Source: Mya arenaria (Eukaryota; Mollusca; Bivalvia; Myida; Myidae). From it: 64,000 nt of DNA. The translations under genes were made by a program, and so were the position numbers. The notes under the pieces are model-generated. The model did not search any database. It saw only the letters and a program-made list of their open reading frames with translations, and was not told where the DNA came from. Positions 1-64,000 of the stretch are shown one piece after another. Where the stretch lies: assembly GCF_026914265.1 (NCBI RefSeq), contig NC_069133.1, positions 27,517,272 through 27,581,271 on the forward strand, given 5' to 3'. Each line of letters begins with the position of its first letter. Positions within the stretch are counted from its first letter, which is position 1.

Positions 1-120
1 AATGGAAAAACCTTCCTTTAAAACATTGAATCAACATAGCTTTGGTATGATAACATAGAACCTATTGTTTTGAATCAAGTCAATCACAAGTAAAATAGTT
101 TTACTACATCCATTGTTAGT

Positions 121-400
121 TGTTACCAATGATATTTTAGCAACATTTGAGTTTCATAGCAACGGTCGGCTTCCAGGGCTATCACATCCACTGTCCCTGA
201 GAACAGCCAGCTAACAACGTCTTGATTTCCATTGAAATACTAAGGATTTCCCTCTCCAAGGACCAACCATCACATTACTCGGCAACCACTTACTGCATAA
301 GCAAGCAGCAACATCCTAAATAACCACTGACGTGTTGGTAATTTAAAATCAGGTGAGCGATATAGGGCTTTTTTGCCATCTTGTTTAAATAATTTTGGGC
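121..400. repeat. Dispersed repeat DR-A, copy 1
   Basis: This stretch matches segments at about 18396-18545 and 35415-35660. Shared landmarks, in order, are CATAGCAACGGTCGG, a CTGACAACGTCTTGA-type block, a GGATTTCCCT block, GCAAGCAGCAACAT and a CGATATARGGC block. No reading frame is preserved and no termini were found, so the class is unknown. Two of the three copies sit next to the short ACCAATGACTT-type tandem repeats, suggesting one composite repeat. Bases 1-120 and 401-470 show nothing else. Confidence 0.6.
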
Positions 401-469
401 GAGTGATGGACAATTTAAATGATATGTTCATCCTTTGTTATTTAAAAAAGATGAGTAAAGCTACTCTTC

Positions 470-700
470 CGCTGAAAATCGCTGGGATTGACTCATAACC
501 GGACATTACGACCATGCATATCCCACTGTCGACGATGTACTTGAAACGTATTGCTGGAATTGACACCCAGTCTGACAATACGACCATGCCTTTCTCACTG
601 TCGATGATGCATTTGAAATAATTATATCGGTGGAATTTGTTCCCAATGTAAAAATACGATCCAGCCAATCCCAATTTCGACGATGCATTTGAAATGTATT
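470..700. repeat. Degenerate 71-bp tandem repeat, about three units
   Basis: Units contain CTGTCGACGATGTACTTGA, then a GTATTGCTGGAATTGAC block, then a block ending in CTTTCTCACTG. The same unit forms the split array at 18546-19070 and 22060-22262. The small open frames here on the - strand are produced by the repeat. The array ends where the GPCR duplication begins. Confidence 0.7.
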
Positions 701-1816
701 TAAATTAATTACTGCTGACTGCTGAATTACTGAAATAGATGTATTGGAAAAAAGAGATATAATGCCTTCTCATTGGAAAAAGAAAATGTTGACCACTGAT
801 CTGGATTAAGTCGTCATTAAACACATTTACGGTGGGTTATCAGAAAACTTTTTCTGAGAACAAGATGTAATACAAAACCAATATGGATTATAGTTCATTA
901 TAGCGAGTAAGATTATTGATTTTTCCGGAATTGTTTAACGACTTCAATCGATCTAATAATGAAGTTTGCCAGTAGAGCATGAATTTCTTGGCTGGCTTCA
1001 CGAATGTTTTCAACAGGCTTGCACTTTGTAATTAAAACGCACATTTGGCGAACGGCTTACCACGAATGCTGTTATATTTCTAACGTTGTTTGTGGATCTA
1101 TTAATTTGAAAGTAAAGATAAGATTTTTTTTGTTCAACTTTTTTAAAGTTAACCTTGTATTTCAAATTGATTATGTCCTGAAATAAATTTGATTTTGGGC
1201 AAATATCTCTTTCTTGGTTTTATTTAAGCAGTGTAATTGATATATTTTGATGTCTGCATCATCAATCGATTTACATTTCAATTTCAAGCAGCTAATCATT
1301 CTAATAAGACAAATTTCTTTTGTATTTTCGACAATCACTGCACAGATAATTTTGTTTGATTGAACATTTTAAGACCATAAACATTATATTAATAAGTATA
1401 TACAATTGATTTCAAACAGCCTCAGCGTTCTGTGGAAACCACAGCGCAAAAACAATCACATATACCAAATTGTGCTCGTGATTTATTTGCTTTAACGATC
1501 ACCTGGAAGTTTTTTTTCCGAATATGTTTTTAAACCAATATATCTGCTTTAGCAAATTAAACATTATTTCTTGTTGTTTTTTTACGAACTAATTATTTAA
1601 TTTATAAAGCCAGGAAGGCAAACTAAAAGATATAGATTCTTAGTTTTGTGGACACTGTACAGTTATAAGTTGACCTTTTCTGCAGTTTCGCATGTGCGTC
1701 GTCAATATACTAGCTAAATATGACATTAAGAACAACTAAGCGGGAATGTGGAATATTGTCACGACGCCTATATGTTAAAATATTACTGTGTACATTGTGT
1801 TCCTCATTAACGGAGA

Positions 1817-1831
1817 GGGGGGGGGGGGGGG
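1817..1831 (+). repeat. Poly-G tract, 15 G
   Basis: Uninterrupted G run about 500 bp upstream of the receptor pseudogene. The corresponding place in the other duplicate (9911-9932) also holds G runs, so a G tract predates the duplication and has changed length since. Confidence 0.85.
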
Positions 1832-2336
1832 CAGCATTTTCATCTTAATGTTGAAGAGTGTTTGTCTATTATGATCAACTGTAAGTATGGATATATTTTT
1901 GTTTTAGAAACTCATAACAAGACAAACTTTCTCCAAGAAACTCCGTTCGAAGCAGATTTCCTGATGGTAATGTCAAAGTTCGATTGTGCCGTGCATACGA
2001 TGGTACGCTCTTTGTCAAAAGCGTCATCATATCTCGGTTCGCATCAACAACTCTGCATTCCAAACAAAACAACATACATTCTATTTGCTGAGAGTCTTTG
2101 TTGCTGACAGCAGTCTGTATATCTTTGTAATAACTGTCCAGATTACAGGAAAATACCAGACGTCAAGTTCGATTTAATGTTAATGGTCACATAGCTGTAG
2201 TCGGAAAGAGGAGGAACATATCCAGACACTTGTGATAGGTACAGTTAGCTGCTCGTCGCCTATTGGAACAATACTAGTACTTCAAGAATATATAAGTGTG
2301 TTCAATAAGTAACTGATCAACATTTCATCGGACACA

Positions 2337-3569
2337 ATGAACAGCAACATAGATCTTTGTTAGGCTGCAATAGCAAACGCAACTCAGTGAGAACGTTTAT
2401 TTAAATTTTGGAGCTAATATTAACAGTAATAATACGTTGCAAAATTTATTGGACGAATTAAACGATCGAGACGCAGCATTGCTTTTACCATTGACCATAG
2501 TCCTCGGTGTGTTTGGAATAGTAGGATTAGTTGGGAATATATTTGTGTTCATTGTATATGGTTATAGCAAGAAATTTAAGGACAGGAAATTCAGGTATTT
2601 TGTGTTATCCTTGGCCTGTATAGACTTTCTGACTTGCTTAACATTAATACCAACCGAAATTCTTAAGCACCGGAATTATTTCAATTTTACGGAACGTTAC
2701 TTTTGCAAGATAAAATGCTTCATGAATGTATTCGCGGCCGCCGGGGCCTCACACTGCTTGACGCTGATGGCCGTAGACAGGTACATGTTAACCTGTCGTC
2801 CCGTGTTTCAAATAACTGGGCCAGGCGTAAGTGTTTAATAATGTTACTGATGGCTGTTTTAACATCAATACCCGCGGTGGTGTTATGTGGAATAACGTCT
2901 GATGTTATTACTGACGATCGCGGATACCTTGCCGCTGACATATACGCTTGTGAAATTGAACCGTATTTTGAGGACGGGATAGCACGTTATGTATCCAGAA
3001 TAAGTCTATGTGCCATACAGATTATTGTAAGCCTGGTGATAATAGTCTTGTACGCGAAAATAGGCCACACGGTGTCGCGAGCCATGCATATCCGTGAAGA
3101 CACGGACCAAGAGATTATCGAGATGTACGACTACCGCGCCCACGTTGGGCCACGACCCAGGGCTAGTAGACACCAGCTCGTAGCGCCTGTGTATGGCCAA
3201 CACAATGATGAATACCACCATCATCAACATCACCACCATCACCACATTCCAACCAATATTAAACTGTTATTTATTGTCACTATTGTGTTTATTGGGACGT
3301 ATTTGATATACGTATCGCTCTCCTGTATAGATCAGAAACACCTGTCACAAACTCAGTTCTTGGTATTTTCCATGTTTTATAGGAGTTACTTTGTTCACAG
3401 TATCATAAACCCAATACTCTATCTGAAAATGGATAAACATTTCAGGGAACGATGTAGGAGTTTTATGAAGACTTTTTTCTGTATTGATACATTTAGAACA
3501 TTATGTCACAGGTATTTAAATGAACGTACATGTTTTCCGTTTTTTCGTTACCCGAGGTATGAATTATGA
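2337..3569 (+). pseudogene. Rhodopsin-family GPCR pseudogene (copy 1)
   Basis: Homologous over its length to the intact receptor at 10438-11673. The region matching the intact start (ATG at 2337) meets a stop within nine codons, and part of the N-terminal extension is missing. From 2437 the frame is open through TM1, TM2 and the DRY motif of TM3. A deletion of about 22 bp near 2808-2820 then shifts the frame, and the remaining TM4-TM7, including the NPILY motif, lies in a different frame (2703-3569). The second frame runs past the stop used in copy 2, adding a short tail. The histidine tract in the third intracellular loop is longer than in copy 2. Both halves are still open over long distances, so inactivation looks recent. 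Assembly error is possible but less likely, given three separate lesions. Confidence 0.85.
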
Positions 3570-3604
3570 ACCTTTATGCATACCCACAGTAAAATAAGCG
3601 CCAC

Positions 3605-3665
3605 TGAAATAAGTTGCGCATCGTTGACCAATGAAACAAATGCCGGTAAATCAAACAGCGCCAAT
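3605..3665. repeat. Isolated match to the 35-bp minisatellite unit
   Basis: The stretch contains ATAAGTTGCGCATCG, CCAATGAAACAAATGCCGG and GCGCCAATGAAA, which align with the unit of the array at 12347-13010 (ATAAGTTGCATGTAACG, CCAATGAAACATGTGCCG). It lies just after receptor copy 1. It may be the unexpanded counterpart of the array that follows receptor copy 2. Confidence 0.45.
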
Positions 3666-3764
3666 GAAATAAATAGGGGATATTATGATAGGACGCTATT
3701 CTGATGACCTGTATCAGGTCTAGTTCTGTGTGTAATCATGTTCTGTATTTTCGTTATCTAAGGT

Positions 3765-4090
3765 TTGAATTATAAACCCTCATACGTTGACTTTGCCAAA
3801 GCCTTTGATAATATCCATCATTCAGATGTTCAACGCACAAAGGTATTACCGTCTTTTTTGTTAACAGTGAACGCTATTTATGCAAACCTTGCCGGGCGGC
3901 ACCAGGCATGGCCTTACACAAATCTTCTGCTGTTTAAAAGGAACGCGCCAAGATGACATTAATTTTATAGTCCTCTGATTTTTATCTTGTATATAAATGC
4001 CCTATGCACATATTTATGAGATCACTATAACACATGCTTATTCGTATCAAATAATATAACGCTAATGTTCGCTGATGACATTGCAAACCA
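3765..4090 (+). mobile_element. LINE reverse transcriptase fragment
   Basis: Translation gives VDFAKAFDNIHHS near 3785-3825, the RT segment before the first catalytic region, and MFADD near 4066-4080, the FADD catalytic box. Between them the frame is broken. This is a non-LTR RT relic without tail or endonuclease. The same fragment follows the second receptor (11720-12235), so it was inserted before the duplication. Confidence 0.75.
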
Positions 4091-4324
4091 TCAATTAGCA
4101 TTTATCAAACCCATGATATTGTTTGTCTGAGAACTAAAAAGTCGACGTCGTATTTTGTGATTATCTCTTGACATAATTTGTAATTAAAAATAAACAACAA
4201 ACAAAAACGGAAATTATGTTTATAAACGGTCATGGGAATCAATTTGAATCAGTTGAGAAACTATTTTATCTGAATAGTTAACACATAAATATCAGTGATG
4301 ATATTTGCTATACAGTTATTATAA

Positions 4325-5120
4325 CACAACAGAACAGAACAGAACATTTATGTTTGACTTAAGCATTAACAGCTCATTGTCACATTACACAAACATAAAA
4401 TACAAGTACAGAATTCACATACACACAATCACTCGATACATACGTAATATCTCTGTAATGCGTTTTAATTTTTTTTGTATTATATTCAAAATATTTTAGA
4501 AATTACTAAAAAAAGAAAGAAAAAAATAACAACAAAAAACAACGTCAACCAAGTTACCCACATATCAGCGGGTATGATGGTTGATATGAAAGTGAGAATT
4601 TAAATAATTATTTTAACACAGAAACTTTGTAAAGGAGCCTTATACAAATAGATCACAGATAAATCATTTGTGAAAAAACAGCAACATAAAAACAAAACAA
4701 AAAAACATTTAAAATGGCTATATAAAGACATATATTCAACTCATCTTGTTTTGGATGACAATTCATTAATATAACCATTAGACATGTATCTTTCTTATTA
4801 CAAGGGCTCGTAAACAAAATATTGTTAGTTTTAGAAGTAGTGATTTATTTTTAGCTTGCAGCAAGAAAAATTAACTTAGCCATACTAGGATTTTCCGAAT
4901 ACTAGTGTATCGGTATATACTTTCTATGAACATTAGCATACACTAGACATTTAAAGACAAAAGAACCACCAGGCAATTAAAATTTATCTATTTCATCATC
5001 AACACCTGCATATTTACATTTATCAGGTCGTGGAGGTCTACCATCTTTTTTGAAGACAACAATTTAGTTTTTTCAACATTTACTGGATCAGACACTAGTT
5101 TTGGTTCCAACCGGCTCGCT
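4325..5120 (-). mobile_element. LINE 3' remnant with (TGTTC)n tail
   Basis: Read on the - strand, 5110-4985 encodes PVNVEKTKLL followed, after a frame change, by FKKDGRPPRPDKCKYAG. This resembles the NxxKTKVVVFKKGGR segment that follows the RT catalytic box in many CR1/RTE-like LINEs. The element ends at 4331-4352 in a GAACA/TGTTC pentamer tail, the typical 3' end of such LINEs. The 5' part is absent and the interior is decayed. Confidence 0.6.
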
Positions 5121-5300
5121 TTGCTTTGAGCGCGCATTAATGATTGTTGCACTAGGTGAATGTCCTAAATAATTATGTCCCACCAAAGACCCACTTATTT
5201 GTATGAACTAGTCTATAAGAAGTTTTAAATCATTCTTGCTCAAGCAACAATTCGAAAGCGTCAACTATTTATTTTGATATTGACTGCTATTATTGTTTAA

Positions 5301-5672
5301 AAATGCACTCTTACACCCAAATAAGATTTACCACAATTAATAATATTGTTTTAATATTCCAAAAGGATGAATAATTGTCGATAAATGTTTCTTATAAAGG
5401 ATACCGAGTTTAATTAAAAAGAAATGAGCATAAAACACAGTATTTCTACCTTATGAGACTATAGTAGACCGAAGTAAATCTTTAAGCATTCACCAATCAT
5501 TGAATAGTTTTGCGCTTTATGCTATTAAATACACGGTTACATTCTTGTTATCAGTAATAAAAAGTTCCATTAAATTAAATGCATTATTTAGAAAGCAGTT
5601 GACGGTTTATCAGTCAAACTTTATGTTTGTTATACATGTTTATGTATTGCTTTTGAATAAGAGTGTCACTTA
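5301..5672 (-). mobile_element. MITE family M3, inverted copy
   Basis: Left end AAATGCACTCTTAC follows TTAA at 5297-5300; right end GAATAAGAGTGTCACT. The ends are imperfect inverted repeats. Inside, ACCTTATGAGAC, GGATACCGAG and CACCAATCATTGAA match, in reverse complement, the elements at 14041-14400 and 57464-57822. No coding capacity, so it would depend on a transposase from elsewhere. Confidence 0.7.
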
Positions 5673-6490
5673 TCATACCAATGGTATCAGAAATGGTCAC
5701 GGCCAGTAGACTATTTCTCAGGCGAGTAATCCGAGACCTTCTCTTGGGGAGACCTGAATACATTGAGCTGCATCCAATTGTATAAAACTGGTTCATTCTT
5801 TTGTTGGGTCAAAGCTAGCCGAAGTGTTTATACATTAATACGTCAATATTTATCCAAAAGTGGCTATTAACTAATAAATTCCTTTAATAGTGCAAAATCT
5901 TACCGAAAGATAACATGTAGAAAAAAAAAATCCTAAACTTAAGTTCTATTCAAATGGCTGACATTCTCTGAATATTTCTGCTGAAGATTTGGAGAATAGA
6001 TAGGTTTATGAGCTATAAAAACACACACAATGTCATTATGTTGTATTCATAAGAGTCTTAAAGCCTGAGAGTATGGTTATCTTTATTTTAATGGGTGTTT
6101 TTCCCCGACAAAATTTCTCAACTGATTTACATGTGGTCGTAAATTGCAAAAATTACATATTTAAAGTCAACTTTATCTCGTGTTTTCAATATTGAAATTC
6201 CAGTTTCATGCAATTTATGACGTCATGCAATAGTTTATTGTTAATAATGCAACTTGTATGTGTATGTTTGGGTAATACACCTTTATGATCCGGGTTCTCC
6301 CCACGAAATTACACGGCTTTATTGTGATATTGGTAGTAACAAGAGCTGTCGAAGGAAAGTGTTCTCGACTTTACGCCGCTTTGTCTGAGAAATGAATACA
6401 AGAAATGATGTGATATGTGCCTGTCAAATGCTATAATAAAAGTCAAATTAAACAGTAAACATGAAATGCTGCAATGCGACGTTAACCAGG
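5673..6490. other. No supported feature
   Basis: AT-rich sequence with only short frames lacking recognisable motifs. I see no gene, RNA or terminal repeats. Confidence 0.6.
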
Positions 6491-6499
6491 TGTTCAATG

Positions 6500-6965
6500 A
6501 TTCACAGAGGAACTTCAGCCTACGTTGTGAGATTGAGTTTCAATTTAGCAACAGTGACCTTGATTCTAGTGCCCAAAATGCAATCCCATGGAAATCTTCC
6601 ATAAACTCTTCCCACATACAGAGTTTGGTCACAATATGGCAACCCTTACTTAGGTTATTCAGTACCAAACGGTTATCCGTTTTAGTAGCAATGACCTTGA
6701 CATTGACCCTAGGTGCCCAAAAAGCAATCCCATTAAAGGTCTATACAAGCTCTTTATAAAAACCAAGTTTAGTTGCAGTATGTCAACCCTAACTACAAGT
6801 ATTCAGTACCAACATTTTTTTCTATTTTTAGAAACAGTGACATTGACCTTGACCCAAGGGGCCCCAAACGCAATTCCATGAAAAATCTCCATAAACTCTT
6901 CCTATAAACCAAGATTGGTCACTATATGTCAAACCTAACTTAAATCATTCGATATCATAGGTGAG
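6500..6965 (+). repeat. Tandem repeat, about 143-bp unit, three copies
   Basis: Three degenerate copies begin near 6552, 6692 and 6836. Each carries a GTGACCTTGA-type block, a GCCCAAAAWGCAATCCCAT-type block, a CCATAAACTC block and a TTCAGTACC-type block. A 114-residue open frame across the first two copies (6415-6759) is a by-product of the repeat. Confidence 0.75.
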
Positions 6966-7964
6966 TTTGACCGGACGCAATGTGCCCTAAAACTTTAACC
7001 TAAGTTAACCGGACGCCGATTTCTTAAAAACAGTCGAGCTAAAAACGTGTTAAATAAAGACTTCTTTTTATCTTTTTAACTTCTATTAGCTTCGACAAAT
7101 AGGATGAAATTTATTTAAAGTTAGTTATCAATACAAAAGTAAGCTTTTATTCAAAATCATATTATTCCCTTTTCAGCTTTAAAAAAAGTGTCAAAATATA
7201 GAACAACCTTTTTGAGGTGAAAGGGTTCTTTGTATTTGTTTAACTCTGCATCCTTTGGAAACCGGAGGCAATAAATTACCTTATTTTCTGCTGATCTAAA
7301 TTTAATTGGGATTTTACAAAACAATCATTCTGTTAAATGTGACGCAAAAATTTAACAGCACCTTTCCTAACCAATGTATACATAATTTCATCCAAACACA
7401 CTTAACATTTTAACCCCACGTTTTATTCAGATCTAGGAATAAATATGGAAATGGCTTATAAGCAAGCAAGATTATGCTCTTTGGTGCCATTATGGACAAC
7501 TCCGGTTTATGTGACTGGTTTGGAAGCTTCATTCTATTGTGTAAACTAGGTCAACTCAACAACGTTCACCTGTAATTCCAGGGAAGCGCAAATATACTGA
7601 CTAGGACACATCCCCAACACATGTACAATGCAAAAGTAAAACTTGTTAATTTATTGGTTTGTGAAAAATATATACATGTAAATGTTTATTGATTAGTAAA
7701 TATTTATCATATAATTACTATAAGCAAATCAAATCATTTTAATGTGCAAACAAACCTGAAGATAACACAAGGCATTTATGTTAGGTAAAATATATATGGG
7801 ATTCATTTAAGATTTGTTATACTTAATTGATGAATATATAAGCCATATTATTAATTGATGAGTCGTAATAAGTAGTTTGTTACGTTAACATTAAGGATAT
7901 AAAAGTCATGTTTTTTCCTCGTGATAAGATTTTTGATACTATTTTGTCATGTTAGTAAGACATA
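6966..7964. other. No supported feature
   Basis: Low-complexity AT-rich intergenic sequence. No convincing open frame, repeat partner within the window or structural RNA was seen. Confidence 0.55.
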
Positions 7965-8276
7965 TATTGAAAATGGTTGTTCCTTCATGTATATCACGGG
8001 GTGAAAGCAAAAAGGTTCTATCTCCTTTTTTATTCAATGTCACTTAGAACATTTTCGCATTTACCCCTCCATATGACGGCATAATCAAACAATATTCATG
8101 TACCAAGTTCGATGATTTCCAATAACACTATTTTTCATCATTTATATGCAAGTAATATAAGTCGCTCACTTCATACTCTATATGTAATGTTAATATGTTT
8201 ATATGTAAATGTAACACAAAAAACTTTAAAGTTTACGTGAAATAAAATATGTTCTGTTCTGTTCTGAAAACTTGTG
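7965..8276 (+). mobile_element. LINE fragment with (TGTTC)n tail
   Basis: Around 7975-8045 the + strand encodes KKVLSPFLFNV, the RT segment that normally precedes the FADD box. It is followed by about 230 bp of AT-rich sequence and a (TTCTG)3 tail at 8254-8275. The tail mirrors that of the element at 4325-5120, so the two may belong to one family in opposite orientations. Confidence 0.55.
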
Positions 8277-8804
8277 GACAACTGTTTCAAAACTGTGTAC
8301 AAGTCTTCATGCTTAAATAAATAAATAAAATACTAACACAATAATTATGCTTTTCCCAGTTAGAAACTATTGTTCATAATTTGAGTGTTGTAAGAGCTGA
8401 TCGAATCCATCACCTCTTTGAAGAGAAGAGGACACAAATCTGGTGATCAGCCCCTTATCAGAATTTTACAGACATGTTTGGTCAAAAGCAATATATGAGA
8501 ACTCACTTATTTGACAACTATTTACATTTCGCTACCTTTAAAATAATAAAAAAAATATTTCGTGCTTAACATTAGCAAATATCTAAATATTGTGATTTGG
8601 GGCGCGAGAGTCCTATTTGTTTGTTCTTACTAATTAACTTATATAGGAAGTACTTATGTGAGAGTTAAAGGTTGTGAGTATGTACTATTAATTTTGTGTA
8701 AGAGCAAACTATCAGCCTTTGAATTTTTCAGTGGTCTGCACTTTCTTGTGTAAACTCCCTACTAAATGGACCAGCCACTCCTTATATCTATCGTTTCACA
8801 TGCT
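8277..8804. other. No supported feature
   Basis: Between the LINE tail and the second duplication copy I see no gene or repeat. Confidence 0.55.
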
Positions 8805-9910
8805 TTTAATCAATTACTGCTGACTGCTGATTCACTGAAATGAATGTATTTGAAAATGAGAAACACCGCCTACTCATTACACAAAGTAAATGTTGACCAT
8901 TAATTTGTGTTAATTCGCCATGAAACGCATCTGCTCTGGGTCTTCGAAAACGTTCGCTGAGAACAAGATCCAATACAAAACCAATACGTATTACTGCTCT
9001 TCAAAGTCGGTAAGATTATGAGGATTTCAGAATTGTTTAACGACTTCAATCGATCTAATAATGAAGTTTGCCAGTGAAGCATGAGTTACTTGTCTGCCTT
9101 CACGAACGTTTTCAAAAGGCCTTCACTTTGTATTTTAAACGCACATTTGGCAAACGGACTTGCCACGAATGCTGTTACATTTCTGACATTTGTGGATTTA
9201 TTAATTTGAAAGTAAAGGTAAGATTTATTTTGTTCAACTTTTTTTTAAGTCAATGTTATATTTCAATTGTTTTTTGGTGGAAAAAAATGTTGATTTTGTG
9301 GTACATATTGCAGTGTCATTCTTGGTGTTATTTAAGCAGTGGAATTTATATATTCTTAAGCCTGCATCATCAATCTATTTACATTTTAAAACAAACAGCT
9401 GGTCATTCTTATGGGAAAAACCCTTTGGTAATTTCTGTCGAGAATCACTGTACAGATAATTTTGTTTGTTTGAACATTTTATGACCATGAAAATTATATT
9501 AATATATTATATACTATAGGTTTCAAACAGCTTCAGCGTTCTGAAATAGAAATCACATTACAAAATCAATTGCATCTACCACATTGTGCTCTTGATTGAT
9601 TTGTTTTATTTGGCAATTTTTACTGAATATTTTTCTTAAACAATATATCTAATTTAACATATTTTAACAATGTTATTTTGTATCACGATCTCGTTATTCA
9701 TTAAGCTAGTTAAGGCTGACTGAAATATATTAAAAAAAGATCTTTAATTTCGACAACACTGTACGGTTCGAAGTTAACCTTCTCTGCATGTTCGTGTGTT
9801 TGTCGTCCATATACGAGTTACATATGACATTAAAAGTATAAATGCGTGGAACATTGTCACGAAGCCTAAATAGGATGATATTACTGTGTATATTGTGTTT
9901 CTAATTAAAG

Positions 9911-9932
9911 AAGGGGGGTTGGGGGGGGGGGG
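9911..9932 (+). repeat. Interrupted poly-G tract
   Basis: A short G run, TT, then about 13 G, at the position matching the poly-G of duplication copy 1. Could form a quadruplex on the + strand about 500 bp upstream of the receptor start. Confidence 0.8.
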
Positions 9933-10388
9933 GCATCATTTTAATCTCAGTGGTGTAGAGTGTTTGTGTATAATGATCAGTATGTATGGATATATTTTTG
10001 TTTCAGAAACTCATAACAAGACATACTTTCTCACAGAAACTCCGTTCGAAGCGGATTTCCTGATGGTAATGTCAAAGTTTGATTGTGCCGTGCATACGAT
10101 GGTACGCTTTTTGTCAAAAGCATCATCATATCTCGAAAATTGGCATCAACAACTGTGCATTCTAAACAAAACAACAGACAGTCTATTTGGCGAGAGTCTT
10201 TGTTGCTGACAGCAGTCTGTATATCTCTGTAATAACGGTCCAGATTACAGGCAAATACCAGACGTCAAGTTCAATTTAATGTTAATAGTCAAATAGCTGT
10301 GGTCGGATAGAGGAGGAACATATCAGACACTTATGATAGGTGCAGTTAGCTGTTCGTCGCCTATTGGAACATAACTAGCAGTTCAAGA

Positions 10389-10397
10389 TTATTTAAG
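10389..10397 (+). promoter_or_regulatory. Candidate TATA box for the GPCR gene
   Basis: TTATTTAAG lies about 41 bp before the receptor ATG. The other duplicate has ATATATAAG at the same place (near 2287). Spacing would leave a very short 5' UTR. In AT-rich DNA such matches are common, so this is a weak call. Confidence 0.3.
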
Positions 10398-10437
10398 TGT
10401 GCTCAATTTCTAACTGTTTAACATTTCATCGGACGCA

Positions 10438-11673
10438 ATGTACAGTAACATAAATCTTTGCTTAGCATCAATAGCAAACACAACTAACGTCAGTGAAAAG
10501 TTGTGTTGGGGTTTGAATGGAACTTTTGACGTTAATATGAATTTTGGAAATACTATTAACAGAAATAACACGTCGCAAAATTTATTGGACGAATTGAACG
10601 CTCGAGACGCAGCAATGCTTTTACCATTAACTGTAGTCCTCGGTGTGTTTGGAATAGTAGGATTAGTTGGGAATATATTTGTGTTCATTGTATATGGTTG
10701 TGGCAAAAAATTTAAGGACAGGAAATTCAGGTATTTTGTATTATCCTTGGCGTGTATAGACTTTCTGACTTGCTTAACATTAATACCAGCCGAAATTCTT
10801 AAGCACCGGAATTATTTCAATTTCACGGACCGTTACTTTTGCAAGATGAAATGTTTCATGAACGTATTCGCGGCCGCCGGAGCCTCTTACTGCTTGACGT
10901 TGGTGGCCTTTGACAGGTACATATTAACCTGTCGTCCCGTGTTATGTAACAAGGTGCCTAAGGTTTCACATGACTGGGCATGGCGTCTGTGTTTAATAAT
11001 GTTACTGATGGCTGTTCTAACATCAATTCCGGCGGCGGTGCTTTGTGGAATAACATCGGATGTTATTATTGACGTACGCGGCAACGTTGCCGCTGATATA
11101 TACGCTTGTGAAATTGAACCGTATTATGAAGACGCAATAGCACGTTATGTTTACAGGATAAGCCTATGTGTCATACAGATTCTTGTAAGCCTGGTGATGA
11201 TAGTCCTTTACGCGAAAATAGGCCACACGGTATCACAAGCCATGCACATCCGTGAAGACAGGAACCCACAGATTATCCAGATGTACGACTACCGCGCACA
11301 CGTTGGACCTAGGCCCAGAGCTGATAGACACCAGCTTGCAGCGCCAATATACGCACCGCACAATGATGACTACCACCACAATCATCATCAGCATCACCAC
11401 ATTCCGACCAATATTAAGTTGCTTTTTATTGTAACTATTGTGTTTATCGGGACTTATTTATTGTATATGTCGCTGTCGTGGATTGATCAGAAACACTTGT
11501 CACAGAAACAGTTCTTGGTATTTTCAATGTTCTATAGGAGTTACTTTATTCACAGTATCATAAACCCAATACTCTATCTTAAAATGGATAAACATTTTAG
11601 GGAACGATGTATGAGTTTTATGAAGACACTTTTCTGTGTCGATACATTTAGAACATTACGCCACAGATATTAA
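10438..11673 (+). CDS. Rhodopsin-family (class A) G-protein-coupled receptor
   Basis: An intronless 411-residue frame with the landmarks of a class A seven-helix receptor of the plasma membrane. The extracellular N-terminus (1-60) has sequons at N14, N17, N27 and N44. TM1 (about 62-86) has the GN pair (N79); TM2 has LACID (D108). C135 or C139 before TM3 and C224 in the second extracellular loop can form the family disulfide. TM3 ends in DRY (159-161); TM7 has NPILY (376-380), followed by a short basic tail. TM6 (about 326-349) lacks the usual CWxP switch. Intracellular loop 3 (about 261-325) carries MYDYRAHVGPRPRA and a histidine-rich stretch (308-321). The start is the first in-frame ATG. 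The sequence resembles peptide-type receptors generally, but I cannot name a ligand or subfamily. A broken duplicate lies at 2337-3569. Confidence 0.92.
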   Translation: MYSNINLCLASIANTTNVSEKLCWGLNGTFDVNMNFGNTINRNNTSQNLLDELNARDAAMLLPLTVVLGVFGIVGLVGNIFVFIVYGCGKKFKDRKFRYFVLSLACIDFLTCLTLIPAEILKHRNYFNFTDRYFCKMKCFMNVFAAAGASYCLTLVAFDRYILTCRPVLCNKVPKVSHDWAWRLCLIMLLMAVLTSIPAAVLCGITSDVIIDVRGNVAADIYACEIEPYYEDAIARYVYRISLCVIQILVSLVMIVLYAKIGHTVSQAMHIREDRNPQIIQMYDYRAHVGPRPRADRHQLAAPIYAPHNDDYHHNHHQHHHIPTNIKLLFIVTIVFIGTYLLYMSLSWIDQKHLSQKQFLVFSMFYRSYFIHSIINPILYLKMDKHFRERCMSFMKTLFCVDTFRTLRHRY

Positions 11674-11719
11674 AATGAACGTACATGTTTTCCGTTTTAT
11701 CGTTATCCAAGGTTTAAAT

Positions 11720-12235
11720 TATGAACCCTTATACGTTGATATTCATCAGCCTTTGCTAATATTCATCATTCAGATTTATTTTCATGTTTAGCGCACAAAG
11801 GTATTACTGTCTTTTTTGTTAAAATTGAAAGCTGTCTATGGAAACCTTGTCGCGCGACTCAGCAGCAGCCATGGCCTAACACAAAGCTTCAGCTGTTTAA
11901 AAGGAACGCTCGAAGATGGCATTTATAGTCCTTTTTTCCTTGTATATAAATGACCTATGCAAACATTTAAGAGATCACTGTAACGCAGGCTTCTCTGTTT
12001 CAAATAAAATACCTGACATACTAACGCTAATGTTCGCTGATGACCTTGTTAGGGAAACATTGTTTAAATTTCGGTTTGGCTTCGTATGGGTAAGTCAGGA
12101 AGTTGGCAATGTAAAGACATGTATAGAAATGATCTCTGTCGCCTCAGATAGTTCAAAACACGATTGGTTTAGAAATATTAACGTATCTTCTAAATGTGTC
12201 AGAACTATACATATTTTAAATATCCCTCCTCGATG
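11720..12235 (+). mobile_element. LINE reverse transcriptase fragment after the GPCR
   Basis: An open stretch at 11916-12239 contains LFSLYINDLCKHL and MFADDLV, the conserved RT blocks around the catalytic aspartates. Upstream, 11730-11775 retains an AFANIHHSD-like remnant. The rest of the element is missing and the frame is interrupted. It is collinear with 3765-4090 and was carried along in the receptor duplication. Confidence 0.75.
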
Positions 12236-12346
12236 TTGAATACCATCTTCTTTTTACGCAAAAGCTTTGCAAAATTCAAATGTTTTAGTCACAAATCTAT
12301 TAAAAGTCGATAAACAATCTCTCATATAAGGTTTCACATTTCAAAG

Positions 12347-13010
12347 ATGGCAATGAATGTGCCGATAAGTTGCATGTAACGCCAATGGAACATAAGCCGA
12401 TAAGTTGCATGTAGCATCAATAGAACATGTACTGCATAAGTTGCACAGTATCAATGGAATATTTGTCGATACGTTGCATGTAACGCCAATGAAACATGTG
12501 CCGATAAGTTGCATGTAGCGTCAATTGAACATGTGCCGATAAGTTGCATGTAGCGTCAATGGAGTATGTGCCGAAAAGTTGCATGTAGCGTCAATGGAGC
12601 ATGTGTCGACAAGTTGCATGTAGCGTCAATGGAGCATGTGCCGACAAGTTGCATGTAGCGTCAATGGAGCATGTGCCGACAAGTTGCATGTAGCGTCAAT
12701 GGAGCATGTGCCGACAAGTTGCATGTAGCGTCAATGGCACATGTGCCGAGAAGTTGCATATAGCGTCAATGGAACATGTGCCGAGAAGTTGCATGTAGCG
12801 TCAATGGAACATGTGTCGAGAAGTTGCATGTAGCGTCAATGGAACATGTTCCGAGAAGTTGCATGTAGCGTCAATGGAACATGTGCCGAGAAGTTGCATG
12901 TAGCGTCAATGGAACATGTGCCGAGAGGTTGCATGTAGCGTCAATGGAACATGTGCCAAGAAGTTGCATGTAGCGGCAATGGAACATGTGCCGATAAGTT
13001 GCATAGCGGC
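12347..13010. repeat. 35-bp minisatellite, about 19 units
   Basis: The unit reads GTTGCATGTAGCGTCAATGG followed by AGCATGTGCCGAC and AA, repeating every 35 bp from about 12347 to 13010. Central units are nearly identical and outer ones more diverged, as expected for an array growing from its middle. Two central sub-variants form blocks (GGAGCATGTGCCGAC, then GGAACATGTGCCGAG), showing stepwise expansion. No spacers of unique sequence, so this is not a CRISPR. Confidence 0.95.
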
Positions 13011-14040
13011 ATAGCTATTGTCTAGTCGTTGCAAATCATGTTTGTATCCCATGTATTTGTTTTAAGAAAACATGTTTGTTCTGAGTACATCGACAGTAAA
13101 GCTGATATTAAATTGTCTCCTAGTAACTTTTTCTTATACAGTAATGAACCCCATCCCATAGATTCTGAACGATATTATTCCTTAGTTGACTGTTGTTGTC
13201 ATACACTCGAATTAGCGTGAGCTGTTAATAGAACATGTTGAGTGTTAAAACTAAGATTCGAAAAGCTTGTACCTTTCAGCAAATGTTGATTTTGCTCAAA
13301 TATCGTCTTTGAAGACCACCATTTTTATTAGCGTTAATATCGCTAATGGTCGCTTATGTACGGCTTTTTGTTGTTGCGTTATTGGTGGATTTACATAATT
13401 ACGTGATTTTATCACTATATTGTCAAAATATCCACACTTTTGTAAACGTCTTGGTGGCATAGAGATGAAGGCTTCAGTTTTCTTTTTTTCTTTACTTTAC
13501 CGGAGTAGGTCTGCACCCAACTTTAACCAAAGTACTTTTAAATACTATTATTGTATGATTATCAGCAATATCGATACCATAGAGTAAAAAAAAGATAAGA
13601 TGAGTGTTTTCAGATTCATTTTTGTGAAAACTAAATTTTTGTCCAAGCTCATGAGCGAGTACCTTTAAACCCCATATAAGGTTTCGCAAAATTAAAAAGG
13701 AATTGGAATGCGAATTATTCGTTTATCGATAATATGTTCAAGTGAGTGAATACCAACTGCTATAATCGCTACAGTAGTAGATGCTATATATTTAGTAAGA
13801 TTGCAATTACGTACTACTGAAAAATTGGGATTGTGGCCATTAAAAAAGACGACTTAAAATGTCTCATATAAGGTTTCGCATTTCATAGATGACAACGAAT
13901 TAATACCCATTCGTCTATTGATGTCATTTCCAAATGAGTTAATTCCAACAGCGCTAAGCGTTTCATTAGTAGGTGTTATTTATAGTGTTAAATTGTAATT
14001 ACGGAATAATCAGGATTGAATCCATTAACGGATTTAATTT
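13011..14040. other. No supported feature
   Basis: Short frames only, none with motifs. CTCATATAAGGTTTCRCATTTCA-like phrases recur near 12325, 13670 and 13865, hinting at a very old dispersed or tandem repeat, too diverged to delimit. Confidence 0.5.
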
Positions 14041-14400
14041 ATTTAGTGACACTATAATTCAAAACCAATACATTCAACTGTATAACAAATATCAGTATTG
14101 ATTGATACACCCTCAACTAACTACTAAATAATGCACTTATGGAAAATATTAATTACTATTAAAATTATTAACAGTGTATTTAATAGCCGACAAGGCAAGA
14201 ATATTGAGTGATTGGTGAGTGCTAACAGATTTACTATGGTCTTATAAGGTAGCAGTACCATGTTTTCTGCACATTCCTTTTCAATAAAACTCGGTATCCT
14301 TCATAAGCATCTTTGTTTTTGACATTTGTTTATATTTTTAGTTGATTTAAACAATCGTTTTTAATGTGTTAAATCTTATTTAGGAGTAATATTGCCTTTT
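14041..14400 (+). mobile_element. MITE family M3, diverged copy
   Basis: Shares with 57464-57822 the blocks TTAGTGACACT, GATTGGTGAGTGCTAA, TAAGGTAG, TACCATGTTTTCTG and CTCGGTATCCTTCATAAG in the same order. The right end is decayed. Non-coding. Confidence 0.65.
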
Positions 14401-16480
14401 TATAGCCTTTCAGGCTGAAGAAAAAGGTTTTCATAGTGTTCACTGACTTCCTTTGATATTTAATAATCGTGACATCGATTGCAAGGTCTGACTACTTATT
14501 TCATATCAATGTTACCGATTAACAAATGGCGTTTTCTTTGTTTCCTATTATCAATATGATCACTTGGCACTTTGTGGTATTGTAAATGAATAATATCAAC
14601 TTATTAAGGTTATGAGGTAATGAAGGCCATTTTCAGAATTTGTTTTAATAATACCACCGTGTCATTGGTAAATATTGAACATTCGGAAATATATTTCATT
14701 TTTAAAGTCCCTGTTGTAATCGTCAACGTCAATGTATAGTATGTAGAAAATAGAGGTGCTGCATTGGCCGTGTCAAGTTCATTGCCATTACTTTTACCAG
14801 CCGAACGGTGTTACCAGATAATTGAACGCAACAAGAGTATTTTTCAAAAGCATGTTGTAAGAAATGAAATGTATATACTAACCTCAGTTACGACTGAGAG
14901 ATCCATGCAGGTTTTTTGGCGTCAAAAACAGATTCTTGAGTCATTTTTCATTGCAAAATACCATGAAGTATAAACGATGTCATACGAAAACTAACCTGCA
15001 AACTGCCAAGGGAAAAATGTCGTTACATCGCGCCATCGACGTAAGATATATATCTATAAAAACATTTCTTAACAAATTAAAAAGTGCTGAATATTTTACA
15101 GACTGTATAGCTTTAAAATGTCAAGCCAAAACGTCCTTGCAATTTTGATCATCCTTTTGGTGAGGGAATCTTATTTTCATCATTCAATCGTATATCTTAA
15201 ATGTATTTGAATTTTTATTCATCACAGAACTTTAATCTCCTTACTTATTTCCTAAAAGACATGCCTTTAACCATAATAAAAATCCAGGGAATCCTTTAAC
15301 ACCAATTCTAAAGATATTTAAGCGTCGGTAAACCCGTGACAATTCCATGTTAGTGGAGCTATGCCTCAATCTTGGTATAAGGTTGTAAGCGTTTTTAACT
15401 TTTAAATAATATATTTTCGAGCACTTCTGGCGTTAACTGTTCATAGTTGCCACAATGGTAGTTGCTAGAGTGTATGTGAGTCTGTCCAAGTATCCATTCG
15501 ATAACGCGTTGTAACACGAGTTCCTGGTAAAGGAATTTTCCCATGCAAGACGTACTGGACGATAGATATCGCGGTTCATTTGAGTTTCGTCTTCCATAAA
15601 TCCTTTGATTAATGATAATTTTTCTAGATATCTACAGAATATTTCGTTTTATATGTATGCGATGTTATTTTTTCGCTTGTTATTATTAAACTGCATGTCT
15701 TATCATTTTAAAATCACTTAAACGATATTCTTTTATGAGAAAACACCGTGGTTTATTTGAGCATTTCCTTTCATTTAATCCTTTGATTAGTGTACAGCTC
15801 CTTGAACAATGGACCGTCTCATTTGCGACATATGTTTTCAAATATTGTTGTTTATAAGCTTACGGGAGATACTGCACGACATCTAGTGGTATGATAGCCC
15901 TGTTACTCTGGCGCCAAACGGGTAAAGGTTTCTGTGTTTTCCACAAAAGAGGTGTTTTTTCTGTTGCTTCGGTGAGTATACGAAGTCTGTAAGTTCGAGT
16001 TCATATTGGTATTGTACGTTGACAATGTTGAACATTACTTCTGTTTTATCACATGTCGGTGTCCTGCTTCATGTCATCTAACCACAGTATAAGCGAAGCT
16101 CGCAAATCGTAACGGTGTATGTTGTTTGTTTTTTAGTAAGAAAGATAGAAGTAAGGAAAACATGTTCTAAAGTGTGAAGGGAATTCATACAAAAACTCCG
16201 CATCGAAACGTTGATCGGTCCATAATAGTCCTAGAACGATGTGAACAAACCGCAAGTTTTTTGGTTCAAAATTCATTGACTAGACCGGTCCACTTGCATC
16301 ACAAATGTAATTGTTATTACTTTCAAGGCGAGCTATTGTGATCGCCGTATGCTCGGTGTCCAGCATCCGTCGTTCGGCGCCAGACGTTACAAATATTCGT
16401 GTCTGAAACCATAACTCACTTACACTTGATGTTTGGTATACGGGCTCATGTAGTGGCGGTTTTCCAAGATTGTTCAAATT
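14401..16480. other. No supported feature
   Basis: Two kilobases with only short frames (longest about 70 codons at 14764-15148) showing no motif, no biased composition and no partner in this window. I see no structural RNA or termini. Confidence 0.5.
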
Positions 16481-16484
16481 ATGT

Positions 16485-16790
16485 CCCGGTGTCAAAGCTG
16501 GCCCCATCCCGGGGCCCAGGGTTTTGTATAAACTTATAAAGTAAACACTTTGGAAATATTTTTTCCTGAAACCGCAATGCGCAGACCCATGATATTTGTT
16601 ATGTAGCCCCATGCATGGACCCATTGCAAAAAAATGTTAAAATAATGTCATAGGGTTAAAGCTGGCCCTGCATTTGGGGGCAGGATTATCTATGGACTTA
16701 TATAGTAAACTGTTAAAATCTCCCTTGAAACCACAAGTACAAGACCCTTTATATTTGGTACGTTGCCGCATGTAGGGGTTAGTTACTCCC
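16485..16790 (+). repeat. Two-copy tandem repeat, about 160-bp unit
   Basis: AAGCTGGCCC occurs at 16495 and 16659, each followed by a G-rich block, a TATGGACTTATA-like block, an ACCRCAA block, an AGACCC block, a TATTTGKTA block and a GTAGGGG/GCATGGACC block. The 114-residue - strand frame at 16280-16624 runs through the first copy and is a by-product. Confidence 0.6.
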
Positions 16791-17560
16791 TACATCCATA
16801 GAAACCAATTACTTCATGAGCAACCAATGACCTCCTAATGAACCAATGACATCATAACCAGCCACCTACTTACTTAGCAATCTATGAAGTCCTTGCCAAC
16901 CATTGACTTACTTCGCGACTATTTACTTCTTTAGCAGATATGACCTCTCTAGTAACAATTGACTTTCTTTGCAACCAATTTTTTTCTTAAGCAACTATAT
17001 ACAGCCTTAACAACCAATTACTTCCTTGGCAACCGATAACTAACACAGCAACCAATAACTTTCTTAACAACTAATGGCAACCTAAGGAACCAGTGAATAC
17101 CTCAACAATCAGATAATTCCCGAGCAGCCGTGTACTTTCTTAGAAACCAATGATCGTCTTAGTAACCAATGACTTTTTAAGCATCCGATGACTTTCTTAG
17201 CAACCAATGATTACTTCAGCTACTACCTTCATTGACAGCAACCAATGACTTTATTTTCTATCAATAACTTACTTTGCAACCATTAGGTACATAAACACCA
17301 ATAACTTGGAAACCACTCACTACCTTTGTCATCAATGCCTTCCTTAGTCCACTGTGACTTTCTAAGCAATCAAAGACTTTCTTCGCAACCATTTGCTATC
17401 TTAGCAACAAGATACTTCCCTAGCATTCACTTACTTCTCAAGTAATAAATGATTTCATAAGCAAACAATGTATTTCAAAGAAATCAATTACTTCCTGAGC
17501 AATCATTTACTTCTTAACAACTCCCTACATCCATAGCAACCAATTTATTTCACGCTTTTC
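16791..17560 (+). repeat. Degenerate short tandem repeat (AGCAACCAATGACTTCCT-like)
   Basis: A phrase of roughly 18-21 bp, AGCAACCAATGACTTCCTT with many variants, recurs throughout. A second block at 18131-18395 has the same phrase; both flank element E copy 1, implying that element E inserted into one array. Non-coding. Confidence 0.7.
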
Positions 17561-18130
17561 GATGAAATATGCAGTTTTATCAGTGAAATAACAACAGTGA
17601 AAATATCAATTTGATATTTACACTTCAAAATAAGGAGTGAAAATATCAATTTCAGAACTACTTTTAAAATCCATTTTAGTGACTTCCCCTTGATTAAAAC
17701 AGACCACTTCACTTTTGAAACAGAAAATGTTTGCAAATAAAATATTTGGACAACGGTTAAAATAAAAGTTGTTTTGTTTTTTGGAACATGGACGCACTTA
17801 TAAAACTTCATTGATAACTGTTCATAAAATCTTTGCTCTAAAAAACGAGCGAATAATAAACTTTAAAAAAATATCAGAGAACTCTTTCTCATCAAATCGG
17901 AAATAGAAAATTGACAGCTATACTTTTGCATGAGGGGCGTCCCACAGGTAGTGGCGTAAATAAAACCCTTTTCAAAAAAGGGGGTAATTAAAAAAAAAAA
18001 CTCGGAAAATAAGCATAAAAGAAACAGAAAATTTGTTTATTTCAGTGTAAGATTGTATTTTATTCCACTCGTGATCATAGAAAAACTATTTTTTTTATGA
18101 CACTCGTGAAATAAAATAAACTGAAATAAA
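17560..18130. mobile_element. Element E, copy 1 (non-autonomous, class uncertain)
   Basis: Matches 24205-25275. Shared blocks include CAGTGAAATAACAACAGTG, AATAAGGAGTGAAAATATCA, AAAACGAGCGAATAATAA, GCATGAGGGGCG, TTCAAAAAGGGGGTAATT and CTGAAATAAACAAATATCCT. The ends contain repeated short CAGTGAAA and TTTCACTG boxes facing inwards. Copy 1 is shorter, missing about 500 bp of the interior. It interrupts the short tandem repeat, which resumes at 18131. An 88-residue - strand frame (17545-17811) is not conserved in copy 2. Confidence 0.6.
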
Positions 18131-18395
18131 CAAATATCCTCCTTAGCAATCGATGACTTCCTTACCAAATACCTTCATCCGTAGCAACTAAGGTCTTCTA
18201 TAGAGGCTGATGGCTTCCTTAGGAACGAATGTAGTTCTTAGCAACAAATGATTACGTTAGCAAATACATTCAACCAAAGCAACCAATGACTTCATTTTCA
18301 ACCAATGATTCCATAACAACCATTCACCGTCTTCCACTTTCTTTCTGAGCAACTACCTCCATTTAGAAACCAATGACCTTTTAGCAACCATTAAC
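18131..18395 (+). repeat. Degenerate short tandem repeat, continuation
   Basis: Continuation of the AGCAACCAATGACTTCC-like array of 16791-17560 after element E copy 1. Confidence 0.65.
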
Positions 18396-18545
18396 ATTCA
18401 TAGCAACGGTCGGTTTCCATTGCTCTCACATTTTATATGATTGTGTCCCTCAGAAATACAAATACAATTAGCTGACAACGTCTTGACTTCCCTAGAAATG
18501 ATATAGATTTCTCTTTACAAGGACGGACCCCCTTCTACCTACACT
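18396..18545. repeat. Dispersed repeat DR-A, copy 2 (partial)
   Basis: Contains CATAGCAACGGTCGG, GCTGACAACGTCTTGACTTCC and GATTTCTCTTTACAAGGAC as in the copies at 121-400 and 35415-35660, then runs directly into the 71-bp repeat. Confidence 0.6.
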
Positions 18546-19070
18546 TGCATTCATTGACATTCAGTCTAACAATACGAGCAAGCTTTTCCCACTGTCGACA
18601 ATGTACTTAAAGGCCTAGTTTAAGCCTTCTATAAGTGATCCCCCAAAAAACAACGACAAAAAAACTTGTATTTGTACACAACCTCTGTTTATTGATCTTA
18701 ATCTAATTGCCTAATTGTCTTATCTGATCTCCTATCTGAGTATCCTGCTGTGCAGTTTGGGATGGTTTATAATAGAAATGGACCCTAAATGGCCTTGAGC
18801 CAATACTCGAATACACAGGAAATTGGTCCCTACTGTGACACCAGTGCAATAAGCAGGAATTGCACAGCAGGGGATTATCATGCCAAACATTCCTTAAATT
18901 AGGCCTTAAAACCTATTGCTGTAATTGACTCCCAGTCCAATAAGACAACCCGCCTTTCCAACTGTGGACGATGTACTTGAAACGTATTGCTGTAATTGAC
19001 TCCCAGTCCAATAAAACATACCGCCTTTCCTACTGTCGACGATGTACTTGAAACGTATCGCTGTAATTGA
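18546..19070. repeat. 71-bp tandem repeat, left portion of a split array
   Basis: Units show CTGTCGACGATGTACTTGAA, CGTATTGCTGTAATTGAC, TCCCAGTCCAATAAAAC and CCGCCTTTCC. The CTG starts at 18962 and 19033 give the 71-bp period. A MITE (18611-18905) sits inside an early unit, and at 19065 the array is cut by the 3-kb element, continuing at 22060. Confidence 0.85.
18611..18905. mobile_element. MITE family M1 with TTAA duplication, copy 1
   Basis: About 295 bp with terminal inverted repeats AGGCCTAGTTTAAG at the left and its near-complement at the right, flanked by TTAA at 18607-18610 and 18906-18909. The interrupted 71-bp unit can be read across the insertion (GTAC before, AACCTATTGC after, against GTACTTGAAACGTATTGC in a full unit), so the original target is visible. 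TTAA duplication is typical of piggyBac-like elements and some other superfamilies. Non-coding. Confidence 0.85.
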
Positions 19071-19799
19071 CCTTACGACAGCGGCTTCTAAGCCACGCCC
19101 CCTGATATCAAGGGAGCGAACTCTGTCTATGTCCGTCAAACAAACGAAGAAGTTATGGCGTCTCGCGTCGTTTCGCTTTCCGATATTCCTGACAAATTAT
19201 CATAAATGTGACATTACAATGCGAAAAAAATATAAGTCAAAGGAATTTGTAACTGGCTGCTACATCGGAAGGCTCGATATATCTTTAGAAAATGACGATA
19301 TCTAACATTTACGGGGTGAAATCTATCCAAGTCAGAGAAAATCGGATATCCGCCATGTTGTCAATATTGACATCGATACAAAGGAAAAGCGTGTGTGTGA
19401 CGCATACTGTAAATGCAAACAAGGGTAAGTTTAACTTTTAATAACACCGGTCCTTCTTACAGTATTGTTGAAACAAAGATTAAATCATCGCACAATATGA
19501 GTAAATCATAAACGGCCCGAATGGGGAACCCGGAAGTGACATTAAATAACAGTTACATGCCAGCTATACAGTATAACCTTGTATTCTATAGTATGAGCAG
19601 AAATGGTTTATTGGGGTTATGCATAAAAAGTTTCAGTTCTAAGCGATTGAACACTCTCCCTTATGAATAATAATGTAATAGTTGACAAGTGACAATCGTT
19701 GGTGATACCAATCTGTAACTTTTGCATTGCTCAGACATTCACATGCTTTGATTTTTGTTCTTACAGAAATTGTGGAACATGTTCACACACTGGCTGTAG

Positions 19800-19940
19800 A
19801 AGTAGACCTGGGAGAAAAAATGCCCCCGGTGTGCCCCCGGTGTGGGGCTCGAACTCACAACCACCAGAACACTAGCCCGGCACTCTAACCAACTAAGCTG
19901 ACCGGGCAGCTGGTTCTAACCCACACACACTACCCTCCCC
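19800..19940 (-). repeat. tRNA-like SINE head (threonine-like anticodon AGT)
   Basis: On the - strand, CCCGGTCAGCTTAGTTGG and TTAGAG form an A box, and GAGTTCGAGCCCC a B box. A rough cloverleaf folds with the anticodon loop CTAGTGT, but the acceptor and T stems contain mismatches. A repeated GTGCCCCCGG follows, then unrelated sequence. I read it as a decayed tRNA-derived SINE head and not a working tRNA gene. Confidence 0.5.
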
Positions 19941-20706
19941 CCATTTACCGGTTAAGGCTGGTGGAGGGTCTCCTGCTATTTACCGTTGACACCATTAAAG
20001 TATTCTGATTGATGGAGATAAGGAAGTCCCCTTATTATTGTCTTCAACAAGCCTACCGCAACAGGGGACCTAGCATAAGACCGGAAACCGCCCCCCCCAC
20101 ACACACACGATATTTGCCAGTCCAGGCAATGTCAACCGCAAGAGAAAACCAGTGATGACAAGTTTTACAAATAATCGGTAGGACCTATTTTAATGCTTTT
20201 TATTACATTTAGTTTTACTTTGCTGTACAAAAGTAATGGACTATTTGTCCAGAGAAAAACAACAACCACAAAACATTAGCTATTATCTTGTCAATATTTC
20301 ATTATGGTATACATGTAGAAAGCAAACATCAAAGGCAGTAGCATTTACAGCTAGTATTCAAATATTTAACAATACATGTAACTGATTTATTTTAATATTG
20401 GCATCTTTTATTTATTTCAGGAAAGTGTGGTCTTTTGAAGAGAGTTCTTGATGTTCAGCATGTTGTTTTGATGGATTCTTGGAAGGATGTACCTCTATGA
20501 TGTTAGCTTCAGTTCTGGAATATAACACCAGTTGTTGCATATTTAATATCAGATTTATTAAATACATTGTTGTTTTGCAAACATTACTTAAACTTTGATA
20601 TTTCTTTGGTATTTATGTATGATATTGTTGGTGAATATCTCTTTATTGCAATGGCAAATATATTTTAAAATATATAGCATTAGCAGAAGTTATTTTTCAC
20701 TGTTAA

Positions 20707-20887
20707 AGCTGCACTTTCACAGATTGATCACTTTGACAACTTACACAGGATTCGATTGCATTTATCATATTTTGGCTCGGAGAAGTTTGCTTTGTGATTT
20801 ATATATTAGGTCTTAATTTAAAGAATGCCAAAATAAGCCGATTCTGAGACAAAAAGTGTCAAACTAGAATTCTGTGAGAGTGCAACT
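20707..20887. mobile_element. MITE family M2 with TTAA duplication
   Basis: 181 bp bounded by TTAA at 20703-20706 and 20888-20891. Terminal inverted repeats AGCTGCACTTTCACAGA and the complement of AGTTGCACTCTCACAGA. Related pieces occur at 23382, 41486 and 53879. Non-coding. Confidence 0.8.
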
Positions 20888-22059
20888 TTAAGAATACTGT
20901 TTATCGAGTGTGCATGTGATCCGGACTCTGAACATTGGATGAACTATCATTAAATATTGTAGATTTACGTAAATGGCCCAAAATATAAGAATAACAATGA
21001 AAATATATACATGTTTGACTTGTTCTTTATTCATAATAAGTCTAAGTCTTTACAGCACATGTTTGGCAGAATCAAGTTCTTATGAACATAATAATTGATT
21101 TAAATGTACAATGAAATAAATTGTTTTATACAGAAAAAAATACCTTAACGATTCAGACCGATCTGTTCTCGTTTTGTTTTGGTGGCTCAAATATTTATCT
21201 GAGTTTTGGAGGAGGCCTAGCTGGTGTGAGCTGGTCAAATACAGTAGCTGCTTGAGGGTCAGGGTTTTCTTGATTGGATTTCCCGTCGACAAAGTGCTGA
21301 TATGAAAATAAGAAATCTATGAAATGTGTCGGAATGACAGCTACAAAAGCCATTGTTTACATAGGAACCATACGAGCAGATGAGATTCGGAAGCATGCGA
21401 TGGTTCGGACAAAAATTTAGTTGTACGATATTTCCTGATTTACTTTGAAAGCAAAGCAGTTTATAAAAACTACATAACGGTATCAACAAAAATACCTCTA
21501 TCTTGAATGAAATCAATCGTGTCCATGTTGAACCTGATATTAAATGGCCATTAATGCCGATTTGACAACACAACCCAAAACATAAATGTACGATGTTTAT
21601 AGTTTAAAAATAGTAACACTTATTTAGGTCATGCACGGACAATTTCAGTATTAAATTTTGAGTGGATTGAAATAAGTAGTTTTGTTCAAAAAAAATACTT
21701 TTGTACAGACGTATAGATGTTTCGCCTTTGAACGATCTTTCAAAATTTCCAAGTTCAGCTGTTGATGAGGTCTTCCACAGAGTCTGATTCAGCACTTGCA
21801 TTTTTCTAAATAACTCGCTGGTTTCGAATACGGAACGAATTGGAAGCCATCTTTAGTCGGCCTGGCTACCTTGTATCCGAATTACAAGTGCCATGACAAC
21901 ACCTTTTTACCATAATACTTAAAAAGGCGAGGAATTGCCAGCGCATGTATATGACGGACTCTGGTCAGTTTGACGGACAAAATGGCGGATAGCAACACGG
22001 CTTATCAGTCCTACATTCTGATTGGCTGATAGGACCTGTCAATCAAATCCTGTCGTAAG

Positions 22060-22262
22060 GTCAATTGACTCCCAGTCCAAAAAAACAAGCCGCCTTTCCC
22101 ACTGTCGATAATGTACTTGAAACGTATTGCTGTAATTGACTCCCAGTCCAAAACAACAACCCGCCTTTCCAACTGTCGACGATGTACTTGAAACGCATAG
22201 CTGTAATTGACTCCCAGTCCAATAAAACGACCCGCCTTCCCGTTGTCGACAATTTATTTGAT
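22060..22262. repeat. 71-bp tandem repeat, right portion of a split array
   Basis: Three units with the 71-bp period (CTGTCGAYRATGTACTTGA starting near 22102 and 22173), continuing the array interrupted at 19065. Open - strand frames of 92-97 codons here arise because the unit has few stops. Confidence 0.85.
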
Positions 22263-23381
22263 CTCCAAGAAACGAACCCGGCCGAGGAATTAAGTGATTT
22301 ATTAATTGCACTCGCATTTTTGGCGTCGTATATAATTGTATAATATATACTCATGGATTAAGGCACAACCTGGATTATTTATAAAGAGAGAGGAATAAAA
22401 AATAAACATCACAAATAATAACGGTAAAAAAACCCAAAGTCTGGTCTTAAAGTAAGGGTAGGGGGGGAAACGGCAAACAAACAAGTTTATTAAGACTTAT
22501 AAAACTTTATGTCATTATGCCATTGTCGGCGCTGAAAGAAAACTCCTGTATCTCCTGCGTATCTTAATAAATGAAACCAGAGCTGTAGATGTGCCTAAGA
22601 ATGATAGATGGTATGATATTGAGACCCAATTACCAGACAGACGTAAACCGTGTAATATGTTTGATCTAAAAGTAATGTAGTTCTTGCTAATTACCTCACG
22701 CAAACAACTCATTTAGGTATTTAGGCATTTAATTCCAGACAACTGTATTTATACGTATATTATATACCACACCGTTGTCAACTGGTCACGTTACCTTAAA
22801 ATAAACATGTCCGTTTTAACATTTTCGGTCTCGCCGCGATTTTTGTATTATTATATAGACAGTAATGTTTTATAAAAAGAATGAAAAAAAGGGAAAAAAA
22901 GTTCTTCTTGCCCCTTGCCTCCAGTTTTGGCTAACACTAGTATTTTTATTAACCGGGAAACACATACGTTATCAAATTATGGAGTTCGAAATGCAGGGGA
23001 GTATTCAAAAAGAATCGGTTCACTTTTTTTTTTCTCTAGAGAGTTTTGAAAATAAGCTCAATTCAAAACTAATGTTTTATGTTCACATACGCGTTTTCAA
23101 ATATATCTGGATAGATAGAAACATCCCTCGGTAGCACACTATACATCCAAATGAGACATTTTTTTGTAAATAATGATCAGTTTAACATTGTCAACGACCC
23201 TTGAAGAATATTCTGATTTTAAGCATCAAAAGTAATGTAGTTACATTCCTTGATTCGTTACATCGTTCTTCAAATTCCGCCAAGTTATAATTTTGGCCAA
23301 GGATTGCATCATTAAAGCCTTATTACTAGATAGCAAGGCCAAATTGTTTTGAGGCGCTTCTCAAACATTATATAAGACTTT
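22263..23381. other. No supported feature
   Basis: AT-rich sequence; an 89-codon + frame at 22865-23134 has no recognisable motif. No repeat partner in the window was seen. Confidence 0.5.
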
Positions 23382-24020
23382 AAAGCTGCATTCTAACAAT
23401 TTGCCTGTTTTAACAACTTTTTTGTCTTGAAAAGTACAATGATATTACCAGTGTCAAGGAAACTAAATGTTTGGTTCTCAAACCATTTTGTTTTCGAACC
23501 CAAAATATATAAACTATGATATGTTTTTTTATATACGGTGCTAATATTATTTTGAACATTCTGAATAGCATTAAAATTTATTACGTTTTCATATATCTTT
23601 TTATGGCGATATAAAGACATGTTTTCTTCTGAGAGGGGCTAGACACTGGATGGTACAAAACTCGGCAAACAAGTATTTCCTCAAAACAAAGCTAAAATTG
23701 TCAATGCGAGCTCTGTAGGAAAACCGATAATACATGCATACGCATATTATGGTTTCCAAGTTTAAATCATACCTGTTTTTGAGTACAGATAAATATACCG
23801 ATGCTATTATTAAACTTACTAGGATTTACGTGGTAGACAACCCTAGTAAATTTCGAATTGGAAAAATGCACACAAACTGCTAAAATGCATGTGTCGAAAG
23901 CAATAAGATACATCTGAAGGTTCGATTCAATCCGTTGTACACAACGCTGTCAATTTTATGTTAGTTTTTCTACAGTTTTCTTTCTTTCTTTCAAATGTAT
24001 TATCTGGTATCTAGCCCCTT
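23382..24020. mobile_element. Composite MITE region
   Basis: An M2-like left end (TTTAAAGCTGCATTC) starts at 23382. A second element has inverted ends GGGGCTAGACACTGGAT at about 23634 and, in complement, GGGGCTAGATACCAGAT ending near 24019, followed by TTAA at 24020-24023. Non-coding and decayed. Confidence 0.5.
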
Positions 24021-24204
24021 TAAGTAAAGCAAGGAAAGTGAATTCTATGCAGCAAATGTATAATGATGATGATGTGTATGTAATGCAATGCTTAGAAGAA
24101 ACAAAGGATATTTAATGGGATTGTATTTAAATTTATGGTACAAACGTAAGAGGCTATCAAATATTTGTCATTATAAACTTTTCGTTCATGCTTTACGATA
24201 AAAT

Positions 24205-25275
24205 ATGGGGTTTAAACAGTGAAATAACAACAGTGAAAATATCAATTTGATATTTTCACTGCAAAATAAGGAGTGAAAATATCACATGTCAGAATTACTT
24301 TTAAATTCCTTTGTAGTTACTTGCCTTAATCAAAACAGAACACTGGACTTTGAACCAGTAAATGTTGTCAAACAAATGTTTAAAATTTAAAGAAATGTTT
24401 TATAAATTGAAATAAATATATATTTGGAAATTAACAACTTACCGTTTATTACCGGTAATCACGTTTTTTAAACATTTTTCTGATCTTTGAAGCCGAATGT
24501 TCGAACATTTGCTTCCATAGAATCATAGCAAACAAATTACAGACAAAAACAACTGTTCGAACATAAACATAATTTTACATCAGCGTTCAAATGTATTTTG
24601 AACTGTTGGTAGTACGTAAAATGAGCTTCCTGGAAAATTCACACAACAATTTACAGATAATCCGATATTTCTTACCCCACCCATACCTCTAAATTTGTCA
24701 ACAAACTAGCGTGGCATTCACTCTTTATCTGGAAAACAAACCTGTTTTCAAGCGAAACAGAGTGGTCTCTGACAGTAAGATGACTGAATATTAATATACT
24801 ATGAAACACATGCAGTCTTAAACTAAGAAGAATGTTTAAAATCCAATGAGTATCCGCATTTGTTTTGCTAACACATTTGACCTTCCAAATTGTCATTCAT
24901 TTAATAGCGGCGTAGTAATTTGGTTATGTATTCATGCCCAACTTAAAATAAAAGTGTTTTCATTATTTTTTGGAGCATATGTGCACTTATAAAACTTCAT
25001 TGTTTACTGTTCATAAAAGCTTTGCACTAAAAAACGAGCGAATAATAAGCTATAAGAATGAATAGCAGAGAACTATTTCTCAGCAAACCGAAAATAGAAA
25101 ACTTCACAGCTATAATTTTGCATGAGGGGCGCCCCACGGGTAGCGGCGTTAAAACCACCCTTTTCAAAAAGGGGGTAATTCAGAAATAAATAAAAAAATC
25201 TACCACTAGTGAAAATATGTTTTTCTATGACACTCGTGAAATAAAATACGATTTTACACTGAAATAAACAAATAT
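24205..25275. mobile_element. Element E, copy 2 (longer copy)
   Basis: Partner of 17560-18130 with about 500 bp more interior. Left blocks CAGTGAAATAACAACAGTG and GATATTTTCACTG form an inverted motif; the right end has CACTCGTGAAATAAAATACG and CTGAAATAAACAAATATCC. No open frame above about 80 codons and no transposase motif. Confidence 0.55.
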
Positions 25276-25333
25276 CCTCTATATATTTATGCCTGTTTGT
25301 TCTCGGAAAATAATACAATTCAAACCGGGATAG

Positions 25334-25335
<2 letters not shown>

Positions 25336-25395
<60 letters not shown>
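25336..25395 (+). repeat. (GA)n microsatellite
   Basis: About 30 uninterrupted GA dinucleotides. Between this tract and 25644 I see nothing else. Confidence 0.97.
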
Positions 25396-25397
<2 letters not shown>

Positions 25398-25644
25398 AAT
25401 CCTACAAAAAATAATCATTATAGTTTAATACCCGATATATGCTTAGGAATTAAGATTCGGTGCAGAGTATCTATTAAAATATAACGGCTGTGTGCTGTGA
25501 TAAATCAAAACTTACATCGCTCGTCAAGCAGCACGCAAGGAATTAGGCGGAGTTATTAAACAATCTTGAAGCCAAAACCTTTTAACGCAAAACAAAATAT
25601 ATGTACAAAATACTATTAATAAACACCACTTATCACGTTTAACC

Positions 25645-27465
25645 TTATATGGAATTGATTTTGACGGTTCTTGCAATAATGAAGCCAGCGATGCGAAACA
25701 GCAGCATCACGACGTTTCCCTTTACCGACCCTGTTTGTCCTGCAACAGTGGAATTGGGGCAAAACCAGTGCGTGCGTCCGTGCGCGTTATTAAACTTCGA
25801 GTGTCACAACTTCGAGGGAAACATCTTCGGACTGCATGTGGTATTATTTGGGTTATGTTACAGTTTGATTTAACAAAAATAAAGGAAAATCAGAAAAGTG
25901 GTTTTCGCTTGATACCTAGGATGTAGACAAAAACATTTTTGTATAGTAATCTTGGTGATACGTTCCTATAAGATGGGGGGATGTTAGAGTCTAGGTCTGT
26001 GGCCAAATATAGAAAAACAGTTTCCACACTATAACATACTGATCAGGATGATGAAATCCTGTATGGCAAGCTCATGGAGAGACGAATTTCTTCCGATCAA
26101 ATGAGAGTTGATGAAGTGACGGTTAACGTCGCTGTCACAATTATTTTTTAGAAAAACGTTATGGGTGGGGTGGGGGGGGGGGGGGGGGGTAATGATATGT
26201 ACAATGAAATGATAGATCTTAGCTCGTGTGAGGACGTACCATGGGATTGTATGTGGTGTTGGACTAATCCAGATGAAGGTCGTTGTACCTACAAACAGAA
26301 AAATGTTTGAATGGCCTTTTTTATGTCAAGCCTTTTGTTAGGGGGTCTTTTGATTTCGTTGCAACATGTACATTCAGTGCTCACACAGCCAAGTACTCTT
26401 TTTCTGATTGCATAAGGGGTTGGTACAAACAACGTTATGGTGAAGGTTGCTGTATCAGAAGCTATCAAACATCTGATAATCAAATTGAAAACCTGCTTTT
26501 TATGCATTGCTAATCTATTTTAACCTTGCACACACCTCTTCATTTTATCCGTTATTACATTTTTTTGTATACTTTGTTTTAAATGCACAATCATATCAGC
26601 TACTCTAGCTATCAGCTACTTGCCAAAATAAGTAGACCAAATTGGAATCATTCAACTTATTAAGACTTTTTCAGATTAATGAATATTGGTTGAATGTGCC
26701 GTGCCTAAACATGTCTTAAAACCTGCAAAGCATTGTCAATAATATCGTGACATTCGGCGAAAATGAGCAAATACTGACAATGCGTACATGTTATCTTCGT
26801 TCAAATGCACGCACACTGACACCAGCCAACGGAAAAACGTCATAATACTAAATAAAATAAGAAACGGACGTAGGCGGGATCTAATTATGTATGTCACTCG
26901 GGTAAAGGGTAGGGTTAGACGGTAGAAGAGAATAGAAAAAGCCGTATTTAAATAATCTGTTCGCCTTCTGCTAAAAAAGGCATCCCAGCCCATAGTTGTT
27001 TAAGTGTCTTACCATTCACAGATACATGTTCTAAAGAAAAAACAGGCTTTAGTAACGAACGCTCGCTGTGCGTATATATCATTTACATTAAGAAAGATTG
27101 AAATAAGTTTTAAGCATATTCTTATCTCTGACAATTTGATAAAATATGTAAAGGAATATATTGCTATAAGACCCATGTTCCCACAGTTATTTGTGTCTTT
27201 ATAAGAAGCAAGGAGTTGCTTAAATACCCCTGGTTCTGTAAAAATAAAATATAGTGGACAAATAACGCGACTATCTTTGTCGCTCAAATCTCAATCATTA
27301 TTTGTTTTGAAAATGAGTGTATGAACCTCGTCGAATGAACAATTAATAAAAAAGGAATCACAATACAGCACAAATAAGACATGATAGAAGAAAAGTTACC
27401 GCCCACTTTTGACACCACACCGTCTGAGCCATTCACAGGCAGAGCCTCAAGCTTTAAATACTCGA
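25645..27465 (-). pseudogene. Inverted, decayed fourth member of the ten-cysteine membrane protein family
   Basis: Two exons of the family found at 28074-59389 can be read on the - strand. An exon-2 remnant spans 27465-27400 (66 nt): it has AG before it, GT after it, phase-1 ends, and encodes the family hallmark LKLEALPVNGSD, including the glycosylation site; it is six codons shorter than its relatives. An exon-4 remnant lies at about 25860-25645. Its end encodes AGQTGSVKGNVVMLLFRIAG, matching the family membrane helix, with the stop at the expected place and family-like 3' sequence (TTAAACGTGATAAGT) after it. The cysteine core upstream of the helix is largely lost and not open. No exon 1 or micro-exon was found. 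It lies head to head with gene 1. I infer a pseudogene from an inverted duplication. Confidence 0.7.
25884..27390. other. Interior of the inverted pseudogene, nothing further recognised
   Basis: Sequence between its exon-4 and exon-2 remnants. It contains an 18-G tract at 26172-26189. A short + frame near 26190-26300 (with SSCEDVPWDCMWCWTNPDEG) and another from 26310 beginning MAFFMSSLLLGGL look peptide-like, but neither matches a family I recognise. Confidence 0.4.
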
Positions 27466-27972
27466 CTCGTTAAAGTGAGGCTGGAGAAATTTTCTAATAA
27501 CTTGCATTAATAACATTTTGGTTCTTAAGATATCTTGTGGAAATACCCCGAAACATCCCTACCAACATTTGAAACCAAATTAATTGAGGGAGGGGGGGGG
27601 GGGGGCAGGTCAAAAGGTCACGCCCCTAAGTTACGACCCCTCTAACGTCAAATCCTGTAACCGTCCCTAGCATTATTGCCGTGCCGACTGCTTTCCGATG
27701 TTATATGGTAAGGACGCCCTGCGAAGAAAGTGCTATGTTGTTTTCTGGCCTCTTATCGAGCAGGGGATCAAATAAGGTAATTCCATAAACTGCCCAGCGA
27801 TAATTATGGCTTTGACAGGAAAATCTAAACCCGAAACCTTTAATGTTTGCAAAAAAAACAAACTCTTAAAAAACATCAAAAAGCCTATAAAACCAACCTC
27901 TTTATTCGTGTTCACGTATAAAGTAAGGCCTGCATTTTTCTGTAAATTCATTCAACCGTAGTGGGTTCGATG

Positions 27973-27982
27973 TATTTAAATA
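27973..27982 (+). promoter_or_regulatory. Candidate TATA box of gene 1
   Basis: TATTTAAATA, 92 bp upstream of the ATG. It is kept exactly at 40203-40212 before gene 2, inside a closely matching 170-bp upstream block. Confidence 0.5.
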
Positions 27983-28073
27983 CAATGGGACAGTCTGATA
28001 AGCAGATAAACGGCACTTGAGATCACTAAGAATATTCTCTTCTACGCGTAAGGTTGCAACTAACACCTCTAAA

Positions 28074-31000
28074 ATGAATATCTTTTTTACAGCAGCGACG
28101 TTTTACATTTTGTTATTTATATGTGATCATTTTGTCACAGGTATGGCTTTTATTTATTAATTCAATTGAATATTTAATTTAACTTATTTTTTTATCGACG
28201 TAAGTCACTTATTAATTTATGTAATCATTATTTATTTATATTAAAATAATTATTTTTATATTATTTTCATCTATTGGTTTACATATTCATATGTTTAATC
28301 GATTTTTTTTTCAAATATTAAAATATACGAAAAATTCGTAGCCTTTCGTTGTAACTTTTCAAGATTTGGATGTCATATCATAATATTTTTTGAGAATATA
28401 AAATAAATTTCTTTAGAAACACTGAAAGAAAAAAATAAATTATTTCAACAATAAAAAGCCGAGACGAAGTAAACGGTTTAAAATGGGATTATATGTATAT
28501 GGTTCAGTGATTTAATGTAAATGCATACGTACAGTGTTACCAATTTTTGTGACTGAAATGCACTTAAAAAGTAAGAATAATGAACCAAACATTCTGAGAA
28601 CAATCTTTTATAACCAAAGTGATAGGAATGGATGAGGTCGAAATATGGACGGATTAAAAGTTTTTATATGTTTCATAAAATTCTCATTTCTGTAAAGTTT
28701 TCTGTTAAAAAGGGCTATACAATTTTAGGGTCAGAAATATACTGATGTATTTGATTCATGTTAAAATGTTCAATAATTTAAGATATAACTGCATCGAGCA
28801 AAATCCAAACTCCTAAAATAAATTTTGAACATTAATAGAAAAGAATCTAACGATTTATGCGGTATGTATAATTAAAATAATTACCTCTTTTAAAAGTCTT
28901 ATGTACAGTGTCTACGTACTTTTGACGGTCCTTGCACATTTACATAATATGAAAATGTATCGATGTCGGCTTGTATGTTTTTGTATCGAAATATTCCGTT
29001 GTTTTAGAATCTACGTGAAAGATCTCATTCAAATTTGGAACATGTCTCAAAAATTAAAATGCTTTAAATTATTTTTTATAATTCTTATGTGGATCATTTT
29101 TACTTGAACACTTCAAACTATCGATCCATCCATCCATCCACGGCCACAGCATTACAAACACGTACGGCCGGTTTCTTAGTTTTAAGAGAAAAAACAGCCT
29201 CACTGTAACAATTATTACTTTCAGTCGAGGCAGCATCAGGCGAAAAAAAATTAAAGCTGGAGGCTCTGCCAGTGAATGGCTCAGATGATATAGTGTCAAA
29301 ACTGAGCGGTGAGTTTTCTATAAGCATGTGTTAATCTCGCTTTATCGTGATTAGTTTTCAGCAATAGTCCATGCGCCGAAGTTATTACACATATTATTCA
29401 AAAAAATGAAGGTAAAAAGGTATGAGAGATAAAAACAGGTTGCCTGAACTTCTGTCAGCTACATTTCAGTATTTCAAATCAAGCTTCCGGTGAATGCAAA
29501 ACGACGCATTGGAAGTGTGTCTCATTAGCAATATGATATTTTTTCCTTAACTCGTTTTATCACATGTACATAGATAAATTATATTTTAATAATTTGTTAA
29601 GTGTTTATATAAATATTTCTTCTTCCACATGAAACTAACGCTACAACGAAAATTATTTAAGCATGTTTTCTTTTCCAGTATCTGGGAACGGGCAACGTAA
29701 TGGTGAGACACTTAACATACATTTAATAAATGTTATGGTTTTTTTTAGCAAACACTAAACATGCTTCTTATTTTTTAACATTCACGCTAGAAGAAGCACA
29801 CCTCAAGCACCGTTGGTTCAACGGTGAATCTGAGTTGTGTCTGTGGTGTGTCGGTGCATTTGAACGAAAATTGAAGGTTATTGTTATTAGTATTTGGTCA
29901 TTTTCGTTGAATGCCGTTTTATTATAAATGCAGGTTTATAACCGTTTCTAAATACCTTGAGTCATTATCAGCAAAGAAAAACGCAAACTATAGTTTGTGA
30001 ATTTCGTCACTGAAAAGCTGTTATCTTTACAAAGTTTGCTCGTTCGTAAAAAATAGCTACAAAGATTATGAAAAGTGCAAAGATCAAGGGCGAACTCAAA
30101 CAAACTTGTTTTTACTATATAAATCCTTGAGACCAATTTCGACATTATCCCATGTTTTCACCAAGTTATAAACAGTCAGAAAATTTAGAATAACGTGAAG
30201 GCACTACTAATCTAAGGTGATCACTATTGCCAATGGCCGTAATGAACGCATAATCTGACCACACTTACGTGTTGTATATTTTGGTTTAAAATGATGTAAT
30301 GTTGAATATAAATTATCGCTCGTCGATAAGCCCCGCCTGGATCGTGCTTGTGGCTGTCTATAGTATCATTTGCCTTTCACAAATTAATAAATCGAGATTG
30401 AATTAATCTTGTGTAACATTTTGCTTATGATATTGTTTAAAGATATATGCCAATGATTGTTAAAGGCCTAGTTTAAGCCTTCTATAAGTGACCCCCACCG
30501 AAATCGGTGTATAGTACACAACCTCTGTGTATTGATCTTAATCTTATTGACTGGTGCCTTCTTATTAGATCTCCAATCTGAATATCCTGCTGTGCAGTTT
30601 TGGAGGTTTTATTATAATATTGGACCCTAAATGGCCCTAACCCAATAAACAAATATACAGGAAATTGGCCCCTACTGTGACACCAGTTCAATTAGCAGAA
30701 GATGCACAGCAGAGGATTATCATGCCAAACATTCCTTAAACAAGGCCTTTAAGATCTAATTCAAGTCCTTTTTGTGAAGTTGTGCGTCTTTGTTACTTAA
30801 ATCCTTCAGATCTTCATTCGTTTATGAGCAATATACAAGCTGATCTAGGGAGAACCCCCTAAAGACCTCTTTCCACGTTTAAGCCATCATAATCATACAA
30901 CAAAACTAGACATTATAAAAACCGATAAGGCCGACTCTACCAACGATATATACGCCGACCCCACCGTTTTATAGTCCGTTGTTAATATTGTTTTAATTGT

Positions 31001-34000
31001 GTGTTTTAATATGTAGCTTAAATAATTATGGTTATTGAAGATTACCTTAACGCCATTCCCCAATGATGGCAATTACGTTCTTACGTAAGGCCTAATATCT
31101 AAAAAAGCCAACAGGTCTACCCTACCTGTTTTTGAAAAAGATGTTACCCTAACTAAAGCATTTTTATTCATTTTTGGACTAAGCAGTAAACAATTTCATA
31201 ACATGAAAAGTTACGATTGTTTAGAACTTTGTTAAAGTTAACAACTTGATTTACAACATTGATGTTAATCTTTAACGTAAACTATTTGATGATGTGCTTA
31301 CCTTATTGAACATAAACACGTTAAGCTGAAACATTGTCTCAAATATTGTTAGAAATACAGCAGATCACAAGTGTATCCACTACACGTTCAGAGCCGTTAC
31401 GATTTGTTGACAACTTATACAAAGCCCTTAACAAATGCCTAAATGTCTTATAACTATTTTATCATATTTTAGCAATTTTATAAAAAAATAGTAGATTCAT
31501 GTGTTTTAGATTTTATTGGTTAGCTCATTAAAATAAGATGGCCCCATTTTACATATAGCCGCAAAAAATCTCGGCTTAATTTGTTTTCGAAAACTCATTG
31601 ACAATTTTTCGATATATTCAATACTTGCTGTTTTAAACTTGGCAAATAATAGGATGGCAAATATTTAACAAATATCTAACATCTTAAAAAATATTTATCT
31701 AAATAAATACAATTTTAATGAATCAAAAGCAATCGAGGATTTTTTATTGTTCATTCAATCATTTCCCCATGACACGGCATCAAGGAAGTTATATACATCA
31801 ACTATTCCGTTGGCCAACATAAGAGTCTTTTATCAAAAATTGGCATGTTGGTCCACTTTTTTGAGAAAGTAGCTGATATAATCATGTGTTTTAAACAAAA
31901 ATTATACATATCAAAGCAATGAAATAGCAATATAGTGAAATGGTGTTTGCATAGAGTTTTAATAAATAAGGGTTATCAGACAATTTGGGCAAAGTTTGAG
32001 TTTACAACCCACATGCCAACCCAAGGTGCATCGTCACATGAGCATAGTCTTATCATTGCATATCATTCCCCCTAAAAACGTTTTTCTATCTTTTTGTGAC
32101 AGCGACCTTAACCGTGAATCCATCAACCCTTATCTGATCGGTAGTTTAAAAGTATTTATTTGACAACGATTGAGAAACAAGTTACTACAACATTATTATA
32201 TGAATCACTCTCGATGGCACAATACTACGCGAGAGTGTTGTATTTTGATGTGGGGAGGGGGGCCGGAGTACCCGGAGGAAACCCTCTTGTCTGGCTTGGT
32301 GACCACAAACCAAACTGACACGCGCCCAGGGCGGGAATCGAACCCGTGACGCCTTGGTAAGAAGCGACTGCGCTCACCGGACAGACGATCGGACGGAAGT
32401 CTCTTCATGAGTTTGCAGTACCAGGTTTCATTACAATACATGTGCACCATAAACGAATATTATCCTGTCACTTACATACAAATCGGTCTAATAACAAGGT
32501 GCTGTGTAAATTTTAGTTTATTAGGACAGAAGACCACGTGATTTTAATTTACAGTCAGTTGATAATGTGACCGCGAAAATTGACTTTTTCTATTCTAAAA
32601 TGTCAGAGGAAAAGCATAAATAATGTTTCAGTATCTTATAAATAGTCCGCCAACAACCAACCTCAACAATCACTCGCCCATCAAGTCCAATAACTCTGCA
32701 TAAAAATGACACTGGCAAAACATCGGCCAGAAAATCTACATGTTTACTTACCCCACCCGCACATGCTAAGAACTGCAGCATTCAACGATAGCTAATTCCA
32801 TTTCTGTGGTGAATGACAAAATCTCACTTACAAAAGAAATGAATTATCTCTCTGCCGGTGCAGTTCTGAACATCCAACACTATCAACAAGAATTAAATCC
32901 ATTAACATATATATGGCGATTGTTTGTAAACACTCTTGATCTTGACCTGTGTACTGTACTCTGTGACTTGCGGAATAATTGTTAAATCGTCAGATAATGT
33001 TTGGTGACTAATCCATTACAATGCACTTTTAAAAGCTTTTTAATGTTTTGAATTGATATTGACGTATTAAAATGCACTTACTTTGACTATAAGCGTACTG
33101 AAAAAAGAGGAACAATTTTGAGAACAATTTTTTTTTTTTTTTGGGGGGGGGGGTTGAGGGGGGCGATTTAAACATGAATACCGAGTGTGCCGACGTCACC
33201 AGGAAAAACAGTTGTCCCCCTTATTTTTAAAGCTACTTAATAGTTTTAAGGTTATTTCAAGTGTTTAACAAACAAAGTAACAGGATAAATAGAATACTAT
33301 CAGACAAATTGGGCAAAGTTTGAGTTTTCAACCCAAATGCCAACCCAAAGTGCGTCCTCACGTGAGCTTAGTCTTATCATTGCATATCATTCCCCCTTAT
33401 AACGTTTTTCTATTTGTTGTGACAGCGACCTTGACCGTGACCCATTCAACCCTTATCTAATCGGAAGTTTAAACGTAATTATTTGACAACGATTGAGAAA
33501 CAAGTTATTTCAACGTTATATTAATCACTCTCGTTGGCACAATATTACGTGAGAGTATTGTATTTTGATAGGGGAGGGGGACCGGAGTACCCGGAGGAAA
33601 TCCTCTTGTCTAGCTTGGTGACCACAAACTAAATTGACATGCGCCCAGGGCGGGAATCGAACCCGGGACGTGTTGGTAAGAAGCGACTGCGCTCACCGGA
33701 AAGACGATCGGAGGGAAGTCTCATGAGTTTGCAGTACCAGGTTTCATTACAATATATGTACACCATTTCAGACTAGTATGTTATTGAGTGGAAACCGTTT
33801 CTTCGTCTTCTATTTTTGGTTATAGTCACACAGACCTATACACCAACAACCCCCATTTTATACGAGCGTACGACTCAAGATTACTGTATACATGTACACA
33901 GTTTTTTTAGGCTACGTCCTTTCTTAATAAAGGTATTGAGCGCAAATCGCTTTTTTTCTCTATTCTTGTTAAAATGAGCTTAAACTAACCACAACAACCT

Positions 34001-34761
34001 CAAATACAGTCCAAAGGTATGACTCCCTTGAGGTTGCAACACCCCAATGGCGTTTTTGTTGGTAATAAATAGTTTTGGTTTAACATCGGTTTCACGAGCT
34101 GTGTTTTGTTGTGACAGTTTCAAATAAAATGAAAACCTGTTTAATCATTTCATTTACAAAAACCAAAACTGGTTTTTGAAACTATCGAAACCCGTCCGAA
34201 GGCGATTTCGTCGGTTCGTACATCCAAAATTTTCACTTTGAAAAATCAACATGGCGGACAGTGATTCAACACGTGTGTCGAAACACCGTTTAGACATAAA
34301 AGACAATCGACCATCTGCAGTATCAGCGTATTAAAGAAACTCAGAAAATAAAGCTGTACACAAAACCATGCATTTGTTACTTTAAGCTTAACTTTCGAAA
34401 CAGGCTTCCAAACCACCGAAACCCACGAATACAAAACCGAAACTAGTTTGGTATCAACAAAAACGCCCTTACTTTAATAACACATATGTCTGGATATTCT
34501 CTTAAATGTTATTATATTTTAGGCAACAGAAACGATTACTGTAGTGGTGGTGGTGGTATGTATTGCCAAACCGGTACGTACTGCTGTTATAACGGAGGTT
34601 GCTGTGAAGACGGCTATGAATGCTGCAGCGCCGAATGGTGCTGCGGCGATTCCGGTGCTGCAGGACTAACGGGAAACATCGTAATGCTGCTGTGCTGCAT
34701 CACTGGCTACGTCCTTACGAGCATGGACAAAAACAATTCCATAAAAGATTTAACGCGATAA
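28074..34761 (+). CDS. Ten-cysteine type I membrane protein, gene 1
   Basis: Four exons: 28074-28140, 29225-29308, 29679-29702 and 34523-34761. All introns are GT-AG and phase 1; together they give 137 residues. Residues 1-22 are a hydrophobic signal peptide (MNIFFTAATFYILLFIC at its start). Residues 23-50 contain LPVNGSDD with an N-glycosylation site at N40. Residues 51-58 (VSGNGQRN) are the 24-nt micro-exon. Exon 4 encodes cysteines 65, 73, 79, 80, 85, 86, 92, 93, 98 and 99, then a membrane helix (about 104-126) and an 11-residue hydrophilic tail. The start is supported by matching ATGs in genes 2 and 3. Predicted orientation is ectodomain outside. The cysteine spacing begins like granulin but has shorter loops; Shisa-like adaptors are the alternative. 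I do not recognise a named family, and function is unknown. Confidence 0.82.
30464..30748. mobile_element. MITE family M1 in gene 1 intron 3, with empty site in gene 2
   Basis: 285 bp with inverted ends AGGCCTAGTTTAAG and CTTAAACAAGGCCT, flanked by TTAA at 30460-30463 and 30749-30752. Gene 2 has the uninterrupted target ATTGTTAAGATCTAATTC at 41785-41802, with one TTAA. The insertion is therefore younger than the gene duplication. Confidence 0.92.
31970..32455. repeat. Direct repeat in gene 1 intron 3, copy 1
   Basis: Matches 33297-33775: blocks GGGCAAAGTTTGAGTTT, CTTATCATTGCATATCATTC, CAACCCTTATCTRATCGG, then a SINE, then CATGAGTTTGCAGTACCAGG. Gene 2 keeps only the right-hand flank (near 42250-42320), so the repeat arose within gene 1 or was lost in gene 2. 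Confidence 0.8.
32163..32398 (-). mobile_element. tRNA-derived SINE family S1, copy 1
   Basis: On the - strand: a tRNA-like head with A box (GGTGAGCGCAGTCGC) and B box (GGGTTCGATTCCCGC), a body with GTGGTCACCAAGCC and CCGGGTACTCCGG, a terminal hairpin around CTCTCG...CGAGAG, and a tail ACAACGATTG in + orientation. Other copies lie at 33483, 46310, 50941 and 53440. The CCGGGTACTCCGG box recalls the central domain of widespread animal SINEs. Confidence 0.8.
33297..33775. repeat. Direct repeat in gene 1 intron 3, copy 2
   Basis: Second copy of 31970-32455, including its own S1 SINE at the same relative position, so the SINE inserted before this local duplication. A T14G10 tract (about 33127-33151) lies just upstream. 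Confidence 0.8.
33483..33711 (-). mobile_element. tRNA-derived SINE family S1, copy 2
   Basis: Carries ATCGAACCCGGG (B box complement), GGAGTACCCGGAGG and CTTGGTGACCACAAAC, as in copy 1. It lies within the second direct repeat of gene 1 intron 3. Confidence 0.8.
34049..34468 (+). mobile_element. Short DNA transposon with inverted ends and a 28-codon peptide
   Basis: The left end GGCGTTTTTGTTGGTAATAA and the complement of the right end, GGCGTTTTTGTTGATACC, form inverted repeats of about 30 bp with mismatches. Inside, at 34250-34336, ATGGCG opens a frame starting MADSDSTRVSKHRLDIKDN and closing after 28 codons. This may be the remaining first part of a transposase in an internally deleted element. 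The right end lies about 54 bp before the exon-4 splice acceptor of gene 1. Target duplication is not clear. Confidence 0.65.
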
Positions 34762-35054
34762 GTCGTGCTGAGTAGCTAGTAGTTTGTACATATATTTCGG
34801 TTTGCATTAAAAAATTAAGACTTCACGGCTGTTTGAGAATTCACGTGTAAAAGTAAACTCAATAATATTTTCTATAGTAAGATACTAAACTGCTTTGTTC
34901 ATTGATTGATTTCTAATATGTAGCGTGTTTTATGATTAAAAAAATCTGTGGTGCTTTTTCTTCCCCAACAAGTGAAATTGCGAAGCAGTGCTACTATAAA
35001 ACATACTATAAGTTTATTATACTCCACAAACATAGAAACATTAGGTCAATCCAA

Positions 35055-35060
35055 AATAAA
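35055..35060 (+). terminator. Candidate polyadenylation signal, gene 1
   Basis: AATAAA about 295 bp after the stop of gene 1, kept at the homologous place after gene 2 (43257-43262). AT-rich context lowers confidence. Confidence 0.4.
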
Positions 35061-35414
35061 GCAGTGACTTGATTTAAAGGGAAAACTTTAACACCCGTTA
35101 TTTATCAAGCGTCAAAGGTGACTGTATTTCATTGTTATAAACTAAGTATTAACTTTAAAATTAAAAATCCATCTATAAAAACAATCATAGTTGTCAAAAC
35201 CTTACCATTAATATATTTTATAATACTATTAACGGTAAAACGTCGACGCTATCGACGACAAAATAAGGATTGTTGATGCAAGGGCACAACTACTTTAATA
35301 TGACTAAAGTTTTGTTTCATGCTGTTGATTCATACTCTCACATGTTCAATGCCATGATATGACAGAATTATTTCGTCACAAAGTATACAAACCTTCAGCA
35401 AAACCCTGATAAGG

Positions 35415-35660
35415 ATTAACCATTGACTTTTATAACAACGGTCGGTTTCCATTGCTATCATATTCATTGTCTCTGGGAACAACCAACTGACAATGTCTTA
35501 ACTTCTAGAAATAGTATGGATTTCCCTTTACAAGGACACAATTTCTGATCAACCATCATAGTATTTGGCACTTATTTCATTAGCAAGCAGCAACATTCTT
35601 AATTAACTGATTTGTTGGTCATTTTTAATCCGATGAACGATATAAGGCCATTTTTGCCCT
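35415..35660. repeat. Dispersed repeat DR-A, copy 3
   Basis: Contains AACAACGGTCGGTTTCCATT, GGATTTCCCTTTACAAGG, TTAGCAAGCAGCAACATTC and AACGATATAAGGCCATTTTT, collinear with 121-400. It begins where the gene 1 duplication unit ends and abuts the LINE tail. Confidence 0.65.
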
Positions 35661-38600
35661 ATTTTTTCCTTTTTTAAAGAAAAAAGAAAAAAAGAGCAAT
35701 AGAATGAAGTAAGAGAGCATGGATGAAAACAAAATAGAGATTTAGAACACATGTAAGTTTGGTGATAGTTAGATTGATGATAGCTGGGTACATATACCGT
35801 TTGGAGGAAAAAGTTATGTTAGGGAATATAGCATGATCAGAATCGATCCGAGCCTTGTAAGCCGTTGTTATCAATACTGAATATTTTGGAGTTGCTCTCG
35901 TTTTTAAGGGTGGGACCACTATTGAGAACGAAATCAATGTTAATTTCTGTGATTCTAGACATGTCACGAATTTGTCGAATATCCGTGTACGAGGGACAAT
36001 GCAGAAAGAAGTGAGTGCTGCTATCATCTTCACCACCTTCGCATAGAGCAGAATGTATTATGTTTATTCATAAAAGGTGATAATTAAGGGCACAACAACG
36101 CGTACGCGGTCGAGTGTAAAGTATTTGCAAACTATGGCTACCGTTGTAATAGTTAGAAGAGCAGACTGAAGATTGACAAGATATATATCGCTTGAAAGCA
36201 AAGGGCTTTCCGGCACATCCTGAGAAAGTGTATTCCATGCACATACAGAAGATGGAAGGAAAGAGGACAAGTAAGAACTAGTACGTGACATAACCCTTCT
36301 TGAGACATAATTTGTGATTGAGTCGTCTTTCTGAAAGAGTTGGCAGCACAGATCCTTATGAAGAACAGAAATAGATTTACCAGCCTTATTTTGGAACTTT
36401 TGTAGTTTAATTTATTCTTAGTCCGTACAATTATCCCAGATAGTATCAGAATATTCAAGAAAGGGTGAATGTATGAAACGTAGATAATTTCTAGACATCT
36501 TCTTCTGTCCAGACGGAATTTGAGCCTTCGCATGATGCATATTTGTTTGCGGGCTTTACTTCTTGTGTACTCAAATTGCTCGTGCCATGTACAATCACTA
36601 GAAAGGAGGAAACAAAGATGTTTTTACGAACATAAATAGATAACTAGGGATAGAAACGAGATTGTCGTTTTCAGGAAAACAAAATTGACATAGTTTTTGC
36701 AGGGTTAAAGGTTATTAACCATTTATAAGCTCAAGCACTAAAGCTATCAATGTACCTCTGGATTATTTCAGTGGCCCTCGAGTGCTCGTCAACGAAAATG
36801 TACACACTTTTATCGTCTGCAAATAAGCTTTACTACCAATGTTAACAACAATGCCATTTATGAATATTAGAAATAAAAGGGGACCTAGATTAGAACCTTG
36901 CGGTACACCGGCCTCAAGTTAAACCCAACTAGACATGGAGCCAGAGAGAACTACACGTTGCCTAAGATTACTGAGATATTCACGAAACCACGACATGGAC
37001 ACCTGTTTCTTGTAGCTTCAAAAGTGAACCCTTGTGCCAAATTTTATCAAAAGCCTTACTGATATAAAAAGACTGTTCATCATATAACACCTTGCAGAAA
37101 GAGTTGTAAAAAGTAAGTTGATTAACAGTGGGGTCACCAGGTCGAAATCCTGACAGATACGAGGTAAAAAGGTTTATATCACGAAAATGGTTAAAAACTG
37201 TTTATATACTGCCCGTTCGAACACATTTTCCTTATTAAGTTGGGAAAAGGGGTGATAGTTTACAAGTGTCGGATCTTCCTTTTAGAAAACTGCACATACA
37301 TTTGTGCATTGGAATCTTTACACCGTTTAGGGAACTGACCTGTAGAAAGAGACGTATTAAAAAGGGAACACAGCGGGCGAGCTAAAGAGAGCGACATTCT
37401 TTTAGGATTCGGTTACTTATGCCATCAGGACCCGAGGCTTTGTTAATGGGGAGTGAAGGTACACTGTCAGCGACATCACTTGGTAGAAATGTTATAAGGT
37501 CAAGAGTATACTGTCTTTAACGGTTGTTTGCCGGCGGAACGACATGACCACTATCGTCTAATAAAGATTGATTTAAAAATGGGTATTGATCATTTCAGCT
37601 TTACCAGCGTCATCTAGATAGAGTTATCCGTCAGAGGGATCTTGAATTGCATTAGTATAATGCTTAGATTGAGGATTAACAAAATAAATAAGAACCGTCC
37701 ACCAACCTTTAGATTGGACATACCCATAGCATTTATGAAAGGTTAGAATGGTACGTTTGCGCTCTGAATGGTCAGAGTGGTTTCGTTTCGAAACCTTCTA
37801 TTTTTTACGCAAAGTTTGGATGAATTTTTACTTTTGGCATTTTTATAGTACCGTTTACACTTGCGCATAAGGATTTTTTTAAATACAAGGTCATCCACGT
37901 AACGTCGTCTGGTCGAATAACATCTGTTTTATTTGGGCTACATCTTTTGGCGTGATTCAAAATTGCGTTAGTAACATAGTTAGTGTATGTACTAATATTT
38001 AAATCAGAAAGAGAGTCCCAGTCAGTTTTGTCGAGGGAACCTCGTTATTCATCGTAGTTACCCCTGCCTTGTTACCATACTTGCCTTGGACACGAGGTGG
38101 ACTTACACTTTGCGAATTTTAGAAAACAAAATAGGACAATGGTACTGAATATTGGATGGATGAAAAGGATCTCTAAAACTCGAAAATATTGAGCTATTAG
38201 TGTTGTAAGATAAAATATTTTGTGTAGAAGGAACTTTCAGTAAAATGAGTTGGCTCGGTTATAACTTGCGAAAGTCCATAAAGCAAACATAAATTTTTAA
38301 TACCCCTGGAATAACTTAAGTTACTGGAGATGTAGATACGATCACCAGTTATGATTATATCACTATTTCCTGTATCATAGGCAAGTCCCACACAACCCTC
38401 TTTAGTGTCGCAATTAACGACAGAGGAGTTAGGTGGTCGGTAAAATGTCTCCCCCAAAGTAAACGCTTGCGGCTTTTTAGAGTAATTTCGACCCAGAGGC
38501 ATTCCAAACAAAGGACTTCTAAGTATTGACGGCGAGTGAAGTGTGTACTATTCTTGATATAAACTCAAACACCACCATGACTGTCGCCTGGTCTATCCCG

Positions 38601-38990
38601 TCTCTCGACAGTCTGATAACCAGTGAAAGATATATCTTCGTAAAAGATTGATTATTTAAGCCATGTTTCAGAAAAAGCTATGATATCAAATCCATATACT
38701 TCAGACAAAAAATATACCATGCTTTGCAGACTTTGCATATTGTAATGGATTAATGAAACGTGGTGTTTTGGCAAAACAAGTTTTGACAAATCTGAAATGG
38801 ATTCTGTTGTACATGATGAAAATGATCCGGGACCAGGATTACGGTGAACATCAATGGCGGCAAAAACTGAGCCGACAAGTGCAAACCATAACCCGTTACA
38901 ACGAAGTTTTATTTCATTAGGCTGAAGTTTTTTTCCCAGTGAAAGGCGTTGAGTGTTTAACGTGTTATGCTTTAAGAGAAAACAGAGCTA
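35660..38990 (-). mobile_element. Near full-length but decayed LINE (CR1/Jockey-like) with 2A-like motif
   Basis: Read on the - strand. Near 38852-38829 is FAAIDVHRNPGPGSF, a 2A-like motif. The endonuclease domain follows: GFDIIAFSETWLK and SFTGYQTVERRDRPGDSHGG at about 38700-38560, then GETFYRPPNSS and DIIITGD at about 38450-38330. RT follows with GVPQGSNLGPLLF near 36910-36875 and LFADD at 36826-36812. The C-terminus has STHFFLHCPSYTDIRQIRDM near 36025-35965, the usual HFFLxCPxY block. The 3' end is the purine/T-rich stretch at about 35660-35690. Stops and frame changes are frequent, so it is inactive. It lies between the gene 1 and gene 2 duplication units. Confidence 0.88.
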
Positions 38991-40139
38991 AAACGTCGCA
39001 CAGAATGGGGATGGAGAATATTAAAACTATACTGATTTTCCAATTTCCCCTGACATATGACTTTTTCAAACCGGCGACCTAGGACCAATTATGATACAGT
39101 GCGTTCAAGAAACACAGTTGATAAGAAACAGAAACAAAGTGACCGCCGATCTCTTAAGGTTGCGACATTAAATGTCCCTGGTACGTACCTATAAACTATC
39201 ATTAGGCAATGAGCATGAAGACCAACGTGTGGACAAAAGGAAAGTTTACATAATGCTGAACTTCTTGAAATGAGAGAAGTAAGAATTAACAAAAAGAAGT
39301 GATGACATTAACTAAACGAAATAAAAGTCATGTTACTTAAAATGATGATTAAGAATAAATTTCACAAAACTGACGGGGTGTGGAGTGTCAACAAAAAATG
39401 CGTTTAAATATACGCAAAATCAAAAGTTTCAATAACTTGTAACAAGCAATGGACCGTATAAGCAGTAGGCGGTTAGCTTATAATTATATATAGTAATTGT
39501 TACATATTATATATACATATATATTAAATATGCTGTAAACACTTTAAGACTAATACTATGTAATGGTTAAAGGTTGTTATTATTCGCCCACTTCAATAAA
39601 TGGTTAAATGGACATTTTGAAATTAGTTTGTCGAAGGTGCGATTAATGGAACTTATGAATCCCCGCAACGAGGTTGGTCCATACACACTACCACAATTCT
39701 TCGTGACACTCACAAACTTCAGGTGAAAGCAGTCAATTTTATGTGGACTGCAGTGGTGCAACTGACACTGGTGGTGGTACTGTCGGTGATGATTTTGCTA
39801 TTGTTGTTCGAGTTATTGGAGTTTATTAATTTATTTCAAAATTATTTTCGTCCAAAAATAATTTAAATTTAATGAATCTCCATAAAGAACACGTTCAATA
39901 CAAAGAGAGAGAAATGCAGCATATCTTCATTACACGTGGTGTGTACCAAGGGAAGTAATCAGCTCATACTTTAAAAGGGACACAAGCGGGCTAAAATGTA
40001 GTTCCAATAATCAAAATAGTGAAACATATCAAGTTGATATACAAATTTTCACTGTTTCAAACATTGAACATATCCACTATATATATCCCTGATAAAACTA
40101 TAAAACATTATAAAACGTATAATAACAGCGTCTAATACG
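38991..40139. other. No supported feature
   Basis: Possible remaining 5' end of the LINE up to about 39100, then AT-rich intergenic sequence with short frames lacking motifs. Confidence 0.5.
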
Positions 40140-40202
40140 TGTTGACGTATTATGTAAGGCCTGCTTTTTCTTTAAATTCATACATTGTTAGTGGGTTCGA
40201 TG

Positions 40203-40212
40203 TATTTAAATA
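40203..40212 (+). promoter_or_regulatory. Candidate TATA box of gene 2
   Basis: TATTTAAATA, 92 bp before the ATG, in the same spacing as gene 1. Confidence 0.5.
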
Positions 40213-40303
40213 AAATGGGACAGTTTGATAAGTAGATAAACGGCACTTGAGATCACTAAGAATATTCTGTTCTACGCGTAAGGTTGCAACTAACACTTCT
40301 AAA

Positions 40304-42918
40304 ATGAATATCTTTATTACAGCAGGGACGTTTTGCATTTTGATAACTATATGTGAGCATTTTGTCACAGGTATGGCTTTTATTTATTTATTCAATTGAT
40401 TATTTGATTATTTTTTTAATTAATGAATTTATTTTTATCTATATAATTTTTCATTCATTGATTTATGTAATCATTATTTATTTATATTTAAATTATTTGT
40501 CTATTTATCTTTTTTTTGTATCTATTCGTTATCATATTCATATATTTTAATCGATTATCATTTTTTTCAAATATAAAATCATACGAAAAAATCGTAGTCT
40601 TTCTTTGTAACTTTTCAAGACTTTAATGTAATATCATAATATTTTTTAGAGTATAAAATAAAGTATTCCTTTAAAAACACTGCAAAATAAAAAGAAATAA
40701 TGCATTGACTTTTGGTCTTTCAAAAATTAAACGCCAAGACGCAGTAAACTGTTTAAAACGGGATACTATGTAAATGGTTTAATGATTTAACGTGTATGCA
40801 TATGTATAATTCTACCAATATTTGTGACTGAATGTACTTAAAAAGTAAGGGTAATGAACCAAACTTTCTGTTTTAAGCGAAAATAAAAATGTATCCAGGC
40901 TCACTGTAACGATTCGAGTATTATCATTTTCAGTCGAGGCAGCATCAGGCGAATGGCATTTAAAGCTGGAGACCCTGCCAGTGAATGGTTCAGACGATGT
41001 AGTGCCAAAACAGGGCGGTGAGTTTCTTCTATCATGTCTTATAATCCCTGTAGCGTGATTATATTTCATTTATTGATAGTCCATGCGCCGAAGTTCATAG
41101 CCATATAATGTAAAATAATAGAAGATAAAAAGGATTAAGGTGTGAACGATGAAGAAGATGGCGTCAACTTCTGTTCACTACAATTCAATATTTCAGATCA
41201 AGCAAGGTTTTACGCAGCGTCTTACTTCCGGTAAATAAAAAAGAAGTATTGGTGTAGTTTAATACGATAATTAAATGTCCTGCATACATTTTATGACATG
41301 TGCACAGATAAATGATATTAAACATTTTTTTTAAGTTATCAACATGAAACATACGCACAACGAACATTATTTAAGCATGTTTTCCTTTTCAGTATCCGGG
41401 AACGAGCAGCGTAATGGTGAAATACTTAGCATGTATAAATGAAGCCTTTTTTTAAGCAAACGCTATACATGCTTCTTACTTTTAAAGCTGCACTCATACA
41501 GAATTAACACTTTCACCACTGTTTTTTTTTTGTCTTCAAACGAGCCAATTTATACAAAAGTGCAAGAAAGCCAGTGATATAAAACTGCTGACAAAACATC
41601 AGATCGCCGATTTGCATAGCTAAGTTCAAAACATGATGTTTTATGCATTTTTCTTAAACCGTTAGTGACTCTTCAGCCATAAAACAATAATTTTCGAACA
41701 GAAATATGAAAATCTGCGATCTGATATTTGGTCAGCAGGCTTATATCACTAGTTTGCAGCTAATGGTATTATTTATGACAATAATTGTTAAGATCTAATT
41801 CAATTCCTTTTTTGTGATGGTGTGCGTCTTTGTCACTTCATTCTTCAGATAATTATTCGTTTATGAGCAATATAGGGAGGACCCCTAATGCCCTCTTGAA
41901 ACGTTTAAGCTATTATAGACATAGAATAAAACTATGCATTATAAAAACCGGTAAGGTCGACCCTACCAACGAAATAGGTGCCGACCCTACCGTTTTCATA
42001 AGTCGTTGGTAATAGCTTTTTTAAAGTGTGTGTTTTATGTGTAGTTTAAAACCTTTAAAAAGTTATACAGAAGATCACTTGAACGCCATTCCCCAATGAT
42101 GCCAATAACGTTCTTACATAAGCCTAATAAAAAAGAATAAAAAAGCCTACATACCCTGCCTGTTTTTGGAAAGGATGTTACCCTAACCAAACAATTTTTG
42201 TTTATTTTTGGCCTTAGTAGTTATCAACTTTATAACATGAAATGGGCCGATCGGACTTAAGTCTCTTCATGAGTTTGCCACACCAGGTTTCATTTAGAAT
42301 ACATGTACACCATTTCAGACTTAGGTATGTTATTTATAGAATAATACATGGTTGACCATGGCTTTTGGTTGATAATTGCCCCAGTGGAAGGAATAATTGC
42401 CCGATTTTTACTGGGACAATTATTAATCTAAAGCCATGGTTAAACATGTGTTATCCTGTATAATGGATTTAAATATTATTTTGTGGAATAACGAAGGAAA
42501 TGTCATATTGTATGTAGTCTGAAAGTTTTAAAAATGAGAAATAACAAAATGGTCTTGAATTGAATTAGCTGTGAAAAAAACGAGTGACTGAAAATCAAAA
42601 TAACAAACCTTTTCGTAGTTTAAACGGAGTTTAATAACACACATGTCTATGTATTCTCTTAAATATTATTATACTTAAGGCGACGGAGCCGTTGACTGTG
42701 GTGAAGGTTATTATTGCCGAACCGGTACGTACTGCTGTTATAACGGAGGTTGCTGTAAAGACGGCTATGAATGCTGCAGCGCCGACAGATGCTGCCCCAA
42801 TACCAGTGCTGCAGGACTGACAAGGTCGACACTGGGAAACATCATGATGCTGCTGTGCTGCATCGCTGGCCACGCCATTGCAAGCATGAAAAAAAACACA
42901 CACAACAATTTCATATAA
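40304..42918 (+). CDS. Ten-cysteine type I membrane protein, gene 2
   Basis: Exons 40304-40370, 40934-41017, 41393-41416 and 42680-42918 have exactly the lengths of gene 1 (67, 84, 24, 239 nt), with phase-1 GT-AG introns, giving 137 residues. Signal peptide MNIFITAGTFCILITIC; linker with LPVNGSDDVV; micro-exon VSGNEQRN; core DCGEGYYCRTGTYCC, YNGGCC, KDGYECC, SADRCC; helix beginning at about residue 105 and ending near HAIAS; tail KKNTHNNFI. The exon-4 acceptor (ACTTAAG) has a weaker pyrimidine tract than in genes 1 and 3, a small doubt about splicing strength. Gene 1 and 2 proteins differ mostly at the start of the core and in helix and tail, while the TGTYCCYNGGCC stretch is identical. Confidence 0.8.
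41486..41785. mobile_element. MITE family M2-related insertion in gene 2 intron 3
   Basis: Starts after TTAA (41482-41485) with AGCTGCACTCATACAGAA. Its interior (AAAATCTGCGATCTGAT, TTGGTCAGCAGGCTTATATC) matches 53755-53805. The right end is worn. Absent from gene 1 at the corresponding place, so it too postdates the duplication or was lost there. Confidence 0.6.
42339..42463. mobile_element. Foldback element in gene 2 intron 3
   Basis: The left arm (ATAATACATGGTTGACCATG, then GCTTTTGGTTGATAATTG) and right arm (CAATTATTAATCTAAAGCC, then ATGGTTAAACATGTGTTAT) are inverted copies of about 40 bp around a short loop. Likely a small MITE; the transcript would form a hairpin. Confidence 0.65.
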
Positions 42919-43256
42919 GATTAAACGTGATAAGTCATGCTGAGTAGTTAGTAGTTTGTACATATATTTCGGTTAGCATTAGGAGCTTTAGCCTGCACGG
43001 CTGTTGAAGAATTCACTTGTCGCGGGGTTACCTCGATAATATTTTCTTAAATAAGGTACTGTTATACAGCTTTGTTCACTGATTGATTTCGAAAATGTAG
43101 TATGTTTTATGATTGAAAAAAAAAAAACACAAACAAAACTGCTATTGCTTTATTCTTTCCCAACAAGGTAAAATTGCGCTGCGTTGCTATTATTAAACAT
43201 ACTACTCGTATTTGTTTATTATACTCCACAAGAATAGAAACGGCAGGTCTATCCGA

Positions 43257-43262
43257 AATAAA
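43257..43262 (+). terminator. Candidate polyadenylation signal, gene 2
   Basis: AATAAA about 340 bp after the stop, homologous to the one after gene 1. Confidence 0.4.
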
Positions 43263-43615
43263 GAAGAGCATGGATTTAAAGGGAAAACCTTCACGCCCGT
43301 CACTCATCAAGCTCCAAAGGTGACGGTATTGCGTTGTTATAAACTAAGTATACATTCTGAAATTTACAAATACCTCTACAAGCACAATCTTAATTGTCAA
43401 AACCTTACCATTAATATAATTCATAATTCTTACTAACGGTGAAACGTCGACGCTATTGTCGACATTGTAAGGATTGTTTAAGCAAGGGAACAACTACTTT
43501 AATATGAAGTTTTGTTTCATGATGTAGGTTCATACTCTCACAAGTTCAATGCCTTGATATTGCAGAATTCTTTCGTCACAAAGTCTACAACATTTCAGCA
43601 AAACCCTTCCAAGAA

Positions 43616-46305
43616 CGCAAGACCGGTTTCTGTCGAGTTTGCTTGTGGCGAGCGCAAGTAATTTCCTTGGGCGGTGTTCCATAATTTCATAAATCGTGTG
43701 GTGTTTCAAACCTTCAGTATGATACTGTACTTCACCCCTCATAGATTATGAGTATTTACCACAGTCGTGCAGGGAAATTCGAAAACCGCCATTCTCTACC
43801 ACTGACAAAAATAGTTCCACCACACGGACTCAAACACATTTTACTCGAACGCTTGTGTTAAGAAAAGCACAGTGTATAAAATTGGAAAAATATACAATAA
43901 AAGTCTTGTTTATTTTGATTTTATAATATAATGTATTCGTACACTGGCATTCGTTATTGATTAGTTCGCAAAATGGTATCATGACATATTGATCCTTCGT
44001 TAATTCGACCCCAGAACACTTCACACCTTAGTCAAGTCGACACATCAAACGGTTTAAAAATGTAAGCAGAGAAAAAATCTTTGATTATTTTAGAGAAAAT
44101 GTGTGAAAATAGAACAGCAATAAACAATTAAACAAGTGGTCGGTTATATTAAAAAAAAACACACACTAAAAATGTAATTTGCATTGCAACATCACATTTA
44201 TCAAATTAAAATCTAAAGAAGCATAATAACCTTGTCTGAAACATAACATATGAATCTTAAAACATGCAAACAGGGCTACAGTTCAAAAACTATAATTATA
44301 CTGTATAGTATACTAAAGCATATTTTAATTTGCAGAACTTGAAACAATGTGCATTTAAAACATGATAATGTCAGGTTGAAAAGATATTAGGTTTCATACA
44401 TTATATATTAATAACAATAACACAAACACGTGCCTATACACTTATATACCCGCATGTGAAGGCCATACTTATGGTCATTATATTAATCGTGTAATGCTTT
44501 TGCACGTGAGTAACTAAATCCAGGTGCGTTTGTACCCAAATATGGTGTTCTTGTCACTTGGTTTGCGGTAGCTTCAGTTAAAACAACGATTCGTTGTTAG
44601 TGCTGTTGACTCTGGTACATGCGGTTTTTGGCTTTTATAGAGGCGTTTCCGACTTTCTGTGATGGCATAAATGCATAGCTTTCACTATAACGCAACACAC
44701 TAGTAATACACTCTAATGATTGTTACTCAGTATGTAAGCATTGGGAATACCATTTCCCTTATCGGCGATTTAAAACGATAAAATACGATTATTCACAATC
44801 GGCGGTAAGATTAATGTAGAATTACAAGAATGGGTGTTTGAAACCCTAAATACTGTCATAAGTTTTGCTTCGATTGCCCACGTTTTAAAAAATGTTGGTG
44901 ATTCCATATGTTCTAAATACACTCGTACCGGGGTCTGTGTGCATCATGCTGATTCGCAGAACCTCCCGGTGAACATGGTAGAGCTACGACATGCTTAAAC
45001 TGTTCGAAACTGTTATGGTGCTGCTCCTAGAACGTTACGCAATTTAAGTGTGCAGCACAGCCGTTAGGTCGGTATTCCATGACTCCGTGTGCACACTCTA
45101 CATGCACGTTCCGCATGCGTGTTCCAAATCCGCACAAATCGAACAAGCGCAAATCCATAGTTGCTATTCCTTGACTCAGAGTGCACAGTCCGTACTCCCT
45201 GGAATCCGCACTGAGCATCGGCATTTTAAACGGAAGCTCTACTCCATGCAATCAAGGAGGCAGTAGTCCATGCACCCCTTGTTCTTGGTTTAGGAAACGT
45301 TTATTAGTTTACCTTTTTCCTGATTTCCGTCGAAACATCTGTGAAAATAACTCTATTGTTTTTTTTTTTTAAAGTATGCAGTTACTAAAATATTTACCAA
45401 AACTTTTGTTAGTTTCATAACCATGAATAATTATCAGAAACTGAAACAATCTATCAATTACGGTACACTATGTCTTCGAAAGGTCATGAACCCTCTTGTG
45501 CATGAAATATACTTTTAAATAACTTTTGCAGATAACAATTAAGACAACAGTTAAAACAATTACATTTTTTCATGAAACAACATGGCATCACAAATTTAAA
45601 GGCCGTATACATGCAGTTACAGAGTTAAAGGGAACTATCCCTGTTTTACTGTGAGTTACAACAGTCCCTTCAAATAGCTGTATCTTACATTTAAAGACTG
45701 CAGACATATATCATTTCAAAGGGAAGTATCCATGTTGTTACTAGGAAATATAATATATAAAATATATATATATAAATTCAGACTTACATCAGTATCATGA
45801 ATTGGCTTTATTAGTAGATTTATTCAGATATATTTTTATTAATCAATTAATCTTATATCAAGTTTTAAATCAAATATTTTATCAGGGTCCCACAAAGGAT
45901 GCCGCAGTCATGTTCTTGTGCATCTAGTGGTCAGTTATTGTGTTCTTTGTTTTCATTAGATATATAGAAGAAATAACTCCTAAATGACTAAAGCGATTTC
46001 CATGACTATCGAACTTGATCAAGATATTATGGTCACAAACATGTGTTTAAAGTTTGGTGAGGATTGGACAAACGGTTTTCAAGAATTAGATCGGAAACAA
46101 TCTTCGGGACGTACGTACGTACGTACGTACGGACAAGGGCAACCCTATATGCCGCCACTTTGTGGGGGCATAAAAATAGTCGTTTTTGTGCTGATGTGCA
46201 AAGAACTTTAACTTTGTCAAATACCCATTCAAATTATCACATAAAACTGTGTTCACATGTCCCCGGTGACATAATGTAGACGTGTTACATGGTCCATAAC
46301 TCTGG
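43616..46305. other. Intergenic, no gene recognised
   Basis: Short frames only. The stretch at 45030-45270 is richer in GC and CpG than its surroundings and has frames on both strands, none with motifs. A palindromic (GTAC)5 microsatellite lies at 46110-46131. Confidence 0.5.
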
Positions 46306-46309
46306 CTTG

Positions 46310-46495
46310 TGCGATGAGCCGCGTCGTTAGCACACCCGCTTGTTGTATGTTTGGTCGATTGTCACCAAGCTGGACATATGGATTTTCTCCGGGTTCTCCG
46401 GTTTCACCACAACATCAGACCAACCTCTCCAACCACATCGGGCCATCGAGAATGACTATGTATAACTTTCTTCACATTCGTTGTTAAACAAAATA
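46310..46495 (+). mobile_element. tRNA-derived SINE family S1, + strand copy (diverged)
   Basis: Has GTTAGCACACCCGCTTGTT (A-box side), a worn B box, CACCAAGCTGGACA, CTCCGGGTTCTCCGGTTTC and the tail GAGAATGACTATGTATAAC followed by TTCTTCACATTCGTTG. Older than the other copies by its divergence. Confidence 0.65.
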
Positions 46496-46534
46496 ATCTT
46501 TTAACTAAGTGGCTTTATTTATTGTGGAGTTATG

Positions 46535-46650
46535 CACCTTGATTGACTGATGACTTACGCACCTTGATTGACTGATGAGTAACGCCCCTTGATTGACTGA
46601 TGAGTAACGCCCCTCGATTTACTGATGAGTTACGCCCCTTGATTGTCTCA
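46535..46650. repeat. 25-bp tandem repeat, about 4.5 copies
   Basis: Unit GCCCCTTGATTGACTGATGA plus GTAAC, with one or two changes per copy. Confidence 0.85.
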
Positions 46651-46823
46651 AGTTCAAGTTGGCGACCTCTTGTGTTGCCTTTAGTTATTAGTTGTTGTAT
46701 TGTGGACAGATATGTGGCCTATGTTTAGTAGCTGCTGTATAAAATGGTGCATTGTATTAATGCGGTTCATGATGACCTTACATTGTATTTACTTGTTCAT
46801 GTACTTTTTACGTTTTATGTATA

Positions 46824-46894
46824 GGATAGACAACGAGTGGACGTATCTATGACATTATATATATGTCATAGATACGTCCACGAGGTGTCTATCC
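46824..46894. repeat. 32-bp inverted repeat with 7-bp centre
   Basis: The arms share TGGACGTATCTATGACAT perfectly and GGATAGAC at the outer ends, with four mismatches between. As RNA or single-stranded DNA this forms a strong hairpin. It could be a tiny MITE or a palindromic site; no neighbour explains it. Confidence 0.85.
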
Positions 46895-47194
46895 GTCTTA
46901 GACCACGTGAACTAAAGCGAGGAGGTTTGGTTCTTGTTCTTCAAAATAAAGACTCATAAAATCCGAATACCATTTAACTTTGTATTGCGCAAACAATGCG
47001 TATTTGGGTTTGGCTCAATTACTCAAATTTCTATGGTTAGATAATTAATGTTTACCTTACACATTGCAAGGCAAGGAATTTTAACCTATTTGCCAGAACT
47101 GGAATTGCCGTATCGGAATTCCATTAAGAGTCCAAGGACGGAATGGGTTTGAAACGGGTGGTCGAAAAACTAAATTGAATATTATTATTAATAT

Positions 47195-48005
47195 TTACTT
47201 TTGAATGTCCAATGTCCAATGTCATGCCAGCACAACATTCACTTTTGAATGTCCAATGCCCGATGTCGTGCTTGCACGACTTTCACTTTTGAATGTCCAA
47301 TGTCCAACGTGGTGCCAACACGACATTCATTTTTGAATGTCCAATGTCGTGCCAGCACGACTTTCATTTTTGAATTAATGTCTAATGTCAAATGTCGTGC
47401 CAGTACAACATTCACTTTTGAATGTCCAATGTCCAATGTCGTGCTTGCACGACTTTCACTTTTGAATGTCCAATGTCCAACGTGGTGCCAACACGACATT
47501 CATTTTTGAATGTCCAATGTCGTGCCAGCACGACTTTCATTTTTGAATTAATGTCTAATGTCGTGCCAGCAAAACATTCGATTTTGAATATCCAATGTCC
47601 AATGTCGTGCCAGCACAACATTCGATTTTGAATGTCCAATGTCCAATGTCGTGCTAGCATGACTTTACTTTCGAATGTCCAATGTCCAATGTCGTGCCAG
47701 CACAACATTCATTTTTGAAAGCCCAATGTCCAATGTCGTGCTGGCACAACATTCATTTTTAAATGTCCAATGTCCATTGTTGTGCCAGCACGACATTCAC
47801 TTTTGCATGTCCAATGTCGTGCCAGCACAACATTCGATTTTGAATGGTCAATGTCCAATGTCGTGCCAGCACAACATTCGATTTTGAATGCCCAATGTCC
47901 CATGTCGTGCCAGCACAACATTCATTTTTGAAAGCCCAATGTCCAATGGCCAATGTCGTGCTGGCACAACATTCGATTTTGAATGTCCAATGTCCAATGT
48001 CGTAT
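47195..48005. repeat. Minisatellite of about 43 bp with higher-order blocks, about 19 units
   Basis: The unit contains ACATTCATTTTTGAATGT (a near-palindrome), CCAATGTCCAATGTCG and TGCCAGCACAA. Units vary between 35 and 46 bp. A block of four units at 47256-47430 is repeated almost exactly at about 47430-47600, so there is a higher-order period of about 173 bp. Open frames of 60-98 codons on both strands come from the low stop content of the unit. Confidence 0.93.
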
Positions 48006-48261
48006 GTTTAGCTAACTTCACACAGCTTTGGGTAGCTTTTAAGACGACATGTTCCTGTAATCTACAAAAACGCCATTTTAGAAAATAGTACATCACCTAC
48101 CATATATACGATCTTCATGGACAATGTTTTAGATAGCTTTGGTGACAGTTATTTTTTTAATGATTTGGCACAAACTACTTAAAAGATGTTTATAAAAAAT
48201 GATACGAAGAATATCTAAATAAACAGGATATATGCAAGTTAATCGTCTGCTAGCATCACGT
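48006..48261. other. No supported feature
   Basis: Unique-looking AT-rich sequence between the minisatellite and the LINE tail. Confidence 0.5.
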
Positions 48262-49330
48262 AAACATAACATAACATAACACAACATTTATTCAGCATTA
48301 AACGTTTACAACATTCATAGCCAACATAAACTATAGCACTTTGTCGCAAAAAGCAAAGACATGGTCAACCGAGAGATGTTGTATAATTTCTAACATATTT
48401 GTAACACTGGTTATCACATCATGTTGATTTTTTGATCATAATATAAATGCAAAGTACATAAATTTACTAATATTTCGTAAAGTATTTTTTGAATCTGATG
48501 ACATCATAGCTACGAGTATATGTTTATTTTATAATGGTTATAAACTTTTGTTTTGTAGGTCAATGGCAATAATAAGGTTTAAAGTATTCTTTGCTCAAAT
48601 TATTGTAATATGGACCAACTAAAAGAAAATGATATTCGTTTTCAATGACATTCATGCTGCAATAAGTACAATTTATATCTTACCTCGGTGTATTATGCTG
48701 TCTATCCGTTTCAATCAATAAATCGTAAGAGACACTTGAAATGTTGTAAGTACTATTCTAAATTTAATTATTTGTATTGCATCTAGGTAATTTTCTTGCT
48801 TAAGTTCATATACCAACAGTAAGTTTTTAATCTACTGGATTCATTAATATCTGTATTCCACGATTGTTTAAATATATCAATAATTTTTTGCTTTATTAAT
48901 TGGGTGGGGATTATTTGTATATCTTGAGTGTACCATATATCAGACATTCAAATTCCATCTGATATAGTTTTTACATGCGAAACCCAATTTAATCCGTTAT
49001 AGTTATTATTGTTATCGATATCATCCTTTAACATTGCATAAGTATGCTTGGAAAAAGATTTGAATTCAATATTCTTATTCAGTATTTGATAATCTTTATT
49101 TTACGGTCTTTTACATTGCATGGTAACATGAAACATAATATGAAATAGATGCATGCCATGCATTTAGATATACTATTGACTAAGACATAGAGTATAACAC
49201 TTGCACAATTTGCCTTATTATTAATACTCTTACATTGTGAACACCTTTGGCAGTCTATAATGGTCTAAAATCTGCATTTATTCAACAAAATCTCAAAGCT
49301 TTACATTAGAATATTGTTTAAAATGAAGGA
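48262..49330 (-). mobile_element. LINE 3' end (CR1-like) with (TGTTA)n tail
   Basis: On the - strand, 48660-48545 encodes CTYCSMNVIENEYHFLLVGP followed by YYNNLSKEYFKPYYCH, a close match to the C-terminal CxxCxxxxIEDEYHFLLxCPxY block of CR1-like LINEs. The 3' end at 48263-48290 is a (TGTTA) pentamer tail after AATAAATG. The 5' part is missing. Up to 49330 the sequence is plausible decayed RT but not clearly readable. Confidence 0.72.
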
Positions 49331-50940
49331 CCAGTCATCCTGCAATTCTGCCGCCACTTTTTGGCACATACTACACATAAATATTAAAAAAATGAACAGT
49401 ATTACAGGAAAAATTAAATCAATTTTTTTGGGTAAATTTCATTATTTGACCTTGAAATAAATTTGACCTTGACGTTGAATTAGGTAAGGTTATATGTTAA
49501 TTTAAAGAACGTTATGAGAAGAGTCATATCCAGGAAATGTTTCTCCTTATATTCAATCAGTACACATTACTGAACTGGAAATTTATAACAGCCATCTTTT
49601 TTAGCTTATGCTGAATATTGATTGTTGGTACACTATTTTGAATATCTCCATGGTAGCAGCATATAGGGTGCATTCAAAAAAAGAAATTGATAGCACATAC
49701 GAAGCAGCTCAATCTGGTACATATATAAGCTGGTTACACATTATCATTTTTAAATGATTAAAGAAAGAAACCAGTCCGATAGTGTAGTTTTCTCAAAATT
49801 AACATTTTGACCTCTAAAATGACCTTGATCTTGAAAATATAAAATGTATATAAACTTGAATCTGAACAGTAGTGAGAGTATGTATATGTTTTGGTTTTAA
49901 TATTAGCTTTCAAAATATCTTAACAACCCACTATTTGATTGTATATATATTGGCGGCCATTTTCAACACCATATTGAATTTAGCAAATTCGCAAGAGCCG
50001 CCATGTGGCCAAAGGCACTTTTCATAAACAATGGACATTCTCCTATCGCAACATATATTTATTTTTTTGGTATAACATGCCGGATACTTTTTTTCCAAAA
50101 TGAGGACTTGGAACCTGGACTATAAATGATATGAGATCACGTCTAAAAATGCACGAACAAAATGCGAGATTTCGTTTAAAGTACCGCGTATCCTTTTTTA
50201 ACTTGAGGTGGGCTTTTTTCAAAGCAAAAAAAAAAAAAACTCCCCTATGTCTCTTATGAACATCATTGCTTCTTCGCTTTTTCGTGTCCACATGTGAGAT
50301 GCTTTTCTTCATAAAATAGTCGAAAAAGAGGAAACATGCAAGGATGTACAATGAAACCTCGTTTTTTTCTTTGGGAATTTCAAAGGGGCAATTACAAAGA
50401 CGCGATGGCCATAATAGGATTCCGTACTATTTAGATAATCAGTCGTGTACGTATAAGTACTGATGTACAAACTATTGCTGACGTTGAATGATGATATTCC
50501 TACATTCAGAACACCTCGTCGACGAAACAACCTCGGATATATAATTATGGATGGTTTTATACAATGTCAGCAAGAAGATCGCATATGAGTACTTTCAATT
50601 TAGCGGTTTAACCTAAGGAATTTACTCTGCAATGAAACACTTTACCGGCAATCAATTTGATCTTAGTAATAAAAATACACGTTAAAACACTACATTTATT
50701 AATTATTATTGTTTTACTTTTTCTTCTTCTTTTTCTATGAAATATGGCCCAAGTCTCCTTATGGCGGTTTGGCGCTGTCTTGAGCCCTCGTTGACAGGTA
50801 ATCCGATTGCATATTTCTAAAATCAAAATAGAACTGGTAAATTTTATATGGAAACACCCAAAAGCGAACGTCACATAGAAGCAAATGTTTAAGTATGCTA
50901 TAATTGAGATTGAAAAACTCTTAAGTTTAAACATATTAAG
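49331..50940. other. Intergenic with an old two-copy repeat
   Basis: Segments near 49420-49500 and 49790-49870 share TTTGACCT, ATGACCTTGA and TTGAAAATA-type phrases and GAGAGTCATATCC-like surroundings, suggesting an old tandem repeat of about 350-370 bp. Frames at 50043-50961 on the - strand have no recognisable motif. Confidence 0.45.
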
Positions 50941-51173
50941 TTTACAACGATTGTGAAACAAGTTATTGCAACATTATATTAATCACTCTCGTTGACACGA
51001 TGTTATGCTAGAGTGTGGTCTTGTTTTGTTGGGGAAACCGGAGTACCCAGAGGAAACCCACTTATCCGGCTTGGTGACCACAAACCAAACTCACATGCGC
51101 CCAGGCCGGGAATCGAACCCGGGTCGCCTTGATGAGAAGCGAGTGCGCTAACCACTGCGCCAAACGGACAACC
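50941..51173 (-). mobile_element. tRNA-derived SINE family S1, best-preserved head
   Basis: The - strand head reads GTTGTCCGTTTGGCGCAGTG then GTTAGCGCACTCGC (A box) and GGGTTCGATTCCCGG (B box), followed by TTTGGTTTGTGGTCACC and GGGTACTCCGGTTTCCCC. The tail near 50945 is ACAACGATTGTGAAACAAG in + orientation. Too degenerate in stem pairing for a working tRNA. Confidence 0.85.
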
Positions 51174-51261
51174 AAACTTGAACAACTTTTCAATCACATC
51201 ACAAAGGTTTGCTGATCTATTTATCGGTAGTTATAATTCTAGCTTCTTGATAATATAAGTA

Positions 51262-51400
51262 TCTTCCATGACCGAGAGTGTAAGGTTCATTCCGACCCGA
51301 GCGTAGGGTGTTTTGCGGAAACGAGGTTTACCGAGTTTCCGCAAAACACCCTGCGCGAGGGTCGGGATGAACCTATCTTATACGAGCGGCTATGGTAGAT
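51262..51400. repeat. Long hairpin (inverted arms of about 65 bp)
   Basis: The arms carry GGTTCATTCCGACCC and GGGTCGGGATGAACC, then GGGTGTTTTGCGGAAAC and GTTTCCGCAAAACACCC, around a centre at about 51327. Far richer in GC and CpG than its flanks. Confidence 0.85.
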
Positions 51401-51850
51401 GCTTTTTCTCCCACCTCAGTTAAACAAAATTAAGTAAAAATGTATTTTTTGCTGGAACTCTTTTTTGCTTAGTAAAAATAATTGCGTATAGATATTTGAT
51501 AGCGCGTGGTTGTCATGGATATACGCGCACTGATCCAGTTAATGTTAATAGTCAAATCGGTCTTTTTTAATAGTTCTAAGAAGAATGAAGCATTATTTCT
51601 TGAATGGTGCCTGAAAACTGTTTTATGGTGACATTTGAAGCGAGAAATAATTAATTAGCGTTCTAAATATTACCATAAGACAAGATTTCCTTGATGCTAT
51701 TGACGACAGTCTTCAACAAGGGAGGTAATTACAATGTGATAAAAGGAGTTCCATACGGGCATTTTATCTTCGCCCGTGGGCAAGATAAGATTATCTAGCA
51801 TGGTTAAGTTATTGGATCTACTTATCTGAGGTGGGAGAAACATGTATCTT
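51398..51850. mobile_element. MITE-like element with TTCTCCCACCTCAG ends
   Basis: Left end TTTTTCTCCCACCTCAG (about 51404-51420) and right end CTGAGGTGGGAGAAAC (about 51827-51842) are inverted. It directly adjoins the long hairpin, and the two may be one element. Non-coding. Confidence 0.6.
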
Positions 51851-52150
51851 AACATTTGGGATTTGAATAGATTCACGCATCATTCAATGCGAAAACATAC
51901 GGGAATTCATTGCTTTCAAAGGTTAAATGTTATTTAAGGATAACCGATGCTCTTATTTATTAAACGGTTTAGTTTGCTTCTTATTTCAGTAAAAATGGAG
52001 GGGTAATTTAACAATTTTATTGAAATTTGACGCTGTCTTTAGTCAATCTGGCTATTTGGTGGTATTTTGGCAAAACGAAGGTGTTTTTTCAGATGGATAT
52101 AAACTTCTCGTATATGAATGTAGAAACTTTTTATATTAGTGATTAAGTAA

Positions 52151-52151
<1 letters not shown>
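51851..52151. other. No supported feature
   Basis: AT-rich spacer before the trinucleotide array. Confidence 0.5.
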
Positions 52152-52187
<36 letters not shown>

Positions 52188-52252
52188 GTAGTGGTGGTGG
52201 TTGTGGTGGTGGTATCGGTGCTACTGCTCCTGTTGATCGTGATTATGTTTGT

Positions 52253-52293
<41 letters not shown>

Positions 52294-52389
52294 CGATGAT
52301 GATGATGATGATGGTGATGTTGCTGATGTTGCTGCTGCTGCTGCCGCTGCCGCTGCTGCTGCTGATGATGATGACGACGAACGACGACA

Positions 52390-52432
<43 letters not shown>
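52152..52432 (+). repeat. Compound trinucleotide microsatellite
   Basis: Successive blocks of ATG, GTG, GGC, GAT, GCT and again GAT repeats over about 280 bp, all related by single-base steps. Frames on both strands (poly-Met/Val/Ala and poly-Ser/Ala/Thr) are artefacts of the repeat. Confidence 0.95.
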
Positions 52433-52909
52433 AAACTATCTTCAACATTGTGAAGGAATATTGAACAGCTAATGTATAAAGAAATCAGCAGTTTAAGCAC
52501 TGAACATTTCAATTAGTTGTATAATCACTCAGCGTTAATGTCAACACTTTGATTACACATGTCTTCATAAATAATAAAACATGAGAATAAACACGTTCGC
52601 TGTGGAAATTTAAAGCATTCATTAACAGAATGTTAAGTGTATTTATTTGACAATTTTTCAAAAAACCCAGCCCGATCCATGTTTACGTTCAATGTATATT
52701 CACATTTAATTGAGGACTTTATATACAATGTAGACAATTGTCTATGATGAGATTTGTCCGATATCTAACTGATCTCGATTTTACCCAATATTTCGTCAAA
52801 TATTCGGAGCAGTGGAAAAACTGTCTTAAAAACATAGGTAGCTCTTCTTTATCGGTCACTGTTCATTCATAAGTTTATATTTTTTAATTATTTAGTTAAT
52901 TATAAATAA
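52433..52909. other. No supported feature
   Basis: AT-rich spacer; only frames extending out of the microsatellite. Confidence 0.5.
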
Positions 52910-53045
52910 TGTCTGCGTCTGGATGTCTGTCTGTAATTCTGTCTGTCTGGATGTCTGTCCGCCCGCCAGCCTGCCTGCAAGGCCTGCCCGGTCTATCTGT
53001 ATGTCCGTCTGTTCCGTCCGTCCGTCCGTCCATCTGTCTGTCTTT
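52910..53045 (+). repeat. Imperfect (TCTG)n/(TCCG)n microsatellite
   Basis: Tetranucleotide runs of TCTG and TCCG with interruptions. Confidence 0.9.
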
Positions 53046-53089
53046 TAATTTGTTGCAAGTATGTGAGTTCTTCGGTCTGTCTGCATACG

Positions 53090-53400
53090 CCAAAATGGTA
53101 TAACGCCTCACTTGTAAACACGTGATCCTGTGTTTGTTTCCCGGACTTGCCGTACATTTTTCCGAACATGTGCCATTCTGGGCCCGATGAAAGGCCGTGA
53201 CTGCACTGTTTGGCAGAACAACGCCCTCTTAGTATTGAAGTGTGCACCCATAGCACTCCTGAAATTCGAAGACGAATTTTTCGTTGAGAGAAAATGTGAT
53301 AAGACCATCAGGGGTTACTCTTTAAATATAGGGACACACTGTAAAAACAGAGCTAAGGGTTCTAATACATAAGATATAAATCACAAACAAAGGTGAGCTA
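53090..53400 (+). repeat. Possible second SINE type with tRNA-like head
   Basis: ATGGTATAACGCCTCACTTG resembles an A box and GTGTTTGTTTCCCG a worn B box (GGTTCGATTCC). It is followed by CCGGACTTGCCG and about 250 bp of moderate-GC sequence ending near 53390. No second copy in the window, so the class is tentative. Confidence 0.35.
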
Positions 53401-53439
53401 GGGACCGGCCAATGTTTACATATTCATTAGTTTAAACGT

Positions 53440-53680
53440 TATTTATTTTACAACGATTGTGAAGAAAGTTATAATAGCTTATACTAAGTCGTTCTCGTTG
53501 GCACGATGTTACGCGAGAGTGTGCTCTTATGTTGTGGGGGAAACCGGAGTACCCGGCGAACACCCACTTGTCCGGCTTGGTGACCACTAACCAAATTACA
53601 TGCACCCAGGCCTGGAATCGAACCGGGGTCGCCTTGGTGAAAAGCGAGTGCGCTAACCACTGCGCTATCAGGACAACCAT
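53440..53680 (-). mobile_element. tRNA-derived SINE family S1, copy 5
   Basis: The - strand head has TAGCGCAGTGGTTAGCGCAC and CGGTTCGATTCC; the body has GGTCACCAAGCCGGACAAG and CGGGTACTCCGGTTTCCC. The tail in + orientation is TTTACAACGATTGTGAAG. Confidence 0.85.
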
Positions 53681-53689
53681 ATATATTGG

Positions 53690-53879
53690 AAATGGAGCTA
53701 GGCCGCAGTCCGAGAAAGCTCGCACCAAAAAACGCATAAAACAATTTTTGAACTTATGTATAAAAATCTGCGATCTATTTTTTGTCAGCAGTCTTATATC
53801 ACTGGTTTCCATTGACTTTTGCAAATATCGTATATGTAAAAGTTGTCAAAACGTTCCATCTGTGAGAGTGCAGCTTTAA
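53690..53879. mobile_element. MITE family M2, right part
   Basis: The right end CTGTGAGAGTGCAGCT abuts TTAA at 53876-53879. The interior AAAATCTGCGATCTATT and TTTGTCAGCAGTCTTATATC matches the insertion in gene 2 intron 3. The left end is not found next to the SINE. Confidence 0.6.
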
Positions 53880-54774
53880 TGGTGAACATAATAGTTGCCA
53901 ATGCTTTTTTATAAGCCGACTCATGACGTAAGCTCAAACAGTCGCTAGACAACCAAGGCCTTAACAGACAATCATAGTTACTTCACAAATGCGCAGAGGA
54001 CTGTACCAAGTCACGTAGACCAACCAAAATAAGGTCCATGAAAAAAAATGTTGAATTCACTGTCACATCTCCGTTACATGATATGTAGCTACGGCAAATG
54101 GGTCCAGTGAGAAAATAAGCCGCTGGGAAAAAAACCCAAAATATTTCTCTGCAAATTGACTATCTAGACCTTCGCTCTCACCCTTTATCCCATATCGGTC
54201 ACAACTAAAAATCCCAAACCGCATAATCAGATAACTTAATTTACAACTTAATCGAAAATGTTTTCGTAATTCAATTTCGTTTTTATATTGATTTAACCAT
54301 TATGAAACTAAACAAAAACGGAAACACTACATGCCATGAGTTCTCATACAAAAAAAAAAAATTGTGGAAAAGTAAAATATAATCCCGTTTCCGAACCATA
54401 ATACAATGTATGTAAGTTTGGAGTAATCGAAGCGAGGAAAAAAGAGAGGCTAAAATGCTATTAAAACAAAGATATTGCGTTTGACCCTTGGTGTCATAAT
54501 TTATTTTTCACATAAATGTTTAAGTAATTGAGTTGGGCCGATTTTGTTCGGGTAGAAATGGAACCATTTAATATCTTAGCTTTTGCCTTATTGCTAGATC
54601 AAAGGAAACAATCTTGTTTGCCTACGTTTTTATTGGTATTCAATTAAGGACTTGTTATTTCATTTTTTGAAAACCAGTTTCTCGCTTTACGTTTTCAAGG
54701 ATTTTGATCATTTTGATTTAAAGGCAGTTGATATATTCTGTTCTGCAAGCTTACTGGCAAAACGTGAATCTAAA
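53880..54774. other. Upstream region of gene 3, nothing recognised
   Basis: No clear TATA box at the spacing used by genes 1 and 2. The upstream block shared by genes 1 and 2 is not visible here, in keeping with gene 3 being the older paralogue. Confidence 0.45.
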
Positions 54775-57700
54775 ATGAATATCCTGCCTGCAACAGCGAT
54801 GGTATGCATTCTGCTGGCATGCAGAGGTAGGATAATTTATTAATTAATAAGTAAATTTATTTGTTTAGTAATTCATTACTTCTTTTGTTAAATTACCTAT
54901 ATATTTGTGTTTGTTCGTTCGTTCGTTCGTTTGTTCGTTCGTTCGTTCGTTTATTCATTCATTTATTAATTATTTAATTCATTTATTCGTTCTTTCGTTG
55001 ATTTCGATCATTCATTCAAACGCTCGCTCGTTCGTTTGTTCTTTCGCTTGTTCGTTCGTTCAATCATTCATTTATATTTAAATTAAGATCCTTTTATCAG
55101 TCATTTATTTATTTTCTTCATATCACTAGCAACGACGTTGCGTTTGAATTAAAACTTGTGTCTAAGAAAATTCCGAAGCGGATTGTATTTTTTGTTTGAT
55201 GATGAGAACTAAAATACTTCAACAAGCCATAAATATGACATTGGAAATTATTATTGTTATTGTTCAATTTATCTTTTTCTACTATTTTTTTCAAAGTCCG
55301 GGCTGAGTTCGAAGACCAGGAACTCAAAATGGAAAGACTGCCTGTGAATGGAACGGATGACATAGTTCCCAAACAAGAAGGTGAGACTTAAAGAGGAACA
55401 ATATAAGTTGATGCAAAAACAAATAAATATATATTTTAATGCATTATCGCGTTGAACTCATTTGACGTCAACGATCAATACAAAAAAGGTAATGATTTGT
55501 AGTACAGTTAAAACAAATACTAGCGATTGTTTGCGTTTTTTTAAACAAGGGAAATTGAGGCCGAGAAGCTTTTAATTGAAAAACGACATGTATACAGGTA
55601 TTGTTTTTTTATATCTGTAACCAGTTAATATAGATAGATATATTTTATTCCTCCAAGCTTTGATAATTTAAGTCAATTGAATTAAACATAATAATGCATT
55701 TAATTTACATTTTGCATCCACCTATATTGTGCGCCTCACATGCGTCTGAATCATTGTTTGTCACTAAAATGTTGATAAAATCACCACCAGAAACAACTGT
55801 ATCAATCTTCAAATTAAATCCTCTTTAGCCGGCCATTTTCCTGACAAGTGCTCACATGATGTCCTTGAAATGTACATATGAACATCTTTGTACCGGCTTG
55901 TATATGAGCCACATCACCGAGGATGGGTCAAACACTCTTCTTTGGAGGTGGGTCAGAATCATCTGAGCACTTGTATGTTTAATATGTGCTTTATTTGAAA
56001 CGACTATTAACGCCGTACAAATGTAAAATGTTTAAAGGCCTAGTTTAATCCTTCTATAAGTGACCCCCACACCTCCAACCCCCCACCCACCCCAAACCGT
56101 GTACTGTACACATCCTCTGTGTATTGATCTTAATATTATTGCCTAATTGTCTTATCAGATCTCTGATCTGAATATCCTGCTGTGCAGTTTTGGAGGTTTT
56201 ATTATAGAAATGGACACTAAAAAGCCCTGAACCAATAAACAGGAAATTAGCCCCTACTGTGACATCAGTGCAATTAGCATAAGATACACAGCAGGGGATT
56301 GTCATGCAAATTATTCCTTAAACTAGGCATTTAAAACCTTTGAACCAAAGCTGATTAAAATATGCCCGGCAAATGGGATGACATGCAAAGTGTACTGGGC
56401 CTAATAAAGAACTTCAGATGAACATAACCCCTTCAAACAGTAATTTGGTATCAAATAAACAAGGTTTATGTTTGAATTTTAGATTACTGGGCTTGTCCTT
56501 GAAGTTTTTATTCTATCATTTGTATAACATGCAATTAAAACTAAAAAGGGTATTATATTATTTTGCAGTATCAGGGAGTGGAGCTCGCAACGGTAAGACA
56601 TTTAAAAATATTCAATACAAGGTTTGTGTGTTTTTTTTCAGTTCAAGTCTTCACATTGAGTACAAATCGATTATAATAGTATTTTGGCATATTTTTTTCT
56701 TTCACAAAATGCGGACAAACAATTATTCAGTGATCAATAGAAATTGTTAACCACAGCAAAATTCTATTTAATAACCGAATCCTTATTGATACAGTCCCGG
56801 TGTGTCATGCAGATGATTTTCGAGCCTCATTGTCAGTTACGAATTTTGAGCGTTGCATTGTTTAATATTTAAAAAAGACGCCATGAGACTCAAAATTACT
56901 CATTTCTTCATAATTGATATCAGCCGCTAGCCTAAGGTTACTTTTAGAACACTTTCAAATTCATAAGTGTATTTTATGTAAAAATTATAACATATATTGT
57001 TAAATTGAATGCTGAAGAAGGGCAAAGCGAACGAACTATTCTTAGGCTTAATAGATTACCTAATACGTTAATAATGTCTTAGATTATGTAATAGTTAAAT
57101 GACATTAAGTAAAATCTTAATTCTTATGAATGGGCGGTATGAGCGTAACGAATGAGCTCGTCTTAATCACTAAGATATAACTTCAGGTCAACTTACTGAC
57201 TTAGAATACAATCCCATTGCCTGACACATTATTAACACACAATCTGCCGTAGTCCATATAAACAGCCGCTTCAGAGTCTTTGACGATTTTTGTTTTGGCG
57301 ACTCTACGCATTAAGGGAACAAAATGAATATCCAAATTTAAAATAAGATCCCTTAACGCGCATTATTGTTGCTAAAAAAGTCAAAATTCTTATGATTAAG
57401 TCTAGTACTTAATGATTGCCTGTCTGTAATTTCATTGGCTGAAAATGTAGGTTGTATGCTTAAAGTGACACTCTTATTGAAAATCAATACATGTATATAA
57501 ATTTTGTGAAACACCTTTAACTACTTACTAATTAATGCATTTATGGTAAATATTAATTACTGATAACAAGATTGTAACCGTTTATTTAATAGCTGAAAAC
57601 GCAAACATATTAAATGATTGGTGAGTGCTAAACGATTCACTGTGATCTACTATCGTCTCATAAGGTAGAAATACCATGTTTACTGCGTCGTTCTTTTAAA

Positions 57701-59389
57701 TTACTCTCGGTATCCTTCATAAGGATAATTGTTTTCGACTTTTCGATATTTATTCATCCTTTTTGGTATACCAATACTATCAATAATTGTGGTAATTCTT
57801 ATAAGGTAGTAAGAGTGCATCTTTAAGCCTGTTTAAGGCGGAGAACTAAATAAGATAATGACGCCATGTCTGGTAAGTTAAGCTGTGACTTTACTAACGA
57901 TTAAGCGTGGTACTTATTGAAGGCCGATTGATGATTTCATTGACTGGAATGTAGTATATATTCTTTGTATAATGAGAGTTATCGTATTGTTTTAAAAAGA
58001 AGATGTCTGCCGCTGGAGTCTTAACTGTAAACCTGGCCCGTTTTAATAAATATCGAAAGGCTTAGTTTCCAAGCGTAACGAGTGTACATGAGCTCTCTAA
58101 AGCAGCTTAATGTTATCAAATAAGAACTTTTACTAACACGGGCCATGCCCGAATATCACAAAAATACTAAGTCAAAACTCAATCTTAGACTCAACTGATT
58201 TTACCACATAACATTAAACGTTATTGAAAAGTTTTTACACCTAATAAAAGTGCATTCCCTTAATACCATTCTATAACCTCCTATAGAAAACAACAAAATA
58301 AATAATTTTCAATGGTATTATTTTGGAAGTCTCAGTGAAGCGATTTGGGAAACTGATTAACACATACAGCATAAACTTGCAAAATGTGCAAAGTATATCC
58401 GGTTAACAACGTGCTTGCAAAAACAATACAGACGTGGTCGACTGGCCGAGAAAAAAACTGAGATAAAACCCTCCTTCTGGGGAAAACTCAGAAAACTCTG
58501 CCGGTTTGTCATCCAGATTTACAGGATTTGTCTCGTACTACTAGATGTCGGGCCTCATCACTCATAAGCTCCTTAACAATGATGTATAGAAAACATCATT
58601 TTTATTATTCATGTATACGTACTATCAAATTATACAAGTGTCAATTACAACGCTATGTATACAAGTGAGAACAAATATATCATTCATATGATGAAATTGA
58701 ATAATGACAGAACACTTTCACCTTAAATATTAGCTTGTAAAATTAAATAATCAATTGCATCGATGTGAACGTATCGGCTTCTCAGCGCTGAACACCTTTA
58801 CATTTATATGCGCACGAAATACTCGTGCATATAAATCACTCGTGCTTATAAAACGCCACCTGGCGGTTATTCCATTACAAACAAGGGAAAATAATTTTCT
58901 TCCAATTCGTTTTACTCAAACGCAGGAAATAAAATTTCACTCATGGAATATGTTGATTAAGAACTTGTTTGATACCCAAGCAGATTATTAGTTTGATTAG
59001 AAAACATTTAAGTTGCCATAAATAACCACTTCCAAAATACATCAGAGACCAGTTTGTCCACGTGGGTATATATTTTTTCTGTATCTCCGAGATCAAATTT
59101 GCCTCTGTAGTAAATGTATGGGGACCTACACGTAGCATAACTGAATATATAAATGTATATTTCAGGCAAGCGAACTGACTACTGCGGTGGCGGTTTATAC
59201 TGCCAGACTGGTACCTACTGTTGCCATAACGGCGGCTGCTGTAGAAACGGCTGGTCGTGTTGTTCTGCCACCACATGCTGTGCCGGTGCCGCGGGGCTAG
59301 CAATGTCTACACTGGGACACGTCATGGTGATACTGATGTGTATCTTTGGCTACTTCGTTGCCAATTTGGACACGCACAATATTATGTAA
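54775..59389 (+). CDS. Ten-cysteine type I membrane protein, gene 3
   Basis: Exons 54775-54826, 55297-55380, 56569-56592 and 59166-59389 give 127 residues; all introns are phase 1 with GT-AG ends. Exons 2 and 3 have the same lengths as in genes 1 and 2 (84 and 24 nt). The signal peptide is short (MNILPATAMVCILLACR). The linker has LPVNGTDDIVPKQE, keeping the glycosylation site as NGT. The micro-exon reads VSGSGARN. The core is YCGGGLYCQTGTYCC, HNGGCC, RNGWSCC, SATTCC, then a helix from about residue 92 (LGHVMVILMCIFGYFV) and tail ANLDTHNIM. An in-frame extension upstream of the ATG is open, but ATGAATAT aligns with the other two starts and the upstream sequence does not. The exon-1 donor (GTAGGA) is less standard than the others. 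Confidence 0.82.
54901..55075 (+). repeat. Degenerate (GTTC)n/(ATTC)n microsatellite in gene 3 intron 1
   Basis: Repeated TTCG and TTCA tetranucleotides, partly decayed. Confidence 0.9.
56036..56330. mobile_element. MITE family M1 in gene 3 intron 2
   Basis: 295 bp, left end AGGCCTAGTTTAATCC, right end CCTTAAACTAGGCA, flanked by TTAA at 56032-56035 and 56331-56334. Interior GAATATCCTGCTGTGCAGTT is shared with copies 1 and 2. Confidence 0.9.
57464..57822 (+). mobile_element. MITE family M3 in gene 3 intron 3
   Basis: About 359 bp between TTAA at 57460-57463 and 57823-57826. Left end AGTGACACTCTTATTG; right end AGTAAGAGTGCATCT is its imperfect inverse. Best-preserved of the three M3 copies. 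Confidence 0.82.
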
Positions 59390-60784
59390 GGTACACGTAA
59401 TAATAGCGTATATAGTTAAAAGGCTTAGAAACAACAAAATTGTTAAATTTTTCAACCACCCCAAATATCGGTCCTGGAGGAGGTGCGCCAATATACTATC
59501 CACTTTGATGCATTTGACTGCTGGTAGCATCACATATAGGCAGGTTCATACTTCTTGTTCTATAGGCAAGCTCATACTTCTTTTTTTCATTGCAGACTGT
59601 AGCGGCGAAAAATGGAGACGATGCATCAAGTAGCGTCCCACCACATGCATACATATCCAGCTGTGCAAAGAAAGATGCTAGTGTATATAATGAAATAAGC
59701 GTACTGTTATATTATATTTAGCCTTAGTCGCGAAATGGGAAATGAACTGTGATATTTTACGTTACCCTTTACTAAAACACGTCAAAGAATTAGCAGGAAA
59801 ACTTTACTCACACTTTAGTTTGCTTTTTCACTTGTTGTTATATCGTGTGTTTTATTTCATGCACTGTTAGAATCCTCTTTAATATCACATGTAATGCCAT
59901 GTTTCCAGTTTGTTCATACCATGGCAGGTTTATACACCAAATGTTTCAGCCATCCTGGCTTTATACTCGACCTGCTTAATATTCCGTCCGGGTGCTCCTT
60001 ATTAAACGCCTTATCCTATGTCTTTACGCCTATCCGTCCGTCTGTCTGTAGCTTAAATTTAAATATTGTTACATTTATGGCCCTTTGTCAACGTATGAAC
60101 ATTCAAAGACACTGAAAAAAGCACATAAGCATCATTATAATTATGGCAATGCGAACTTTTGCGTAGGACAAGAATTATAATCATGAGACTCAATTATCTA
60201 AATTACCACTATCGCTTAGAAAAAATGCTCAAACACAATATAGCAAAAACAGTTAATGGAAATTGAAACATAATAAATGTATGCAATAATGTCCATCCTT
60301 AGACTTTTAATAATAATATTCAACTTGTTGACATATGTTAATATGTATTTCGTAACCGATAACGATGCAAACTTATATTGTTTGAGTAGATTTTAATTTC
60401 GCCTCAACATTAGAAACCCTGGGATCCGTTTCATAAAAAGGACCTTAGTTGTAACATCAATAATATTAAATCTGTAAACACGTCGAATATGGCAACAAGT
60501 TGTTTATATTTTTTCCATTGTCCATTCTATGTTTTCATTTATAATACTGGCTATAGTTTAAAGTAGCCATATAATATGCCAATATATAGATAATGAAATT
60601 GTACGACTAAAATCGTTATCGTTATCGTCTTTGATAATATTTTGACTTTATTAAAGGGTTTAGTGTGTGATTAAATGTATCGAGTGTTATACGATGTCAC
60701 CCTTTGTCTTATTCTTTCATTCACCGCCCTGACATACATACATGCAATGCCAGGAATCGCGATCCAGATACGTGGATACTAGTA
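59390..60784. other. 3' flank of gene 3, no further gene seen
   Basis: Frames run on from the last exon but show no motif. No polyadenylation signal stands out. The rest is AT-rich intergenic sequence. Confidence 0.5.
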
Positions 60785-60985
60785 ATACCCGTTCAGGAAT
60801 GGGGTTCAGGTGGAGAGCACCCGTTCAGGGTGAAGCGTTATAGAAAAGTACACCCGTTCAGAAATAGGGCTCCGGAAGAGTACCCCATTTCAGGGGGGGG
60901 GGGGGTGCTTCTGTGGAGTGTACACTGTTCAAAAGTGGGCTCTGGTGGAGAATGCCTATTCCGGAGTTGAACGTCAGTGGAGTTA
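60785..60985. repeat. Degenerate minisatellite of about 40-45 bp
   Basis: Four to five units with ACCCGTTCAG, a GGGGCTC-type block and a GTGGAGAG-type block; it contains a 14-G tract near 60893-60906. Confidence 0.7.
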
Positions 60986-62345
60986 ACCTTTTTTTGCCCC
61001 GTAATAGGGACCATGGGGTCGGAGCAATCCCCATGGGCCATTACAACATTCAAAAACAGTAATATTCAAAGTGCATGCAGTTATCAAGTTACAGTTTTAA
61101 CAAAAATGTTTAGATATTTAGAATAGCAGTACTATATATTGCATATGTTTAATAAATCTGAGTTTGAAATGTTTTTACCTTCGAAAGCAAAAGTGGTAAA
61201 AGCATAGCAGCAGATACAACGACTTCAAAAGTGCCTTTTTACTGATTGAGATCAATATAAAAATGTACATTGTACTCGTATGATTTTGTTTTTCTTATCC
61301 GAAATAAGATATTATTTTACTCTCGAAAGCAAAATGAGTAAAATAAGGCAACGGATGTTTATCAACAAATTATAAATAAATAACAGCTAAAGCTTAATAG
61401 TAAAGCTGGTAAACACTTATACAAGTTTACACATGACAACCTTACCTTTTAAGGAGTGAGGCTCTGGTTGGGTTTACCCATTCAGAGGAGGAGAGTATCC
61501 GATATTGATAAACATTGACCTTTAACATTTATTTCGCAAATACAAACTCCTTTGTAATCGATCTATACTGATCAAAATATTCAAGCAGTTACAGAAAGTT
61601 ACCTTCCCTCCTTTGCTATCGTATTTTCGTACTTCTTCATCTTGTTTTCGCATATTCACCGTCGCCCCTTACTTACATTTATTCTTTCGTACGTTCGTGT
61701 CTTCGCCGTTATCCCTTCGCGTATTTGCTCAATCGCTTAAGGGCGGAGACACGATTTTCCAAATGGAACATTACATACTGTAAATTCGAGTGTGTGGGAA
61801 GAAGAATGGGCTGCTGATAAGAACTGTTTAATTAGACGTAAAAAATAAAACGTTGAGCTGCACTTAAGATCACTGTGAGGGAGCAAAAAAATCACGTGAC
61901 CACAAATGCGAACGACCACGGAGAAATTCAGACAACAAATCGTATGTTTTTGATGTTTTCTTTATTATCTTGAATCGAATTAAAACAAAACATAGCCCAC
62001 GGTACACCACATAATTTACGATATCATGTGGTATACTGTCTGACATTCTTGGTGTCGTAGATTTTGAGAACATTCAAAAACAAATTTGGAATCGGCGATG
62101 CAGCCGACCACACATTTTGTATATCTTGCAAAAACAATGATAAAACGGCTAGATTCACCTGGTTCTTTAAAAAGAAACGCACATTAAAGCAAATATATAC
62201 CATTTAGAGTACCTTTACCAGGCGTAGTGATGTTTTTGAAGGCAATATTAAAATATCAAATTATGCGAACGACCACACTCGAGAATTTTAGGCGAACGAC
62301 CACACTTTTTAAATTAAATACGAAGGGGGTGCGAATAAAGCCTCC
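60986..62345. other. No supported feature
   Basis: GCGAACGACCACAC-like phrases recur near 61907, 62264 and 62292, hinting at a short old repeat. No gene was recognised. Confidence 0.5.
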
Positions 62346-62346
62346 G

Positions 62347-62417
<71 letters not shown>
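62347..62417 (+). repeat. (GAT)n microsatellite
   Basis: About 23 uninterrupted GAT/ATG units. Confidence 0.97.
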
Positions 62418-64000
62418 TAACCTCAGAGGTATTGCATTTCGAAAACTGTTCGAAAATACTGTTTTGACTGGTTGGTTTTATTGTATAAAGACCATTCATA
62501 ATTTATTCTTTATTGTTTCAATCGTTGTTTAAACTTTAAAGCTTTCATCCAGAATGTAATTTAATCAAATGTGTTCAGACCTCGTCACGTGTTTACTTGT
62601 GGTTCAAGTTGTTTTATTTGATATTTTGAAAACTGAGAATAAGATAAAATTTTGTCAATGGATATTGCAGTATGTTTAAATAAAATCATGTGATTTACAG
62701 TAAACAAATTCATACCGCATACAGTGATGCGGATGAAATCTGGGCTGAGCCTTCACCGGCGAAAAAAAGACGGTCTGACCTTGTTCATGTTGATGTACCT
62801 CTAAACGTGGTCATCATAATGCACCGAAATGGACGCCATCGAAAAGCAACTTCTTATGCTACTTGGTAGTTCATTTATTGCCGACGAAGGACATGTGTAG
62901 TCATTACTCAATTACAAAGTTGTTTATGATTAAAACATGTGATGTGCCATAATTCTGTATTGACATGTCACTTATATGGCAATAATTGTTATTATATGGC
63001 AAGATCGTGACACAACAAAAGGTATGTTTTTTATATTTTCTTTGGTCAAATTATTGTGGTCGTACACATTTGTGAAGTGAAGTGAAGATAAAGACTGTCA
63101 GTTAACTTGTTGTAAGCGTATGGTTTTGTACTGAGGTCCTGAGAATATTTAATCGTTGGTCTGTGAAAACTGTACAACGAAAAATGAAATGTTCAGCTTC
63201 TCTGTCTTTTTTGCTATGCAGACTTAGTGGAGAGAATCAAATGTGCTTTTAAACCAGCACAGAGGTTTCATTGAAACTGGTTCTTAGCCGCTTATGATAA
63301 ATCATGAAGCGACGTTCCCGATGTAATTGTTAGTTTTTATCTTTGGCCTTTTAAGCATTTAAGTCGTCGGCAGACCTAACACATCCTACGCCGACTTATT
63401 GCTTAGACGACCGAAAGCAAATACTTACACCACAAGAAAATGCGAACTTTCTTAATGTGCTGGAAATGCCCAGCGAATGCTTCTATATTAGTCTGTACTC
63501 ATGCGTGAAAAAGTCACTAATTCAAACCAGTTTTTGGCGATTGTTTCCGTTACTACATGGAAATTTGGCAGTTGTAATCTGCTCCATGTTTTTTCTAAAT
63601 GTGGATCTGTTCGGCGACCTCATTGGAGGGAGCATGCGCCTACATACTTCATTGATTAAGAGATGACGCGGGGTGTTGAAATTGAAACTTTAATGCTTGA
63701 AAATGGAAAAAAATTTTCGAATGTTTTATATCGATATAAAGTGCACCCCACATTGGTGAGGACGACGGTCTTGTCAAACGGTTGTATATTAATCTCTAGG
63801 CGTTTATTCATTTATGAAGATATGTCATTGATTCTCAGATTAAAGGGATAATAATGAATTACTGTTAGCGGAAATTGTTCGTATAAATAAGAAGGCACTT
63901 CAACGGGGGTATGATGAACGTTTGCATACAGTCATGTTTTTATTGACAGGGTTAAGATTTGGTAAAATATTGCTTAAGTTTTAGCTAAGATGTAGATGAC
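62418..64000. other. No supported feature
   Basis: Two adjoining frames at 63457-63851 (69 and 62 codons) have no recognisable motif or splice context. No repeats seen. Confidence 0.5.

Follow-up and report, generated by a model that had tools for sequence, protein, structure and literature searches.

We identified a family of small ten-cysteine proteins in the soft-shell clam, Mya arenaria, whose genes have a strikingly fixed exon architecture, lie mostly in a tandem array, and are under purifying selection in the cysteine core. The window analyzed is a stretch of 64,000 nucleotides (C12:27517272-27581271). It contains three plus-strand genes (g1, g2 and g3), each with four exons and with GT-AG introns that are all in phase 1, as read from the exon borders on the sequence (Table 1). 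The first-pass annotation had described three such genes, with second and third exons of exactly 84 and 24 nt, and this was confirmed: the NCBI proteins match the exon joins. The product of g1 is identical, letter for letter, to P0001 (LOC128212201), and that of g3 is identical to P0004 (LOC128212362 isoform X2). Because g2 without exon 3 matches an annotated isoform exactly (P0002, LOC128212280 isoform X2), its 24-nt exon is a cassette according to the annotation. The Mya arenaria genome paper describes its own annotation, made by MAKER with RNA-seq (PMC10663159). The DNA pattern for CC-x-NGG-CC had three mismatch-free matches within the window, and five when up to three mismatches were allowed; shuffled sequences gave a mean of 0.16 matches and at most 3.

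Table 1. Positions of exons and copies of the ten-cysteine family. Positions are those of the window, except for the array, g8 and g9, which are given by chromosome.
Feature	Position	Strand	Description
Broken inverted copy, exon 4 (tail part)	25645..25761	-	Preceding cysteine core gone
Broken inverted copy, exon 2 (3' part)	27400..27459	-	Acceptor and 5' part gone
g1 exon 1	28074..28140	+	67 nt; signal peptide
g1 exon 2	29225..29308	+	84 nt; linker with NGS sequon
g1 exon 3	29679..29702	+	24 nt; micro-exon, present in P0001
g1 exon 4	34523..34761	+	239 nt; ten-Cys core ~34540-34644, hydrophobic helix ~34660-34716, short tail, stop
g2 exon 1	40304..40370	+	67 nt; signal peptide
g2 exon 2	40934..41017	+	84 nt; linker with NGS sequon
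g2 exon 3	41393..41416	+	24 nt; micro-exon, absent from annotated isoform X2
g2 exon 4	42680..42918	+	239 nt; ten-Cys core ~42697-42795, hydrophobic helix ~42832-42888, tail, stop
g3 exon 1	54775..54826	+	52 nt; signal peptide
g3 exon 2	55297..55380	+	84 nt; linker with NGT sequon
g3 exon 3	56569..56592	+	24 nt; micro-exon
g3 exon 4	59166..59389	+	224 nt; ten-Cys core ~59183-59281, hydrophobic helix ~59312-59368, tail, stop
g1-g7 array	C12, 27545345 to 27638085	+	Tandem
g8	C12, 27950383-27947203	Inverted	309 kb from array
g9	C13, 21365528-21362699		Coordinates descending; different chromosome

The family is larger than the three genes first described. A search of the 1.216-Gb genome with exon 4 of g3 (E ≤ 10) found 13 places, nine of which belong to the family (E 1e-45 to 5e-10); the other four had E values of 5.9-6.7. 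Exon 4 of g8 recovered the same nine together with four at E 0.68-1.65, and two of these four are LDL-receptor class A (LDLa) proteins. With these two queries there are thus nine exon-4 copies genome-wide: seven in the array, g8 and g9. Copies more distant than these may exist, given that only exon 4 of g3 and of g8 served as queries. Eight copies have all four exons. In every one of the eight, exon 2 measures 84 nt and exon 3 measures 24 nt; exon 1 is 52 or 67 nt, and exon 4 is 215-239 nt. Exon 1 of g8 was assigned by a scan that gave two candidates, the nearer of which was taken.

Seven of the nine copies have an open reading frame. In g4, a TGA replaces the tenth cysteine. In g5, exon 4 is itself open; an exon-1-like piece has no donor where the alignment would place it, and the interval from that piece to exon 4 yielded neither exon 2 nor exon 3. 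There is also a broken inverted copy in the window, spanning 25645-27459 on the minus strand, which was missed in the first-pass annotation, made from one strand. An 18-nt piece resembling exon 3 was noticed by eye in this copy, near 27013-27030. Overall, three of the ten copies are broken, by the stop in g4, the exon loss in g5 and the decay of the inverted relic.

The proteins have a common organization. Hydropathic segments were present at the N- and C-terminus in 5/5 proteins, as judged by hydropathy only (N-terminal values 1.45-2.29; C-terminal 19 residues, 1.57-1.99). The core spacing is C-x5/7-C-x5-CC-x4-CC-x5-CC-x4-CC in all of the first five proteins, with x7 in g1; g7 has one additional residue following the second cysteine. 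The first-pass annotation had placed the conservation in the motifs LPVNG(S/T)D and TGTYCC-xNGGCC. The former is conserved in g1-g3 but not family-wide (LTVNGAS in g7, LAVNRSH in g8, QPANTSS in g9), and the latter does not extend to the whole family, since g7, g8 and g9 differ. The invariant columns, over eight exon-4 copies (g4 excluded for its stop), are the ten cysteines and three glycines. Variation between the cysteines is uneven: counted on seven copies (g4 and g7 excluded), the mean number of residue types per column was 1.8 in loop b, 1.75 in loop c, 3.0 in loop d and 3.75 in loop e. An N-glycosylation sequon is found at the aligned place in the linker in 7/8 four-exon copies, g7 being the exception. 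All open copies have a putative helix after the core, and the tail that follows is ~1-14 residues, with no PPxY or LPxY in the seven open-frame copies.

Relatives were found only within the species. Searches of 5.77 billion proteins gave 3/21, 4/4 and 4/5 candidates at E limits of 1, 10 and 10, respectively. The family matches were six different proteins, all from Mya arenaria, and no relatives outside Mya were found in this search, which needs shared 5-residue words and can therefore miss distant relatives. Besides the products of g1-g3, the copy g6 corresponds to P0005 except for the last codons and g9 to P0006. We set aside one of the six, P0003 (MAR_015460), as a merged, chimeric gene model because it joins exons of g1, g2 and g3, its first exon runs antisense to the broken copy, and it carries an extra 3' exon at 59596. 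This model bears an automatic chitin-binding type-1 (hevein) name; Pfam gave no hevein match even at E ≤ 1, and we did not assign the family to that domain. Pfam gave no match for the exon-4 part in 8/8 copies, and scans of Pfam and NCBIfam gave nothing at curated cut-offs. Lines for MliC, GRP, DUF4692 and DUF4656 were below cut-off and off the core, and were taken as noise. AlphaFold2 models were poor (mean pLDDT 53.4 for g3 as a whole, modeled from five rows, and 64.6 for the core alone, modeled from three), and Foldseek matched neither to any PDB chain. No literature naming the loci was found for six locus names, and no account of such a family in bivalves was among the literature matches listed.

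We compared divergence in the youngest pair with divergence over the family. For g1 and g2, dN was 0.196 and dS 0.170 over the whole CDS, a ratio of 1.15; the ratio was 1.25 for the core and 1.42 for exon 4. The fractions of bootstraps with dN<dS were 0.315 (whole CDS), 0.369 (core) and 0.146 (exon 4); the ratios were thus indistinguishable from 1, and therefore this pair alone would show no constraint. Its exons are as diverged as its introns and flanks (82.4% identity in exon 4, 82.1% in the 3' flank). Six codons differ in the core, all of them nonsynonymously, and 10/10 cysteines are kept. Against g3, the whole-CDS ratios were 0.19 for g1 and 0.31 for g2; synonymous sites in the core were saturated for g1-g3. 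A single-omega codon model fitted to the seven open copies, which is blind to single positively selected sites, gave 0.266 for the core, 0.405 for the linker, 0.598 for the post-core part, 0.488 for exon 4 and 0.527 for the whole. An omega of 1 was rejected for each (p = 5e-8, 3e-5, 0.018, 1e-6 and 1e-8, respectively). The core is under family-wide purifying selection. The first-pass annotation had named a dN/dS near 1 across the core as evidence against its claims; such a ratio was found for g1/g2, but not for the family. Its description of a tandem, selected family of small, cysteine-rich proteins with a signal peptide and a single helix is supported.

The g1/g2 ratio, with exons no less diverged than flanks, would also be expected if these were young, weakly constrained orphan genes drifting to loss, the whole pattern being one of recent duplication alone. 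The three broken copies also fit a family with little constraint, as does the failure to find relatives outside Mya among 5.77 billion proteins. We consider this explanation distinctly unlikely, given the low core omega over seven copies and the retention of all ten cysteines even in g7, the most diverged copy. In addition, when the g1-g2 divergence was simulated neutrally, ten cysteines without a stop were retained in just 3.6% of runs.

We tentatively favor the interpretation that the family encodes lineage-restricted, tandemly duplicated, small type I membrane glycoproteins, each presenting a stalked, disulphide-stapled binding or recognition module at the cell surface; we regard this as possible, at somewhat short of an even chance. 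The signal peptide would bring the chain into the ER. The short N-glycosylated linker and the cassette micro-exon would form a stalk, and skipping of the micro-exon would make the stalk eight residues shorter with the frame unchanged. The core of ~35 residues, whose ten cysteines run C, C, CC, CC, CC, CC, would probably be held by five disulphides. The single glycine-rich helix would be the membrane anchor, and the cytoplasmic tail of ~1-14 residues would be too short for a signaling motif. We propose extracellular binding because so short a tail could hardly signal and because the outer loops can change around a fixed cysteine frame. The variable face would consist of loops d and e, which separate the last three CC pairs. 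The core might recognize a ligand, a microbe or a neighboring cell. The proteins are probably membrane-anchored at the surface; alternatively, the C-terminal segment may be a GPI signal, or there may be a secreted form. The immune, signaling or surface role was offered in the first-pass annotation as an inference, and it stays one.

The core was also compared with known domains. In PDB profile searches with different alignments, no match was significant, but LDLa receptors led, making up 1/1, 2/4, 2/3, 7/8, 7/9 and 11/12 of the matches. With alignment A7 (seven core rows), 11/12 PDB sequences at E ≤ 10 were LDLa-bearing receptors (best E 0.013); A4 gave 7/9 (best E 0.047) and A3 gave 2/3 (best E 0.0093). 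Two controls with columns shuffled but cysteines preserved were much weaker, and therefore the likeness exceeds cysteine spacing: one had 0/4 LDLR-type matches (no match of any type was better than E 0.87), and in the other 3/8 matches were chains of TMPRSS2 (E 4.3-5), which we take to be an LDLa carrier. Five cysteines overlay at x6, x4, x6 and x5, with matching G, F/Y and W/Y landmarks, and a column permutation against an LDLa consensus gave p = 0.008. LDLa exons are phase 1-1; the clam module has this phase and would likewise be extracellular. The two LDLa proteins among the weak clam-genome matches point the same way. These observations are consistent with the core being a highly derived LDLa repeat, one in which the calcium cage and the sixth cysteine were lost and CC pairs were gained, so that disulphides stand in for calcium, and which would still bind ligand. 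We nevertheless consider such a descent rather unlikely. No match fell under E 0.001, the five-protein alignment A2 weakened to E 0.18, hhalign of the core against a clam LDLa gave a probability of 2.8%, and Pfam was empty in 8/8 members scanned. A permutation result of 0/20,000 is biased because the targets were chosen by the search itself, and the LDLa status of TMPRSS2 is our presumption. LDLa repeats have an acidic calcium-binding box around their last cysteines, and the clam LDLa protein from the genome search has one; the core lacks both this box, having CC-AGAAG or similar there (alignment A4), and the sixth cysteine. Unlike LDLa, it also has CC pairs and a membrane helix directly after it, and Pfam is silent. 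We treat LDLa descent as a lead, not as membership. A fuller version, which we judge unlikely, would be a clam-specific module in which an LDLa-type repeat was rebuilt without calcium and is folded by paired cysteines. This module would then have been joined to a membrane helix and duplicated; its exposed loops would change fast, and a cassette micro-exon would determine how long the stalk is.

The other families compared fit less of the protein. STMC6 proteins (Shisa, CYYR1, VOPP1, WBP1) are described as having a signal peptide, C*C*CC*CC and a single helix (PMC5578492). The clam proteins show this cysteine pattern in their first six cysteines and would share the signal peptide and the single helix. 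A Shisa-like trafficking adaptor, whose luminal cysteine-rich domain would hold or sort receptors in the secretory pathway, is very improbable: the clam proteins have four more cysteines, almost no cytoplasmic tail and no PY motif, the four-aromatic motif was not seen in the helix, there was no Pfam match to Shisa, CYYR1 or WBP-1, and hhalign to CYYR1 gave 1.7% with the aligned region outside the core. We rejected membership on the cysteine number, the tail and the lack of a profile match. Granulin/epithelin has the same order of C, C, CC, CC, CC, CC and CxxGxxCC, but its loop lengths differ and the clam core lacks its last two cysteines; hhalign gave 24.6% over ten columns only. Granulin (twelve cysteines, PF00396) was also rejected, there being ten cysteines and no Pfam match, whereas a granulin control did match. 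Rapid change in small, cysteine-rich, tandem bivalve genes, and weak defensin lines in the PDB profile searches, would fit an antimicrobial peptide precursor, membrane-anchored or released. This is quite improbable, since the charge of the core is not consistently basic (loop d is EDGYE, KDGYE, RNGWS, LHGWT or PHGWS), a helix follows the core in all open copies, and there was no defensin family match. In gene structure, the likeness is to schistosome micro-exon genes, with a first exon for the signal peptide, a micro-exon of a length divisible by 3, a long last exon, and a small secreted or membrane product. The central coding part of those genes, as characterized in PMC4671649, consists mostly of micro-exons under 36 bp. 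The clam genes differ in having a structured cysteine core, and their center comprises an 84-nt exon and a single micro-exon of 24 nt; we did not assign them to that class.

Lineage-restricted surface families of small, cysteine-rich proteins are common. The ten-cysteine family of the clam is, as far as the literature was searched, undescribed; it is apparently lineage-restricted, and its host species is a subject of research on transmissible cancer. It combines strong long-term constraint on ten cysteines with neutral-like change in its youngest pair, g1/g2, and its broken copies indicate birth-and-death turnover. If the link to LDLa is true, the family would offer a clear example of a recognition module whose calcium site gave way to disulphides.

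The public gene model MAR_015460 (protein record P0003; window 27381-59682) merges exons of three genes of the ten-cysteine family into one model, and its automatic chitin-binding name looks unfounded. The first exon of this model is antisense to an inverted, broken family copy that was absent from the first-pass annotation. The model also has an additional 3' exon at 59596. Beyond the g3 stop (window 59389-59595), we read by eye a donor-like AAG/GTACAC and an acceptor-like TTGCAG at 59595, a pair of sites that suggests an intron in the 3' UTR.

Features in the window, and the family copy g4 beyond it on the same chromosome (C12 of genome G000)
Feature	Position	Strand	Context
Inverted broken family copy	25645-27459	-	
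g4 (locus L011)	C12:27601054-27601277		
Rhodopsin-like GPCR copy (7tm_1)	2374-3569	+	block 699-3577
Rhodopsin-like GPCR copy (7tm_1)	10414-11673	+	block 8804-11732
tRNA-Thr(AGT)	19833-19907	-	
Minisatellite	12357-13004		35 bp unit, 18.5 copies
Minisatellite	47193-48003		44 bp unit, 18.8 copies
Dispersed repeat	32142-32378, 33465-33697, 50923-51153, 53428-53658		

The two blocks that each contain one GPCR copy are 81.7% identical. The downstream copy has an open frame of 419 residues, and the reading of the upstream copy is split between two frames. The copies of the dispersed repeat (approximately 230 bp; 78-90% alike) contain a tRNA-like stretch, with an ARAGORN call at 53602-53674, and are possibly a SINE.

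In g4, a TGA falls exactly at the tenth cysteine. This gene could be a dead copy. Alternatively, the g4 product, if expressed, would end before the helix, possibly as a secreted nine-cysteine form.
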